From Hermatobates lingyangjiaoensis (lineage: Eukaryota; Arthropoda; Insecta; Hemiptera; Hermatobatidae), in NCBI GenBank assembly GCA_026182355.1, contig JAPFBL010001929.1, forward strand, positions 1,976,001-2,040,000: a DNA stretch of 64,000 bases, read 5' to 3'. Within the stretch, counting starts at the first letter, position 1, and every line of letters starts with the position of its first letter. Shown here in pieces: positions 1-64,000 of this stretch. The translations under genes and the position numbers were made by a program. The notes beneath the pieces were generated by a model. That model had not been told where the DNA came from and ran no database searches. It was given only the letters and a program-made list of their open reading frames with translations.

Positions 1-559
1 GTGATGTACAAAAATAAGCTTATAAATTGATATGTCCTTCAATCACTATCTGTACTACCTCACGAATGCAATGCTAATAATTATATCCCATTTAGATATT
101 TATGTTATGCTTAAATGATACGTTATGTTTTATATACTCAAGAAATTTGACATTGAGTTACTTATAGTAAAGTAGAGTGTAGGCCACTCCAGATTTTTAT
201 TACTCAATAGACAATCTAGATGTGTACCTGAAATTTAACCTGAGGCAGAAGGCTACAATTAGATTTCACTGCTATCTTTTGTCTTCTATCATAGGTCTAG
301 CCTATCGTTTCAAATGTCCCTATCGGGGTGAGTTTGTGCCAGTGGTGGATCTGCTGGGACCGACCTTCTTGGTTCTACGTTATAAATTAATTCTGAATAA
401 AGTTTGAGTGTCTTGGTGAATCCTGCTGTCTGGTTATTCATATTTGGTTTCAAGGTTTCTACTACCTGTATTGGAATGTGATGATTTTTATAGTACAGAA
501 TGTCGGTATTTTCCACCAGCATTTCAGGAATGAGTTTTATTCGAGTGAGTAATAGTGGA
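1..559. other. No recognised feature
   Basis: AT-rich sequence. No exon, element end or RNA was recognised apart from short open frames without coding character. Confidence 0.4.
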
Positions 560-869
560 GTCATGCAGTGGTAGTCCCACAAGGGAACACACGTAGGCCA
601 AGCCAAGCCCTTTGTGATACCACACAATGAAGATTGATTCTACAGTGGGAGTCATAAATTTTGCCTAACTCAAATGTATTTAGAGTAGGGATCTTTAACG
701 AGTACCTGACATCGTACAGGCTCGGGACTGACGGTTTAACGTCCTTCTCCGAGGGACGACGTCCTCAGATTTATTCACCTCCCGCGTGAATAAATCGAGG
801 GCCAGATGAGGATTGAAGCCTGGTCCTATCAGTTCAGAGGTGAGCACGTAACCACTGAGCTAGCCTGGT
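560..869 (-). repeat. tRNA-derived SINE (full-length-like)
   Basis: Read on the minus strand it begins CCAGGCTAGCTCAGTGGTTA (tRNA A box) and has a B-box-like stretch about 45 nt later. It then carries the family body (CTCGATTTATTCACGCGGGA, GACGTCGTCCCTCGGAGA, CCTGTACGATGTCAGGTACT) and the type-1 tail with GTGGTATCACAAAGGGC and GTTCCCTTGTGGGA. At least eight relatives occur in this window. No coding capacity; it would be mobilised by a LINE. Confidence 0.85.
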
Positions 870-1429
870 GTTTTATTGTTTGACGCTGGACCAAACCCTT
901 TATATATAAATATATATAATTTGGCAAGTAGCGTAATTAAGGTACCTCCGAGTATCGATCGGCTTTAAGAAATCATATTTGGAAAATTGATAATTGTTCA
1001 AGATAACAACAACGCTAAGAAGAGAAATATTTAGAATATTATGGGTGAAAGTAACAGAGGAGAAGACATTTCTGGAACTATTGTCTAACTTAGGGTTACT
1101 ATGATACCCAAAAGAAGAAGATGTCGTCCATGTAACAGTTGTGAAATAGAGGAAGTAATTGAATTCTGGCAAGGAAACTAGTCATTAAATTTAGCGATGA
1201 ATAAATTAGCGAAGGAAGGGGTTATAATTGTACCCATAGCAGTCGCTCTGATTTAGAGCCATTAACGTCCTTCAAACAAAAAGGCATTACAGATAAGGAA
1301 AAAGTCTGCCAGTGAAACAAGGATATGTTAAGTAGTATTGAAAAAGGATTAATTATTCTGATCATTTCTGAGCCCAAAAATATATATAAATACATAGTAA
1401 TCGGTACCTTCTTTTTTCTTGCCTTGTTT

Positions 1430-1464
1430 GCTCTCTGATTAAATAAAATGAAAGGCCTCAGAGC
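1430..1464 (+). ncRNA. Hammerhead-like motif, family G (decayed core)
   Basis: Stem I GCTCT (1430-1434) pairs perfectly with AGAGC (1460-1464). Between them lie CTGATTA (CUGANGA with G8 changed to U), a weak 8-nt stem II region, GAA, the palindrome AGGCCT and C. The same stem I and cleavage site recur at 43150-43183 and 43236-43270, which keep CTGATGA. Probably an inactive copy. Confidence 0.5.
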
Positions 1465-1825
1465 ATTTATTTCTTTTGTTTTTCTTTTTCCATGTGGTTT
1501 AAACTTCATTGATTGCATCACGTCTTTCATTGTGATTTTTCTGCAAATTTATATAGTATGTATACAATTTTAAATATACATTAAACAAACAAACAAATAT
1601 ATATATGTTTGTAAATTGTGATAGTAATCCTTCCTGTGAGCATATATTATTGTAAATATTGCCATAATTTTGCAGACATTTCCTTATTGTTAAGATTTTG
1701 TCTTCTTGAATAACATTTTTGTTATTGAATCTAAACTAAATAACATACTTCCTACTTTCAACGTGTTTCAACTCTTTCCTAGTCTCCGTTGAAGGTCGTT
1801 TGAGGCAGTGGTGCAAGTGCTAAGC

Positions 1826-1860
1826 CAGGGGTTGGCAACCTGCGGCTCCGAGTGGCTTGG
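1826..1860 (+). mobile_element. hAT-like terminal fragment
   Basis: CAGGGGTTGGCAACCTGCGG resembles hAT-superfamily ends of the CAGGGGTTGGCAA type. No opposite end or 8-bp duplication was found, so this is probably a fragment. Confidence 0.35.
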
Positions 1861-2266
1861 AAAAATAAACAAGGCCGTCATTAATAATCCTTCTGCCTCT
1901 CTATGCCTTAATGATCAAATTCCAGGGTGTCCGAAATTTCTTAAGCTGTTCCTAGAATCACAAAGAATAAATTAAAAAATAAATTAAAAAAAAAAAAGTT
2001 TATTTCCTCTAAATTATTGGTTCTGGCCTTCTCTATTTCAGTTAACGGCTTTCAAGCATACCCGAAACCTTTCACCTTATCTCCTATATGCCTGCCTATC
2101 CTCTTTCGCAAGGGATCAGTTTCATACTTTTAGTTGTTTTCACTTGACCAACCCGTCAGTACCACTTCCTTGGGTATGTCTTGAATTCTCTTAATTGAAC
2201 TTTTATTTTTTATTATTTCACTCTAATTTTTGTAACTAATTAGATTTAATTTGTATTATAGTGTCT

Positions 2267-2303
2267 TCCTAATGATGAACACAAAGTGTTCGAAACGCAT
2301 TGA
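2267..2303 (+). ncRNA. Decayed hammerhead-like motif, family D
   Basis: CTAATGA (G5 changed to A), a stem II hairpin AACAC/GTGTT, then GAA and ACGCAT. This is a diverged relative of the intact copy at 8761-8797, which has CTGACGA and ACGCGT. Confidence 0.45.
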
Positions 2304-2499
2304 ATAAAACTTCATTTGTGTGGAGACTTTTGTTGGTTTATCCATTTTACCTCAGAAATTACTTTAAAAAAGTATTTATCTGCACTTTATTTGTGTTAGT
2401 TATTGTTTTAGTTCTAAATTGGAAGATCTTTATGTGATCTTCCCTGTGACTATGTGACCCCTGTGCTAAGTAGCTCATTTGTTATAATTGGCAGGAAGA

Positions 2500-2696
2500 G
2501 AGGAATGAGTAGGAGTTGGCGGGCAGTGGCTGACGTAATCTGTGGTGGGAGAAGGGAAAACGGGTACTTGATAAGAACGAATCCGATTCGACTACTTTGT
2601 ATGCGTATCGGATACTTTGGTATTGGAACAGGGTATTCGACTACATCGATACCTGGCTTTATTCGAAGTCTTCGTATTCGATTCGCCCATCTCTAG
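2500..2696. repeat. Low-complexity CGATTCG/ATCGATA-rich repeat
   Basis: A run of short variants of CGATTCGAATAC and ATCGGATAC ends in CGCCCATCTCTA. It resembles the interior and end of a non-autonomous DNA transposon, but the left terminus was not found. Confidence 0.3.
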
Positions 2697-3090
2697 TCCT
2701 CGTTAGTATCAGTTCCAGTGAGACTCTAATAGATTTATTTTCTCGTCTTTTTTTCTTGTTTCTACCAGTTTTCACCAACTTTTTTTTCTACTTTTCATTA
2801 TTGCACACTACATACTTTTCGAGAATGCTATCAAAGATATATAGAGATAAAGTGACTTCAAATCTGTAGATATTTTGTTATAAAAAACGAAAATATGTTT
2901 TTCAAAAGTTTTAAATTTACAACAATGCATATAAAGTGTCATTCCGTCAAAAGATCTAGAAATCACATTTGTCTATGATTACAATTACTTTATTTTTTAA
3001 AATTAAAAAAAAATAGCAGGTGAAACAAGTAGTAGGAAACGGACAAGTGGTGGGCGATGATAGGACGCAGGGTTGGCAAGTGCCTGTAGG

Positions 3091-3219
3091 ATGCTGGGAC
3101 GTATTTCGGTCTGTAGTTGGCGGCGGTACGCCATCGCGGCCACGCTAGGAGGAAGTCTTCTTACCGGAGCAGTCGTTTTTCCTTTTGGCCATTCCAGATG
3201 CATTTCAGAATCACCTAAG
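3091..3219 (+). CDS. Possible first coding exon of an unidentified membrane or mitochondrial protein
   Basis: A small GC-rich island holds an ATG followed by 43 open codons ending at a good donor (CCTAAG|GTAATT, phase 0). The peptide starts MLGRISVCSWRR and continues with a hydrophobic segment (about residues 13-33) ending at FPFGH. A short basic N-terminus followed by one membrane span suits a mitochondrial or type II anchor. I do not recognise the family and could not find matching downstream exons in the next 15 kb. The opposite strand is also open here. It may instead be a repeat-borne GC patch. Confidence 0.3.
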
Positions 3220-3434
3220 GTAATTCAGTTGGTTTTTTATTTTTTTCTATCGAAAGAATTTTATTTCTTCTATTATTTAGCGTTTTGATTTGGATGGTTT
3301 GGAATATTGAGGTTTTACACCTTGTAGGAGACGAATCAATTCTAATGTCATTTTTTCAAATCGACATCTGGTTGATATTTTTAAAAGGATTTCTACAATC
3401 ATTTTATAAATTAACCACCTTACATAGATAGTAT

Positions 3435-3640
3435 GTCTTACGTACGTAGATGTATATAAATTTTGGTAGCAGTCCTTCCTGTATACACACATGAAAATTA
3501 GACCATATTTAGCTAAAAATTGCTATTGCATAAGTTTCTCGAGTTTCATAAGTTTTTCGAAGAAACTAGATAAACTTATAAAAAGCAAGTTTCATCTAAA
3601 TATGGTCTAATTTTCAACAATGCGTACGTAGATATAGTAA
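3435..3640. pseudogene. Inverted pair of PLE N-terminal fragments
   Basis: The minus strand of 3440-3560 carries degenerate coding for the PLE N-terminal module (EKLM..., AKYG, then PKF before a TATA stretch). The segment 3555-3630 is an inverted, shorter copy (the ATTTAGAC/CTAAATATGGTCTAA stretch recurs in reverse). Relatives with the same endpoint lie at 26887-27066, 42210-42358, 50637-50715 and 50960-51158. Confidence 0.5.
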
Positions 3641-3814
3641 ACTAACTAGTAAAGCGGTAGATTTTTACAAATATTCTACTTCCAACCTCTACTGAAAGAA
3701 TAATGAAACTTAATTACTTGTAAGTTAAGTTCAGCTAGACTGAGTTGAATTCCACAGTGTTATTGTATTATAGTGGGTTCATTTCATCGAAATCGGAAGG
3801 CAGCGTAAATTAGT

Positions 3815-4145
3815 GGTAAGATCTTAATCCCGAGTAGGAGTCGAACCTGACCCGGTCGGACCCAAAATGTTATATTTACGTTCGGGTTGGGTCTGGCCCG
3901 GGCTTCTCTCTCGCTAACTATTAATATATATTATGTATACTAAAACTATGTATGAATATTAAACTAAGGAATGCTTTTTATAAAGTAATTTACATAGAAC
4001 AGGTGATCGAGGTTTGCTGGGTTGGCGGAGAATAAACTCCAGTACATATATACCCGATCGGGCTCGAGCCGTGTCGGGCTTTAATACCCGCGGGCCTTGG
4101 TCGGGTTGGGCTAGATTTTTAGGGCCGATCTTAACCTCTACGGTA
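3815..4145. mobile_element. Possible non-autonomous DNA transposon, CGGGC-rich
   Basis: Two CGGGC/GACCCG-rich blocks (3840-3905, 4055-4130) are in roughly inverted arrangement around an AT-rich centre. TAAGATC occurs near both ends in inverted orientation. Superfamily not determined. Confidence 0.3.
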
Positions 4146-4639
4146 AATATGAACATGAAATATGACTCAGCTAACTAATAAATAAAAGATATTATTCATT
4201 CTATACAGAGAAACTATTAATGCACTACGTGCTAAAAAAAAAAAAATGAAAATATACTCTAGACTGAATATGAAAAGTGACGTAATGCCATTTAAAGTAA
4301 CGTTAAATAATAGTCTAAATGAAAGGTAGCCACATGAGATGGTCTGCTCAGCGCATTTAGGGCAAGTGAACTAAAATAAGACTCATGATATAAACAAAAT
4401 ATCACTAATAGATCTAATTAGACAACAGATAGTATTTACAGTGGTGAACGTATCGATGGTTGTTAAATTGTCCCAATATACATCAAAGTTCTTTTATTCG
4501 ACCACGTACGTTTTACAACATCTTACTTTATCGAGTATTAAAATTAAAATTATAGTAATCCGTCTTACCTCGTACCCTTACCTTTGTCTGCTTTAGTGGC
4601 TAACGCGTTGGCTTTTTGGTAATGAAAAAATGCATGAAT

Positions 4640-4860
4640 TTACTTTATCCAGGTTTGGGCCATTATGAAACACTTTGTTTTGTATAAACACTTTAAGTCA
4701 ACGACTGTAGTTCTAGACATCTTCAGGACTACATCGATGTATATTATGCATCTAAGCATCAATATGTATTGACGTATTCCTGAAGATCTCTAGAACTATA
4801 GACAAAACAGGCCTAAGGTTTTTTTTCATAATAATTATTCACTGGACGAAACCTTGTTTA
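4640..4860. repeat. Foldback repeat with two decayed family C hammerhead arms
   Basis: The left arm on the minus strand reads CTGAAGA, TGTCTAGAACTACAG, then TCGTTGAC. The right arm on the plus strand reads CTGAAGA, TCTCTAGAACTATAGAC, AAAACAGG. They form a diverged palindrome centred near 4745. Same plan as 20955-21336. Confidence 0.55.
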
Positions 4861-5064
4861 TACATAAAAATAAGGAATTCTATTTATCAATCTATTGAAT
4901 GAATATTTTTTTGGTGTAATAATCGATTTTAATAACTCACAATTTTAAAAATGTATTTTTTATGTTAAGGTTTAAACGTTTATAAATATTATTAGACGTT
5001 AGTTTTTTGTTAACTTATGACTTAAAGTTATCAGAAAATAACTTTGAAGTGTGATCAAACCACA

Positions 5065-5200
5065 ATATGAAATGGGAAAACAAGACTAAGATCTTTCAAC
5101 CGTAACAAGTGGTCTACGTCAGAGTCAAAAACCCGACTGACGAAGACCGCTTGTTACGGTTAAAAGATCTTAGTCTTGTTTCCCACTACATATTGTTTTG
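5065..5200. repeat. Foldback repeat with two family A hammerhead arms (mutated)
   Basis: The left arm (minus, 5084-5126) and right arm (plus, about 5135-5180) carry the family A core. The left has CTGACGT and the right has AAAA for GAAA, so both lost an invariant base. It sits immediately upstream of the (TA)n tract and the PLE ORF that follows. Confidence 0.65.
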
Positions 5201-5232
5201 ACTGTTATTTCACGTGTTTATGTGAAAATCTT

Positions 5233-5257
5233 TATATATATATATATATATATATAC
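5233..5257. repeat. (TA)n microsatellite
   Basis: A pure TA run at the 5' truncation point of the PLE copy that follows. Confidence 0.9.
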
Positions 5258-6356
5258 ATTCGCAAACTTCTTTATGTGCTATACTGAAAACCAGGTACTA
5301 CAAATAAATAAACCCACGTTGTATTGCCGCTATGTAGACGACTGCTTGGTTGTCATTAATTCTACAGAAGAGCTGCTGGCACTAAAAATTGCATTCCAAA
5401 AATTGTCTGGACTGAACTTCACTCATGAGGAAGGTGAAGAAGGTCAAATCAACTTCCTGGACGTGCACATCGATGGCCGTAAATCAAGTTATATCACATC
5501 TGTATATCAAAAGCCAACGGACCAAGGAATTTATATTAACGAAAAAAGTGAGTGCCCCGAACCCTACAAATTAGGAACAATTCATGCTCTAGTACTTAGG
5601 ACATACAAGACCTCTTCATCATGGCAGTTGTTTCATGAAAGAATCTCTCAACTAAGGCAAACATTTATCAATAACGGCTATAGCAACACCTCTTTTGATA
5701 AAGTAGTTAACGCCTACCTCAAAACCCGGTCCAACAATGCTAATCAAACAATCGACCGAAGTAGCACAGTCCATAAGGTGTACTATAAGAATCAATACAC
5801 AGAGGCGTATAAAGAAGACGAGAGAGTGTTGAAACAAATTATACGCAGGAATGTTAAATGTAATAACGAAAATGAACGTCTTCAAGTCCATATTTATTAT
5901 AAAAGTAGAACCACCGCTAACCTGATAATGAAAAATAGCCCTGATGCAGTCATCCCGGAGATGCAAAAGGCCAATGTCATATACGAATATAACTGCAATA
6001 TCGGAGATTGTGAGCTCCTAGACAATTCAAAATATATCGGTATGACATCGACCACACTCTCACGACGACTGACAATGCACTTGCAAGCAGGAGCCATCGC
6101 TAGACACACCTCCGAGGAACATGGAAGAAAACTCACTCGCCAGGACCTTGTTCAAAACACCATCATTTTAAAGAAAATTAATGATCCAGCCAGACTGCAA
6201 ATATATGAAGCCATGAAAATCATGAAGCACAACCCATTAATTAATCGTCAACACACGGGGGTTTCACGCACACTGCAGCTACTAGGTGACCAACCACCAG
6301 CTACTCGCCAAGCCGACACTCAGTCACCGCCCAGTATTCAGACCAGCAACACCTAA
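5258..6356 (+). mobile_element. Penelope-like element: RT C-terminal half and GIY-YIG endonuclease
   Basis: An open 360-residue frame, 5'-truncated at a (TA)n tract. Catalytic RT motif YVDD at residues 20-23, then INFLDVHI (59-66) and an RT thumb/linker region. C-terminal GIY-YIG endonuclease: VIYEY (235-239), YIG (254-256), Arg-Arg (264-265), a candidate metal-binding Glu (312) and the trailing Asn region HNPLIN (319-324). RT plus GIY-YIG in this order defines Penelope-like retroelements. The N-terminal module and RT fingers are missing, so it is not autonomous. No frameshift in 1.08 kb suggests a fairly young copy. Confidence 0.93.
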
Positions 6357-6469
6357 GATACGAGTATGTATATGAGACAAAATGTCGTAGGAAGAATCAG
6401 AATGAAGAAAAATAAGCTCTGAGACCTCCTAGATTATAGGAACTTAGAAAAACTAAGTATTACATTACA

Positions 6470-6753
6470 TATTATTTTACAAAGAAAAATAGTCTGTGGA
6501 TTTCACAACAACTGTAGTTTGAATGAACACGTGACACTGTTCACTTCAGTGAATTATATTTTGTAAATTATTTTACAAAGAAAAATAATTTGTAATGTAA
6601 TACTTACATTTTTCTGTTTCAAAATTTATACTTCTACCTATGAAGAAGGTTTTAAATAAAAAACCGAAACGTTGGCAATGAGAGTTTAATTTGAACCTGA
6701 AGAACTGACCGAGTCCCAATAAACTTAGTTTTGTTTTTATTCCACGGTCGATA

Positions 6754-6818
<65 letters not shown>

Positions 6819-6860
6819 AAATTGGAAAAACTGTGCCAATATACAACTGGTAATTACAAT
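6470..6860 (+). mobile_element. PLE terminal-repeat-like region with family B motif, ending in (TA)n(GT)n
   Basis: Contains the family B hairpin (GGTTTT/AAAACC, then GAAACGTTGG; about 6637-6685), the family end sequence (GAACCTGAAGAACTGACCGA) and a TA/GT microsatellite at 6757-6818. A short inverted duplication of TTATTTTACAAAGAAAAATA lies at 6470-6590. It follows the PLE ORF but may belong to a different family. Confidence 0.5.
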
Positions 6861-7735
6861 ATTAACCTAAATCAAGTAAACACCTATTATAACGGTATCG
6901 ACACTTAAATAGAAAGAAACGAATATGATATAGACAAAAAAATCCAAATTGTTTGTGTTTCTCTGTCGTATATTTTATTGAGAGGCTTTATTATTCCCCA
7001 TTCTGTTAACGATACTGTTCTCCTTAGACGGACTACGATACATTAGGTTTTCCCCAATCTCAATCTCTGTTTGTCTTTGGCCTCACGGAGGGTTATCTTA
7101 TCTTCTGTGGAACCCCTCTATGACTTATAAAACCTTATTATATCTATGTAAATTTTTGAAATATAATATTTGTTTGTGGGTAAATAAAAAAATATGTAAA
7201 AAGTGAAAAAAATTCATTACAGTTCTAACCAAGATTCCATATATAAATATTCTTATTATAAGCAACAACAAAAAAAATTCACATTAGCATTTTACAATTA
7301 AAGTTAATTGTAAAAAAAAAATAAATGCCATTAAATCATTAAAAAAAGAGAAATGTTACATTTAATAGTACTATATTATTATGGTAGACTATTGCAAACA
7401 TTATAGTTGATGTGATAATTGTTTTGAGTATTTTAACGGTGCTTGTTACGTTATTGATGACATAACGTTTTCGTTATAAATATAAATATATAATTACAAA
7501 CGCTAAGGCATTTGTAACCTTCTGATATGTAAACAAAGAGAATACATTTACGGGTATGAGATCAGTTCCTCTAATTTCAAATTAATAAGGCAATTAAAGT
7601 TTAATTTAAAACTGGAGAATCTGACCGTAACCTGATACTTCTGTTATCTTTATTTAAATTCCAATATATTTTGAACCTGGAATATTGACCGAATCCCGAT
7701 TACATAATACATCTATTCTACATACGGTTGATATT
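6860..7735. other. No recognised gene; AT-rich
   Basis: Very AT-rich. Fragments of the family B end (GAACCTGGAATATTGACCGA near 7672) are the only identifiable content. Confidence 0.4.
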
Positions 7736-7740
7736 TTATT

Positions 7741-8178
7741 GAATTTAATATTAAACATATGATCTACCGTCTTACCTCGTACATTACTGCCGTAGCTGTC
7801 GGACCGGTTTCGGGTGTCACCCATAACACTTCTTCAACACGAACTGATCTAATGAATCCTACCTATCTGTTTATATAGCCTACCTACTATCCCAATGCTG
7901 CCTAGATTTTATTAGTTACTTAATTTACCACCACTTTATTTTTATTTATTTTATTATTATATTATGTAGTTATTATTATTTAGTCTAATTCTTTTCCTAT
8001 TATTTTCGTCTTTGTCATGTCTGTCAAGTCTTCGTTTTATTTTTTTTAAGGGTTTAAATAGTGTGTCGCTTTGATGATTTACTTGTTCGTTTATTAGATT
8101 ACCCGATTCTTTATGTTTAAAGAATCGACAGCTACCGCAGTAATGTACGAGGTAAGACGGTATATGTTTAATATTAAT
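7741..8178. mobile_element. MITE-like element with inverted terminal repeats of about 50 bp
   Basis: The left end (7741-7801: ATATGATCTACCGTCTTACC ... GCCGTAGCTGTCG) recurs in inverted orientation at 8127-8178 (CGACAGCTACCGCAGTAATG ...). The interior is AT-rich without a transposase. A short related stretch (CGTCTTACCTCGTACC) occurs near 4562. Confidence 0.6.
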
Positions 8179-8411
8179 AATACTAACCTCTGTGGTAATG
8201 ATGAAATGCATGAATTTTATTGAATTTAACTGATTAGTTGTGCAATCTGTAATTGTGTGGTATTTACCCATACCACACAATTGTAAATTAAACTTTTTGT
8301 TTGTGAGTAAATAAAAAAACAATTAACAATGGTTTTCTTGACCCAATATTTATATGGTGTAATTTTTTTTTTTTGAGGATTGAGGTCTAATGATTTGAAA
8401 CTAGTCCTTTT

Positions 8412-8449
8412 GTCGACGTTTCGACATATATTTATGTCATCTTCAGGGC
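8412..8449 (-). ncRNA. Hammerhead ribozyme candidate, family C
   Basis: Minus strand: CTGAAGA, stem II GACAT/ATGTC with a 6-nt loop, GAA, palindromic stem III ACGT, H17 = C (a GUC cleavage triplet). All core bases fit CUGANGA...GAA. Stem I is short and imperfect (GCC with GAC). Confidence 0.65.
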
Positions 8450-8511
8450 TTTTAAATGGATTGTAAAAACAATTTACAATTGTAAATGGGTATACAAAGT
8501 TTCTATACAAA

Positions 8512-8900
8512 GGTTCTAAATTCATATGCACTAAAATGTATCTTACAAATTCAATATTACTGGGGTAATGGATAATACAAAATGTCCACATAAAAGAAGT
8601 TTTTTTTTATTCAAACTACGCTTTTCAAACACTTCGCGTTCATGGTCAGATAATCTTCTACAATACAAATAACAAATTAAAAGTTACATTGTGTTATAAT
8701 CGTTTATAATTCCGGTTTATTTTTCTAACTTTTCATTTGTAATTTGTATTATAGAAGTTTACCTGACGATGAACACGAAGTGTTTGAAACGCGTAGTTTG
8801 AATAAAAAAAACTTCTTTTATGTGGACATTTTGTATTATCCATTACCCCAGTAATATTGAATTTGTAAGATACATTTTAGTGCATATGAATTTAGAACCT
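8512..8900. repeat. Foldback repeat with family D hammerhead arms
   Basis: Left arm (8512-8680) and right arm (about 8735-8900) are inverted copies. Shared stretches include TTCATATGCACTAAAATGTA, CCCAGTAATATTGAATTTG and AAATGTCCACAT. The right arm carries the intact motif at 8761-8797; the left one is mutated (CTGACCA). Confidence 0.75.
8761..8797 (+). ncRNA. Hammerhead ribozyme candidate, family D
   Basis: AC, CTGACGA (8763-8769), stem II GAACAC/GTGTTT closed by GAA, then GAA (8786-8788), palindromic stem III ACGCGT, H17 = A, GT. Stem I AC/GT is extended beyond an internal loop by a perfect outer helix AGAAGTTT (8753-8760) with AAACTTCT (8809-8816). All conserved core positions are present. 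Confidence 0.7.
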
Positions 8901-8904
8901 AGAA

Positions 8905-9890
8905 AATTGACCGAATGGTCCCAATTACATAAAACACCTATAGCAATAATTATATATTAGTACAGTTATTCGTTGGATGGACCTTTCACTGCATACCATG
9001 GACCTCCAAATTACTCTATTTCAGTCATTGACCCCCATTAAGTGTCTGTGGATCCAAAGATGCTGTAAAAGGCATCGCTAAACTCCCGCATTAGATACTA
9101 TATAGCTGTAGCGATTTCGTATTTATTTATATTGGCAATAAAAAAATAAACTATCTACACCGATGAACTCGTTTCAAATACGTAGTGCAATAGCTTCTGG
9201 TCAAAAAACAACTCTTCGATACAAGTTTTTACTTCACTATAAGTATTACTAAAGTGTCACTATTTTGAAAAAAATCTATTACGAAATATCTACCGTTTTA
9301 ATTTGTTTAGGACCCTAAATTAAATTTTTCATGTTGATTATGTCGTCTGTATGTGTAAAGGTCTGTGGGTTGGTGTGTATCCAAAAGTATGTGGGCACAT
9401 TACAGGCGTAGTGTGCTTACATGCCTTTCAGATATCCAATTTATATACGAGTATTTATTTACTAGCAAACGTACCCATCTTTCACAATATCAAAAATGAC
9501 ATTATACTTGGTATTCCAAAATATCATTAGAAATTATAGAATAGTAGAAAATACTATTATTAGTATTGTGTTAAACAAATGTCTCTGTATACACGACATT
9601 AGTTGTCTGTCCTTATGGTTCATGGAAGAAGAAAGAGTTGGAACCTCTGACTCTTGAGCATTCAACCCACAGTGGGACCATGTGATAAAAACTTGGTCTC
9701 GCTCACTTCAATTCCTGCGGTAGACAGAGTTTCCCCTTGCTACTTAGTTATGGTCATTGCGAAACAAACTCTGACGGGACTTTGCAATCGTTTGAACAGA
9801 AACAGATATACATCAATTCTCCAAATGATTTATTACTGAACTCCATACAAGTAATCGAAGATATAATTCCAAACTATAAAACTACACAAT
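8905..9890. other. No recognised feature
   Basis: AT-rich intergenic sequence. A frame near 9654-9839 has slightly higher GC but no recognisable protein or splice context. Confidence 0.4.
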
Positions 9891-9896
9891 AAATTG

Positions 9897-9932
9897 TCCA
9901 ACGTTTCAGTCGTCATAGACCATCTTCAGGGA
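9897..9932 (-). ncRNA. Hammerhead ribozyme candidate, family C
   Basis: Minus strand: stem I TCC, CTGAAGA, stem II GGTC/GACT (one G-U pair) with loop TATGAC, GAA, stem III palindrome ACGT, H17 = U, then GGA pairing with TCC. All invariant bases are present. Confidence 0.7.
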
Positions 9933-10448
9933 TATAAGATTTTATCTAATTAATAAATTAAATAAAGAACAAACACTATCAAAAAGTTATTATACATATT
10001 CTAAATACTAACTAGTACATCGCCATATTAAGGAATTAACAACATGGAGAGGACTCGGAGGTTACTCGGTCGTGGGGGTTACAGAGTCTTGGAGGTTCCA
10101 CAATCTCAGGTTTTCCAGTTAGATTCCTATAGTTACTTAAGTTCACTAAACCACTATGAGCTTGTCACTGAATCAGGGTTATTGCTTTGATGGTTTCCTG
10201 CGTGTAGCTTTAAAATTCTGATGAAACTCGTTGTCTGGTTGTTGAGGTTGGGTTTATACTCTCTTATACACAGGTCTTCTAAAATTTGCAGTCTACTATA
10301 GTATTTTTCCTGGTATAAAATTTCAATATTGTCGTTTAATTTTTCTCTGCTCAGTTTGAGGGTATGTGTGTTATGGAAATGATCTTTTGGTGCGCCGGCA
10401 GCAAGGTGCCTAGTTCATTGTTTAAATGAACTTCTGCTCCCAAAATAT

Positions 10449-10475
10449 ACTAATATATATATATATATATATATT
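10449..10475. repeat. (TA)n microsatellite
   Basis: A TA run in AT-rich flank. Nothing else was recognised between about 9940 and 11260. Confidence 0.85.
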
Positions 10476-11269
10476 TAACAAAATTGTCTCATTAGAAGGT
10501 TAGATTATAGTAAATTTTGTTAATTAATGTTTTAGTTAAACAGCCAACTTTAGAATATTAAAACATGTGGCATCTATCTTGCACTAGTATGCTATGAAAA
10601 AAAAAAAGCTATTATGATGGTTATTGTAGAAGAGACGATACATTGCAAGAAAGATGAAACTATACATTGTAATACGAGTAGACTTCTCTTCTTGTCAGAT
10701 TTAGATACATTAACTTTTAAAAACCAGCCAGTTTATTTATTAACTCAAGGTTTTGTGAAAAATATCTTAATGATAAGCTTTTTATTAAGATTAGTTTAAG
10801 TTAAAAGACGTTTATTTCATTTATTGTTAGCATACAATTAACTTTCCAGCTGTTGTTGAAAAGATCCTATCATTTCTTCTTGAACCTCGTGGATTTCTTA
10901 GAGCAGAATATGACAAATCAACCCTAATTTGAGTGTAGAAATCAGTTCATTTGTTTAACAGACTGACAGAACTATATCAACAGATTTAGTTTTCTCCTAT
11001 TATCTCGGTAATTCAATAATGACATTATAGTTAGGTTAGCGTTATCAGCTTGTTGCACAACAAGTGGCAATGTAAGAATGTAATCATTTTACGGTTTTTT
11101 TTTCTTTCCATGTAGTCATGTGACCGTTACATAAGTAATATGGAATGTGTGTGTGTTACAAATAAAGTAAATTTGTATCATACTTCAAATAAAATCTACT
11201 CAGATATATTGTTAACCTTTCTGCAGGCTGTTCTGTTCAACTCATCCCCAATGTTCTGTAATAATACTG

Positions 11270-11460
11270 TATTTTTAGGTATAATTTCATTAAGATCCTT
11301 ATGGAATGTATTATTCTGACAAGTTGTCAGATTGAAACACAATTAGTTAAATTTCACCCCAGGGATTATACATCTGTCTACTTTCATTAAGGTCTATCAA
11401 ACAGTACGATTTGTAGCGCCGTTGAAAAATGTTACGTACACACCCATCCATAACAAGATT
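11270..11460 (+). repeat. Dispersed repeat related to 52500-52580
   Basis: The stretch with TTTTTAGGTATAATTTCATT, TCAAACAGTACGATTTGTA and GCGCCGTTGA matches, with divergence, the sequence around 52510-52580. Class unknown. Confidence 0.4.
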
Positions 11461-12056
11461 TCACAATAAACACGTGCAATAAAAATCAACGGCCAAACCA
11501 CACTAAGAAATCAGAAAGGTTGAAATATCTTAGTCCTTTTTCTGATTTTGTTTTCATTATCACTACACTAATCAAAAAAATAACAGTTGTACATAAAATA
11601 AAAAAAAACATAAGTGATATCTTTTGAAAATATTCAGTCTAATTCTTTACTTTTCCTTCAATATGACAATCCTGGATATGATATGAAATAAAATTAGTTT
11701 ACAGACCTGCAGGTATATTTCCATTTATCATAAATTGAATAAGCCGGATCTGGAACACGTTCAATTATTCTACCTCTTAGTCATTCCAATAACCTTGATC
11801 GTAGACGATTTGTTGAGTTAGGCTCTTCTATAATTCATATGAAGCAGCTGCCAATAATATTCATTGAGTTTATAGGGTGGGTACTATGTATATATAAAAT
11901 ATGGTAAAGGAATTAGATGTATGAGTGACATTCAGTAATTAAATCAGTAATTAAAGAGACAGTTTGATTTTGAAAATAAACTGTGCGTATTTTTACAAAA
12001 TGAAACTATATTTCCAAGAAAATAAAACTTTATGGCACATTGTTATTGCAAAGAAT

Positions 12057-12102
12057 ATTAAAATACCTTAACTCTCCACAAAGGTAAGGATTTGGTTCCA
12101 AA
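12057..12102 (+). repeat. Source copy of a 46-bp segment duplicated at 12397-12442
   Basis: Begins ATTAAAATACCTTAACTCTC and ends TTTGGTTCCAAA. The downstream copy, inside a ribozyme palindrome, differs at one position. Confidence 0.85.
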
Positions 12103-12333
12103 TCTTATCCACCTCCCTGGAGAAGGATAGCCTTTAATTGATTTTCATTGACACGTAAAGAAAACATCTATTTTACGGCAAACTACCTCAATATATACTG
12201 ATTGATTGATATTTAAAACCCACGATTTCTCGATGCATATTTAATAGTAATACATCAAAGAAAATAAAACAAGGTTAACTTATTATTTTATAAGAAATCA
12301 ATGATCAAACCACAATAAGAAATGGGAAAACAA

Positions 12334-12376
12334 GACTAAGATCTTTCAACCGTAACAACCGTTCTTCGTCAGAGTC
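12334..12376 (-). ncRNA. Hammerhead ribozyme candidate, family A (stem II mutated)
   Basis: Minus strand: GACT, CTGACGA, a stem II region with AACGG/CGGTT (pairing weakened), GAA, AGATCT, T, AGTC. The core is intact. Confidence 0.6.
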
Positions 12377-12458
12377 AAAAACCCAACTGAGTTAAAATTA
12401 AAATACCTTAACTCTCCACAAAGGTAAGGGTTTGGTTCCAAAACTGAGTTGGGTTTTT

Positions 12459-12501
12459 GACTCTGACGAAGACCGCTTGTTACGGTTGAAAGATCTTAGT
12501 C
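12459..12501 (+). ncRNA. Hammerhead ribozyme candidate, family A (consensus copy)
   Basis: Stem I GACT (12459-12462) with AGTC (12498-12501); core CTGACGA (12463-12469); stem II ACCG/CGGT with a 7-nt loop; GAA (12488-12490); stem III palindrome AGATCT; H17 = U. Self-cleavage is predicted just before AGTC. The palindromic stem III would favour dimer formation or co-transcriptional tandem ribozymes, as in other PLE hammerheads. Confidence 0.75.
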
Positions 12502-12774
12502 TTGTTTTCCCATTTCTTATTGTGGTTTGATCATTGATTGTTATTTCACGTGTTTATGTGAAAGCTTTTTTATTTATAAGAAATATATGTTAATAGTACT
12601 GTTTACAGGTATATTGGTAAATATACTGAAAAAAATATAATTTTAAATATAAAAACTCATGTAATGGTTTAATATACCATAAATATTAAATGATACAAAA
12701 CATTAGTGATTTTGACACCTCACAATTACAACTTCATTATTAATATTCATTAATTTTCTTAATTCTGTCATAAA

Positions 12775-12925
12775 TCTGAGCATGGCGTCCCTCGGAGAGA
12801 AAGTTGATACGTCGGTCCCGATCCTGTACGATATCAGGTACTTGTTAAAATCCCTACTCTAAGTACATTTGAGTTAACCAACAATTTTAGGATTCAATAA
12901 TACAGAATCAACAGGTAATGTGGCT
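12775..12925 (+). repeat. 5'-truncated SINE
   Basis: Starts inside the family body (GTCCCTCGGAGAG) and continues with CCTGTACGATATCAGGTACT and the ACATTTGAGTTA segment. The tRNA head is missing. Confidence 0.75.
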
Positions 12926-12929
12926 CACC

Positions 12930-15300
12930 TATTACTAAGATGAGTACAAAATAATAATTGAGCCACAATTTCCGCCCCTAGAACAACACTAAAAAGAGGT
13001 GAAACCTTTATAAGTGTTGGGCGATGGAAAACAAATCAAACCTTGAGTTTGACCGCCTTATATTAATTAGGGTATCACTGAAATATCCACCTTACAAGAA
13101 TTTCACCTTATTGAAGACTTAGGTGTAATTTAAATTGGAGAACATAGTAGTTTTTATATTGAATTACAGGTTCGGTTAACCAGATTTTGATTAGTGCCAT
13201 ATTTCAAGGAATGGTTTAGGCGCGTTAATCTGAGGTTTGAAAGCAGAACTTTTTTGTGCCCATAGTGGCTGTTAGATATCTTTTATCTATTTTCATTGGA
13301 AATACAGATATTCGATTTAAAAAGTGAATACATATCTCATCTGTCTCCGACTGTTATTCGCTATTGCCTCATCAGCAAATAAGATAACCTCTTTTGCATT
13401 ATGAGTCATTATTGACCATTCGAATACAAGGAAAATTATATTTTTCCCCACTTGAAGTTGTTTACTCTGTAGATGAGAAATTGAAATCAATAAATACACT
13501 TCAATAGCTTTTTATACCACGCAAGTTTTATTTCACAACAAATGGATGCCTTTTTTTTAAGCTATAATAATCAAGTAATATCTTCCGTCTGATGTGGTCA
13601 TTGATAACAGAATTGTAATATTATTTTTGATGAACAAATCTTGCAACATCGTAAAATTGTGTGCTTTACAACGGTGAAAGCGTAAACTTGTCTAACCTTT
13701 TGGTGACACATTTCAAACCTTTTTTGAAACCTCTTGTTCAAAAGTGAGATAGTGAATGGTGACAACTAGTTTATTTTTTCACAAGTTGGCATCACGAGTA
13801 GGTTGTCCTACCCCCCCCCCCCTCACCTTATTCATTAATATGATTAACTTGTTCGCAAAGATAAGTTGTCGCCAATTGTGTCCATGTTTTTGACTTTTGA
13901 CTACTTCTTCACGTACGATATTAAATGCTTGTGAATCAAGTTGTCATTCAATAATATGACAAACTGATTTCCTACTGAAGGGTAATTCGCTGCTCGTCCT
14001 CTGTATAGGACAATATGGATAGGTTGTTCAATCAGTTGTATTCGCTAAGGGACTCGGGTCACGAACGCCAACACTCTTAGATTGGGGTCAAGCTGTTCAC
14101 TGGGTCAAACTCAACAGACGCAGAACGACCTTGCTGCTTTGTTAGAACTCCATTCCGCCATTAGTGGTAATTGTTGTTTGAGAATGGCTCTGATAGTAGT
14201 CAAAGCTTTATTATTTTAGGCCTGTCTCGGCCAGTTAAAATATAAAATATGATTTATGTCCTTAAAATGGATGCTAATATAGCCAAGTGCATCATAAGTA
14301 TACGAATAACTGGCGACTAAACTACTACGGTCTTCTATTTAAAGACGTCCCTATGATGCTATGTTCGTGGTCGTGTTGTAGTGTGCTGTATCCTGAATCA
14401 AGAGCACACACAATATGAAAACCAGAGTTCGAGAAATGTTCCCAAAAAAATGAGTTACCTATTCGTGAAAGTAGTGGTACCGTAACAACTTATTAATACC
14501 CTGAAGATAACCTTTTTAGTATATACTGATAACTACACAACCATTGTGAATCCCCCAGTTCAGTTATGTACGTAAAGTAAGAAGTTTAAATCATCCTTGA
14601 GTTCGAATCATTCCCGCCATAAGTACAACAACAAAATTATCCAACAGAGTGGTGGGACCATTCGTGTCCCGTAGTTCGAATGTATTTTAAGTGCATTCAG
14701 GTGATACACGAGATCAAAAGATCCTGCTTGGTCTATCCGCCGTAGTCATTGATCAGTTGATCATTAGGACAACCCTCTTTCAGACAGACAGGTTCTGTGA
14801 AGCGGCTTGTTACAGAGGGGCACTTGAGTATCAGGTGATCAACCCTTATCATGTGCCGCTAAGTGTAGACGTTGTCTTATCTACAGTTTGTATGTTATTT
14901 GGCGTACTCGGCCTCTCAGCTGCTCGTCAATATGTATGTATGCAGCTTGAAAGAGTAAGTCTGTGATTTAGAATTTAGAAGTCTGTGTTTGAGTTGGTTT
15001 TGGTGCAAATGAGTTTCCTGGGTCATTCTACTGAGTAGCCATGGATGTGCTTTGGTGGGGACTAAGTTAGAAGGCTTTTTAAGCACATACAAGGCTAAGT
15101 TGCCGTGAGGGCAACCGTCTCCTAAGCACAGACACTTACAGAATGCCCAAGAGCTGGTTCTCAGAGGGTACTCCAGTCATGGGTAACCTATTATACCCGT
15201 ATCGGAGGTATAACGCAATGACAGAGACGAAAATTGTAAAATTAAAATTTTGTCCCTCGCAATGGCAAGAGTGAACATGGCTTTCATGTACAGACAACAC
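12930..15300. other. No recognised gene
   Basis: Mixed sequence with a C10-C12 run at 13811-13822. A 91-codon frame at 14691-14966 has near-average GC and some hydrophobic segments, but no recognised family or clear splice sites. Confidence 0.35.
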
Positions 15301-15309
15301 ACTAGATCA

Positions 15310-15570
15310 AAGATTGGTCTTTTGTGATACCACGTAATGAATATTCTACATTGGGAGCCCTAAATTTTGTCTAAATCAGTGTATTTATATTAGGGATCTT
15401 TAACGACTTCATGACATCCTAAAGACTCGAGACCAACGGCTTAACGTACTCTTTAAGGGACGACATGCTCACATTTTTTCTCACGTGAATAAATCGAGAG
15501 CCCGAGTGGGTATCGAACCCCAGATCTACCAGTTCAGAGGCCAGCACTGAAGCCACTGGGCTGCCCTGGC
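15310..15570 (-). repeat. tRNA-derived SINE
   Basis: Minus strand: a GGCCAGGGCAGCCCAGTGGC head, a GGGGTTCGATACCC B box, the ATTTATTCACG body and the type-1 tail. Diverged from consensus. Confidence 0.8.
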
Positions 15571-15867
15571 CACTACTCGTAAACTTAAGTTCATTGCTAT
15601 CCATGATGAATTAAATGTTACAGTCATGATCAATGGTGATCTGAAAATACTTAGTTGCCGTATAAAAACCTTTCTACTTTTAGTTCTACTGGCATCACTT
15701 TAACAGACCATACTCTCAGTGTTTTAGCTGCAAATAAATGAAAATTCAAGCTCTATGTGAAGTTCTACATTTAAGACTGTAACAAAAAGGATATCAATTT
15801 GACAGGAAAATGTTATGATTGCTTACATTTTGATTGACCAATTGGTCATGAAAGCTCTTACCAATCA

Positions 15868-16070
15868 AGTTATATATATATATATATATATATGAAGATT
15901 TCACATAAATATGTGAAATAACAATGAATGATCAAACCACAATATGAAGTGGGAAAACAAGACTAAGATCTTTCAACCGTAATAAGCAGTCTTTGTCAGA
16001 GTCTGACGAAGACCGCTTGTTACGATTGAAAGATCTTAGTCTTGTTTTCCCATTTCATATTGTGGTTTGA

Positions 16071-16110
<40 letters not shown>
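15868..16110. repeat. Family A foldback bracketed by (TA)n tracts
   Basis: (TA)n at 15868-15892 and 16073-16106 bracket an inverted pair of family A hammerhead arms. The left motif (minus, 15961-16003) has CTGACAA. The right has CTGACGA, but stem II is changed to ACGATT and stem I GACT is lost because the two arms are fused almost directly. Confidence 0.8.
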
Positions 16111-16111
<1 letters not shown>

Positions 16112-16335
16112 AAAACTAAAGTTTCTCGGGACTCGGTCAGTTCTTCTGGTTCAAATTAAACTCACATTGCCAACGTTTCGGTTTTTATTTAAAACCTTTT
16201 TCATATGCAGAAGTATAAATTTTGAAACAGAAAAACTAAGTATTACATTACAAATTATTTTACAAAGAAAAATAGTCTATGGATTTCAACAACAACTGTA
16301 TTTTGAATGAACACGTGACACTGAACTCTCTTATA
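16110..16335 (-). mobile_element. PLE terminal-repeat-like region, family B
   Basis: Minus-strand copy of the family B end: the GGTTTT/AAAACC hairpin, GAAACGTTGG and the GAACCAGAAGAACTGACCGA end facing the (TA)n tract. Shares the TTATTTTACAAAGAAAAATA segment with 6475-6590. Confidence 0.6.
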
Positions 16336-16640
16336 TATATATATAAACGATGAAAAAACGAATCGAAACGGTCAGTTAAAATGCAGTATAGACAAAGAAA
16401 CAGACTAATTAAAACCACACACCTACAGTCTATAAATTTTGGTTTGGACCGTTATCAGGAGAGATAAAAGAAGGAAATCAAGCGCACTGGTACAGACACG
16501 GTTGGGGATCATCTCCATTCATCTCTGCTACAGTGTGCTTTGTTTCCCTCTCTTATCTCTCCTGATGATGGTTCAAAACAGAACATTAGAGACTATAACT
16601 GCATCTTTTAATTCATATATTTTTTGTCGTCTATACTGAA
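16335..16640. repeat. Family E foldback (decayed hammerhead arms)
   Basis: Left arm (minus) has CTGATAA. Right arm (plus, about 16555-16595) has TCTC, CTGATGA and the matching GAGA, but the GAA/stem III part is altered to GAACATTA. Relatives with intact motifs are at 27723-27755 and 48317-48349. Confidence 0.55.
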
Positions 16641-17377
16641 CTTTATATATAAATTTATTTCCTTTTATATGAAAAGTATGTTTATAATATGAACAGATTC
16701 TTTCAGTATCACTTTACTCCATTAGTGAAATCAACACTTTTATGTCATTTAACAATTGTCAAAAAATATTTCTTTCTAAATTCATTAGTATAACCTTTAA
16801 TATTGTATTTCATAATTATACTTTTTTTATTTGATACACTTTTAATAACTGAGCGTATCTAAGAGTATAAACAAAAAAATAAACCCATAATCATAACCGT
16901 TTCCTTACACACTTTTAGTAAGGAAACACTTTTAACAAAACATTTAGTCGCAAATAATCACCAGTTGATCCAGATAGAAGCATAGACATACTAATTTAAA
17001 AAGTAAGTTCTGGATTCAAAAAATCATTATAAATTCTTTTTTTGTCTCAATGAACAAAGTTCTAATTGTACAATATTCCTCTGGGAGTTTCTGTAAAATG
17101 TTTAGTATCATATTCCCTTATATGCTTTCTCCTTTCATCCTTTGGTATTTATTATGTTTTCCACTTGCCTTTACTGTTAGTTAGAACGCATGGGTTATAA
17201 AAGGATTTAGCGAAATTTACCTGCTTTCCATAAGGCAACACTTATCCACTATTCTACTATCTCCCACCTACCCCTTCTACGTCCAAACACATTCATCCTC
17301 CAGCCCTTTCTACTATTTGCGAGGAAATATTTAAATTCTTATTGATTCTTTATATTTGTAATTACTTAACTGTCAGT

Positions 17378-17700
17378 CCGGTGGCGTGGTAGCTCAGTGG
17401 CAACGCACTCGCCTCTGAACTGGTATGTCCGGGGTTTAATACCGACTTTGGCCCTCCATTTATTCACATGGGTAGTGAATAAATCTGAGCACATCGCCCT
17501 CGGAGCGGCGTTAAGCCGTACGATGTACGATGTCAAGTTCTCGTTAAAGATCCGTACTCTACAGACATTTGAGTTAGGAAAAATGTAGGACTCCCAATGT
17601 ACATAGAATCAGTATTCTTTGTGGAGTATCACAAGTGGCCAATGTTGTTATAGGTCGAAGTGTGTTCCCTGGGTCACTTCAACCTAACCTAAATCTGAGT
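17378..17700 (+). repeat. tRNA-derived SINE (full-length-like)
   Basis: Head GGCGTGGTAGCTCAGTGGCA (A box), GGGGTTTAATACCG (B box), body, and type-1 tail ending AACCTAACCTAAAT. Orientation and tail match the copies at 37932 and 560. Confidence 0.85.
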
Positions 17701-18059
17701 GATCTCTGGTGTATTTTTAGATATAACCTGAGGTTGTTTTCGTTAAAGATTTGTACAAACTTTTATTATAGTTTCCCAAATTGATTAAATTTTGTTCATC
17801 TTTGGCTAAATATTAAAAAATATTTATTATTTTACGTCATTCCGTTGAGGACAAGGTTTAAAGGTATCTGCGAAAACTATGACAGCTCTTGTAGGAGTCT
17901 GGGAGGAATACGGAAGAACCGTTTGACAGACAGGGTTAGAGATTAGTAAAAGCGAGAGAATATACATGTATACAATAAGGAGAGAGAATAGTAATAGCCG
18001 TAACGAAAGTTGCCTTAGGTGAGGATACTTTCGAAGTACCTAAGTAGTATTATTACTAG

Positions 18060-18592
18060 TAAAAATGAATTTGGGAGGAAATAAAAGCGCGTATGACTAA
18101 CGGCAAGATATGCTTCTACGGTCTTCAAAAATTTTACTCCACTATAGTTCTCTATAAGATAGTACTAAAGTCAATAGTTACTTATGTGAGAGACTTTAAT
18201 GGCAAATGCTCATGAAAACGCGCTAAGTATATCGAAAAGGAGAATTTTAAGAAAACTATTTGAACCAGTTAAACATGTCGACAGGTAGAAAACTAAGGGC
18301 AACCAGGAGCTGGAAGATTTGTTCACGGATCAACATCTGGTTGGTCATATTATAAAAGGACACCTGAAATAGTGGGGACATCTGGAAAGGATGGAAGGAT
18401 GTCGAATGGTAAAAAAAATTCTATAACGGCTACCCTGGAGGAGCAGGAAAAGGAGATGGCCCAGAATGAAGTTGAATGTTGTGAAGGGCTGGAGATCACT
18501 AGGATTAGAAGACGGAAGAGAAAGGGCGGCAGGATAGGTCAGGAGTGGTTAGAAGTTGTCAAGGAGTATAAGACGTTACAAGGTCTATAGTA
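18060..18592 (+). pseudogene. Non-LTR retrotransposon (LINE) ORF2 C-terminal remnant
   Basis: Frameshifted translation shows the typical LINE ORF2 tail: RILRKLFEPVKH, then NQELEDLF, HIIKGHLK, WGHLERMEGCRMVKKIL and a basic GGAGKGDG stretch, with several stops. This segment follows the RT in many LINEs. It could be the kind of element that mobilised the SINEs, but no shared tail was seen. Confidence 0.7.
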
Positions 18593-18840
18593 CCATAAAA
18601 TATAATAATAACTATAACAATAAAAAAATTATAATATCCTATATTTTGTGACTTTCGTTTCTATTTGAAGAATATGTTTTTTTAAAAAAAAATGTTAACA
18701 ATATAAAATAGAATTAATATCGTCAGATAATATCATAAACTATAGTATTACAATATATACGCTTAATAAACTTTAAATGATATCCCATGAAAATATTTGA
18801 AACCACCGTACTAAAAGAAAAGTTATTTAAAACATTGCCA

Positions 18841-19034
18841 ACGATTTGAATGTCACTAGAGCAAAGGGGCAAGTTGAAGATAGGTCCAGACACGTGTTAC
18901 GTCACAGTGACGTCATATCGATTGGACTGCCCCCCGGCGGAGCCAATAAGAAGCCAGAACACTCACCACTCCCACAGTGTGGTATTTTCATTCAGTGAGA
19001 CAAGATTTCGGTCGTACTGTACCCTTGATTCAAC
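18841..19034 (+). promoter_or_regulatory. Hexokinase promoter and 5' UTR: E-box, two CREs, CCAAT boxes, initiator
   Basis: A GC-richer island directly before exon 1. It holds a palindromic E-box CACGTG (18891-18896), an abutting CRE-like TTACGTCA (18897-18904), a perfect CRE TGACGTCA (18908-18915), an inverted CCAAT (ATTGG, 18921-18925) and a direct CCAAT (18943-18947). TCATTC at 18988-18993 matches the arthropod initiator TCAKTY, so transcription may start near 18990. No TATA box is evident. CRE plus E-box would suit cAMP/CREB and MondoA/Myc-type input into a glycolytic gene, but binding is inferred only. The ATG at 19035 is the first one in frame with exon 2. Confidence 0.6.
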
Positions 19035-19094
19035 ATGGGTGTAATCGGTGATAATGCCGCGTTGGATAGTCGTTTTCAACAACCCAGTCCAAAA
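19035..19094 (+). CDS. Hexokinase exon 1 (residues 1-20)
   Basis: Encodes the N-terminus [20 protein letters not shown] and ends in phase 0 at a consensus donor (AAA|GTAAGT). The phase matches exon 2, 20 kb downstream. The N-terminus is short, polar and has no signal or membrane segment, as expected for a cytosolic enzyme. It is too short for similarity to prove it; the call rests on the donor, the phase and the promoter island immediately upstream. Confidence 0.75.
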
Positions 19095-22000
19095 GTAAGT
19101 CTTTCTTTTAAATAGTTAATCCTTTTTATTATCTGTTCAAAGCTATCAGCATAAAAATCAAACTTTCAAGTTGTATTAAGTTTGTTTTTAAAAGTAAAAC
19201 GAATACATACTAAATTAAAGGTACTCATAAATATTCCAATCTAACAATGCTTCAAAATAACTACCTTATACTTCAAGTTACTTTAATTTCGGAACTGAAA
19301 TAATTTAGTGTTTCATGAGCTATTTGATGCACAGTACATGATTATCTAGATGTACTATATTCTTTGAACAGGTTTTCTGTTGGTACTAAACAATACCAAA
19401 TTGTTTAAAACTAAATACAATTGGTTTAAACCCAATACTTTCGATGTGATATAATATTTAATGATTGTTATTATTAGTGAATTAATTTCGGTTTGGGCTT
19501 TCCTCAGTTGTATTTGATAACCACGTGGCCAGGCTGTTCTGTGCCATTGATTAATGTTTGTAAAAACGTAGTTCAACACGGATGTTCCTTTTATGTACTA
19601 AAATTGAATTAACTTGTCACTATGAATTATAAATTAATTTATTTAACTTAAATACTTCTGTTATTTACATAGAGGTGATTGTTAAACTAAATTAATTTAC
19701 AATTGTTGAAGTAAATACGGTTTATTTGATTGCCCATAAATCAGACTGAAAAATTAATCAGATGGTAACTGTTTTTGAATAATTAGCATGAACTTTAATT
19801 TTATTCTTGAGTAAAAGAAATGATTGGCTAAAAAAAAGCTGTTATTTCAATATTAAGCAATAAGAACAAAAGAGTGATTGTAAACAACAGTTGATTTAAA
19901 GGTACAAACTTTCCGCGTATGTAACAATAAAACAAAAGCATCATAATAACAATATCATAACAAATAAAGCATCAGAAAAGATTAAATATATACTCGGATA
20001 ATCGAAAGGTTGTTGATAAAGTCTCTAATTGACATGGGCTTAGTGATTTCACAATGACAGTAGTAGGTCGGTGACCTTGAACTGCTGATTACACAGGTGC
20101 ATTACTTTGCGCGGGAAGATTTGTTGGCCAACATTTTGGAACATTGCCGTGTCATGCTTTTCACCACAAGCATGCATACCTGAGAAAGAACACTACACCT
20201 TAAAACTGGCTCTCTTGCCACTAAAATTGTGTTGATGTAGAGTTATTGAATATGATTTTTATGTGTGGGTAAATACCACTTAGTTACAAATCATTGTTAA
20301 AATGATAGATGACTATAACAAAGTAGTGTTTTTCGTACCTATAACCAAATAATTCTCATGTGACATAAATAACCATTAGCTCCCTTTCCAAGGTAAAACT
20401 AATTTCCTTTTGTTTCATTTTTTGAAATAGATGTGTACTTAACAACTCTGATTGTAAAATAACCTTTTGTATGTATGTGTTGTTCTCAATAATTTAGTTC
20501 TCTATGTAGGTTGTAGATTGTTTTGGTAAATTTATTATAGTTGTTACCCTAATTTTAGCCCTGAAGATGATGTGCAAATATATCGGAACGTTGGTCTAGG
20601 AAGGAGTTTATTTTCTTGTATATGACTTAGCCACAAAAACAACACCTACCCCATACAATAGAATAGAATAGGTCAAGAACAATTTTTTGAGAATATATAA
20701 ATATAGCATAGATAGAGGCATAGACCGTAAGTAGTTTCTTCCTCTAAAACAAGCCTTGAAAATGTCAAAACAATGTTTGGCGAATCGTCGGCGTGTAAAC
20801 AGGAATGTAATTTCTTTAGACCAAAACTCCTCAAAATACCAATGTTTGAACTTTAAAAGTCAGTGGTCGAGAAGTTATATCAATAAGTATAAACATAAAT
20901 ATAAATAATATAAAATGGTTATGTTTTCTTATCTCAACAACTTATATTGAACACTATTTTTCTTTATCGAGGTTTGGTCCAGTGTCACAAAATAAAACAC
21001 CTTTAAGTCAACGTTTCGTCTATATTTGTAGACATCTTCAGGTCTATATCAATACGGAAATTAATTAAAATAACATGCAAAATTTTGAGTTACATTGTTT
21101 ATATGAATATACATTGGTATTTTTTTGGTATTGATATATTGTAATAGAAAAATTACAAAAAATAATACCAAGGTAATAATGTATATTCATCCAAATAATG
21201 TAAATCAAATTATTCATGTTATTGTAGTTAATTTCTATATTGATTTAGTCCTCAAGATGTCTACAAATATAGATGAAACGTTGGCTTAAAGGTGTTTTAT
21301 TTTGTGACACTGGACCAAACCTCGATAAAGAAAAATGTATTTAATATAAATATATAATATAAATAAAAAAAATATTTATTTATTTGTTAATTCTAGGAGT
21401 GTTATTTTGTATAATAACAAGATTTTTTTTGTTTTGATTTCATAACTGTTTTGAAAAGAACGGCTTTACTTTAAATTATAAGTACCAGAAAAACTTATGT
21501 AACAAGACGGAAGGAAAATGAAACACTTCACAACTACTGATGCAGATATCGAAGAGTGATGGGTAATCATGAGAAACCCTACAAAATCGTGATATTATTA
21601 AAAAAGACGTGAAAGACTGCATTGAAACCTAAGAGTAGATAGATTTGTAGAAACTAGACTCCAATATTGAAAAACCAAGCAGATGAAGGAAAAAAAGTAG
21701 CATGAAAGATTGTAGAGAGCACTATGTGTGGTGAATAAGAAAGATATTGAATCAAGGATATCAAGTAGACATTTCGTGTTAAATAGAGAGCAGGGCAAGA
21801 TCACGAAAAGCCGTTATACTCGTACACTGCAAGGCCATGGGCCCAAAGACATTACTATAACCGAAACTTTAGGAATGTTTAAACTTAAACTAACTGTATA
21901 CAGAACAATCATAACGAACAGACAAACAACACCCTTAAAGCCATCTTAAACAATTAAAACTGGGCAAAAGATAAACTTGACAAAATTTAAAAAGTATCAA

Positions 22001-25000
22001 GGTTACATTATATAAAATAATTCAAAAATTAAACGGTACGTTAGAACAAAATATCAACGATTAGAATAAAAGAACACGTAGAAACAACACACAACTGACT
22101 TCAAATTTCGACCTTGTCGTCATGAGGAGAAGATGAGTCTGCTCGGCAACTCTTGATAGAGTTGCTGTTTGCCAGCCGAGCAGAACTCATTTTCTTCTCC
22201 TCTTTTTCCTTCTACGTGTTTTTTTCATTCTAATCGTTTGATATTATAACTCTAATTATTAAAGTTATTATTAATTAATTTGATATTATAAAGTTTAATA
22301 ATTAATAACTTAACAAACATTTTATTTTTTTTTCATTGTCCACCAGTATAGAGGCTTAAAGGTTGTTAGTTTAGGCTTTACAAGGGATGACGGTATGGCT
22401 CATTCAATATTCGACTCTCATTTAAACCACACTTTACCAGAGGCACCAATGGAACCAAGTGTCACCCATACAACTGCTATCACGACGCAACCGTAGTTAC
22501 CTCGGTAATCTAGCGGGTTCTAGTGTGTCAACATGTCTATGACCCGGTCGATGGTGTAACTTTAAAACTAGTTGGTAACCTATTTAAGCAACCTATTTAA
22601 AATTAGGTTAGTTATTACGAAATATTGGTTATCTGGTCTATGAAAAAAAATGTACTGTTGCCAAATTAAAAAACAATTATCACTGAATTTCCTCAATGAC
22701 AAAAAACAATATTTTAATTTTTCAGTTGGTTCTTGATAATAGACATGTTCTGAAAGAGGAAAACTAGAATGGAGAATTACAATTGGTTTTAAGTTTTTTT
22801 TGGAACTCCAAACAACCATATATAACATTTATCTGTTTTTTAGGAATGCAGCAAAACTGCAGGTTAGACATTTAAAAAGTAAAATCTCGATAGTTAAATT
22901 CTACCTTTTGAAATTATAAGTAGGTGATAAGACTTGTTAATGATTTTATCGATAAGAAGCCACTTTCATACTTCATATTTAATATTTCATATGATTTGAA
23001 AAGTTAGTTTCTAGAGTATTTTTTTTTGTTTTTTTTTATGAATATTTTCAATCACTTATGAAATTACTATTGCATTTCAAAATATAAGGGTTTACCACAG
23101 TCCTAAAATTAGTTTTTTTGCGGGAGTGTAGGGTTGGGGTAAAAATGTGTAATTTTTATGTTTTCAGTTGTTTATTGGGAAATATTGGTAATCTGGACAA
23201 AGAAAAAAATAAAATCCACTGTTGCGAAATTAAAAGGCAATTAGTACTGAATTTCATCAGTTGCAAAAAGCAAATGCTTGTGAATTTCGAGACGTCTGAT
23301 CTCTACGGGAAGAAGTTGATTTGTTCGAGCGATAAATTGTGAGGTATTTCCTCTGATGTTTGCATCACAGTTATAACTAATGATCAGATTCTCAGTGTGG
23401 GTGACCCTTCAAAGCTTGAATCAGCAGTGCTGAAATTTTAATATCGTTGTTTTATTTCATTCTGTTTGATGCCTCCTCGAATAGGGCCTCGTTTCCATTG
23501 TTCCGTTGCCACAACTCTGCTCTTCGCTAGTTGTAGGCTAGAGGGCCCTCGCACTACTGCTGAGTTATTGTGCTAGTATTTTTAGGAAGGTCAGTGATTA
23601 TTGTCAACTAGTATAGGGGTTGCCATGTCAAAAATGGTACCTGCTGCTTCCAGAAAGGTGGCCGACTCTTGCGTACAGATCAAACACATTAGCCTTTGAC
23701 CTGAAGGGAAGGCCTCACTTAGATGAATACCGGTTTTAAACTCTGTCTACCAACTAATGGACCTTACCCTGTGCTAAGCGTTGAGGGTGTAACTGCCTTT
23801 GTATACAATTAATCTCCCGAAAAGATACTGCTCGCACAGCGACTCTCTAGGGAGTATAAGATTCCTGGGTAAGGAACCACAGCCACCAAGAATCTAAAAC
23901 CTACGGCTAGGCTTACTGAACCCCAAAGGAATCCCGTATGAGGACTACTTCCGTACAATTGTCTTCAAAGGTGGTTATGAGGAGAAGAAGGCCTGCCTCA
24001 CAAGTGGTTGTGAAGGTTGACTTCGTCTTGGTTGCTTTTCATTGGTTCTAAGAGATCAATGGATGTAGATGTCAAATCCTGTTGGGTATCCACATGTTTT
24101 ATGTATAAAGATAAAGATGAGAACATTTCTTCTGAACAACTAAGATTCCAGTCCAGTATGTATAAATATAACATTTGGAACATGTTTAAGGAATGTCAAC
24201 CGATTTCAACATTATTCCCATGCTGTATAAACAAAATTGGTCATGCGGTTATCAAGCAGGGACATCCCTAGGAATGTGTCGGGGTCTCTCCCCTACCCAT
24301 TAAATATAGTATATATAATATATACCACTATATATATATATGAAAAATTAGTTATTATATTAGTTATGTATTTGTTATATTAGTTATATTTAACAATGGG
24401 TCTGTCGATTTACGGGAGTGTCAGTTGAGGTAGCTGATAGTCTGACCCCCGCAAGCACGACAGTAACCAGTGAACAGGTTATTTGACCAAGGCCACTTCC
24501 GTCTTCCCGCCGAGCCTCCACAAGCGCGGGGCCCAGGGCGGCTGCCCCGGTTCGCCTTAGTTAAGCGACGGCACTGTTCTCAGGCATACTGTTACAGGTG
24601 TCGGCTTTTCATTGAATCCTACAATGAATTACTGACAAGACATGTTACAGTGGCTAGCTAGTGTTCCTTCCTCGCATATTATTTTTTAAATTAATTATTT
24701 CTTGTCATGTTATAATAAACTAGCAAGTTACATCTCACGCCAAAAAAAACAAAAACATTTTTAAACTTGATTAGTAACTTTTGCAGAACTGAATGGAATT
24801 TATTTAAAAAAAAAATATGCCATACGAGCTCCTTTTTTTCATCGCTATAAATGTATTTAATATTATTGATTTGAATTCATTTCTTCAATACTTTCACACT
24901 TGAAAATCAGTGGTGCTAAACGTGGTCCACACGGACCCCCAGCAGTCCGCAGAGGATCACTGGGGGTCCTCGAGGAAAAATAGTATTTTGAGGGTCCATG

Positions 25001-26112
25001 ACACGTGGTTAAGTGCCCTGTGTTAAGTTTGTATGTGTATATAAACTGACCGTTAGAACGTTGAAACATAAAAATTAAAACATAAAGCCCTGTAACAAAC
25101 CAGCCAGTTCGTTAGTGTTCCAATGTTTTAAAATGATCTATTACAATTTTTTTATGCTATATAAAAACTGTTTCTTTTACAGGTTACTTCAGCGTACTTT
25201 ATAAAATGTTAATGAGAAAAATTTGTTATTTAATTGTTATTTGTTATATTCTTATTTTTTATTTGTTATTTTAAAAAAAATATTTGTATTCTGACATGAC
25301 ATTGTAAAAACCCAACTGAGTCAGTTGGGTTTTTGACTCTGACGAAGACGGCTTGTTACGGTTGGAAGATCTTAGTCTTGTTTTCCCATTTCATATTGTG
25401 GTTTGACCATAAATATATATAACAGCTGAACAGAAATGTATCCTTTGTTTTAAAAGTATTCACTGAAATAGTATAAAAGAAGGTATTCAAAGAATTTTGA
25501 GGAAATAAGCTCACAGGTGACTGACTACACATACTGCCAAGGTTACCCTTGATCAGTAGGCTGTTTCTTTTCCTTTTCGTTTTTTTCAGGCAATTCCATT
25601 CAGTTCTTTTTTTTTCTGTTAACAGTTTCCAAAACCAATGACATAACAAGATTTATAAATTATTTTAAAAATGAATTACTGTAATTGACTATACTAATAA
25701 CCGTTTCAAGAAAATTGACGTACAAAGGGAATTAAAATCATCTGCCTTTAACTTAGAACAATCAGTCAAATTGTTACTCTCATTTCATTAGGTGTTTGTG
25801 CTTTGATAATTCTGACATCCTGTTTCCATTTTTTTCATTTTTACATATAGTGTTCATGACAATTCTTTAAAAAAAACCCTCTCATTACTTCAACTGTTTA
25901 TTTCCTTTCATTGTTTTACAAATTATCATTTCCAGATAAAACATTAAAGGAAAAATTATTTTTGTCTTTTAAATTTGTCTCCCTTTAAGAATCATAATTC
26001 TTAATTGTGATAAAATATACTACAACCGATGGCAATATTTTTAATATAATTTTGAAATATAACAAAGGTGGTGTAAAAAAGAAATATAAAAAAGTTTGAT
26101 AATTTCTTTGTT

Positions 26113-26169
<57 letters not shown>

Positions 26170-29100
26170 AAAGATTTCACATAAACACGTGAAATAACAA
26201 TCAATGATCAAACCACAATAAGAAAATGGGAAAACAAGACTAAGATCTTTCAACCGTAACAAGCGGTCTTCGTCAGAGTCAAAAACCCAACTGAAACACT
26301 AGATTCAGAGAACATCTGGTGAGGGGTTGAGAAGAGTGGGAGGGAAGAGTGGTATTTTAAAAGGGTGAAAGCGCAGGAAAGGACTAATGTCCAGAAAGGG
26401 ATGTTTGGGGAAACAAAGGAATACAGTAAGAAAGAGTAAAAAAACCATCCGCTAGCTGTCAACCATCTTAGAAGAGGCTATTGCCCTCGTAACGAAAGTA
26501 TCCAGTTTGAAGAGACCGTTACTAATGTTTATAATATTTGATTTATTAAATTTAATTAGAGACGATTCAATAATATTTCTTAACAACATTGATTTTTCAT
26601 AGGTAATAAATTTAGCTCCTGTCCAATCAATATGATGATTTTCATTTTTTATATGCAAGAATAAGGCACTACTTTTTTCCTGTCTACTTACGTTGTATTG
26701 GTGTTGTTTTACACGTGTCTTTAATGATTTACCAGTTCGACCAATATAAATTTTATGGCAATTTTTGCAGGGAATTTTATAAATACCACCGGACTCCAAT
26801 TAATAAAAAACTCTCCCAGCGAATTGGGATAAATTTAATTTAATTATTAAACATTTTCTCATCGGCCAGCAATTTTTATATATATATATATTCATAAATT
26901 TTGGTAGCAGTCCTTCCTTGACACACACATTATTGAAAATGACGCCAAATTTAGCTGATACCTGTTTCTTAACAAGTTTCTCAATTTTTCTAAATAACAC
27001 TCTCGTTATTTCGTCTACACAATAAAGTACATCTCCTGTGGTCGACATGTTTTGAATGATCAACATTCATCATCAGGACGTGAATAAGATCTAAGGTGAA
27101 TATCTGGTTTATTATATACATGGAGAAAGTATCAGGGCATCCAGAAACCCTTGCAGGTAGCGACTCAGGCCGAGAGGCAGGCCACTCACCCCACAGGATT
27201 AACGCCCACCATTTCTTAAACTTTATGGAAAACAAACCCCTTCTACTTTCTTGATTCACGTGCTGATGATGAATGTTGATCATTCAAAACATGTCGACCA
27301 TAGGAGATATATATATATATATATAGGTGTGTTCTCTAATCGGGGTTCGGTCAATTTTCCAGGATAAAAAATTAAACTCTCGTTTCCAACGTTTCGGTTT
27401 TATTTAAAACCTTTTTCATAGGCAGAAGTAAGAATTTTTTAACTAAGAAAGTGAAATTTACATTATTTAAAGGAACAACAATGTAAATTTCATTTTCTTA
27501 GTTAAAAAATTCTTATTCTGCCTATGAAAAAGGTTTTAAATAAAACCGAAACGTTGGCAACGAGAGTTTAATTTTTTATCCTGGAAAATTGACCGAACCC
27601 CGATTTTAGAACACACCTATTGTATCAATCGGTCGATATATTATTGAATCTGTTATATATATATATATTTACGTTTCACGATGAATCACAAACACAGAAC
27701 TAAGGAACAAACAGACTTACTGTCTCTAATTTTCGGTTGAACCATCATCAGGAGAGTTGAGATAGGGACACCAAGCGCGCCGTGAAGCGACGGTTGGAGA
27801 CCAACACGCGTGCCCAGTTCAAGTGAGGTAAGAATAATTAACTAAGAATAAGAAAGTGAGCTGTGGATCCAAAGGATCCTTTGGAAAGGGTCAATAGTTC
27901 GTTTAATAAAAAAATTAAAACTATCTTAAAAAATCAACCCGAACTTATTGCTAAATTTCTATCAAAATCCCCTTCTTTGCCATATATGTACGGGTTGATC
28001 AAGACACATAAAGATAATTTACCCAATACGTTTGATTGTGAGCTCGGTTGGTTCGGCATCATATGGCTTGTCCAAATGGTTAGTAAGTGTTTTAAACCCA
28101 TTAATTGGAAAAATTTCAGGCAGCCATGTTAAAAACAATGTTGATTTAATTAGAAAATTAAAAACATGAATAAAAATTATAGATTGATTAGTTTCGATGT
28201 GAAGTCCCTTTTTACCAATGTACCTGTAACTGATCTGTTGAGCTTACTCCAGGAGGAATTAATTAATTTTTCCCTTCCCCTTCCATCTACCACCATAATA
28301 GCTTAAATTAAGTTCTGTGTGGTAGATTGTCATTTTCAGTTTGAAAATAATTATTATATACAAAAATTTGGGCTTGCAATGGGTAACTGCTTATCCCCCC
28401 TCCTAAGTAATTTATACATGGAGTTCTTTGAAAGTAAAATGTTAAGCTCAATATTGCCTACATATGTTAAATGGTGTAGATATGTTGACGATATACTTTG
28501 CATCTGTCCTAATTCTATGAATAAGGATGATTTCCTAATAAAATTGAATTCATTAGTGCCGACAATCAAATTCACAATGGAAGAAGAAGTAAGTGGTAAT
28601 TTGCCCTTCTTAGATGTCCTGATCCATAGGTTACCTAAAGAGTTACGTTTTAGTGTATGTAGAAAACCTACGAATGTACTTCTATATGTTCATTTTTATT
28701 CTTCCCATCCAAAAAATGGTAAAATTTCTTTTTTTAGAAATATGTTTTTGAGGGCGTTAAGAGTGTGTTCTCCTGAATTTCTTAATGAAGAGATTAACAA
28801 CATTAGATCAATTTCCTTATCATTAAAATACCCGTCCTCTTATATCGATTTAGCTTTGAAGGCTGCTAAAAAAAACTTTCTCTAATACTTCAACAGAGCC
28901 CCGTTCATTGTCAAATTCTATAGTTTTGCCATATCATTGCCATCATGAGTCATTGGACCCTCTTCCAAGACTAGCCAAACAACTTGATTTTAATATAGTG
29001 TTTTCTAATCGTAATAACGTGGGCAATATGATAATAAAAAACTCTCCCATGAAACTGGAGTCCGGTGGTATTTATAAAATTCCGTGCAAGAATTGCCATA

Positions 29101-30200
29101 AACTTTATATTGGTCAAACTGGTAAATCATTAAAGACATGTATAAAACAATACCAATACAACGTAAGCACGAGTAGACAAGAAAAAAGTAGCGCCTTATT
29201 CTTGCATAAAAACAATGAAAATCATCATATTGATTTGACAGGAGCTCAAATTATTAGCTATGAAAAATGGATGTTTTTTAAGAAATACTACTGAATCGTC
29301 TCTAATTAAATTTCATAGATCAAATATTATAAGCATTAGTATCGGTTTCTTCAAACTTTATACTTTCGTTACGAGGGCAATACCCACTTATAAGAGGGTT
29401 GACAACTAGCGGATAGTTTTTTACACATTCTTACTGTACTTCTTTTTTTCCCCAAACATCCCTTTCTGGACATTAGTCCTTTCCTGCGCTTTCACCCTTT
29501 TAAAATACCACTCTCCAAGTCCTCGTCATCAGGAAGATATCGAAATATAGTAGTGAGTTGTGTTTCATTTCTGTGTGTTCTTTGTGTCAATATATTACAC
29601 CACCATAATGCAATTATCAAAGAATAACTTTGAACAAGATAATGTTAATACGATAATTCGCTTTATAAAAACGTCTGTAATGCCAAAAACAAAGTTTTGC
29701 TTTTACTTTGAAAATTATATATATGATATGTTTTCAATAATAATTCAAACACATTCAAATAAACCTTGTAAAATGTATGGGAAACTAATTGGTATAATTA
29801 ATATGGATGATATATTGGAAGTAATTACATGATACATTGGCTAAGTGCACGATTTAGTCAAAAAATAAATAAATGCTGTACAGAAGAAACAGTTATTCAC
29901 TTACAAAGAAGCCATTATTAGTCTAATTAGAAATAATCTGTTCAAATCTATATTAATCAGTGTGATATATATAAGACAGACACCCATTGAGGTTAGAAAA
30001 AAATATTAAAAACCTTATCCCGTATTAAACAGCCTCACGACCATTCGATATCGTACGCATAGGCAATATGATAATAGAAAATCGCAAGTTTGTTGGGTTG
30101 TGAAAAACCCAACCAGTTGAGTTTTTGACTCTGACGAAGACCCCTTGTTACGGTTGAAAGATGTTAGTCTTGTTTTCCCATTTCATACTGTGGTTTGATC

Positions 30201-30246
<46 letters not shown>

Positions 30247-33200
30247 GATAAAAGTATCGACCGTGGAATAGAAACAAAACTAAAGTTTATATATATAACC
30301 CAATTAAATGAAACGGTTCAACGAATTAAATAAAAGAGTAATGAACGATTTGCTTAAAGAGGAATTCCATGTATAGTTTATTTAGATGAGAAATAGCTTT
30401 CATTACAAGTCTACAAGAATATATTAAAAGTCTTGGAATGTATTGGAATGTAACATGTATTGGAAAAATTAGCCAATTCAAATTTTAAAATACAAATTAG
30501 ACAAAACAGAATTTGTAAGGAGTAGTTTACTTCTTTGGAGTTAAATAGTAGCTTAGCTACACACGGTGATCGGCCTAATCCAGATTAAATTAAACAATAC
30601 CCGATTTGGAAAACACATAAAATAAATTAAAAGGTTTTTAGTATTATTGCATGATAGAAAATTTATAAAAGCCGACGACCAAATTCTTATGAAAAAAAAA
30701 CACAAAAATACATATTAATAATGTAAACTATCTAAATAGTTTCACTGCATGAAAAAATGTTTTATTCACTGAATCCATTCACAATATGGAGATTCTTGCA
30801 AACAATTTAATTTAACAACGGTGATACGGCAGTGGCTTACGGCAATGGGACATCAAATCAATCTGAAGTACATTTAGCAACCATAAAAAGGAATTACTTG
30901 CCGTAAAATAGGGTAGTAAACTATTTCCGTCTCTATGTTCACGAAATTTAATTTTTATTCAATCACAAACATTGCAGTGGTTCTTTAACATAAAAGATGC
31001 CAATTCTTTACGGCTGATATTTTTTTCTAACCTCAATGGGTGTCTGTCTTATATATATCACACTGATTAATATAGATTTGAACAGATTATTTCTAATTAG
31101 ACTAATAATGGCTTCTTTGTAAGTGAATAACTGTTTCTTCTGTACAGCATTTATTTATTTTTTGACTAAATCGTGCACTTAGCCAATGTATCATGTAATT
31201 ATTTCCAATATATCATCCATATTAATTATACCAATTAGTTTCCCATACATTTTACAAGGTTTATTTGAATGTGTTTGAATTATTATTGAAAACATATCAT
31301 ATATATAATTTTCAAAGTAAAAGCAAAACTTTGTTTTTGGCATTACAGACGTTTTTATAAAGCGAATTATCGTATTAACATTATCTTGTTCAAAGTTATT
31401 CTTTGATAATTGCATTATGGTGGTGTAATATATTGACACAAAGAACACAAAGAAATGAAACACAACTCACTACTATATTTCGATATCTTCCTGATGACGA
31501 GGACTTGGAGAGTGGTATTTTAAAAGGGTGAAAGCGCAGGAAAGGACTAATGTCCAGAAAGGGATGTTTGGGGAAAAAAAGAAGTACAGTAAGAATGTGT
31601 AAAAAACTATCCGCTAGTTGTCAACCCTCTTATAAGTGGGGTATTGCCCTCGTAAAATTTGAATTGGCTAATTTTTCCAATACATTCCAAGACTTTTAAT
31701 ATATTCTTGTAGACTTGTAATGAAAGCTATTTCTCATCTAAATAAACTATACATGGAATTCCTCTTTAAGCAAATCGTTCATTACTCTTTGGAATGCTCC
31801 TCTCGCGTGAATAAATCGAAGGCCAGAGTGGGTATTGAACCCCGAACTAACAGTCTCGAGGTGAGCACGCCGTCATGTATTTCTCTGATTTCTTTGATTA
31901 ATGAATATTTTATAATCAGATGAAGAAGTCTCTATATCTAAATACGTGATCAATAAGCTAGCGAGTCTTATGGTGGAGGAAATCACAGATTCAAGGAATT
32001 CGTTTTTTATTATGAGAAAAAGGTTGACAGTTTTTATGTTTCTACGGTGAATTTTTTTCACCTATGCTTATTCTTTTAGAAGCTTAGAAGAGCTTTTGGC
32101 CTTTTCATAGGGCGAATATAATCTCTTTCATGGACGAATCATGCAGTAAAGCGGTTTTCTCATTTTAAAATCATGGGAGAACTGCATTACTTACTAGGGG
32201 ACATGGAAATACAGAGTGTCATTAAAAAAAATATCAAAGCCTTAGTGATTTCAACAGAATGAGTTAAGATTAGAAAACTAAATACATTTGAATGGAGTAG
32301 AACTCAACACATATATTTTTGTTTTAATAATTCAAAAAAATTGGATTCGAAAATATTTTAGTCAGATGTGTGACGAGATAACAGAATATCAGAGAAGATA
32401 GCAGAAAACTCTGAATGTTTAACTGCTTCAAGTATTTTGTAAGAGAGTAAAGACTGTAAAGATTGTCATAATGTCTCCAAGAAAGTGGAAAGTATTGGTT
32501 GAAGGATGTTTCCTTGATGCTGAGAGATCTGTAACTGATTCGTTTTGTTCACTTCACGCTTCTTTTTGTCAACAGAAATACTGTGGTTGTTTTTTTTTTT
32601 ATCATTAAATCTTTGTTATCTTGATAGAATAAATGCTCTAGTCTTTCTAAACTCCCGGTTTGTTGCTTGTTTGAAATAACCAAATTTTAATAGACTTTCA
32701 CCCCTTTATAAGGAGTGTAAAAGGATTGTACAAGGGGTAGAAAGTGTTATTGGTTATTTGGTTCCCATTTTAGTTGAAGGCGAACTACATTAGTGCGATC
32801 TACTATACCCCCCCCCCCCCTCTTACCCAAAAGTTAAATAACATCGTGTTTGTCTCTTTGTCTCTGGACTGGTTGATCCGGGGTTTAATACCCACTCTGG
32901 TTCTCGATTTATTCACGCGGGAGGTGAATAAATCTGAGCATGTCGTTCCTACGGTCGAAACCGAGCTTTCACGATGTCAGGTACTCGACGAATAAGAACT
33001 GCATCCAAGTTGTGCAGAATAAATCTGCCTGCTTTATAGCTAAGGCTCCATGGCATGCCAGAAATTTCGATATTTAACATGATTTGACTTAGGGATCAAT
33101 TGATTGCTACATTAGTCGAGTTGCCAACAATGAAGAGAAACAACTGCCCACCCATCCAAATCTCCACGACCACGAAAACGACTCCTTTCCCTGACAGACT

Positions 33201-36200
33201 GACGTCCCCAGTATTGGCAATGCTTAGAAACCTAAACAAAAACAGCAGGATGAGAATTTGGCAGTAGTTGGCCTCTGGTCCGGAACTGCTAATTATGACG
33301 TGCATTGTTGTATATGGAAATATTCGTTGATCGTTACTACTCGTTAAAGATCTCTACTCTAAATACACTTCGTTTAGGCAAAATTGAAGAATCCCATTTA
33401 GAATAGAATGTTAATTCTGTGGTATAGCAAAAGACCAGTGATCGCTTTAGGTGTGTTCTCTTGTGGGACTGCCAATAAACCTGACCTAACATAACAAGGT
33501 TCAATGATACTGCTGGCCGACAGAGTGCTCTGTGGTTCTAGGCTCCTTCATCATAAGAGAACATTAGCATCAATTTTCCTAGTTTTATCTTTTTTTTTTA
33601 AAGAATCTTCATTTCAATTATTTTATCAGTTCACAGTTTCTCTGAATTCTTTGTATCTTCTTTTGTTCTGGTTGTTAAAGTTCCAAAAATAAAACACGAA
33701 AAAAAAATTGATGGTGTTGATGAAGGTAAAAAAAAGTAGAGGTTTGTTGGGAGAGTGGGCCAGTGGAGGAGAGGCGGGATCTGATCAATGAGGACACGTG
33801 GGTCTAGTCACGTGCTCGCTCTCCCTCGTCTCCCCACTGGTCTGCCTTGTCTCTGCATCCCACTGCTGACCAAAATGAAACTCTCACCCAAAATGACCAA
33901 GTGGCATCATTGCACTTATCAAACCACCTTTTCTTTATTAGCTGCGAGTGTTTTTATAGAACAATGATTTCATAAGCGAGGGTATTACGGGTAGGTACTT
34001 GAGTTAGATATTTTGATGTGAATCAAACTTTTCTTAGAATGAAAACAGTTTTATTTTACATCAAGACATCAGTACAAGGGTCAGAACCAGTCCACGACTA
34101 AGTTAACATACAAGCAATCAGAAGTCTTTATATATACGCTATCAGTGATGGTGGTGGGTTATTTTCCAGTGTAAACGTTCTCTGTTCTCTAAAATAGGAG
34201 GTTTTCAAATGACTATGGAAGTTTTCTATAACTCAAGGATCTTGAATGGACTTGATTTGAAACGATCCGCTCTCTTAAATAGGAGGCTTCCTTAAGAATA
34301 GATTGATGTATGCTTTAACTCTTGGACTATATGAGGGCTATTTCACACAAGCAAGACTGCTGAATCGTTGGTTGCACATAAAAACACGAAATCTGCTTCA
34401 GTTAAATTTTTACAACGAATTAAAAGTTTACAACCACTATCCTAATATTTGATATTAAATATGGTCATATCGTTGACTGCGGTGCGTATATTTAACCCAT
34501 TTACGTTTGTAAGAAAACAAAAACTTTATCTGTTATGGGACAGTTTTATGATAACCTGAGTGTATTGATAAGAGATTGTGAGCCTTACGTAATGAGAGAT
34601 CTATTAGTATGGATCTGGCGTTTGAAGAATATAGGGACATTTCTACCGTTATCTCAGTCAAATATTTGTTTAACGGCGTTGGTTCTTAGAGTTATATTGA
34701 CTTCCACCTTTTACATATAATCAGGGAAAGATGCTCTCAATAGCCGTGCTCTTGGAAGTTCATCCAACTCGCCTTGAACCTATAAACTTAATATATAATG
34801 TATCCAAAGTTCTTTGACAGGCAGGGAAAGTGGATTGCTCAATAACGAATTCATTCATTCACTATTTCGTTCACATACCAAAGCAAATACCAACCCTATA
34901 AACATAGTTTTTATTGTCTTATCCATACAGAAATGTAAAAAGTAAGATTAAAACTTTGAATATTCACCCTTCTTTTATTATTAAAGGTACAGAACTGTAC
35001 ATTAGAATTTTTAAATTAATTTTAAGCAGTTATTGTAAATATACTTCTAAAATAGACAATATGTGAATTCATAATGAGCTTTTAAGTGTTTCCAATAAAA
35101 ATTTTATGGACTATGTTTAAAGTTGTCAGTGTTATCGATAAATATCTGTATAACATGTATCATTTTAGTATATTATCTAATAGTAAAAATTTAACTATTA
35201 GTCCAAAATCAACTGAATTATTTACGATTGATGAATCAGAAAAAGAAAAGAACGCACTTAGTGTCGTGAAGTTTTTATTCACTTGAAGTATTATATAAAT
35301 ACGACGTAATTCGTAATTATGTAATAATATGATGTTTACTAACTTATGTGGTGTAAACAATATGCAAGTTTATTATACGTTAACGGATTATTATGTTATG
35401 TGGTCCTGTGAACTGTTTATTTGTTTCAATGCTAGTTTGTTTTCGCCTTTAATACTGTTCTAAGAAACGGGTAATATGACTAATTTGTTATCTGACACCC
35501 ATTTACGTTGTAGATGAGCTCATTATCCAGTGGGATTGGCTATATTCTGTATGATATGTTTGAGACCGACAGGGGACTTCGTCGTATGATACGTCGCCAT
35601 CACACAGGAAAGTGACTGCCCTTTTGTAGCATTTGTCTCTTATTGACTCCTGAAAATTTCAAAATTTTTCGTCAAATTCGAAGATACCCTATCTGGAGGG
35701 GGGGGGGGGTGTCAAGTATTATATCAAATACCAAAAACCATTCATTCAGTGGATCCTCATGCATACAAACTATCGAATGTTTCTACCCACAATAGAATCT
35801 CTTAATTAATTAATGATTTATAAGTTTTTAGGTATGCTTAAAAAACAGTAAAGATTTCTTGCTTTGCTGTAAGTAACTTACATAGCTTACAAAAAAATGG
35901 ATGTTGTAAGATCTTCACGTTTTAAAATCATTTGAATTAATTTTTTATATATATATAAAAATATATATATTTATATATTATATTTTAATATATATATATT
36001 ATATATATTTTTTTTATGATGGCCGAATATATGTGAGCAACTCTCGATAAAATGATTTATAAGCACCCTACAAGTTGCACCAACTAGAAAACACAAAAAA
36101 GAGACTAACATTCACAATTTTTGATCATTTCGGCTTTCTTGCCTTCTTCAGGAGAGGAGAATAAGAAAAAGAAGAAGAAACAGTGGAGTGGAAACGTGAA

Positions 36201-39200
36201 AGCGTCCACCGATCGACATAAAGTTATTAGACATATAGTTTTGTAGTTGTGGAAAAAACCTATCAGTTTTGACTACGAGTAGTATTGAACTATGGAAAAG
36301 GTACTTCATTGTACTTTATGGCAAAGAAAACAAGTTAGAAATTCGTTTTGGCTGATAATACTAGTAACTTAAAATTTCTCATTTGGTATTGTCTTAATAC
36401 CAGGATTTCATAAAAACTAAAACTTTTAGATTCTTACTTTAAAAAGTACAACTGTTATTCCCCGCCTGTTGTTGAGCTTAATATATTTACCTTATTTTGG
36501 TCATATGTCTATAAGACATACATACATAAAACTATACATATCTAAGAAATTCATTTGTATATTAGCTTAAAAATAAATAATCTGTAACCAGTTAATATAA
36601 TTTATACTTCAAGATACTTTTATATATGTAAACTTAAAACAAATAGAAAACTATTCACAGTATTTGAAATAAACTGTAGCATATAAAATGTAAAGATGTA
36701 CAAATATCAATCAAATTTAGAAAAGTGTTCATTTATTATTAAATTACTTTTGTTATTGTATTTTATACTTGCTTATGCGAAAAAAAAAGATTGAAAATAA
36801 ACTTAACTACTTACACTGTACAGAACCTTAATGATAATGCATCAGACGACATCTCTCATAAGTTTCATTCCATTAATTAATTTTACTGATTAATGATTCT
36901 TACTAATCATACGTATAATGTTCCATTTTTTCAATGCTATACTGATTATTATATTATCGTTATTGTTGGCGTAATCGTTTCTTTACTTTATTTTAAGCTA
37001 TCGCTTTGCTTTATTTTAGCTATTTAACCATTAAACAAGCCCAGTTTTCACAAAATAGGAATAACTGCATTAAAGGATATTCTTCAATTAATTATTATTT
37101 AATGAACTAGCTAATACATTTAGTTATAGAAATGATGGGGGGCCAGGTTAGCTCAGTGGTTAACGTGCTTGCCTCTGGGCTAGTGACCGTGGTTCGATCC
37201 CCACCTGTCCCTCGATTTATTCACGCGGGAGATGAATAAATCTGAGTACGTCGTCCCTCGGAGAGGACATTAAGCTGTTGGTCCCGAGCCTGTACGATGT
37301 CAGGTATTCGGTATAGATCCCTACTAGAAATACAATTGAGTTAGGCAAAATTTAGGGCTCCCAATGTAGAATCTGTAGAATCACCCATCAATCAAAAAGT
37401 CGGTAAACGGCTGATGTATCACCCGCTAGAGGATCGGTTTAAACAATCAATAATCAAATCAATATAGTAAAGTTAATTGAATATTAGTAATAGTAAGAAG
37501 ACAGCAGAGTGTGTCCTTTATAGTAAGTCTCGTGGTTGAAAGTGCTGTCAGCCATTTCCTAGATGCCTGCTCTCAATAGTTCTACTTTCCAAGGTTTTCT
37601 CTTCATTTGTTGTTGACCACGTAGAAGATGCTACCAATTGTTTATTTTTTAGCGCTTTCACAACTTTCCACTATTTTTGACTAGCATGTAAGCAGAGGGT
37701 ACAAAGAAAGCTTTATCTCCTGAGGGAATCGTGAAGGATTTTTGAAGAACTTTTAAATGAAGAGTAATTTTTTAGCTTTGATGCTTAGGCATTTTTCTAC
37801 TTGTAAACTATTTTCATGAAATTATCGTTCCATTGTTAATTAACTACGAAAAGTAAAAAATATATGTAAGATAGTAAATTCAGAAACAGAGTACAATTCA
37901 CTCTTTACCATCTTCAGTTAGAATGATAATTATGGAGGTCCAATAGGAAACGTGCTCGCCTCTGGACTAGTAGATCCGGGGTTCAATACCCACTCTGGCC
38001 CTTGATTTATTTATGCAGGAGGTGAATTAATCTGAGCTCGTCGTCCCTAGGAGAGGACGTTAAGCCGTCGTTCCCGAGCCTGTACAATGTCAACTGCTGG
38101 TTAAAGATCCCGACTCTAAATACACGTGAGTGAAGCAAAATTTAGGACTTCAAATGTAGATGAATATTCATTCTGTGGTATCACAAAGGGCAATTTGTGA
38201 CTAATGATCGGCCTATATGTGATCCCTTGTGAGAGTGCCACTGCAAACTAACCTAACCCAGTTTGACAATTACCAGGGATAGGAGTGTACATTGATATAA
38301 TCAAAGACGTGCTTCATACTCCAGCTATACTACAGTAATCTGGTACATGCTGCTACTATAGGTGGTATTATCGAATATCGATGGTAGGACCATGCTAAGT
38401 TGGTTGATGTTATTATTCTCTACTCAAATATTAATATACTATCGCATACCTCCTGATTTTACATTCCACTCAGGACTTAAATATAGCATTCCACATTATT
38501 AGTCTTCATTGAATACTAAGTATACTATTCGTTAGGAAGATCAGGTTAACTCAGTAGTTAACGTACTCGCCTCTGGGGTGGTATTCCGGGGTTCGATCCC
38601 CACCTGTCCTTCCATTTATTCACGCGGGAGATGAATAAATCTGTGTACGTCGTCCCTCGGAGAGGACATTAAGCCGTTGGTCCCGAGCCTGTACGATATC
38701 AGGTACTTGTTAAAGATCCCTACTCGAAATGCACTTGAGTTGGGCAAAATTTAGGACTCCCACTGTAGAATCTGTAGAATCATCGATCAAACAAAAAGAG
38801 GGTAAACGGCTGACATTATCACCCGCAAGGGGATTGGTTTAAACAATAAAAAAAATATTATTCTTTATTGAAGCTACAAAATAATTAGTTTGAAAATTAG
38901 TTTAAACATATTAACTTTAAACGCCATCGAAAGTCTGGTCCAATAATATTGTTATTATGTAAATGACATAAATAACATACTTTTCGTTGTCTATACCTTA
39001 ACTTGATTAACATTATGATTGTCTTGCTTAGTCATTACATACTCAAGGTGTTGTCGGTGCTTTGTTGCAGGTCAAAGATGTATGCAAGGACTTCTTGATG
39101 AGTGAGGATCAGTTGTTGTGTTTGATGGACAAACTAGATGACCAAATCCGGCTGGGACTCGACAACGCGACGAGGGCCCAGTCGTCTGTCAAGTGTTACA

Positions 39201-40778
39201 ACACGTACGTGCAGGACATGCCCACGGGCAAAGGTAAGTCTCGTCTCATTCTCTGTAATCTTTCTCAAGGCATTTCTTCATGACCCCATGCTGGCATTAG
39301 TAGAAATCTTAAACAGGTAGAAATGAATTCCTGTATAAATATCTGGCACATGTCTCTGTGTTTCCCTTGTAGATAAGGCTAAATTACATCCAATTTTAAT
39401 GAAAATGATCCTATTTGTGTAAATTTTACTCTAGCTCAAGTTCTGTGGTAACGAAAAATTGATGAAAATTGGAAAATAAAGTTCATTTAAAATTTAGAAA
39501 TCTTTAATTTTTTTTAGAATTATAAAATTTAAAAGAATAAAATAGTTTGTTTTTGGCAGGCTAAAATTTTTGATCGCTAAAATTACGCTATTCCCTGTAC
39601 GCTATTAATAAACCAAATCAATAATGTTCAGTATGTTTTGATATTAATTACGTTTGTTGATGACTCTATGTTCTGCAAAAGTTGCAATGAATCAAATACG
39701 TAAAAAATTGATAACAACGTATTCTAATATTTTGCTATAATTGAAAATATTTAAAAACAGATGGCTTTAGTGAAAATCAGAAAGCAAATGAATTTAGTGA
39801 AAATAAGAAATTGTATGGTTCCTTACAAATGTTATCTACACGTTTTCAGTCGAGTTATTTTTTCTTCTATGATACTATCTAAGAAGCCGAAATCATCACA
39901 AAAAAAAACTATAGAAATGTAAAATTGGCATTTGCCATTTGTTTACATTTTCGCATTCATGTGACAAGATGTTGCAAATATTTTATCGAGTAAATTTTTT
40001 TTAATTTTATTCACTCGATATTAAAATACCTTCGGATACATACCAGCATATAAACCTCTTAAAAAAAAAAAAAAAAAATCTAAATCAGAGGGCGCAAGAC
40101 GTGTAAATCTGTTAAAATGTAGACATGGAATTTTCATTCGTCATGACCGCTACATATAACAAAGTATACAAATAAACGTTTAACTTGTGTGTGTTAGCAT
40201 TGTGGCTAAATCTTAGAAACGATTTTTTTGTGGTTCGAGAGAGCTTAGATTTGACTTCGTAGAGAACAATATTTCAATTGAAGTAGTAGCGAGTATCAGT
40301 CATGATTTTCGTGTTTTCCCTAAACCCTTTCCACTTTTAAGGTATTTTAACTGTACACTGTATCTTTCCTCTATGGCATTCCTGAAATTGAAAAAAAAAA
40401 TTACTCCTGAAATACGGTATTGAAAAACCAGTAAAATGTATTTCTGCAGGTTACATTACATTGTTAAACTAAATTAATTTTAATTAACAGTAATTTTTAA
40501 TTATTTAAAATATACAGGTATATGCATTTTTGAATACTCCATATATGGAAAAGAATATTATAATGATAAAAGAAAAATGTTGCAGTTCTAACGTTTTTCG
40601 ATGGATAATTATCGTGGCTGTTTTTGTTTGACAATCAGTCTGAAAACAATGTTGACTGGTCTTTCAAAACATGTTGCTTATAAAAGATAACGTTGTCAGT
40701 TTTTGATGACTGACCCGTTATCAAATAAATGACACGTGTTCGATCAGTCATAACAAAATTCGAAAGATCTTGGTTAAT

Positions 40779-40818
<40 letters not shown>

Positions 40819-43800
40819 ATATTATATATATATATATTTAACAGATTCAATAATATATCGACCGTTTGATAGAATAGGGATTTCGGCCAATTTTCTAGGA
40901 TAAAAAATCAGACTCTCGTTGCCAACGTTTTGGTTTATTTAAAACCTTTTTCATAGGTCTGCAAACAAAGGATAATAAGAAATCACATATCAACATCAAA
41001 CATATATACAATTGACGTTTTCATAACATCTGTCCAAGTGACATCGTAGAAATTAAGTAATTCGATCTTATGATCATTAAATCATTTGTCTGGTGGGATA
41101 TAGCTTGTAGTCTAATGCTTACGTGCCATCCTAAGTGAAGCAGTATTTCTGAAACTAGAATGGTAATAAGACAAAAGACTAATTATTTTAAATACCAAGA
41201 CTGAGCTACACTAAGATTTGATCCTTTGTTATATTCTTACTAAAGCTCTCTTCAGTAATTAAGTCAGTTAAGAATTCATGTGTTCAGCCATTTACTAAAG
41301 CGATATTGATCTATCATGTTCACTGGCAATGAAATATTTCTCAATCATACAATATTAAAAATTTACTAGGCATAAAAAATATTTGAAATTTTGGATATAT
41401 ATATTTATATTAACGAAATAAATAGAATTTTTTTTTTCAGAGAAAGGTAGCTTTCTTGCGTTGGACCTTGGAGGGACCCACTTCAGAGTGCTACTAGTAA
41501 AGCTTGATGATCAAAAGTTTAGCATGGAGTCTCAGAAGTACCCGGTGCCTCAAGAAATCATGACTGGCACTGGCGAACAGGTAATCTTTGCTGTTTATTG
41601 CATATATTAGCAAAGCCCGAATGTGAAATGGTTGATATTAAATGGATTATTGCAGATCAGTCATCACCAAACTATGGGCTTATGAATATTTATGTCAACC
41701 TCCAAACCATAATAGGAAATGAGAAATAATACTAAGATCTTTCAACCGAAACAAGCGGTCTTCGTCAGTGTCAAATCACAACTGTGATGAAGACCATTTG
41801 TTTCGGTTGAAAGATCTTGGTCTTTTTTCTCATTTCTTATTGTGGTTTGGACGTTGGTTGTTATTTCACGTGCTTATGTGAAATCTTGTTATATTAAAAG
41901 TAGAAGAATACTTTTCTTCTCAGAATTTGGTCAGGGTTAATTATTTGAAATCGCTTTTTTGTCAACGTTGGAAAAAAGGTGATTTCAAAATAGTATTAAT
42001 TAGTAATTGTGGTCAAGAAAACAATACCTATATATATATTTCGTTTTATTGTTTACTGTTTACCTGATGATGGCCAATGTGGCCGAAAGCTTGTTTCCAT
42101 TTAGTTCTTTAACCTAGTTTGTGTTAGTGTAGTGTCAAATATAGTTTGTTTCATTAGGTCTCTTGAAGATTGTTTTCCTATTCTTGTCATGGAATTAGGT
42201 AGATTAATTTTTGAGCTACCAGTGAATTATAAGAAAATAATAAGGCAAATAGAACATCTTTCTAAAAAGATTATTAATGCTGAAGCCGCTGTGCTTTTTA
42301 ACAACACTTGTTTAAAAGAAGACTTGCTGCAGTATACACGAATATATATATATATATAAGTAGAAGAATACTTTTCTTCTCAGAATTTGGTCAGGGTTAA
42401 TTATTTGATATATATATATATATATATATATATAACTTTAAATTACACAAAGCACGACACAGAAAAGAGAATACAAAGAAAACTTACAGAATTCAATATT
42501 TCGAACTGTTGTTCGTCATCAGGAGAGTAGACTAGAAGAGAGGACGAAGTGAGAGAGATCTCCCCACGTCGAAGAACGGACCGCGAATCATATATATATA
42601 TACGATTTCAAAATTCAAGAAGAGTAACACACAGAGTAAATAAACACACTTACAAACTCAAATTCTCGGGTAATCCACCTTCAGGAGAAAAGAGATACGG
42701 AGCTTGGTCTCCCTTTCTCATTTCTGCTCACTATATATATAAAGTGAACTATGTATGTATATTCACTTGATAAACGGAAAGACGATCCAAACTGGACACA
42801 ATAACGGTTCAAAATTGAAGGTAGGTAACACACAAAGTAAAGAAACACACTTACAAACTCAAATTTTCGGACAATCCGTCTTCAGGAGAAAAGAGAAAGG
42901 CAGGTCTCTTTCTCTTGGTCCCCCTTTCTCTTTTCTCCTCAAGGCGCATTGTCCGAAAATTTGAGTTTGTAAGTGTGTTTCTTTACTTTGTGTGCTATCT
43001 ATCTTCAATTTTGAACTGTTATTGTGTCTTGTTTGGATCGTCTTTCCGTTCATCAAGTGAATATATATATGAAGAAAAATCACAGTTAAACACCTGATGC
43101 AATCAGTGAAGTCTAAACCGCAAAGAAAAAGAGAAACAAAAGAAATAATGCTCTGAGGCCTATCAATTATGTCATCAGACAGCAAACAAAGTCAGAAAAA
43201 AGGAAAAAAGTAAGTCCTTTTTTCTTACTTTGCTTGCTCTCTGATGACATAAAGTGGAATGACTCAGAGCATTTATTTCTTTTGTTTGCCTTGTGGTTTA
43301 GACTTCATATACTCGTATATATATAAAATGTGCATATATATAAATCTGAAATTAACATTATTTTGTCTGCTTGTTTATTATTCATAATTAAAATAATTAA
43401 TGCCTTTATTTGCAGTTGTTCGATCACATTGCTGACTGTCTTGCAAAATTTACCAAAATGCACAACCTTAAGCAGTCGCTTCCTTTGGGCTTTACATTTT
43501 CATTCCCTCTTGAACAGAAAGGACTGCAGAAAGGTATTCTACAGAGGTGGACTAAGGGTTTCTCTTGTTCTGGAGTTGTTGGAGAAGATGTTGTGGCACT
43601 ATTAAACAAATCAATCAAAAAAAGAAAGGTTAGAATATCTACAATGCATAGTATTAGATCAAGTACTCATTGTCTAAATCAGGGGTTCTCAGCCTTCCTA
43701 GCCCCTTTCACCTTTCTTGTCATTTCCCACAATGCCATTCTACCCCCCCCCCCCCTCCTTCGATCCAAGGTAGTATATACACATTTTCAACTTTACATTG

Positions 43801-46800
43801 ATTATGTTTGTAATAGAATTTTACAAATTAAGTGCTAATTATAATTATTGATGGATATATAAAATATTAAATCAATTAAATTTTGTAATTAATAATTAAG
43901 AAGTCAAAACTTATAATAGCTTTCCTCGCTCTGTAAACTTACTGTGGTCACAATTCACCCCCTGAAAACCGGAAATTCACCTCCCTTGAGAACCCCTGGT
44001 CTAAAGAGTTATTTTTGCTGTTGTTGTTTTCACCGACTGTTAATTTTTTACTAAGAGTATTCTGCATCGATAAATTTCTAATTACTAATATTTAGTTGGA
44101 ATAGGTATAACCAATACCTCAAAAATCACAGGCAAACCGGTGCGAAGACAAAATTGTGTCCCGGGGGAAAAGCATAAATCGGTACTCTCTTGCCACCGTT
44201 AAAGGAATAGTACTCATAGTGCAAGAAAGAGTTCATTGTATATATAGTGAAAAATAAGTCTGGATTTTTACTAGAAGTATAGTAATCACAAAAAAAATAT
44301 CTGCAGTAAAGTGGAGTAATATAATACTGTATGTGAATGGGTGAGTATTTTTCCAAAATTTCGTAACCACCCGGCCAAGTTTGTTGTTTGACAGATCCTA
44401 ATGGAATATTACGTATATTTACTTTTTATGTGGAAAAGAATCCAATAGTTTTTGAAACAGCATGGCATTTCATCGTACTTTAGTTGAAACTACTGAAAAG
44501 AAGATTACTAACTTTTTTATATTTAGTTTTAATATTTATTTTTATGTATAATTATTACTTTTTATAATTTAAATATGCATATATATTATTCATTGTTATG
44601 ATTATGTTGCTCTTATATAGTACTCTAATGTTATAAATACATCCCTTCTTTTATCCAATGATATATGGTTCCATTTATACCAGTGTATACAGACCAAAGG
44701 ACATTATTTGATAGATGAGGCAGGCTCATTGAATTGCATTCAATAACTTATGTTAAAAGAAATACTGCTACTGGTTTTGACTGCATAATTTTATTTTATA
44801 TACAAAATGCTACATATCACTCAATATTGTTTTCAGGACATAAAGATCGATGTGGTTGCGATATTAAATGACACGACGGGAACCCTGATGTCGTGTGCTT
44901 GGAAAAACCCTCAATGCAGAGTTGGCGTCATCTTAGGTAAGCTTATGTTTTTTATTTCTAATAAGTCTGTATTACTGAATTCGTTTCTTTTTGTACTCCT
45001 TGTTGATAAGGTAAAGACATTATGTTTCATTTATAATCTCTTTATATTTACTAGGTTGTTTATTATGAAAGGTGTGTACAGGATTTCTTTTATCCCGAGA
45101 AAAAAGGGTCTTTGGTAAATTGCTAAAAGCAATTATTTTCGTCAGCTGTCCTTGCTTATCACAACCTGCAAACAAACATAGAGCACGCAGAAGAAAACCG
45201 CAACTCGCGATTTTTAGATAGTTTGTGGTGGTCCGCCTCGGTTGGCACATTTTAAGGGGGAAACATAGGAAATAAAAAAAAACATTACTACAAAAAACTA
45301 ACAAAAAATCTGAAATTGTATACCAAAAAGAGTTTTATGGTCGTAATTTTTTATTTTTTGTATGGAATACTGTTTTAAAACGTATTTTTCAATGTAATAT
45401 TTGCAAATCAAAAATAAATTTGTTTAAAATGTTTAAAAACAAGTTTTTAAACAAGTTGAAAGTTTATTATATTTGTTTGCTGAGCCAATTAATTTATTTA
45501 ACAGGTTTTTTATGATTTGAATTGAACGTTTTTGTTTTGAAAAAATATTTGGTTTTCTTTGATGACGTCTGTCTAGCTATAGGGATATTGTAATAAGATG
45601 TAAGTCTGGGATTAATTACAGAAGTCTAAAATTAGATCATTGATTGTAATTCTGTAAAAAAAATATTTTGAGGACCTTTTGTGATTTTGAGGGTTACCGA
45701 GATTATCAAACCGGGGGGGGGGGCTAAACTTACTGCAAAAATAGTTGCTACTGCTACGTCACTGAGCTGTAACGTATGTGTGGAGAAGGCAGAGTTAACT
45801 AAAATCTCAATGATTGATATTTCAAATCAGAGAAATGGAAGCGAGTATCATTGTATTGTTTTGAGTGCAACCTGATGTCCAACGACACAAGGACCAGTAA
45901 CGATGCCTGGCCTGGTGACTGCGACCGCTCTTCTCTAGAGTTAAGAAGGACTGAGTAATGCTTTAAAAACTGACTCACGGTGATAAGGCTTGTGTTTGGT
46001 TGCTGAGGTCACAAAGCTGATAACTGGCGGCATGCTCCATCTTTATCAGGAAGTCCGCTGATAACACTTTCAACTAGTTGAATACTGGTTCCTTTACATT
46101 ACCTTCTTGGACTGCTCATTAATCTAAATAACTTTATTAAATAATTACTAAATAAATGTACTAATGGTGATATAAGACTTATTCTCCTTGTGTGTAATCT
46201 TAAAAAAAATGTATCATGAAAACAATATTTTTCCTGATTATTGTTGTTTAGGGAGTGTATTGAGTATCTGTCATACAGATTAAATTTTTTTAAAAAATGA
46301 CCTATTAAGATATTTTCTCAAAAAATTAAAATTATTATAGATAATTTATTTAATAAACAAAACAGATTTGTTTAAAGGAAATATTAAAGAATAAAGTAGT
46401 TTTTTTTTCTTGCCGGGCGGCACATGGTAGGGTGCGGCATTTTGAATTTTCCATTTTAGTGGGTAAAAACAGAAAATAGAAAAAAAAATAAAATAAAAAT
46501 TAACAAAAAATCTGAAATTTTATACCAAAATGAGTTTTTAAAAGTTGTAATTGTTTTATATTTTAAATGTGTGATACTGTTTTTTAACAGATTTTTCAAC
46601 TGTCATATTACAAATTAAACATACATTTATTTTAAATTTTTCCAAAAACTAGTTTTTTAAAGGGGTTTGAAAGTTTATTATAATTAGTTGCGATTTTTTC
46701 TTATGATTTGAAGTATAAAAAAATATGTTTTTGTTTTGAAAAATTTTTTGCTTTCTTTAATGTCGTCTGTATATGTATACGAGTACTATAATAAGATGAA

Positions 46801-49800
46801 AGTTTGGGTCTAATAACAGCAGTCTAAAATTAGTTCCTTGATTGTGATTCCATGAAAATAAATATTTTGAAAATAAATAGGACTTTCTAGAATTTTGTAG
46901 TTAACGGATTATAATTCGCCTTTGCGAATAATTGTAAAATTATAAATTTTACAACCGCACCGGGTGGCAAAAATAGTTGCTACGTCATTGATACGATACC
47001 ATGATAAAGCATATCAAGTTGATGTTTTTTCTTAGAGCTCTTTGGCACATAACAAAGGGAATCAACTGAATCCTCTTTGAATGAAGATCATAAAACGATA
47101 TGACTGTGCTTCGAGGATGCGGGACTCCACGAATTATATCAACAAGATACTAGAAGTCTACAAAAACTGGTGTTCACTCGGTGAAATAGGTTGCCAAGGA
47201 AAACAAGAGATTTCAACTGAGCTGGTTGTTGCTTTGCAGTTGTCATATGTAGTTGGACTGCTCAGCCGTCACAGTTTTTAACTAGCTAGGCCTTTTAAGT
47301 AAAATTTCTGGGTGAAGGTTCATTAGGGTTTGTAGGATGAATATTAAAAATAAAGAAATGAAAAAAGGAAAAGGGATTAAAAAAAAGAGCAGAAGTGAAA
47401 GAATCACAGTATAGAGTTAAAAAAGATAAAGGAGAAGAAAGTGAGAACATCCAATCCCAGGCCTGAAATGCAGGCCTGAGGCTCTCGTGTACCGGCCCAA
47501 GGGTCTAACATCAGCCAAGAAAGTCGATCATTAGGCTTCATATTAGCTCACCTACCAGTGTGAAAACAGGTCACTCCATTTAGTAACTTAAGTCGTTGCT
47601 GCCCCTCAGTTGGGAAAGAAAAGGTTTTGAAAAGACAGACGTTAACCGAAAAAAAAAGTTCGGAAGCGACTGATGGGAAAAAATATTCCCAAAGCAGTGT
47701 ACGATTGAGAGGACTCAGCTCCTATGGTTGCCAACCGAAGAAGGGTGAAAGAAGCGCACCCACAGGGCCATTCTTAGCTCTTTCCATGTGGGAAAACCAC
47801 CCGGCTGGTGAAACTCACCAGGACACCACACTAATCTGTCTGTCAGTGTAATGACTTATTATTTACTGGTCCTTTACTATTACCAAATTATTTCCTAAAC
47901 AGTAAGTGACTCTCCGTTGTCCATCTCCATGAACTGGATATAGTAGATAAACACCTGGTATATGAATTTATGGCCTGTCAATGTAGTGTATGAATCTAGC
48001 TGTTGTACTTAGATAGATTAGTTTTATAACTTACAATGTTAAATCAATCTCTCATACTGAATATTTTGATTATGGGATTTAAATAAAATACCTAGATGGA
48101 GTAGGCTCGTTGGGACTTGGGTCCGCACTACCACCCGAGTGCTCTTAAACTGTCGGTACTGCAGTGACAAGAGTCAAACCCGTGAGTAACTTCTTTGAGT
48201 CGTCGGTATTGATGAAATATTCACAGTAGCCGTGATTCTAGACTCAGTAATGTTAGACTCACACTGTTGGTCTCCAACCGTCGCTTCACAAGTGCGCTTG
48301 GTGTCCCTATCTCAACTCTCCTGATGACGGTTCAACCGAAAATTAGAGACAGTAAGTCTGTTTGTTTCTTAGTTCTGTGTTTGTGATTCATCGTGACACG
48401 TTTGTTGTCCTTTTGGATCGTTTTCCTGTTTACAATATATATATTGGGTACTTCGACTACAATTTCATGTATTTAGAAGTAATTTTGTTTTAGGGTTACT
48501 CCTTTAGCTTTTTGAATTTGTTGCGGAAATCGGGTGGACACACATTGGTGGCACTCCGTAACTATATTTAATCTTTATGACGACAGAAAGTCACGTGGTC
48601 ATTGCCGTATTAGTCGTCTTTGGGGGTTTGTACTAGTTGGGAAAGATTTTGGGCAAGTGGGTTTGAATGAGTTAAGATTTTACTGTGGAATCATTTGTAG
48701 CGGTCTTACGTAATATATTAAAGCAAAGTATGTGCCAATTAAAAAGTCCTAATTTTTGTGCCATGAAATCAAGAATACAAAAGTTTGTTAGTGTAGTCGT
48801 TATATAGAGAGCAATAATCTAAAATCACTTTTATTAAATTTGTGATCTATAGCAAATGTTCAACTATGCTGATACAAATGTTATTCTAATTGTTTCTGTA
48901 GGAACTGGATCAAACGCCTGTTACGTGGAAAAGGCTGAAAATGTCATTGGATTCGATGGAGATAAGAACAAACCTGAAGTACTGATCAACACGGAATGGG
49001 GAGCTTTCGGTGATAACGGTGAAGTTAATTTCCTTCAGACAGTCTATGATGTTGAAGTGGATAACAATTCTCTCAACAGAGGCAAACAAATGTTAGTATG
49101 ATATATCTTGATGTTCCTCAAGAATTCTAATATTTATAATTGTCTCAAAATATATTTTACATAGTTAGTGTTGTCCATATAATTCACATATTATCATTCT
49201 GTTTGCTGGCAGAATCAAAAATTAAGTTCCGAAGACATAAGTATCACATCGATGAGTGTTATGTTCTGTAGCTAACCTTTTAAGTAACCTCTTTACTGGT
49301 ACATTACTGTTTACTACATGCATATATCAAGAAACTGTAATTTAGTTTATATCATTCCTGGGAGGTCACTTAAACTCTTCAAGATGTGAATTTAACTTCA
49401 AAGATTTTTTTTTTTTTGAATAATTTGGTTGCACTTGCCATTATCTGGGTCCTAGGGATCATTGAAACTCTCCAAGAGAGATGTAAAACCTCTCTTTTTG
49501 AGTAGGTAAACAGGCATACATATATCATTATTGTCTGACCCTTGGGGGACACTGAAACTCTCCAAGAGAAAAATGTTTTACACCGTGCAGCATTCATCTA
49601 GGAGGAAGTCTATGTTCTAGCCATACCTTATTAAAGAAATATAAAGCTGTTTATTTTAATCAAGGTTTCTAACACCCTATTTATATTAAAGGATCCAAAT
49701 TTAATAAAACATCGTTTTGAAATAATGTCAGTATTCTGTAAACATTCCAAAACTGAAATGTTTTCAGAAATTCTCAAGTATATATTCATCTTCATGCAAC

Positions 49801-50576
49801 CTGTTTACCATTAGTTGATGTATTTTATTTTAAAATTGTAAAATATATTTATTTAAATATTGTTTTGATAAAATTTCTGTAAAAATTATCATTTGTTTAG
49901 ATTTATGTTACTGATTTCTTTTTCTTTTTGTTTTATATTCATATTTTAACTGATAATCGTATTCCTTGTAAAAATGGCTAGGAAAGAGTACAAAGGTTGT
50001 ATTTGTCATGCGGTAAAGTGTATCCATATGCATATTTATTTTTTTGTTTGTTTCTGAACTCTTAATAGTTTAGCATGTTGGATTTCATTATACTAAAATC
50101 ATTCATTACCTTGACTATTGACTGTTCTGTTGTTGTAGTTTCGAGAAGATGATTTCTGGAATGTACCTTGGAGAAATCGTTAGGTTAGTTTTGCTCAAGC
50201 TGACACAAGATAGAATCTTGTTCAAAGGAAAATGCAGTGAAGCTCTTATGGAGGAGGGCTGCTTCGAAACCTGTTATATTTCGGATATTGAAAAGTCAGT
50301 AATCCTCATAAATATTACAAAGATTGTTCAATTTGATGCACTCAGATATATATGCGTTGTATTGTGTTATTGTCTGTATTACTTGACTTCAAACAACAGT
50401 TCTGAAAATTAGGTTTGGTTAGATTGCAGTGGGAACACAGTAGGCCAGGTATATATAACCTTTTATGAACTGGAGGCAGCATTATATAATTTCCAAAAGC
50501 CAGCGGGCCGCATGGTAATTTCTGTGGTATTTCGATACATACACCTACCTTATACCATGGTATATTATATGGTATG

Positions 50577-50640
<64 letters not shown>

Positions 50641-53600
50641 AGGTCGTAAATGCAGAAGCTGCTGCACATTTTAATATTATTTGTTTACAAGAAGATCTGC
50701 TGCCCCCTTATACTAATATATATATATATATATATATAAAGATTTCACATAAACACGTGAAATAACAATCAATGATCAAACCACAATATGAAATGGGAAA
50801 ACAAGACTAAGATCTTTCAACCGTAACAAGCTGTCATAGTCAAAAACCCAATTGACTTCTGGGTTCTTTCAGTCGGGTTTTTGACTCTGATGAAGACCGC
50901 TTGTTACGGTTGAAAGATCTTAGTCTTCTTTTCCCATTTCATATTGTGGTTTGATCATTGATATATATATATATTTGTAAAATTTGGAAGCAGTCCTTCT
51001 TTTAAGCATATTTCGTTGAACAGCTGACCGTATTTCGCTGATGTAATTTTCTTCACTAGTTTTTCAAGGTTTCTGAATACCTTCTTTTTTCCTTCATCCA
51101 AACGTTGGAGAATGTTAATTAAGTTATAACCGACATGTTTCGACTGGCTTCCAGTCATCTTCAGGGTGATTAATTAAACAAAGAGAAAAATTATTAGTCT
51201 TTGGAGTTGGTATTAAAACACATTATATAGTAGAAGTTTGAAGTAGCTGCTCTTGGGCCTGATTCACAAGAGCTACTGACTGAGGTGGGGTGGGGGTACT
51301 GACAGTTAACGGTTTTTTCATCCAATCAGGCGCGTATAGTTTAAGCACTCTCTCGCTACTACCCGTCTGAATATTTATTGTAGGTTTATTCTGTTTAATT
51401 ATTATTGCTTCTGCGATTTGCAGCCGATTGAAGTTGTTTTCTTTTCTAATTATTTTAGTTCCACTCACGAGTAGGTCTCTAGTTATTTTGGTATTATGCT
51501 TGTCCTCTGAATGTTTCTTGGGACCGCCTATAGAAAGGTGCATGGTAAGTCTTCTCGACAGTGATGTAGTTGTCATCCCAATGTATGAATCGTTGCAAGG
51601 CTCACGGTCCCCGATTTGACAGGTGTATTCATACACGAGATTAGACTCCTTCAGTTGAGAATCTTTAACCTTATTGCTATTTCTCATCACTAGGCTGCTT
51701 ATGGTGGGGCTCCGATAATAGGTTATTAAGGCGACCTTATCCTCGGGTGAGGTGCATTTTATATTCTTCTTAATTATATCCTTGAGTACGCGTTCGTCTA
51801 TTTTGTGGTCTTCCGAATACTGATTTTCGTACTAAAGGTTATGTGTTATGTGATATATATATATATATTAACTTTAGCACATAGGACAGAACACAGAAAG
51901 ACACTACAGAACTCACTTCGATATTTCGACATCCGTCGAGTAAAGATTTATATTTTGAATTATCTTTTACATTTTTGGTTTTTACCAGAATTATTATACT
52001 GGGAATTTTATGGCTTCTTAGTATTTAATAAGATCATTTTCCTTCCCCTTTGTCAAATAACATATATACGAATTTTCTTTTAATGAGTGTTATCATTTAC
52101 CTGCACAATATTATTCCTCTTACATCTCTTATAAGTCAATAATATATTTTCATTTTTCCATTAGAAACATCAATTTTATCTCAGTGGATTCGCTCAAAAA
52201 ATTTCTAAGTCAATGTAAACAATGTAAAAAAATACAAAAAATTCGACAAGTATAGCAGGTGATCTCTTAGTCTAGGATAAACAAAGAGTTTTTATATCGT
52301 TATTGCTCTTTTCCGTAATTGAAACTTCATGATTTTTTTTTATGAATTGCTAATTTTTTGTTCCATTTTTGGTCAAATTTTCATAATTTTTTAACGAGCC
52401 GTTTAGCGTCAAAAAAACATTTTCTGAAAACACAAATCGTACTCTAAAGACCCTTTAGCGAATGTAATTTTAGAAAAAAATATCTCAACTCATTGTCCAT
52501 ATAATGTTCTATTTATAGGCATAGTTTCATTCTTGTCCGTCAAACAGTATGGCTTGTATCGCTCTCACAAGGTTTGAGATTGATTTATAAGTCAAAATTT
52601 GTACATTTTATTGAAAAAAAAATATTTCCTGTTGATATAAAATTTTGAATATATTTTTCGTTTGTTCCATTTGTAACCTCAAAGATAATGTCAAAATCTC
52701 AAAACTCTAGGGTTATTAGTTTAGGAGAAATAAATGTTTTAAAAAAAACGGTTTTTGGCAAAAAAAGTGACTTTCCCATCATGCATAATTCTTCCCAAAC
52801 AATAGGGATCTTCGTCTAAATGGGGCCCATTTTTGTGTAAAATATCAACTTGATTCATCAAAGATTCTGGACCGTAGCGTGGTAACAAGCAATGCTAACA
52901 CACGCACCCACCCACCCACCCACCCACACACACACAGACATCATCATAAAAACTTCATAAAACGACTTCTGGGACCTCAAAACATGTAATTCCGTCAAAA
53001 TCTCGAGATCGAATTCTTTCACGATCACTATACTTTACTTATAGTAAAGTAATAATAATTAACGGTGGATGTTAAGGCCAGGAGGAGAGCGAGCCTCAAG
53101 GAGGCATATGAATGCCTCTTCGGAAGCTCTATGGGTGACATGGAAATTAGACTCGGGGATTTGTTTGAGGATTTGTACCCTGAAACATTCATTGAAACGG
53201 AGGTCATGGGAATTAGCATGGATAGCTATGGGTAAGTCACTGCGCTGAAAAACAGACGCCCTGTGATTGTTCATACGCAGGCTCAGCTTGATTGAAGCCA
53301 AGCCAACGTAAAAAGCATCACATCGAGTACACTCCAAACGGTAAACGCAGTTACAGGATGTGCAAGATGTATCAGAAGGAACAGGATAGGAGTTGTTACT
53401 GAGAGGGGAAGTAAAGTAAGGACTGGATAGGGGACAGGTTTGGCAGTTATGGCGTTCACATCGCTGCATCCCTCTGCTAGCGCAGGGGCTGTTGGAAATA
53501 TGGGAGAAAATGGATTTAAGGTTGGAAGGTCTACGGTAAGAAAAAGTAGGGGGCTGACTGAAAATAGGAGAAGTAGACGTGTATATATATATATATATAT

Positions 53601-53838
53601 ATAGTTTTTTTACTTTTTCTTACTGTACTCCTTTGTTTCCCGAAACATCCCTTTCTGGACATTAGTCCTTTCCTGCGCTTTCACCCTTTTAAAATACCAC
53701 TCTTCCCCCCCACTCTTCTCAACTCCTCACCAGATGTTTTCTGCATCTAGTGTTCAGTTGGGTTTTTGACTCTGACGAAGACCGCTTGTTACGGTTGAAA
53801 GATTTTAGTCTTGTTTTCCCATTTCTTATTGTGGTTTG

Positions 53839-53891
<53 letters not shown>

Positions 53892-54015
53892 ATTTCACAT
53901 AAACACGTGAAATAACAATCAATGATCAAACCACAATAAGAAATGGGAAAACAAGACTAAGATCTTTCAACCGTAACAAGCGGTCTTCGTCAGAGTCAAA
54001 AACCCCACTTATTGT

Positions 54016-54063
<48 letters not shown>

Positions 54064-54216
54064 AGAGAGAGAGAAAGAGAGAGAGTAATACATATTGTAC
54101 GCTAAATTAATGTGTCAATAATTAGTTAACTTTTTATTGTTCTGATGATGAGAATTTCCAATTTCCAAAAGATTAGTTCGTCATACAAGAAAAAACTAAA
54201 ACATTTGTTGCTATGG

Positions 54217-54249
<33 letters not shown>

Positions 54250-57200
54250 GTTGTAATTTCCTTCCAAAAGTCTGGGTGGGTTTTTGTTAATAAGCAAAAA
54301 GCAAATGAATTTTTAATATTAAGATAGAATTTCACTCCCATTGTAACCCCTGCTCTATAGGGTTTCTCAGATTTCATATTTAATCGTAAAATTTAAAGTT
54401 CATGCATGGATTGCACTACTAAAAGCAAACTGACAATAGATTGGCACATTTTCAACTTTGCCAAACTTTGTACTAAAGTTATTCATTTAAATACTCATGA
54501 TTAGAGTGTACTAAAGATAATATTGGTCTTGTTCATTAGTACGTAGGTATCTTCGACTTGAAAACGATGACTAGTCCATTCTTCCCAATTTGCTATAAAT
54601 GTGTGATTGTAAAACTCACTTGCTTGAACCCTCCCTATCCTCATGCATAATCCCCTCAATTCTTTAATGAGAGTTATGAACACGGACAGTCCTCCCTCAC
54701 AATAAACTATCAAGCCTTAGTAGAATGATGTTACGAGTGCCACATGTGCCCAACCTATGTTACATACACTTCTTTTTATAAGTGCTAAATATACAATTTT
54801 ATTTGTTAAAAAGAGATCCATGTTATTAAAAGGTGTTGTTACTTGCATAGGGACGAGAAGGGCTGCTTTGTTAATACGAAGAAAGTGTTGAGCGACTTGG
54901 ATCTAGAATTCACAGACGAAGACTGTGCTAACGTGCGCTACGTGTGCGAGTGCGTGTCGCGACGTGCAGCGCACTTGGCAAGTGCAGGAGTTGCCACTAT
55001 TCTTAACAAGATGGGTCGGGATAGCGTTTCCGTCGCAGTCGATGGTTCTCTCTACAGATTCCATCCTCATTTCCACAGAACCATGTTGATCAAGATACTT
55101 GAACTTGTCCAGCCTTCAATCAAGGTAAAGTAAAAGGGAAAACAATCAAACGCCTACTATGTGGTATAATTGCCACAAGCAAGATTTGTTGACACGTCAG
55201 TATGCACGTCACTGTATTTAGGAATCTCTTGCTTAAAGAATAAGGCTTTGATCTTCAACTAACCTTTGTTTGTTACTTCTGCATGTACCTTTTCCTATCC
55301 AACGATATTATAGACCAGGGATTCTCAAACCTTTTCTTCCATAGACCCCCTGTAGAAATTTTATTTTTTTCATAGACACCCCCCCCCCCCCCCACCTAAG
55401 GAATATATATAAATATACACATCTAATTGTGTGTGTGTGCAATGGCTACCACAGACGACTCATTTTAAAACACATAGTAATAGGAAAATGAGGGGAAATC
55501 GTAAAGAGGAAAGCAACTGGAATATCAATAATTATATCTATATTTTAAAGTCCATGGAATCCATAATTATAATAAATAAAACAAATAATATTACCGTAAT
55601 AATAACTGCATATTAATGAATAACAAAACTATCAATCATTTTCATTTTTTTTATTATATGCAATTAATAAAAAAAAACCATTAATATTTTACAAAACTAT
55701 AATATTAGTGTGATGGATGGGCTTGACGTTCTTGTGGTATGGTGGGGGGTTTTTAATTTCGGGATTAAACTCTCATTTCCAAACATTGGACGTATTTCAT
55801 AAGTTATCAAAATATACTTTTTCATTACTCATGCTCACTTCCTCCCCAAATCTAGTTTATATTTACTTATTATTTTTATTACAATACGAATACCTTAATA
55901 TTCATTTATAAATATTATTTTATTTATTATTATTAATATTATTATTTCATTTTATTTATTGATTTATTTTTATTTTTTATTTATAAATTTATTTCTTAAT
56001 AAAGAGACATCCAAATACCCCCAATAGACGCCTTGGTGATCATAGACCCCCCATGAAGTCCGATAGACCCCCAGGGGGTCCACATGGACCCTTTTGAGAA
56101 TAGCTGGTATAGACATTTGAGCATGACTGAATCCCGTAGAACTTGTGTCCTACTGTGTAACTAATAACAGAAAAAAGTCTTTTTATAAAACACATTTTCA
56201 CGAAAACAGCGCGTTTCAAACACATAGTCTTCTTCTTCAGGTAACACATTTAAATACCAAGTATGGCAATAGTGGATTATATAATCAGTTAAAACATAAT
56301 ACATAAAGAAAATGAAACGAAATTTGTGATTTGAAAATAATTACTATTTCTGTAGTATCTACTTCTATTGTAGTGCAGTCACAGTTATTATGTGGTATTT
56401 ACTCATTGTAATGGTCTCCACATATAAAAATTTAATCGTTAAATTTTTATATGTGGAGAAAATTTCATTAGCTTTTTACCCTACAATGAGTATGTACTTC
56501 ATTAACATTAATCAATGTAAGTCATGTTAGAAAAGTAATTGAATTCTCCATGTCAAATGTTTTATATAATGTAATAAGACTATATATAATGATATATAAT
56601 AAGACTATATATGTTATATACTAATATAAAATACGACTTATAAGAATGTTCTTCTTCAGCTGTTACGATGGGCGGACATTTTTTCACCAATAGCAAAGAG
56701 CACAACGTAAAATACAGTAGATATTAAAAACAGAAAGACAACACTAATATAAAAACAAAACTTGACTAACCAAATCCCTCACTTGGCTGCTAAGCCATCT
56801 CGCTTACTAGGAGACCTGTTCATATCTGTAGTTGTCGTCGTTTAGTATAAATTTACTAAATAAGAAGTATATGAATTGCATGTTATTCGATTGTATTTAA
56901 TGATGTAATTTATTACATGCATGCTACTTGTTAGTTCCAGAGAGGTTAGAAAACATAATATTCTTATCACCAATTCACAAAGTAAAACACCCTTTTAGAA
57001 TAATATTAATTTATTACATTACCCAATTAAACATGAACCGGAGAGGTTGTTATTGGACATTACGTTAATGGGATGGTGGGCTGAAGACAATATTTCAGCG
57101 GGATAAAATGTTCAATAAAATTTATATGATTTGGTTCAATTCAAATTAGTATCAATCGGGATGATTAATCTAATTAATTGTCTAATTGTTATTAGATAAA

Positions 57201-57893
57201 TTAACTGAGAACACATTTTTTAATCAATCAAGACCTATCGATTACTTAGATAAAAAAAAGAAAAGAAAAAAATTGCATGTATAGGTGTAAATTCAGATTA
57301 TGGCAAATAATTAATATTTTGACCGTTAGTAATTTGGTGTTAAAATAAACTATTGGGACTCTTAAAATATTTTAATTAAAGTTAATACTTCTAGAAAAAT
57401 TAGACTGAACCTCCATCAATATTAACCGTTCATCGCATTCTTGATAAATTTTATGGTTGACATACCTCTGGTGGGTACAAATAAACATTTTTGTGCATGA
57501 ATTTATTAAAATGTAATTTTTAGCAATTACCTGGTAATCTGGTGATGTGGATTTTCTATAACTTATATGGGTACCAAATATCAAATGAACCAAAATTTCC
57601 GCTTGAAACAGTGCTAAGTAAGTTTTCTAGTGTGGGCATTGAAAAATTAGGTATTTGTGAAGAACCTGTTCATGTTTTCTTCTTGCATTTTATGTTTTGT
57701 GTACTTGTAAGATTAAATAAAACTGAAACTTGATGGGCACGCGGTGTTATTAGTGAGTTTTTATTGTATTTTTGCATAACAGAGTGAGTAATGTTTGCAG
57801 AATGTCAGTCTGATGCTGAGTGAAGACGGTTCAGGGAGAGGAGCCGCTCTGGTGGCAGCCTCAGCGACGACTGCCAACTCCAAGAAGAAGTAA
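19035..57893 (+). CDS. Hexokinase (single-domain, about 50 kDa), 9 coding exons
   Basis: ATP-dependent phosphorylation of glucose and other hexoses to the 6-phosphate, the entry step of glycolysis, normally cytosolic. Coding exons: 19035-19094, 39071-39233, 41441-41580, 43416-43628, 44837-44936, 48902-49091, 50139-50294, 54851-55124, 57801-57893. They total 1389 nt, 462 residues plus stop. Every junction has GT/AG and a consistent phase. Motifs in order: phosphate-binding LDLGGTHFR (82-90), sugar-binding [10 protein letters not shown] (143-152) and TK (167-168), catalytic Asp204 in [15 protein letters not shown] (226-233), [11 protein letters not shown] (255-265), adenosine-binding [14 protein letters not shown] (402-415) and GSGRGAA (442-448). 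Length fits a one-domain invertebrate hexokinase; there is no second catalytic half. Intron 1 is about 20 kb. The main uncertainty is whether other first exons exist. Confidence 0.95.
20550..20605 (+). ncRNA. Hammerhead-like motif, family C (one-base deletion)
   Basis: CTGAAGA, hairpin GAT/ATC, then GGAACGTTGG: one A of GAAA is missing. Probably inactive. Confidence 0.4.
21007..21044 (-). ncRNA. Hammerhead ribozyme candidate, family C
   Basis: Minus strand: CTGAAGA, stem II GTCTA/TAGAC with loop CAAATA, GAA, ACGT, T. Stem I GAC with GAC has two of three pairs. The core is intact. Confidence 0.65.
21244..21290 (+). ncRNA. Hammerhead-like motif, family C (G5 mutated)
   Basis: CTCAAGA in place of CTGAAGA, then the same hairpin, GAA, ACGT, T. 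Stem I TTTAGTC with GGCTTAAA gives six pairs and one mismatch. Predicted inactive because G5 is C. Confidence 0.55.
22095..22215. repeat. Hairpin repeat, hammerhead-like on the minus strand
   Basis: CTGCTCGGCAAC and GCCAGCCGAGCAG form a strong hairpin. The left side read on minus gives CTCATGA, CGAC/GTCG and GAAATTT, resembling families E/F with G5 changed to C. Confidence 0.4.
23450..24250. other. GC-richer block without recognised coding
   Basis: Base composition is closer to 45-50% GC in places, with frames open on both strands but no recognisable protein or exon boundaries. It may be a degraded transposon. Confidence 0.3.
24410..24665. mobile_element. Possible DNA-transposon fragment
   Basis: Contains GGGGCCCAGGGCGGCTGCCC followed by CGGTTCGCCTTA, the kind of GC-rich terminal sequence common in hAT-like elements. 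A second terminus was not identified. Confidence 0.3.
24908..25015. mobile_element. hAT-like fragment
   Basis: CAGTGGTGCTAAACGTGGTC with GGACCCCC and GGGGGTCC blocks resembles Charlie-type hAT termini (CAGTGGTTCTCAAA). No clear target duplication. Confidence 0.4.
25335..25377 (+). ncRNA. Family A hammerhead-like motif (GAA changed to GGA)
   Basis: GACT, CTGACGA, stem II, GGA, AGATCT, T, AGTC. A13 is mutated to G, so it is predicted inactive. Single arm, preceded by a short AACCCAACTGA inverted repeat. Confidence 0.6.
26117..26163. repeat. (TA)n microsatellite
   Basis: Pure TA run abutting the 3' end of the PLE terminal region at 26165-26290. Confidence 0.9.
26238..26280 (-). ncRNA. Hammerhead ribozyme candidate, family A, 3' of a PLE ORF
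   Basis: Minus strand consensus copy: GACT, CTGACGA, ACCG/CGGT hairpin, GAA, AGATCT, T, AGTC. It lies about 170 nt downstream of, and on the same strand as, the GIY-YIG frame at 26452-26799, so this ribozyme family appears to belong to that PLE. Confidence 0.75.
26452..26799 (-). mobile_element. Penelope-like element: GIY-YIG endonuclease end
   Basis: Starts [23 protein letters not shown] and YIG with a CxxC between them (residues 4-23), then SLKTRVKQH carrying the catalytic Arg, and IIESSLIKF carrying the metal-binding Glu. The 3' UTR (26290-26450) and family A ribozyme follow on the same strand. The RT is deleted: upstream, a degenerate stretch and (TA)n join directly to an N-terminal fragment. 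Close relative of 28908-29294. Confidence 0.88.
26887..27066 (-). pseudogene. PLE N-terminal module fragment
   Basis: Encodes [19 protein letters not shown], then [16 protein letters not shown] and [14 protein letters not shown]. The latter pattern (FNxxCxKExLLPxF/YTN) recurs at 42300, 50680 and 51000. It breaks into TATATA right after the LLPKF motif. The start ATG lies inside the hammerhead at 27041-27079. Confidence 0.75.
27041..27079 (-). ncRNA. Hammerhead-like motif across a PLE start codon (G12 mutated)
   Basis: Minus strand: GTC, CTGATGA, hairpin GAATG/CATTC, AAA (G12 changed to A), palindrome ACATGT, C, GAC. Stem I GTC/GAC is perfect. The ATG within ACATGT is the start of the PLE N-terminal frame. 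An inverted relative lies at 27260-27298 (plus). Confidence 0.6.
27260..27298 (+). ncRNA. Hammerhead-like motif, inverted partner of 27041-27079
   Basis: GTG, CTGATGA (27263-27269), GAATG/CATTC, AAA, ACATGT, C, GACC. Same G12 change; stem I has one mismatch. A TA run follows. Confidence 0.5.
27328..27620. repeat. Near-perfect 290-bp palindrome of family B
   Basis: Left arm (minus) and right arm (plus) share ATTTACATTATTTAAA-type centres, GGTTTTAAATAAAACC hairpins and ends AATTGACCGAACCCCGATT/TTCTCTAATCGGGGTTCGG. The variant core between stem I (GCC/GGC) and stem II is TATGAAAAA rather than CUGANGA. Confidence 0.85.
27660..27845 (-). mobile_element. Family E terminal unit
   Basis: Inverted relative of 48260-48440: both contain GTCTCCAACCGTCGCTTCAC, a CGCTTGGTGTCCCTATCTCA stretch, the hammerhead and CAGTAAGTCTGTTTGTTCC-like sequence, ending in a TA run. 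Confidence 0.7.
27723..27755 (-). ncRNA. Hammerhead ribozyme candidate, family E
   Basis: Minus strand: stem I TCTC with GAGA, core CTGATGA, stem II GGTT/AACC-type hairpin with a minimal loop, GAA, palindromic stem III AATT, H17 = A. All invariant bases are present. The copy at 48317-48349 keeps the same plan. Confidence 0.7.
27863..29410 (+). mobile_element. Penelope-like element: RT plus GIY-YIG, several disabling breaks
   Basis: In order: [16 protein letters not shown] (RT fingers, about 27980), [19 protein letters not shown] (about 28180, Asp-bearing motif), [18 protein letters not shown] (about 28370), RYVDDILCI (about 28475, catalytic YVDD), [11 protein letters not shown] (about 28600), then the linker and [20 protein letters not shown] (about 29060) of the endonuclease. 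Stops and frameshifts near 28130, 28300 and 28885 split it into four frames. The N-terminal module is missing. Same family as 26452-26799, which shares the GIY-YIG sequence and the 3' UTR. Confidence 0.92.
29369..30006 (+). repeat. Left arm A of a large inverted repeat
   Basis: About 638 bp, almost identical in inverse to 31017-31655. It begins in the PLE coding/3' UTR and runs past the element into unrelated AT-rich DNA. It includes a 90-codon frame (29560-29832) that is mirrored at 31191-31463. Confidence 0.9.
30127..30169 (+). ncRNA. Hammerhead ribozyme candidate, family A
   Basis: GACT, CTGACGA, a stem II region CCCC/CGG (pairing reduced by mutation), GAA, AGATGT, T, AGTC. The core is intact, but stem III is no longer a palindrome. 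(TA)n follows at 30205-30241. Confidence 0.55.
30333..30490 (+). repeat. Segment B, inverted copy at 31656-31790
   Basis: From GAACGATTTGCTTAAAGAGG to AAAAATTAGCCAATTCAAAT. The other copy lies directly adjacent to arm A'. This copy has a short internal duplication (ATGTATTGGA) absent from the other. Confidence 0.85.
31017..31655 (-). repeat. Right arm A' of the large inverted repeat
   Basis: Inverse of 29369-30006 with few differences (for example one Cys/Phe and one Val/Ile codon change in the mirrored frame). Its outer end abuts segment B' with no gap. Confidence 0.9.
31656..31790 (-). repeat. Segment B', inverse of 30333-30490
   Basis: Contains TTGAATTGGCTAATTTTTCC through TTCATTACTCTTTGG. 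Followed by a SINE fragment. Confidence 0.85.
31798..31872 (-). repeat. SINE fragment
   Basis: Minus strand head/body with GGGGTTCAATACCC and ATTTATTCACGCGAGAG. The tail is missing. Confidence 0.7.
31880..32850. other. No recognised gene
   Basis: AT-rich intronic DNA. C10-C11 run at 32810-32820 just before the next SINE. Confidence 0.4.
32860..33485 (+). repeat. SINE split by an insertion of about 340 bp
   Basis: First part 32862-32990 (CCGGGGTTTAATACCC B box through GATGTCAGGTACTCG). Second part 33338-33485 (ACTCGTTAAAGATCTCTACT through the type-1 tail and GACCTAAC). The GTACTCG/TACTCG overlap at the two joints could be a target duplication. The insert (about 32991-33337) was not identified. 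Confidence 0.75.
33735..33865. repeat. GC-rich imperfect palindrome with paired E-boxes
   Basis: CCAGTGGAGGAGAGG (left) and CCTCGTCTCCCCACTGG (right) are inverted. At the centre lie two CACGTG boxes (33795-33800 and 33809-33814) 8 bp apart. Either a small DNA element or a regulatory palindrome within intron 1. Confidence 0.5.
35944..36015. repeat. Interrupted (TA)n tract
   Basis: AT-only stretch with a TATATAAAATATA-type inner symmetry. Adjacent to a decayed hammerhead unit. Confidence 0.8.
36040..36205 (-). mobile_element. Decayed PLE terminal unit with hammerhead-like core
   Basis: Minus strand: CTCTC, CTGAAGA, GGC/GCC hairpin, GAAATGATC and GTGAATG. Related to 63258-63304, but with a one-base loss at the H17 position, so predicted inactive. 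Confidence 0.5.
37139..37440 (+). repeat. tRNA-derived SINE, type-2 tail
   Basis: Head GGCCAGGTTAGCTCAGTGGT, GTGGTTCGATCCCCACC B box, common body, then a different 3' tail (GGTAAACGGCTGATGTATCA, GGTTTAAACAATCAA). Shares this tail with 38538-38840 only. Confidence 0.88.
37932..38270 (+). repeat. tRNA-derived SINE, type-1 tail, head damaged
   Basis: The A box region is shortened (GGAGGTCCAATAGGAAACGT). GGGGTTCAATACCC B box intact. Body and tail (TGTGGTATCACAAAGGGC ... AACCTAACCC) present. Confidence 0.82.
38538..38845 (+). repeat. tRNA-derived SINE, type-2 tail
   Basis: Head GATCAGGTTAACTCAGTAGT, GGGGTTCGATCCCCACC B box, body, and tail GGTAAACGGCTGACATTATC with GGTTTAAACAATAAA. It lies only about 230 bp before hexokinase exon 2. 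Confidence 0.88.
39071..39233 (+). CDS. Hexokinase exon 2 (residues 21-74)
   Basis: Starts after acceptor TTGTTGCAG and ends at donor AAAG|GTAAGT in phase 1. Encodes the N-terminal regulatory helix region of the hexokinase fold ([15 protein letters not shown] onward) up to PTGK, just before the phosphate-binding loop of exon 3. It is GC-richer than its intronic surroundings. Confidence 0.93.
40782..40841. repeat. (TA)n compound microsatellite
   Basis: TA runs with AATATT interruptions, at the edge of the family B unit. Confidence 0.85.
40845..40985 (-). mobile_element. PLE terminal-repeat-like unit, family B
   Basis: Minus strand: CCTATGAAAAAGG, TTTTAAATAAACC, AAAACGTTGGC and the TCCTAGAAAATTGGCCGAAA end against the TA tract. 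Confidence 0.6.
41441..41580 (+). CDS. Hexokinase exon 3 (residues 75-121), phosphate-1 motif
   Basis: Acceptor TTTTTTTCAG and donor CAG|GTAATC. Encodes [14 protein letters not shown], the ATP-phosphate loop shared by hexokinases, then the variable segment ending MTGTGEQ. Phase 1 in, phase 0 out. Confidence 0.95.
41690..41890. repeat. Diverged family A foldback in intron 3
   Basis: Inverted arms with AGACCATTTGTTTCGGTTGA and CTTTCAACCGAAACAAGCGG. The right core reads GTGATGA. The stem II change (GACC ... GGTT retained with a different loop) shows an older subfamily. Confidence 0.65.
42062..42094 (+). ncRNA. Hammerhead ribozyme candidate, family H
   Basis: AC, CTGATGA (42064-42070), stem II GGCC/GGCC with a 5-nt loop, GAA (42085-42087), stem III palindrome AGCT, H17 = U, GT. 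All conserved core bases are present. It lies upstream of a PLE N-terminal frame, as at 51129-51167. Confidence 0.68.
42195..42358 (+). pseudogene. PLE N-terminal module fragment
   Basis: Encodes [20 protein letters not shown], then [19 protein letters not shown] and TRIYIYI. The [11 protein letters not shown] motif matches 50637-50715. It ends in TATATA at the same codon as its relatives. Confidence 0.7.
42493..42524 (-). ncRNA. Hammerhead ribozyme candidate, family F
   Basis: Minus strand: CTC, CTGATGA, GAAC/GTTC hairpin with loop AACA, GAA, palindrome ATAT, H17 = U, GA. Stem I has two pairs. Confidence 0.6.
42757..43066. repeat. Palindrome of about 310 bp with family E' hammerhead arms
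   Basis: Left arm starts ATTCACTTGATAAACGGAAA; the right arm ends with the inverse before a TA run. Both arms carry ACAAACTCAAATTTTCGGAC or its complement. Confidence 0.85.
42858..42888 (-). ncRNA. Hammerhead ribozyme candidate, family E'
   Basis: Minus strand: CTC, CTGAAGA, GGA/TCC hairpin with loop TTG, GAA, palindrome AATT, H17 = U, GAG. Stem I CTC/GAG is perfect. The plus-strand partner (about 42936-42964) has CTCAAGG and is decayed. A third relative with CTGAAGG lies near 42659-42690 (minus). Confidence 0.7.
43150..43183 (-). ncRNA. Hammerhead-like motif, family G
   Basis: Minus strand: GCTGT, CTGATGA, CATAATTG, GAT (A14 changed), palindrome AGGCCT, C, AGAGC. Four of five stem I pairs. 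Confidence 0.5.
43236..43270 (+). ncRNA. Hammerhead-like motif, family G
   Basis: GCTCT (43236-43240), CTGATGA (43241-43247), stem II CAT/GTG, GAA, altered stem III (TGACT), C, AGAGC (43266-43270). Stem I is perfect. A15.1 is replaced by T, so activity is doubtful. Confidence 0.5.
43416..43628 (+). CDS. Hexokinase exon 4 (residues 122-192), sugar-binding loop
   Basis: Acceptor TTTGCAG and donor AAAG|GTTAGA (a weaker donor). Encodes [12 protein letters not shown], then the hexokinase signature [10 protein letters not shown] and ILQRWTKGF, which contact glucose. Phase 0 in and out. Confidence 0.95.
43680..43998. mobile_element. Non-autonomous hAT element in intron 4
   Basis: Termini CAGGGGTTCTCA (43680) and TGAGAACCCCTG (ending 43998) are perfect 12-bp inverted repeats. 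Flanks GTCTAAAT (43672-43679) and GTCTAAAG (43999-44006) match at 7 of 8 positions, the 8-bp duplication expected of hAT. The interior is AT-rich with a C-run at 43743-43754 and no transposase. Confidence 0.85.
44007..44836. other. Intron 4 remainder
   Basis: AT-rich. No exon or recognised element. Confidence 0.5.
44837..44936 (+). CDS. Hexokinase exon 5 (residues 193-225), catalytic Asp
   Basis: Acceptor GTTTTCAG and donor TTAG|GTAAGC. Encodes [19 protein letters not shown]. The Asp of LNDTTG (residue 204) is the general base that deprotonates the sugar 6-hydroxyl in this family. Phase 0 in, phase 1 out. Confidence 0.95.
45225..45770 (+). repeat. Dispersed repeat, copy 1 (intron 5)
   Basis: Shares, in the same order, AAAAAATCTGAAATT..TATACCAAAA, GGAATACTGTTTT, GATGACGTCTGTCTAGCTAT and the GCAAAAATAGTTGCTAC end with 46420-47010. 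G10 run at 45713-45722. Class unknown. Confidence 0.6.
46420..47010 (+). repeat. Dispersed repeat, copy 2 (intron 5)
   Basis: Diverged direct copy of 45225-45770, with GCGGCACATGGTAGGGTGCG at its start and GCAAAAATAGTTGCTACGTC at its end. Confidence 0.6.
47010..48250. other. Intron 5 middle part
   Basis: Near-average GC, several short open frames (47081-47281, 47627-47851) without recognised domains or matching splice phases. Confidence 0.35.
48255..48440 (+). mobile_element. Family E terminal unit (intron 5)
   Basis: Starts near GTTGGTCTCCAACCGTCGCT, carries the hammerhead and continues with TTTGGATCGTTTTCCTGTTT to a TA run. Relatives: 27660-27845, 16335-16640. Confidence 0.7.
48317..48349 (+). 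ncRNA. Hammerhead ribozyme candidate, family E
   Basis: Stem I TCTC (48317-48320) with GAGA (48346-48349), core CTGATGA (48321-48327), stem II GGT/ACC hairpin, GAA, palindromic AATT, H17 = A. All invariant bases are present. Stem II is short. Confidence 0.7.
48902..49091 (+). CDS. Hexokinase exon 6 (residues 226-288)
   Basis: Acceptor TTTCTGTAG and donor CAAAT|GTTAGT. Encodes [15 protein letters not shown] and [11 protein letters not shown]; the Asn and Glu residues bind the hexose. The codon for residue 289 (Ile) is split by the intron: AT here, T in exon 7. Confidence 0.94.
50139..50294 (+). CDS. Hexokinase exon 7 (residues 289-340)
   Basis: Acceptor TTGTTGTAG and donor GAAAA|GTCAGT. Encodes [20 protein letters not shown], the conserved large-domain helix, then [13 protein letters not shown]. 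Phase 2 on both sides. The reading frame stays open past the donor, but the donor and the phase of exon 8 fix the end. Confidence 0.93.
50440..50560. mobile_element. hAT-like fragment in intron 7
   Basis: AAAAGCCAGCGGGCCGCATGG-like sequence resembles the inner end of hAT MITEs. Ends not defined. Confidence 0.3.
50579..50636. repeat. (TA)n microsatellite, about 58 bp
   Basis: Pure TA run abutting a PLE N-terminal fragment. Confidence 0.92.
50637..50715 (+). pseudogene. PLE N-terminal module fragment
   Basis: Encodes [20 protein letters not shown], then LLPPYTN, entering TATATA immediately after TN. Cut at both ends by TA tracts. Confidence 0.65.
50740..50960. repeat. Family A foldback (intron 7)
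   Basis: Left arm (minus) lost part of its core (GTCATAGTC). The right arm has the best family A motif in the window. Flanked by TA tracts and the conserved outer hairpin TTTCACATAAACACGTGAAA. Confidence 0.88.
50883..50925 (+). ncRNA. Hammerhead ribozyme candidate, family A (CUGAUGA core)
   Basis: GACT (50883-50886), CTGATGA (50887-50893), ACCG/CGGT hairpin with loop CTTGTTA, GAA (50912-50914), AGATCT, T, AGTC (50922-50925). It has the canonical U7 form of the core, whereas other family A copies have C7. Confidence 0.8.
50960..51158 (-). pseudogene. PLE N-terminal module
   Basis: Encodes [20 protein letters not shown], then [19 protein letters not shown] and [16 protein letters not shown], ending in TATATA. 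Its start codon and first ten codons lie in the hammerhead at 51129-51167. It lies directly downstream of a GIY-YIG frame on the same strand, i.e. a head-to-tail tandem. Confidence 0.78.
51129..51167 (-). ncRNA. Hammerhead ribozyme candidate across a PLE start codon (all core bases intact)
   Basis: Minus strand: ACC, CTGAAGA, stem II GACTGG/CCAGTC (perfect), GAA, palindrome ACATGT, H17 = C (GUC triplet), GGT. Stem I ACC/GGT extends to ATCACC/GGTTAT with one mismatch. It contains the ATG of the PLE N-terminal frame. Confidence 0.82.
51223..51835 (-). mobile_element. Penelope-like element: linker and GIY-YIG endonuclease
   Basis: Upstream linker (51691-51835) reads [20 protein letters not shown], aligning with YKNQYTEAYKEDERVLKQII of the 5274-6356 copy. 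The 155-codon frame then has [43 protein letters not shown] is VYEY here and YIG is present, with the Arg pair and Glu in place. The RT is absent. Clearly the same clade as the 5.3-kb element. Confidence 0.9.
51880..51960 (-). mobile_element. Truncated family F terminal unit
   Basis: Minus strand half-motif: GATGTC, GAA, ATAT, C, GAAGTGAG, without the CUGANGA half. Similar 3' half at 29530-29550 (plus). Confidence 0.4.
52320..53045 (+). repeat. Dispersed repeat of unknown class
   Basis: Partly matches 11270-11460. Contains GTCAAAATCTCGAGATCGAA, an ACCC/AC simple repeat (52903-52938) and an ending TATACTTTACTTATAGTAAAGTA palindrome-like stretch. Confidence 0.45.
53059..53590 (-). mobile_element. 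Penelope-like element, second clade: CxxC linker and GIY-YIG
   Basis: Frame continues upstream to the TA tract at 53583 ([17 protein letters not shown], then [18 protein letters not shown]). It has a Cys-rich C..H.CxxCP motif before [20 protein letters not shown], the GIY-YIG core (VYRL and YVG). Then LRMNNHRAS with the Arg and [17 protein letters not shown] with the Glu and Asn. Related to 63592-64000, distinct from the other PLEs here. 5'-truncated at (TA)n. Confidence 0.88.
53583..53603. repeat. (TA)n microsatellite
   Basis: Separates the minus-strand PLE above from a plus-strand PLE 3' region. Confidence 0.85.
53605..53840 (+). mobile_element. PLE 3' UTR with family A ribozyme
   Basis: CATCCCTTTCTGGACATTAG and CGCTTTCACCCTTTTAAAAT match the 3' UTRs at 26290-26450 and 29400-29515. 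Followed by the ribozyme and (TA)n (53844-53888). Confidence 0.8.
53768..53810 (+). ncRNA. Hammerhead ribozyme candidate, family A
   Basis: GACT, CTGACGA, ACCG/CGGT hairpin, GAA, AGATTT (palindrome broken by one change), T, AGTC. The core is intact. Confidence 0.68.
53955..53997 (-). ncRNA. Hammerhead ribozyme candidate, family A (consensus)
   Basis: Minus strand: GACT, CTGACGA, ACCG/CGGT, GAA, AGATCT, T, AGTC. The (TA)n tract at 53844-53888 lies between it and the plus-strand motif at 53768, so these two converge across the TA tract. Confidence 0.75.
54005..54250. repeat. Simple repeats: (TA)n, (GA)n, (CT)n
   Basis: TA 54020-54061, GAGA 54062-54088, CT 54221-54247. The GA and CT blocks are inverted relative to one another, about 150 bp apart. 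Confidence 0.85.
54851..55124 (+). CDS. Hexokinase exon 8 (residues 341-432), adenosine-binding region
   Basis: Acceptor CTTGCATAG and donor ATCAAG|GTAAAG. Encodes [20 protein letters not shown], then [15 protein letters not shown], the strand and loop that hold adenosine in the nucleotide site. Distinctly GC-rich compared with flanking introns. Phase 2 in, phase 0 out. Confidence 0.95.
55316..56108. mobile_element. Non-autonomous hAT-like element in intron 8
   Basis: Left end CAGGGATTCTCAAACCTTTT and right end CCCTTTTGAGAATAGCTG form an imperfect inverted repeat of the Charlie-like CAGGGGTTCTCAAA type. Flanks TTATAGAC and GTATAGAC match at 7 of 8. C-run at 55379-55393. Frame-free AT-rich interior. 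Confidence 0.75.
56195..56245 (-). ncRNA. Decayed family D hammerhead-like motif
   Basis: Minus strand: AC, CTGAAGA, weak stem II, GAA, ACGCGC, T, GTTTT. Stem III and stem II pairing are degraded. Confidence 0.35.
56398..56491. repeat. Short hairpin (MITE-like or small-RNA precursor-like)
   Basis: 21-bp perfect arms (56415-56435 and 56439-56459) with a 3-nt loop, plus outer 11-bp arms TACTCATTGTA/TACAATGAGTA. Discussed in the findings. Confidence 0.6.
57801..57893 (+). CDS. Hexokinase exon 9 (residues 433-462) and stop
   Basis: Acceptor AATGTTTGCAG. Encodes [20 protein letters not shown], the C-terminal nucleotide-binding motif, with Arg in place of the usual Lys of GSGKGAA. It ends in a lysine-rich SKKK tail and TAA. 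Confidence 0.94.
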   Translation, partial: NVSLMLSEDGSGRGAALVAASATTANSKKK

Positions 57894-58015
57894 TCCATCC
57901 TTTTACCAAAACTGTTGAGCCATCTCAAACAGTTGAAAAGCTTGAAGCAAACTCACCTTCAGGCACTTGCCCTGCGTTCAATACACAATAAAAACCATTA
58001 CAAACACACTTTTGA
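57894..58015 (+). terminator. Hexokinase 3' UTR and polyadenylation signal
   Basis: A canonical AATAAA at 57987-57992 lies about 95 nt after the stop codon, followed within 40 nt by a T-rich stretch. This is the likely mRNA end. No competing signal was seen closer to the stop. Confidence 0.65.
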
Positions 58016-59600
58016 TACATATATATTTTATTCTTATTATTATAAAAAAAAAAAAATTAGGATAAAAGAAATCCGTTTAGAAGACTGTTGATGAAATGTT
58101 TTCCCAATGGACCTCTTGCTTTGTCATCAGGCCATGCTTATGATCCATTGTGCCTTTGACTTCCTAATAACTCTACAGTATTCCTGCATGTACATGAATC
58201 TCATTCAGAGTTCAACTCAGATTTAGCTATCGAAAAAAATTATTGCGATCTCTGAACTTTCGAAAAATCCTATTAGTTTTCTAAGTTAAGAAATAAAAAG
58301 TTCATAAATTAATGACTTTTTATCAAGTCATTTAAACAAAGTTATAGTGATTTGTACAAACAGTATTCTTTGTAATAATCTAATGAACAGAAAGACATTT
58401 TTAAGAAAAATAAATCATCTTTCCTCGTAAATTCTCCTGTCAAAAAATGTATCCATCTTCCAGAGCAAATTGAGGGTTAATTGTAGATGGATTTTGCATA
58501 TATAGGTACCAAACTGAACTACAGTTAGAATTTCAGAAGTATGACTACGATCTTTTTTTTTTATAAAAAAACTGTTCTTGATCAGTGTCATTGATGATGC
58601 ATCAGTTTAAAAACAAATCTTTTAAAGAAGAGAATTTGTCAGATAAGATGGTTTATTTTTTCGTATATTACTTACGACTCCTATGACACTAACAATAATA
58701 ATATTTACAATCATATTTAATAGCTACCATCATATTATGCGATAGCTATATATAACGAATGACGAATACATGAAACTTGTTAATTAGTTTAATGTTTACA
58801 CATATTCTGAAAGTTTATCTTTCGTTCAGTGTTGTCTATAAGATCTGTAAAGGGAATGGTTTTTCTTTGATTCCTTACTCTTCAAAACTATTATTGGTAT
58901 GCAAGAAGACTAGAACAATTTGTTATGGGATTAGTTAGATTATTGTTATATTTTTTTTAATATATCTACTTAAATTTACTTAAAATTATCTGTCTCAGTT
59001 GTCTGAAAGGTTTTATTCACACTTAAGCTAAAATTTGTCAAACTATTTAGAAAGTTAGTTATCACAAAGGGGTAAAGAGGGTGTTTTTGTTTCCTTCTGT
59101 TTTAGTATATATGTTGTTGATCCCTACTATATTAGAAAAGCTAGGTTCAATTGTAGTATCTTGTGATGAGTTACTTAGAAATTCCCTCTTGTTTACTAAG
59201 TCTGCAAACCCTTTTACGTATTTACCATTGTTTTTTTCTTCTCATTTTATCCCGAAGATAACTTGAGCCAAAGTGATAGTGGATCTTGACTGTCTTCTTT
59301 TGGTGTTTTTCAGTTGTAAGTCTAATGATATATATAATCTTCCTCATAGAGCATTGACTTCCAATAGGCTCGGATCTTCTTTTCATTACAATGGATGACA
59401 CATATCGAAATCTTGTTTGAGTTTTTATTTCGTTTGTTCTCCGTTTTAGTCTGTTTTTTCTACTTAAGTAAATATATGTATGTTCATATATACTTAACAT
59501 AATTAAGTATTATTTTTTACTTAATATTTTAAAACGTAAAAATATTAAGTAAAATATATTTGTTAACATCGAGCTAAAAATATATTAGTTCGATAACTAT
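58016..59600. other. 3' flank, no recognised gene
   Basis: AT-rich DNA. A-runs near 58048; short frames only. Confidence 0.4.
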
Positions 59601-59629
59601 TTTTCTTTTTTTATCGAAAAGAATTTTTT

Positions 59630-59685
59630 TTCAGCTAACATTTCGTCTATATGTAGATATCTTCAGCATTACTCCTCACTTCAAT
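59630..59685 (-). ncRNA. Family C hammerhead-like motif (weak)
   Basis: Minus strand: CTGAAGA, ATCTA/TAGAC hairpin, GAA, ATGT, T, AGC. Core bases present, stem I poor. Confidence 0.45.
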
Positions 59686-60044
59686 AGTTCGACCCGTTTA
59701 TCTTCGTTAGGAGAGAAAGTAATATAATGGCCATTGCAGATGTATATTTCGATCTCTGTACGACTTCAATTTTTCTCCCTTCTATATTGTCATTTCTGCT
59801 GAAGACTGACTGTTGGTGAAATTATTGAGAGAATCGTGAGTATTTGTCTTCTTTCTGTGTTACTGACTTTTGAAGTTTTTGTTATATATACATAATTAAC
59901 ACTGGAAAAACATGTAGAAAGTTTTCAACAAATACTTCCTTTAATATTTGAACATTGGTCGTCATCAGGGAGGGATGTTCATGATTTGAGAGTCAAAGTT
60001 TACTTATAAATAATGTATAGAATAAACAATATTTATCAGGAATC

Positions 60045-60125
60045 AGTCAGTTTTGCAGGTTGAAATCAAACTTTCAAAACAGTTGTTTTGGTTTTATTTA
60101 AAACCTTTTTCGAAGGCTTACAATA
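60045..60125 (-). mobile_element. Family B unit
   Basis: Minus strand: CTTCGAAAAAGG, TTTTAAATAAAACC, AAAACAACTG and the AACCTGCAAAACTGACTGA end. Confidence 0.5.
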
Positions 60126-60769
60126 CAGATGAACAGTTGTTTATAGTATAGCGTTCTTGTTAATACAGAATATGTCAAACAATTCTATTCCTGAACTTTT
60201 TCATATCTGTAAGTTTTCTCACTTTTTAGCTCAGAATATTTGTATTTCTAGCATTCTGATGTAATTTTCCATAAGTTGATACGTATCTATATATTGTTGG
60301 TTGTTATATGATGTCTTATACTTCTTTTGTTTTGTAAGCATATAAAAAAGTATTTAATAAATAAAACCAGAACGTATGCATTGAACGTTTCATTTGAATC
60401 TGAAAAACTGACTAATTTCGGATACAAATATTTTTCATTCTATTCCATATGAAACTGTTTCTTACAATTATAACCTCATGATTAATGAAGTAGTCTTTAT
60501 GTATATATTGTTGAAGTACTTAACGGGCTCCCTTAACGTATGCCTCATTATTTTTGTTTAGATTTCTGCAGTTATTAATTTTCTTATATTTATTTATTAA
60601 AGGATATAAATTCCTATTTTAGAATTAATATAATTAATTTAACAATCATTGTTACTGGCAGAGTTGTTTCAATTATTATTTACTTCATAGATTTACAAAA
60701 ATTAATCTGTTGTCTACTTAAGAGGATTACTTACTTTTTACTACTTAGTTCGAGCTTCCAAAGCTCTCC

Positions 60770-60935
60770 ACTTCGATGGCTCGGTGTCTCCGGTATAGGT
60801 CGGCAGCTATTTGCCAGAATTTGGTGTTGGTCAGGATTCTTTTCATAATGGCCTCATCTCCTAGGTTCTTCTTTAGCACTTCTCGCTCGCGCAGGAAATG
60901 CGAGCACTGGAGAAGAATATGTTCTAGACTTAACT
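60770..60935 (-). pseudogene. LINE ORF2 C-terminal fragment
   Basis: Minus strand reads SLEHILLQCSHFLREREVL then IMKRILTNTKFWQIAADLYR. The His-x4-Cys pattern (EHILLQC) is typical of the C-terminal end of jockey/R1/CR1-like LINE ORF2. Not obviously the same element as at 18060-18592. Confidence 0.6.
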
Positions 60936-60939
60936 ACTT

Positions 60940-62840
60940 AAGAGAAGTAATTTACATAAATGAAGGGTTAAACTAATAAAGGATTAGTTCGTAGAATTGA
61001 TTTATAAATAACCGATATTTTTAAATGTTTGAAACTATTGGGTTAAATGAATTATTTAAGATTGATTATAAATTTGGTTGACTTGATACTTAAGAATTAT
61101 TAGTTTGTAATAATATGCAATTGATGAGGCATGATTTTTAAGAGTTGATTAAACTGCATTACCTTTTTTTCTACCTTGGTTAGAAGAATGTAACATAGTT
61201 ATAAATCTTATCAACTTAATTCAATCTTTATTTAAACAGAAAAATATACTGTTATCTGTTGTCAAACAAAAAATATATAGTAAATACGATTTTAATTTCT
61301 ATACAAAATACTGTTAACCGCTTTTACTTTGCATGAAGAGATTAATAAACCGAATATTACCATGTATGCTGGTGTTGGAGTCATTTGAACAGGTTTCGTG
61401 CTTTGCCCTTTTTCAAGTACTGATCTAGATCAATGAGGGCCTTTTCTAGTTTTTCTGATCAGGTTTTACTGAAATATCCATACAGAGGGAAACTAGAATA
61501 CTTCAGGCCTACTTAGGCATTTGGAGGAGGGGATTGGAGTTGGAGTTTTGCTTAGAAAACTATTTAAGAAAAATAGTTTTTCCCAAAATGGTCATTTTCA
61601 CTTTTACAGAATAACTGGACACAGATCTTAAGTTGAGGTTATAATAAAAATAAACTAACATCTGTATTTGATTAATTCCATAGGTTTTTCAATTCATAGT
61701 TACTTTCTATGAATAACAGTAGCTATATGTTATTCTATGAATACACAGTAGCCCTTATGATAGTTTCATATGGGGTCCAAAAACCTTTTGTATAGATTCC
61801 TCAAGACATACATAGTGCAGCTGAATCATCCTGATTTGACCAATCCTTCAGTATATTTGACAGGTTATATTCTCAAAATCAGGATATTGAGGAAAGTGGA
61901 AAGAATAGTATCTCACCAGCACAATTTTTTCTTCTCAAGGTTCTTCTTAGCTATCTATGGATCCTAGACCTTAGCGCCTTCAGGCCTAATAAATGCTTCA
62001 ACACTAAAGCCGATAGCTGAAATGTCGTATACTATTGACTTATAATTGTATAAAATATTTATAATTCATTTTAGTATAGAAAAATTAAACATTCTTGTTT
62101 TTGAAATATTCCCCAAAAAAAGTGATAAATCCCTTAATTTATTGTTTTGGATGTAAAAAATAAAAATTTAAAGGAATTGTACTACTTATAGTACTCAGCT
62201 CCTCGGGGTCGCTTTTTGAGAATAATTTACAAAAAATTAAATACATTATATGGGTGATATAATTAGATCATCAACGACTAATATAATCTGTAATTATTTT
62301 ATCATCATTATGATATATCATATTATATTAGTAATCCATACTAGTGTATACATTCTGCCATCCATGTAAACAACCTCAGGACACAGCCTTAAACACATGC
62401 ATTTTTTTACTAACAGTTAATAGTAGTAAATTTAATTTATTTATATAAGATCAGCCTATTTCTAGCTATGTTACCAATTATATTAGTTTGTTGAGGAACC
62501 ATTGTCTTATTTTTATTCCTTATAATATGAAGTTTAAGTACTACTTAAAGGAAATTGCTATTGAAAATTTAGATGTATAATAGGGATCTGAATTTTAGAA
62601 CAGGGGAGAAAGGAGAATTCAAAATTAGATGTGAAGTGAAATAAATGATAATATTTATTATACAAATAAATTATTATAATCAAAATTTATAACCAAGTTT
62701 ATCTTGCTGCTAACATAATTTTGAAGCACATTATATGTTGCAATTTGTATTAAATATGTATGAAGTTCAATACATTAATATAATTGTTACTAATAAACAT
62801 AAGTAATGTGTTTGTAAAAGACTTAGTCGTGTGTTTTATA
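60940..62840. other. No recognised feature
   Basis: AT-rich flank. Short frames such as 61770-61967 have no recognisable product. Confidence 0.4.
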
Positions 62841-63225
62841 TATATATATATAGGTGTGTTCTCTAATCGGGATTCGGTCAATTTTCTAGGATAAAAATCA
62901 AACTCTCGTTGCCAACGTTTCGGTTTTATTTAAAAGCTTTTTCATAGGCCTACAAACAAAGGATAATAAGAAATCACAATAGAACATATACACAATATGA
63001 AAAAGGATTGTTACAATTTATGAATATTACAAGCAGAAGTATTTCAGAGATACATAAAACAATATTACTTAAGAAGTAAGAAATTTTTAACTAAGAAAAT
63101 GAAATTTACATTATTATTTATCCTAGAAAATTGACCGAATCCCGATTAGATGTAACCTATTCTATCAGACGGTTGATATATTATTGAACCTGCTCTGTAT
63201 ATATATATATATATATAATTAAAGT
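62840..63225. mobile_element. Family B unit with inverted partial copy
   Basis: Left part (62850-62960, minus) has CCTATGAAAAAGC, TTTTAAATAAAACC, GAAACGTTGGC. Right part (63090-63200, plus) repeats TTAACTAAGAAAATGAAATT and CCTAGAAAATTGACCGAATC in the opposite sense. TA runs at both ends. Confidence 0.65.
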
Positions 63226-63257
63226 TACAGCTAGAGAACACAAGAAAAAGGACGAAC

Positions 63258-63304
63258 ACTCACGAATCTCGATTATTTCGGCGTCTTGCCGTCTTCAGGA
63301 GAGT
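63258..63304 (-). ncRNA. Hammerhead ribozyme candidate with extended stem III, 3' of a PLE ORF
   Basis: Minus strand: ACTCTC, CTGAAGA, GGC/GCC hairpin, GAA, stem III hairpin AATC/GATT (with two unpaired bases), H17 = C, GTGAGT. Stem I has five of six pairs. Stem III is not a palindrome here, so it could act as a monomer. It lies about 290 nt downstream of the PLE frame on the same strand. Confidence 0.65.
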
Positions 63305-63591
63305 AGAAAGAAAGAAAATAAAATAAAAGGAGAAAGAATGAAGGAACGGAGACGTAAATGCGTCCACTGGCCGATGTAAACTGGCGCGATACAATGACAC
63401 GCAGTGCAGCCACCTTACCAACGTGAACCAGTGTAGGCTGTGAGTTAAAAAAATTATAAAAGTGATATTTAAGTAAAAGGGAGGAGAAAAGTAAAAAAGA
63501 GAAAGGAAAGGAAAAAACATAAAACTAACTAAAATTAAACGAGAAAAAAAAATAAATAAATGAATAAATAAATAAAAATAAAATAAAAAAA

Positions 63592-64000
63592 TCATCTGAT
63601 TAAATTTAGACCAGGGGAATTTCTTGCACCCAATAACCAAATGAAGGCTTCCTCAGAAGCCCTTAGAGTGGTCTGGGTGTCATCATTTGAGAGTTTTCTT
63701 AATATTTTAACCCTGAAGCAATCGTTGAAGGGAAGGTTATGGAGATTGGCGTGGGTGGCAACAGGCAGCTGCTTGCGTTGACCAACGGATGACCTGTGAC
63801 CATTCATACGGAGCGTAAATGACGTGGAAGTCAGGCCCACGTAGAATGAGTCACATTGTGTGCAGTCCAGACGATAAACACAATTGCTGGAAGTGCAAGA
63901 ACTAGCAAAGGAGAGAGGGTATGAATGGTTGTTCACTGTCGAAATGAAATGGCTGTCAGGATTGATGATGGGACAGGTGAGGCATTTCCTTCTGCCACAT
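63592..64000 (-). mobile_element. Penelope-like element, second clade, 5' end beyond the window
   Basis: The frame is still open at the window edge. It reads CGRRKCLTCPIINPDSHF, then NCVYRLDCTQCDSFYVGLTS, LRMNGHRSS and EEAFIWLLGARNSPGLN: a Cys-rich CxxxxxCxxCP linker followed by a GIY-YIG core. Close to the copy at 53059-53590. Whether the RT is present cannot be seen. Confidence 0.88.

Follow-up and report, generated by a model that had tools for sequence, protein, structure and literature searches.

Minimal type I hammerhead-like motifs, probably of several Penelope-like element lineages, in a 64-kb window

The 64-kb stretch of DNA analyzed here (the window) carries a short motif that recurs in many copies, with differing stems around what resembles the core of a hammerhead ribozyme. 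This raises the questions of whether the motifs are ribozymes, how many families they form, and to what kind of element they belong. Judged from their sequences, they are very probably minimal type I hammerhead ribozymes of several lineages of Penelope-like elements (PLEs), many copies of which are damaged, truncated or folded back (Table 1). The features that support this assignment are a conserved core, covarying stems I and II, a one-base insertion before a conserved G, and a mostly self-complementary stem III.

The window was scanned for exact CTGANGA and GAAA with stems I and II of at least 3 bp each and 0 or 1 base between the core and stem II. This strict scan gave 13 matches, compared with a mean of 0.13 (maximum 1) in 100 first-order Markov-random windows, and stem III was perfectly palindromic in 9 of the 13 (null mean, 0.02). 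A relaxed scan, which tolerated one core mismatch, accepted G-U pairs and used a self-pairing stem III, gave 18 matches at a threshold of 8, while the null means were 0.03 (order 1, 30 windows) and 0.1 (order 3, 30 windows) and the reversed window yielded none. Both scans required an A15.1-U16.1 pair and an H17 other than G, under the same rule in the nulls, and their matches have these features where required. When sites were chosen without any stem requirement, 27 CTGANGA...GAAA sites with an exact core were found, compared with 618 in 150 second-order Markov windows (4.1 each). The hammerhead core (C3 U4 G5 A6 N7 G8 A9 and G12 A13 A14) is present except at 27076, in family T and in damaged copies, and is combined with a stem I of at least 3 bp and a palindromic stem III at 12463, 50887, 26276, 53993, 51164, 9929, 48321, 27751 and 42885. 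The recurrence of hammerhead-like motifs reported in a first-pass annotation of this DNA is thus confirmed, far above chance.

Table 1. Positions of motif copies, foldbacks and PLE remnants in the window
Feature	Position	Strand	Remarks
Family A motif	12459..12501	+	intact core; GACT/AGTC, stem II GACCG/CGGTT, stem III AGATCT
Family A motif	50883..50925	+	intact
Family A motif	53768..53810	+	stem III AGATTT
Family A motif	53955..53997	-	intact
Family A motif	26238..26280	-	intact; downstream of same-strand GIY-YIG ORF
Family A motif	12334..12376	-	damaged stem II
Family A motif	15961..16003	-	core G8 altered
Family A motif	15999..16041	+	stems I and II damaged
Family A motif	25335..25377	+	GGA for GAA
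Family A motif	30127..30169	+	stem III AGATGT; downstream of PLE remnant 27872-29294
Family A motif	41730..41772	-	in foldback; damaged stem I
Family A motif	41780..41822	+	core C3 altered
Family A motif	5084..5126	-	core A9 altered
Family A arm	5133..5175	+	stem I 5' strand missing at foldback junction; GAA changed to AAA
Family C motif	51128..51168	-	intact; ACC/GGT, stem III ACATGT
Family C motif	9896..9933	-	intact core; TCC/GGA, stem III ACGT
Family C-like motif	27040..27080	-	G12 to A
Family C motif	20557..20596	+	GGA for GAA
Family C motif	21247..21286	+	CTC for CTG
Family C motif	21006..21045	-	imperfect stem I
Family C motif	8411..8450	-	imperfect stem I
Family D motif	8759..8799	+	stem III ACGCGT; 2-bp contiguous stem I
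Family H motif	42060..42096	+	stem III AGCT; weak stem I
Family E motif	48317..48349	+	TCTC/GAGA, stem III AATT
Family E motif	27723..27755	-	TCTC/GAGA, stem III AATT
Family E' motif	42857..42889	-	CTC/GAG, stem III AATT
Family F motif	63267..63302	-	TCTC/GAGA, stem III ATAAT (no palindrome)
Family F motif	42491..42526	-	stem III ATAT; weak stem I
Family F motif	36119..36155	-	stem I lost
Family F motif	59795..59830	+	damaged stem II
Family G motif	1430..1464	+	damaged core; GCTCT/AGAGC, stem III AGGCCT
Family G motif	43236..43270	+	stem III and position 15.1 altered
Family A foldback	12296..12539		motifs head to head
Family C foldback	20942..21349		
Family D foldback	8511..8900		
Family E' foldback	42754..43069		
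Family T foldback	27323..27620		altered core; similar scaffold UAUGAAAAA
PLE reverse transcriptase/endonuclease remnant	5229..6353	+	
Second PLE remnant	27872..29294	+	RVT_1 match; 3' part similar to GIY-YIG ORF 26452-26799
GIY-YIG remnant	26452..26799	-	
PLE remnant	51223..51864	-	
PLE remnant	10157..10453	-	

An initial scan without an inserted base had returned a single weak match (56240), which led to the discovery of an extra base beside the core. Among the 27 unselected sites, a stem II of at least 3 bp was present at a one-base offset from the core in 20 (null, 5.7%), at zero offset in one (null, 7.0%) and at a two-base offset in two (null, 4.7%); 56240 is counted at all three offsets, and 12372 only at the two-base offset. 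All 20 paired sites have a single unpaired A, U or C between A9 and the first base of stem II, which is G in each of them, compared with 7 of 35 in the null. The motif formula in the first-pass annotation omits this base between CTGANGA and stem II, and the foldback setting of many copies was likewise overlooked.

Pairing was also assessed across lineages on hand-set stems, because the 3' half came out misplaced when 17 rows were aligned with MAFFT. In 15 lineages, 44 of 60 stem I pairs were kept, compared with 31.9 when the 3' strands were shuffled (p 0.0001), and 42 of 45 stem II pairs, compared with 30.7 (a value reached in 0 of 20000 shuffles). With only the 7 most distinct lineages, p was 0.00035 for stem I and 0.0017 for stem II. 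An extension of stem I beyond an internal loop, as needed for the loop contacts of canonical type I hammerheads, is suggestive in A, C51 and D87 but does not reach significance overall (permutation p 0.052 over 11 flanks). The earlier statement that bases differ between lineages while pairing is preserved therefore holds for stems I and II, and selection for a hammerhead-type fold in PLE sequence is well supported by this covariation together with the unselected stem II test.

The Rfam search that had been proposed as a refuting test found no hammerhead in the window, either at the gathering cut-off or at E up to 10, and none in two 81-base pieces. Formally this outcome is adverse, but it says little, because the gathering cut-off also misses four hammerhead-like loci in viral contigs; one of these (L027) matched Hammerhead_1 at a low threshold (20.2 bits, cut-off 34), and the other three are hammerhead-like by eye. 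The extra base beside A9 probably contributes to the failure of the Rfam models to detect motifs of this kind. When a general pattern allowing 0-2 inserted bases was searched for, it matched 26 loci in the prokaryote collection and 15 in viral contigs, none of them a PLE-like hammerhead by appearance. The former were treated as chance matches because stem I is shorter than 3 bp in 22 and the remaining four are copies of a single sequence, whereas several of the latter look hammerhead-like by eye, with a closed stem III and offset 0, L033 being at offset 1. The family A pattern had no match in the viral contigs, and a search of these contigs with a PLE protein alignment found no relative among 113 pattern matches.

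As to the number of families, the first-pass annotation counted at least eight unrelated ones. Several lineages do exist, but in our judgement their sequences are better grouped as six or seven superfamilies comprising at least ten sublineages. In families E and E' and the 63258 type, the core is preceded by CTCTC and followed by GTRAGT, and these three seem to be related. In the 63258 type, stem I pairs as TCTC/GAGA, in place of the proposed ACTCTC/GTGAGT, and stem III is ATAAT and hence no palindrome. Stem III of the 8761 copy can be read as ACGCGT, but by eye only 2 bp of stem I are then contiguous. The lineage at 27041 is a weak candidate for a hammerhead family: both copies read (27040-27080, minus strand, and one inside 27249-27311, plus strand) have AAA in place of GAA and therefore lack the catalytic G12. 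The case for family G is also poor, as none of the three copies read (1435, 43241 and a minus-strand copy near 43180) keeps the core, A15.1 and stem III together. A palindromic stem III, described earlier as near-universal, fits 9 of the 13 strict matches but not three of the four family F copies, in which stem III is ATAAT, ATGAT or ATTAT, the fourth having ATAT.

PLE remnants lie at five places in the window, which contains no full-length PLE. RVT_1 spans 28307-28885 and GIY-YIG 26452-26799; the protein matches of the remnants (best E, 5.8e-120) carry RVT_1 (PF00078), one of them is a named Eriocheir sinensis protein, and the homologue P0107 has both PF00078 and GIY-YIG (PF01541). The combination of a reverse transcriptase with a GIY-YIG endonuclease is thus seen here on remnants only, and from this pairing we take them to be PLEs. 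Families A and C adjoin PLE remnants that lie upstream on the same strand. The family C motif at 51164 is about 55 bp beyond the same-strand ORF 51223-51831, and that at 9896..9933 is about 225 bp downstream of the remnant at 10157-10453. The 3' flank of one PLE occurs in four copies, three of which (26346-26448, 29413-29514 and 53601-53703) are followed by a family A motif on the same strand and one of which (31509-31610) is not. For families D, E, F, G and H, no PLE remnant was mapped on the motif's strand in the 1 kb upstream of it.

If the motifs are ribozymes, each would be placed near the 5' end of a pseudo-LTR (pLTR), and stems I and II would fold in an RNA with an intact copy. The palindromic stem III, together with stem I, would pair with a second copy, located either in the following pLTR of the same tandem transcript or on a separate RNA. 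The dimer would then cut between the unpaired H17 and the stem I 3' strand, perhaps assisted by the protein of the element. Such cleavage would trim unit-length PLE RNA from tandem transcripts. Among the six lineages tried, the dimeric hammerhead fold beat two monomer folds in one and was the lowest-energy dimer in none; in family E it was far less stable (-3.6 vs -15.8 kcal/mol).

An anole PLE hammerhead failed to cut unless protein was present, and elements with a mutated hammerhead were still able to insert, although the authors note earlier work that saw self-cleavage of a PLE hammerhead at 3-25 mM Mg (PMC11167929). The uncut RNA and the inserting mutants speak for an alternative in which the fold is kept as a protein-binding or reverse-transcription start structure of the PLE RNA, with a vestigial ribozyme core, as do damaged cores with kept stems, such as 27076 without G12 and the altered core of family T. 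We nevertheless regard this as unlikely, given that lineages A, C, E and F retain CTGANGA and GAA despite variation in the stem bases, and that a binding site would have no obvious need for G8, A9, G12 and an unpaired H17.

Another candidate is an animal non-LTR retrozyme, a short tandem repeat with canonical type I hammerheads that gives rise to small RNA circles; retrozymes bear type I motifs, are low in GC and are known from several invertebrate phyla (PMC7229834). Tandem Repeats Finder (longest period, 500), however, listed no array with a period above 32 and thus no tandem repeat of 150-450 bp carrying the motif; the copies lie scattered or form inverted pairs, and their palindromic stem III lacks a hairpin loop, which makes a retrozyme origin very improbable. 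That the motifs arose by chance in repeated AT-rich DNA, or belong to ordinary foldback DNA transposons without a ribozyme, would agree with the silence of Rfam and with the repetition of a few sources in many copies, so that copy number alone proves little; with the Markov nulls of orders 1, 2 and 3, the reversed window and the between-lineage covariation all contradicting it, this explanation is hardly credible.

Minimal type I hammerheads of PLEs were reportedly described by Cervera and de la Pena in 2014 and by Lunse, Weinberg and Breaker in 2017. Like the motifs read here as PLE hammerheads, they are described as having a reduced stem III, forming dimers, lying in or beside PLE sequence and occurring as thousands of dispersed copies per animal genome (PMC7761336). 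A possible difference here is the uniform extra base between A9 and the conserved G10.1. An unpaired base after A9 is also described for the plus-strand viroid hammerhead of CChMVd (PMC3705267). The CChMVd base is an A and belongs to a single viroid motif, whereas here it is A, U or C and is accompanied by a palindromic stem III. The CChMVd hammerhead has its stem III closed by a loop.

The satellite hammerheads of newt and axolotl share a weak helix III, capped by a palindrome in the axolotl motif, and their dimers are reported to cleave better (PMC7229834); they differ in forming tandem repeats with loop-loop contacts, while the present copies are dispersed or in foldbacks. A palindromic stem III is described as required by double hammerheads in eukaryotes (PMC6466107), and one coral is reported to have more than 6000 minimal or canonical type I motifs in 16 families (PMC7229834). 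Head-to-head inverted repeats, as seen here, are described for a bdelloid rotifer Penelope, where the palindrome at the junction of inverted pLTRs was read as self-priming; the main text of that report contains no mention of a ribozyme (PMC3846280), whereas the family A junction here is at or just 5' of a hammerhead. Thus, inverted pLTRs in head-to-head arrangement, cleavage as dimers, a palindromic stem III and the presence of many families in one genome are already in print, and the published record does not bear out the density, variety and palindromic stem III as the new part of the observation (PMC7229834, PMC6466107). The locus offers many related minimal hammerheads close together, a natural series in which stem bases vary while the architecture is constant, useful for asking why PLEs retain a ribozyme that apparently cuts poorly alone. 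The extra base beside A9, present in every paired site, provides a ready search rule.

Half of the listed copies (21 of 42) lie inside self-inverted foldback repeats, which make up 5.9% of the window. The five head-to-head centres of family A are at or just 5' of the motif, and both arms contain motif sequence; priming of the foldback by a cDNA folded as a hammerhead was therefore rejected, since that route predicts only one motif, located in the loop. Self-priming in the course of reverse transcription, which has been proposed for other PLEs, is the most likely origin of the foldback copies; in these, a sense motif is able to base-pair with the antisense arm of its own foldback and is probably inactive. 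The six copies of family T have the consensus stem I TGCC/GGCA, stem II GGTTTT/AAAACC, GAA and ACGT, with a U3-A8 pair in place of C3-G8 and an inserted A. It seems decidedly unlikely, judging from these sequences, that the PLE hammerheads of this genome are a structural class of their own that requires an unpaired base between A9 and G10.1, and in which family T would have a rewired rather than a dead core; if active, family T would widen the known tolerance of the hammerhead core. The five best microRNA-like Rfam rows by E-value (41693, 42859, 27421, 43169 and 4693) fall on self-inverted repeats and are therefore explained by foldback hairpins.

The core pattern CTGANGA..GAAA occurs 29 times in the window, with some matches overlapping, against 3.6 expected. 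When a full rule was applied, consisting of stem I and a self-pairing stem III with one core mismatch allowed, 18 matches were found, against 0.03–0.1 for Markov windows; the reversed window had none. Of 27 CTGANGA..GAAA sites picked without any stem requirement, 20 form 3 bp or more of stem II with exactly one base skipped after CTGANGA, 1 with zero skipped and 2 with two skipped; the corresponding null values, obtained from 618 sites out of 150 second-order Markov windows, are 5.7, 7.0 and 4.7%. Site 56240, counted among the 20, forms a 3-bp stem II in all three registers. Stem II starts with G in all 20 paired sites, against 7 of 35 in the null set; at the skipped position there is A in 9 sites, T in 7 and C in 4, and never G.

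Covariation was examined in 15 hand-set lineages, with the 3' strands dealt out among lineages as the null. Stem I keeps 44 of 60 possible pairs (31.9 shuffled, p 0.0001) and stem II, over its first three pairs, keeps 42 of 45 (30.7 shuffled; 0 of 20000 shuffles), with p values of 0.00035 and 0.0017, respectively, for the seven most distinct lineages only. All p values serve only as a guide, since some rows are related and some were picked up through their stems. For stem II, the test without stem selection (27 sites) agrees. The first-pass annotation had described recurrent hammerhead-type motifs whose pairing is preserved with different bases between families. This sequence observation is right and strong, and the preserved pairing is borne out by stems I and II across the 15 lineages. 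Judged from sequence, the motifs appear to be a dense set of hammerheads of Penelope-like retroelements (PLEs), many of them damaged. Their density and variety had been singled out as the notable part; however, animal genomes are already known to carry motifs of this kind by the thousands. The points of interest, as sequence features, would be the uniform extra base, the foldback setting and family T.

Families were assigned by hand listing of 42 copies (see table). CTCTC or a close form precedes the core in E, E' and F, and GTAAGT or GTGAGT lies 6–9 bases past the predicted cut in 6 of the 7 copies read, the exception being 36151 (GTGAAT). Because of these common sequences, we took E, E' and F as one superfamily; by our judgement, the superfamilies number six or seven. 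In 48321, 27751, 42885, 63298, 42522 and 59799, this GTAAGT or GTGAGT after the predicted cut resembles a 5' splice site. Lineages A, C (51164, 9929), E and E' combine an intact core with the palindrome and at least 3 bp in both stem I and stem II, and F copy 63298 has the core and stems with a non-palindromic stem III. AAA replaces GAA in both copies of the 27076 lineage, none of the three family G copies read is intact, and stem I of family D is 2 bp. The earlier count of at least eight families is fair for sequence types but not for working ribozymes.

Hammerhead-like motif families and other features of the window
Feature	Copies	Position	Strand	Remark
Family A	14
Family C	9	51164, 9929, 27076, 20561, 21041/21251, 8446, 4726/4780
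Family D		8763, 56240
Families E and E'		48321, 27751, 42885, 16562
Family F		63298, 36151, 42522, 59799
Family G		1435, 43241
Family H		42064
Family T	6			scaffold relative
Hexokinase exon		54810–55133	+	Pfam Hexokinase_2, PDB hexokinase matches
Second hexokinase exon, likely		~57825	+	motif search only
Dispersed repeat, up to ~300 bp		564–868, 12770–12887, 15321–15571, 17390–17634, 32862–32987, 33338–33490, 37143–37453, 37949–38245, 38542–38853	both

In classical hammerheads, CUGANGA abuts stem II directly. The viral-contig loci that we fetched for comparison have this form, with stem II at offset 0. A passage in PMC3705267 indicates that the plus-strand RNA of CChMVd likewise carries an unpaired base after A9, as the window motifs do. 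Insertions between CUGAnGA and its stems are at most one or two bases in known alignments (excerpt of PMC10085705), and cleavage by a viroid motif rose once the extra base was removed (excerpt of PMC11014351). One viral-contig locus (L033, minus strand 2077–2111) holds a hammerhead-like motif whose stem III is, by eye, closed; this motif also has one extra base, followed by a 7-bp stem II.

The Rfam hammerhead models, proposed as a check in the first-pass annotation, gave no match at any level in the window or in two window motifs tried separately. Since four hammerhead-like viral-contig loci used as controls were likewise without a match at the curated cut-off, this empty result does not refute the hammerhead reading. 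At a low threshold, the one control locus searched alone was found (score 20.2 bits; cut-off 34), whereas the two window motifs were not. This miss fits the extra base and the absent stem III loop, and it is the result that we count most heavily against hammerheads. Stem III is fully self-complementary, over 4 or 6 bases, in 9 of 13 strict matches; fully paired, such a palindrome leaves no hairpin loop, so a monomer would close at most about the A-U pair. A full stem III helix could form between two copies, and in a nested dimer the stem I strands would swap partners too. Calculated with nearest-neighbour energies, the nested dimer is more stable than two separate monomers for 1 of the 6 lineages and is not the lowest-energy fold for any, so these energies by themselves are not enough for the dimer model. 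Published work supports it: excerpts report that dimeric constructs of axolotl motifs cleave better (PMC7229834), note a palindromic stem III and loop III in a figure legend (PMC3088659) and call for palindromes and tandem copies (PMC6466107).

In family T, the core is replaced by UAUGAAAAA in five copies and UAUGAAGAA in one. Its consensus has stem I TGCC/GGCA, with all four pairs only in 27548, and stem II GGTTTT/AAAACC, changed in some copies; GAA is kept in 5 of the 6 copies and ACGT in all 6. On one reading, an A has been inserted and C3 and G8 have become U3 and A8. Section 8 of PMC3088659 includes U3-A8 pairs among natural hammerheads, and the same source, as excerpted, reports that a hammerhead with insertions near C3 cleaved very little under standard conditions. 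The simpler reading is that family T is a dead motif.

Several copies follow coding remnants on the same strand: 51164 lies ~55 bp past the end of ORF 51223–51831, 9929 lies ~225 bp past PLE remnant 10157–10453, and one T copy begins ~280 bp past PLE remnant 5229–6353, which has 119 protein matches, one to a protein of the crab Eriocheir sinensis at 39% identity. There are four copies of one PLE's 3' flank; family A comes next on the same strand in three, at ~65 bp in two and ~610 bp in the third, and the fourth is without family A. An inverted pair adjoining PLE remnants (29369–30006 / 31017–31655; 639 bp) is 99.5% identical and would therefore be a young duplication.

Self-palindromes number 19 and cover 5.9% of the window; 13 contain a motif copy, and 21 of the 42 listed copies fall inside them. 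The motif 5' side points toward the centre (head to head) in 18 of these 21, the two arms of one palindrome not being independent observations. The other three comprise both arms of the tail-to-tail palindrome 53756–54009 and a single arm of 15870–16109, an asymmetric repeat with two diverging motifs whose starts lie four bases apart. The arms of five further family A palindromes join at the motif or immediately 5' of it, and arm 5133–5175 may be missing its stem I strand. Published head-to-head palindromes of Penelope elements have been interpreted as self-priming (excerpt of PMC3846280). At the end of several family A copies (e.g., 15870, 26140, 53860) lies a TTTCACGTG..ATGTGAAA-like hairpin and then (TA)n, which may represent the element's tail or its target site.

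Given the hexokinase exons, part of the repeats would lie in or beside introns of a hexokinase gene. The window is eukaryotic, judged by these exons, the PLE remnants, the lack of any tRNA and the presence of three ORFs of at least 150 aa. The dispersed repeat is, by eye, perhaps a tRNA-derived SINE because one copy has a GGTTCAATACC box. A direct repeat of ~440 bp is present at 45248–45671 / 46452–46870, with 74% identity.
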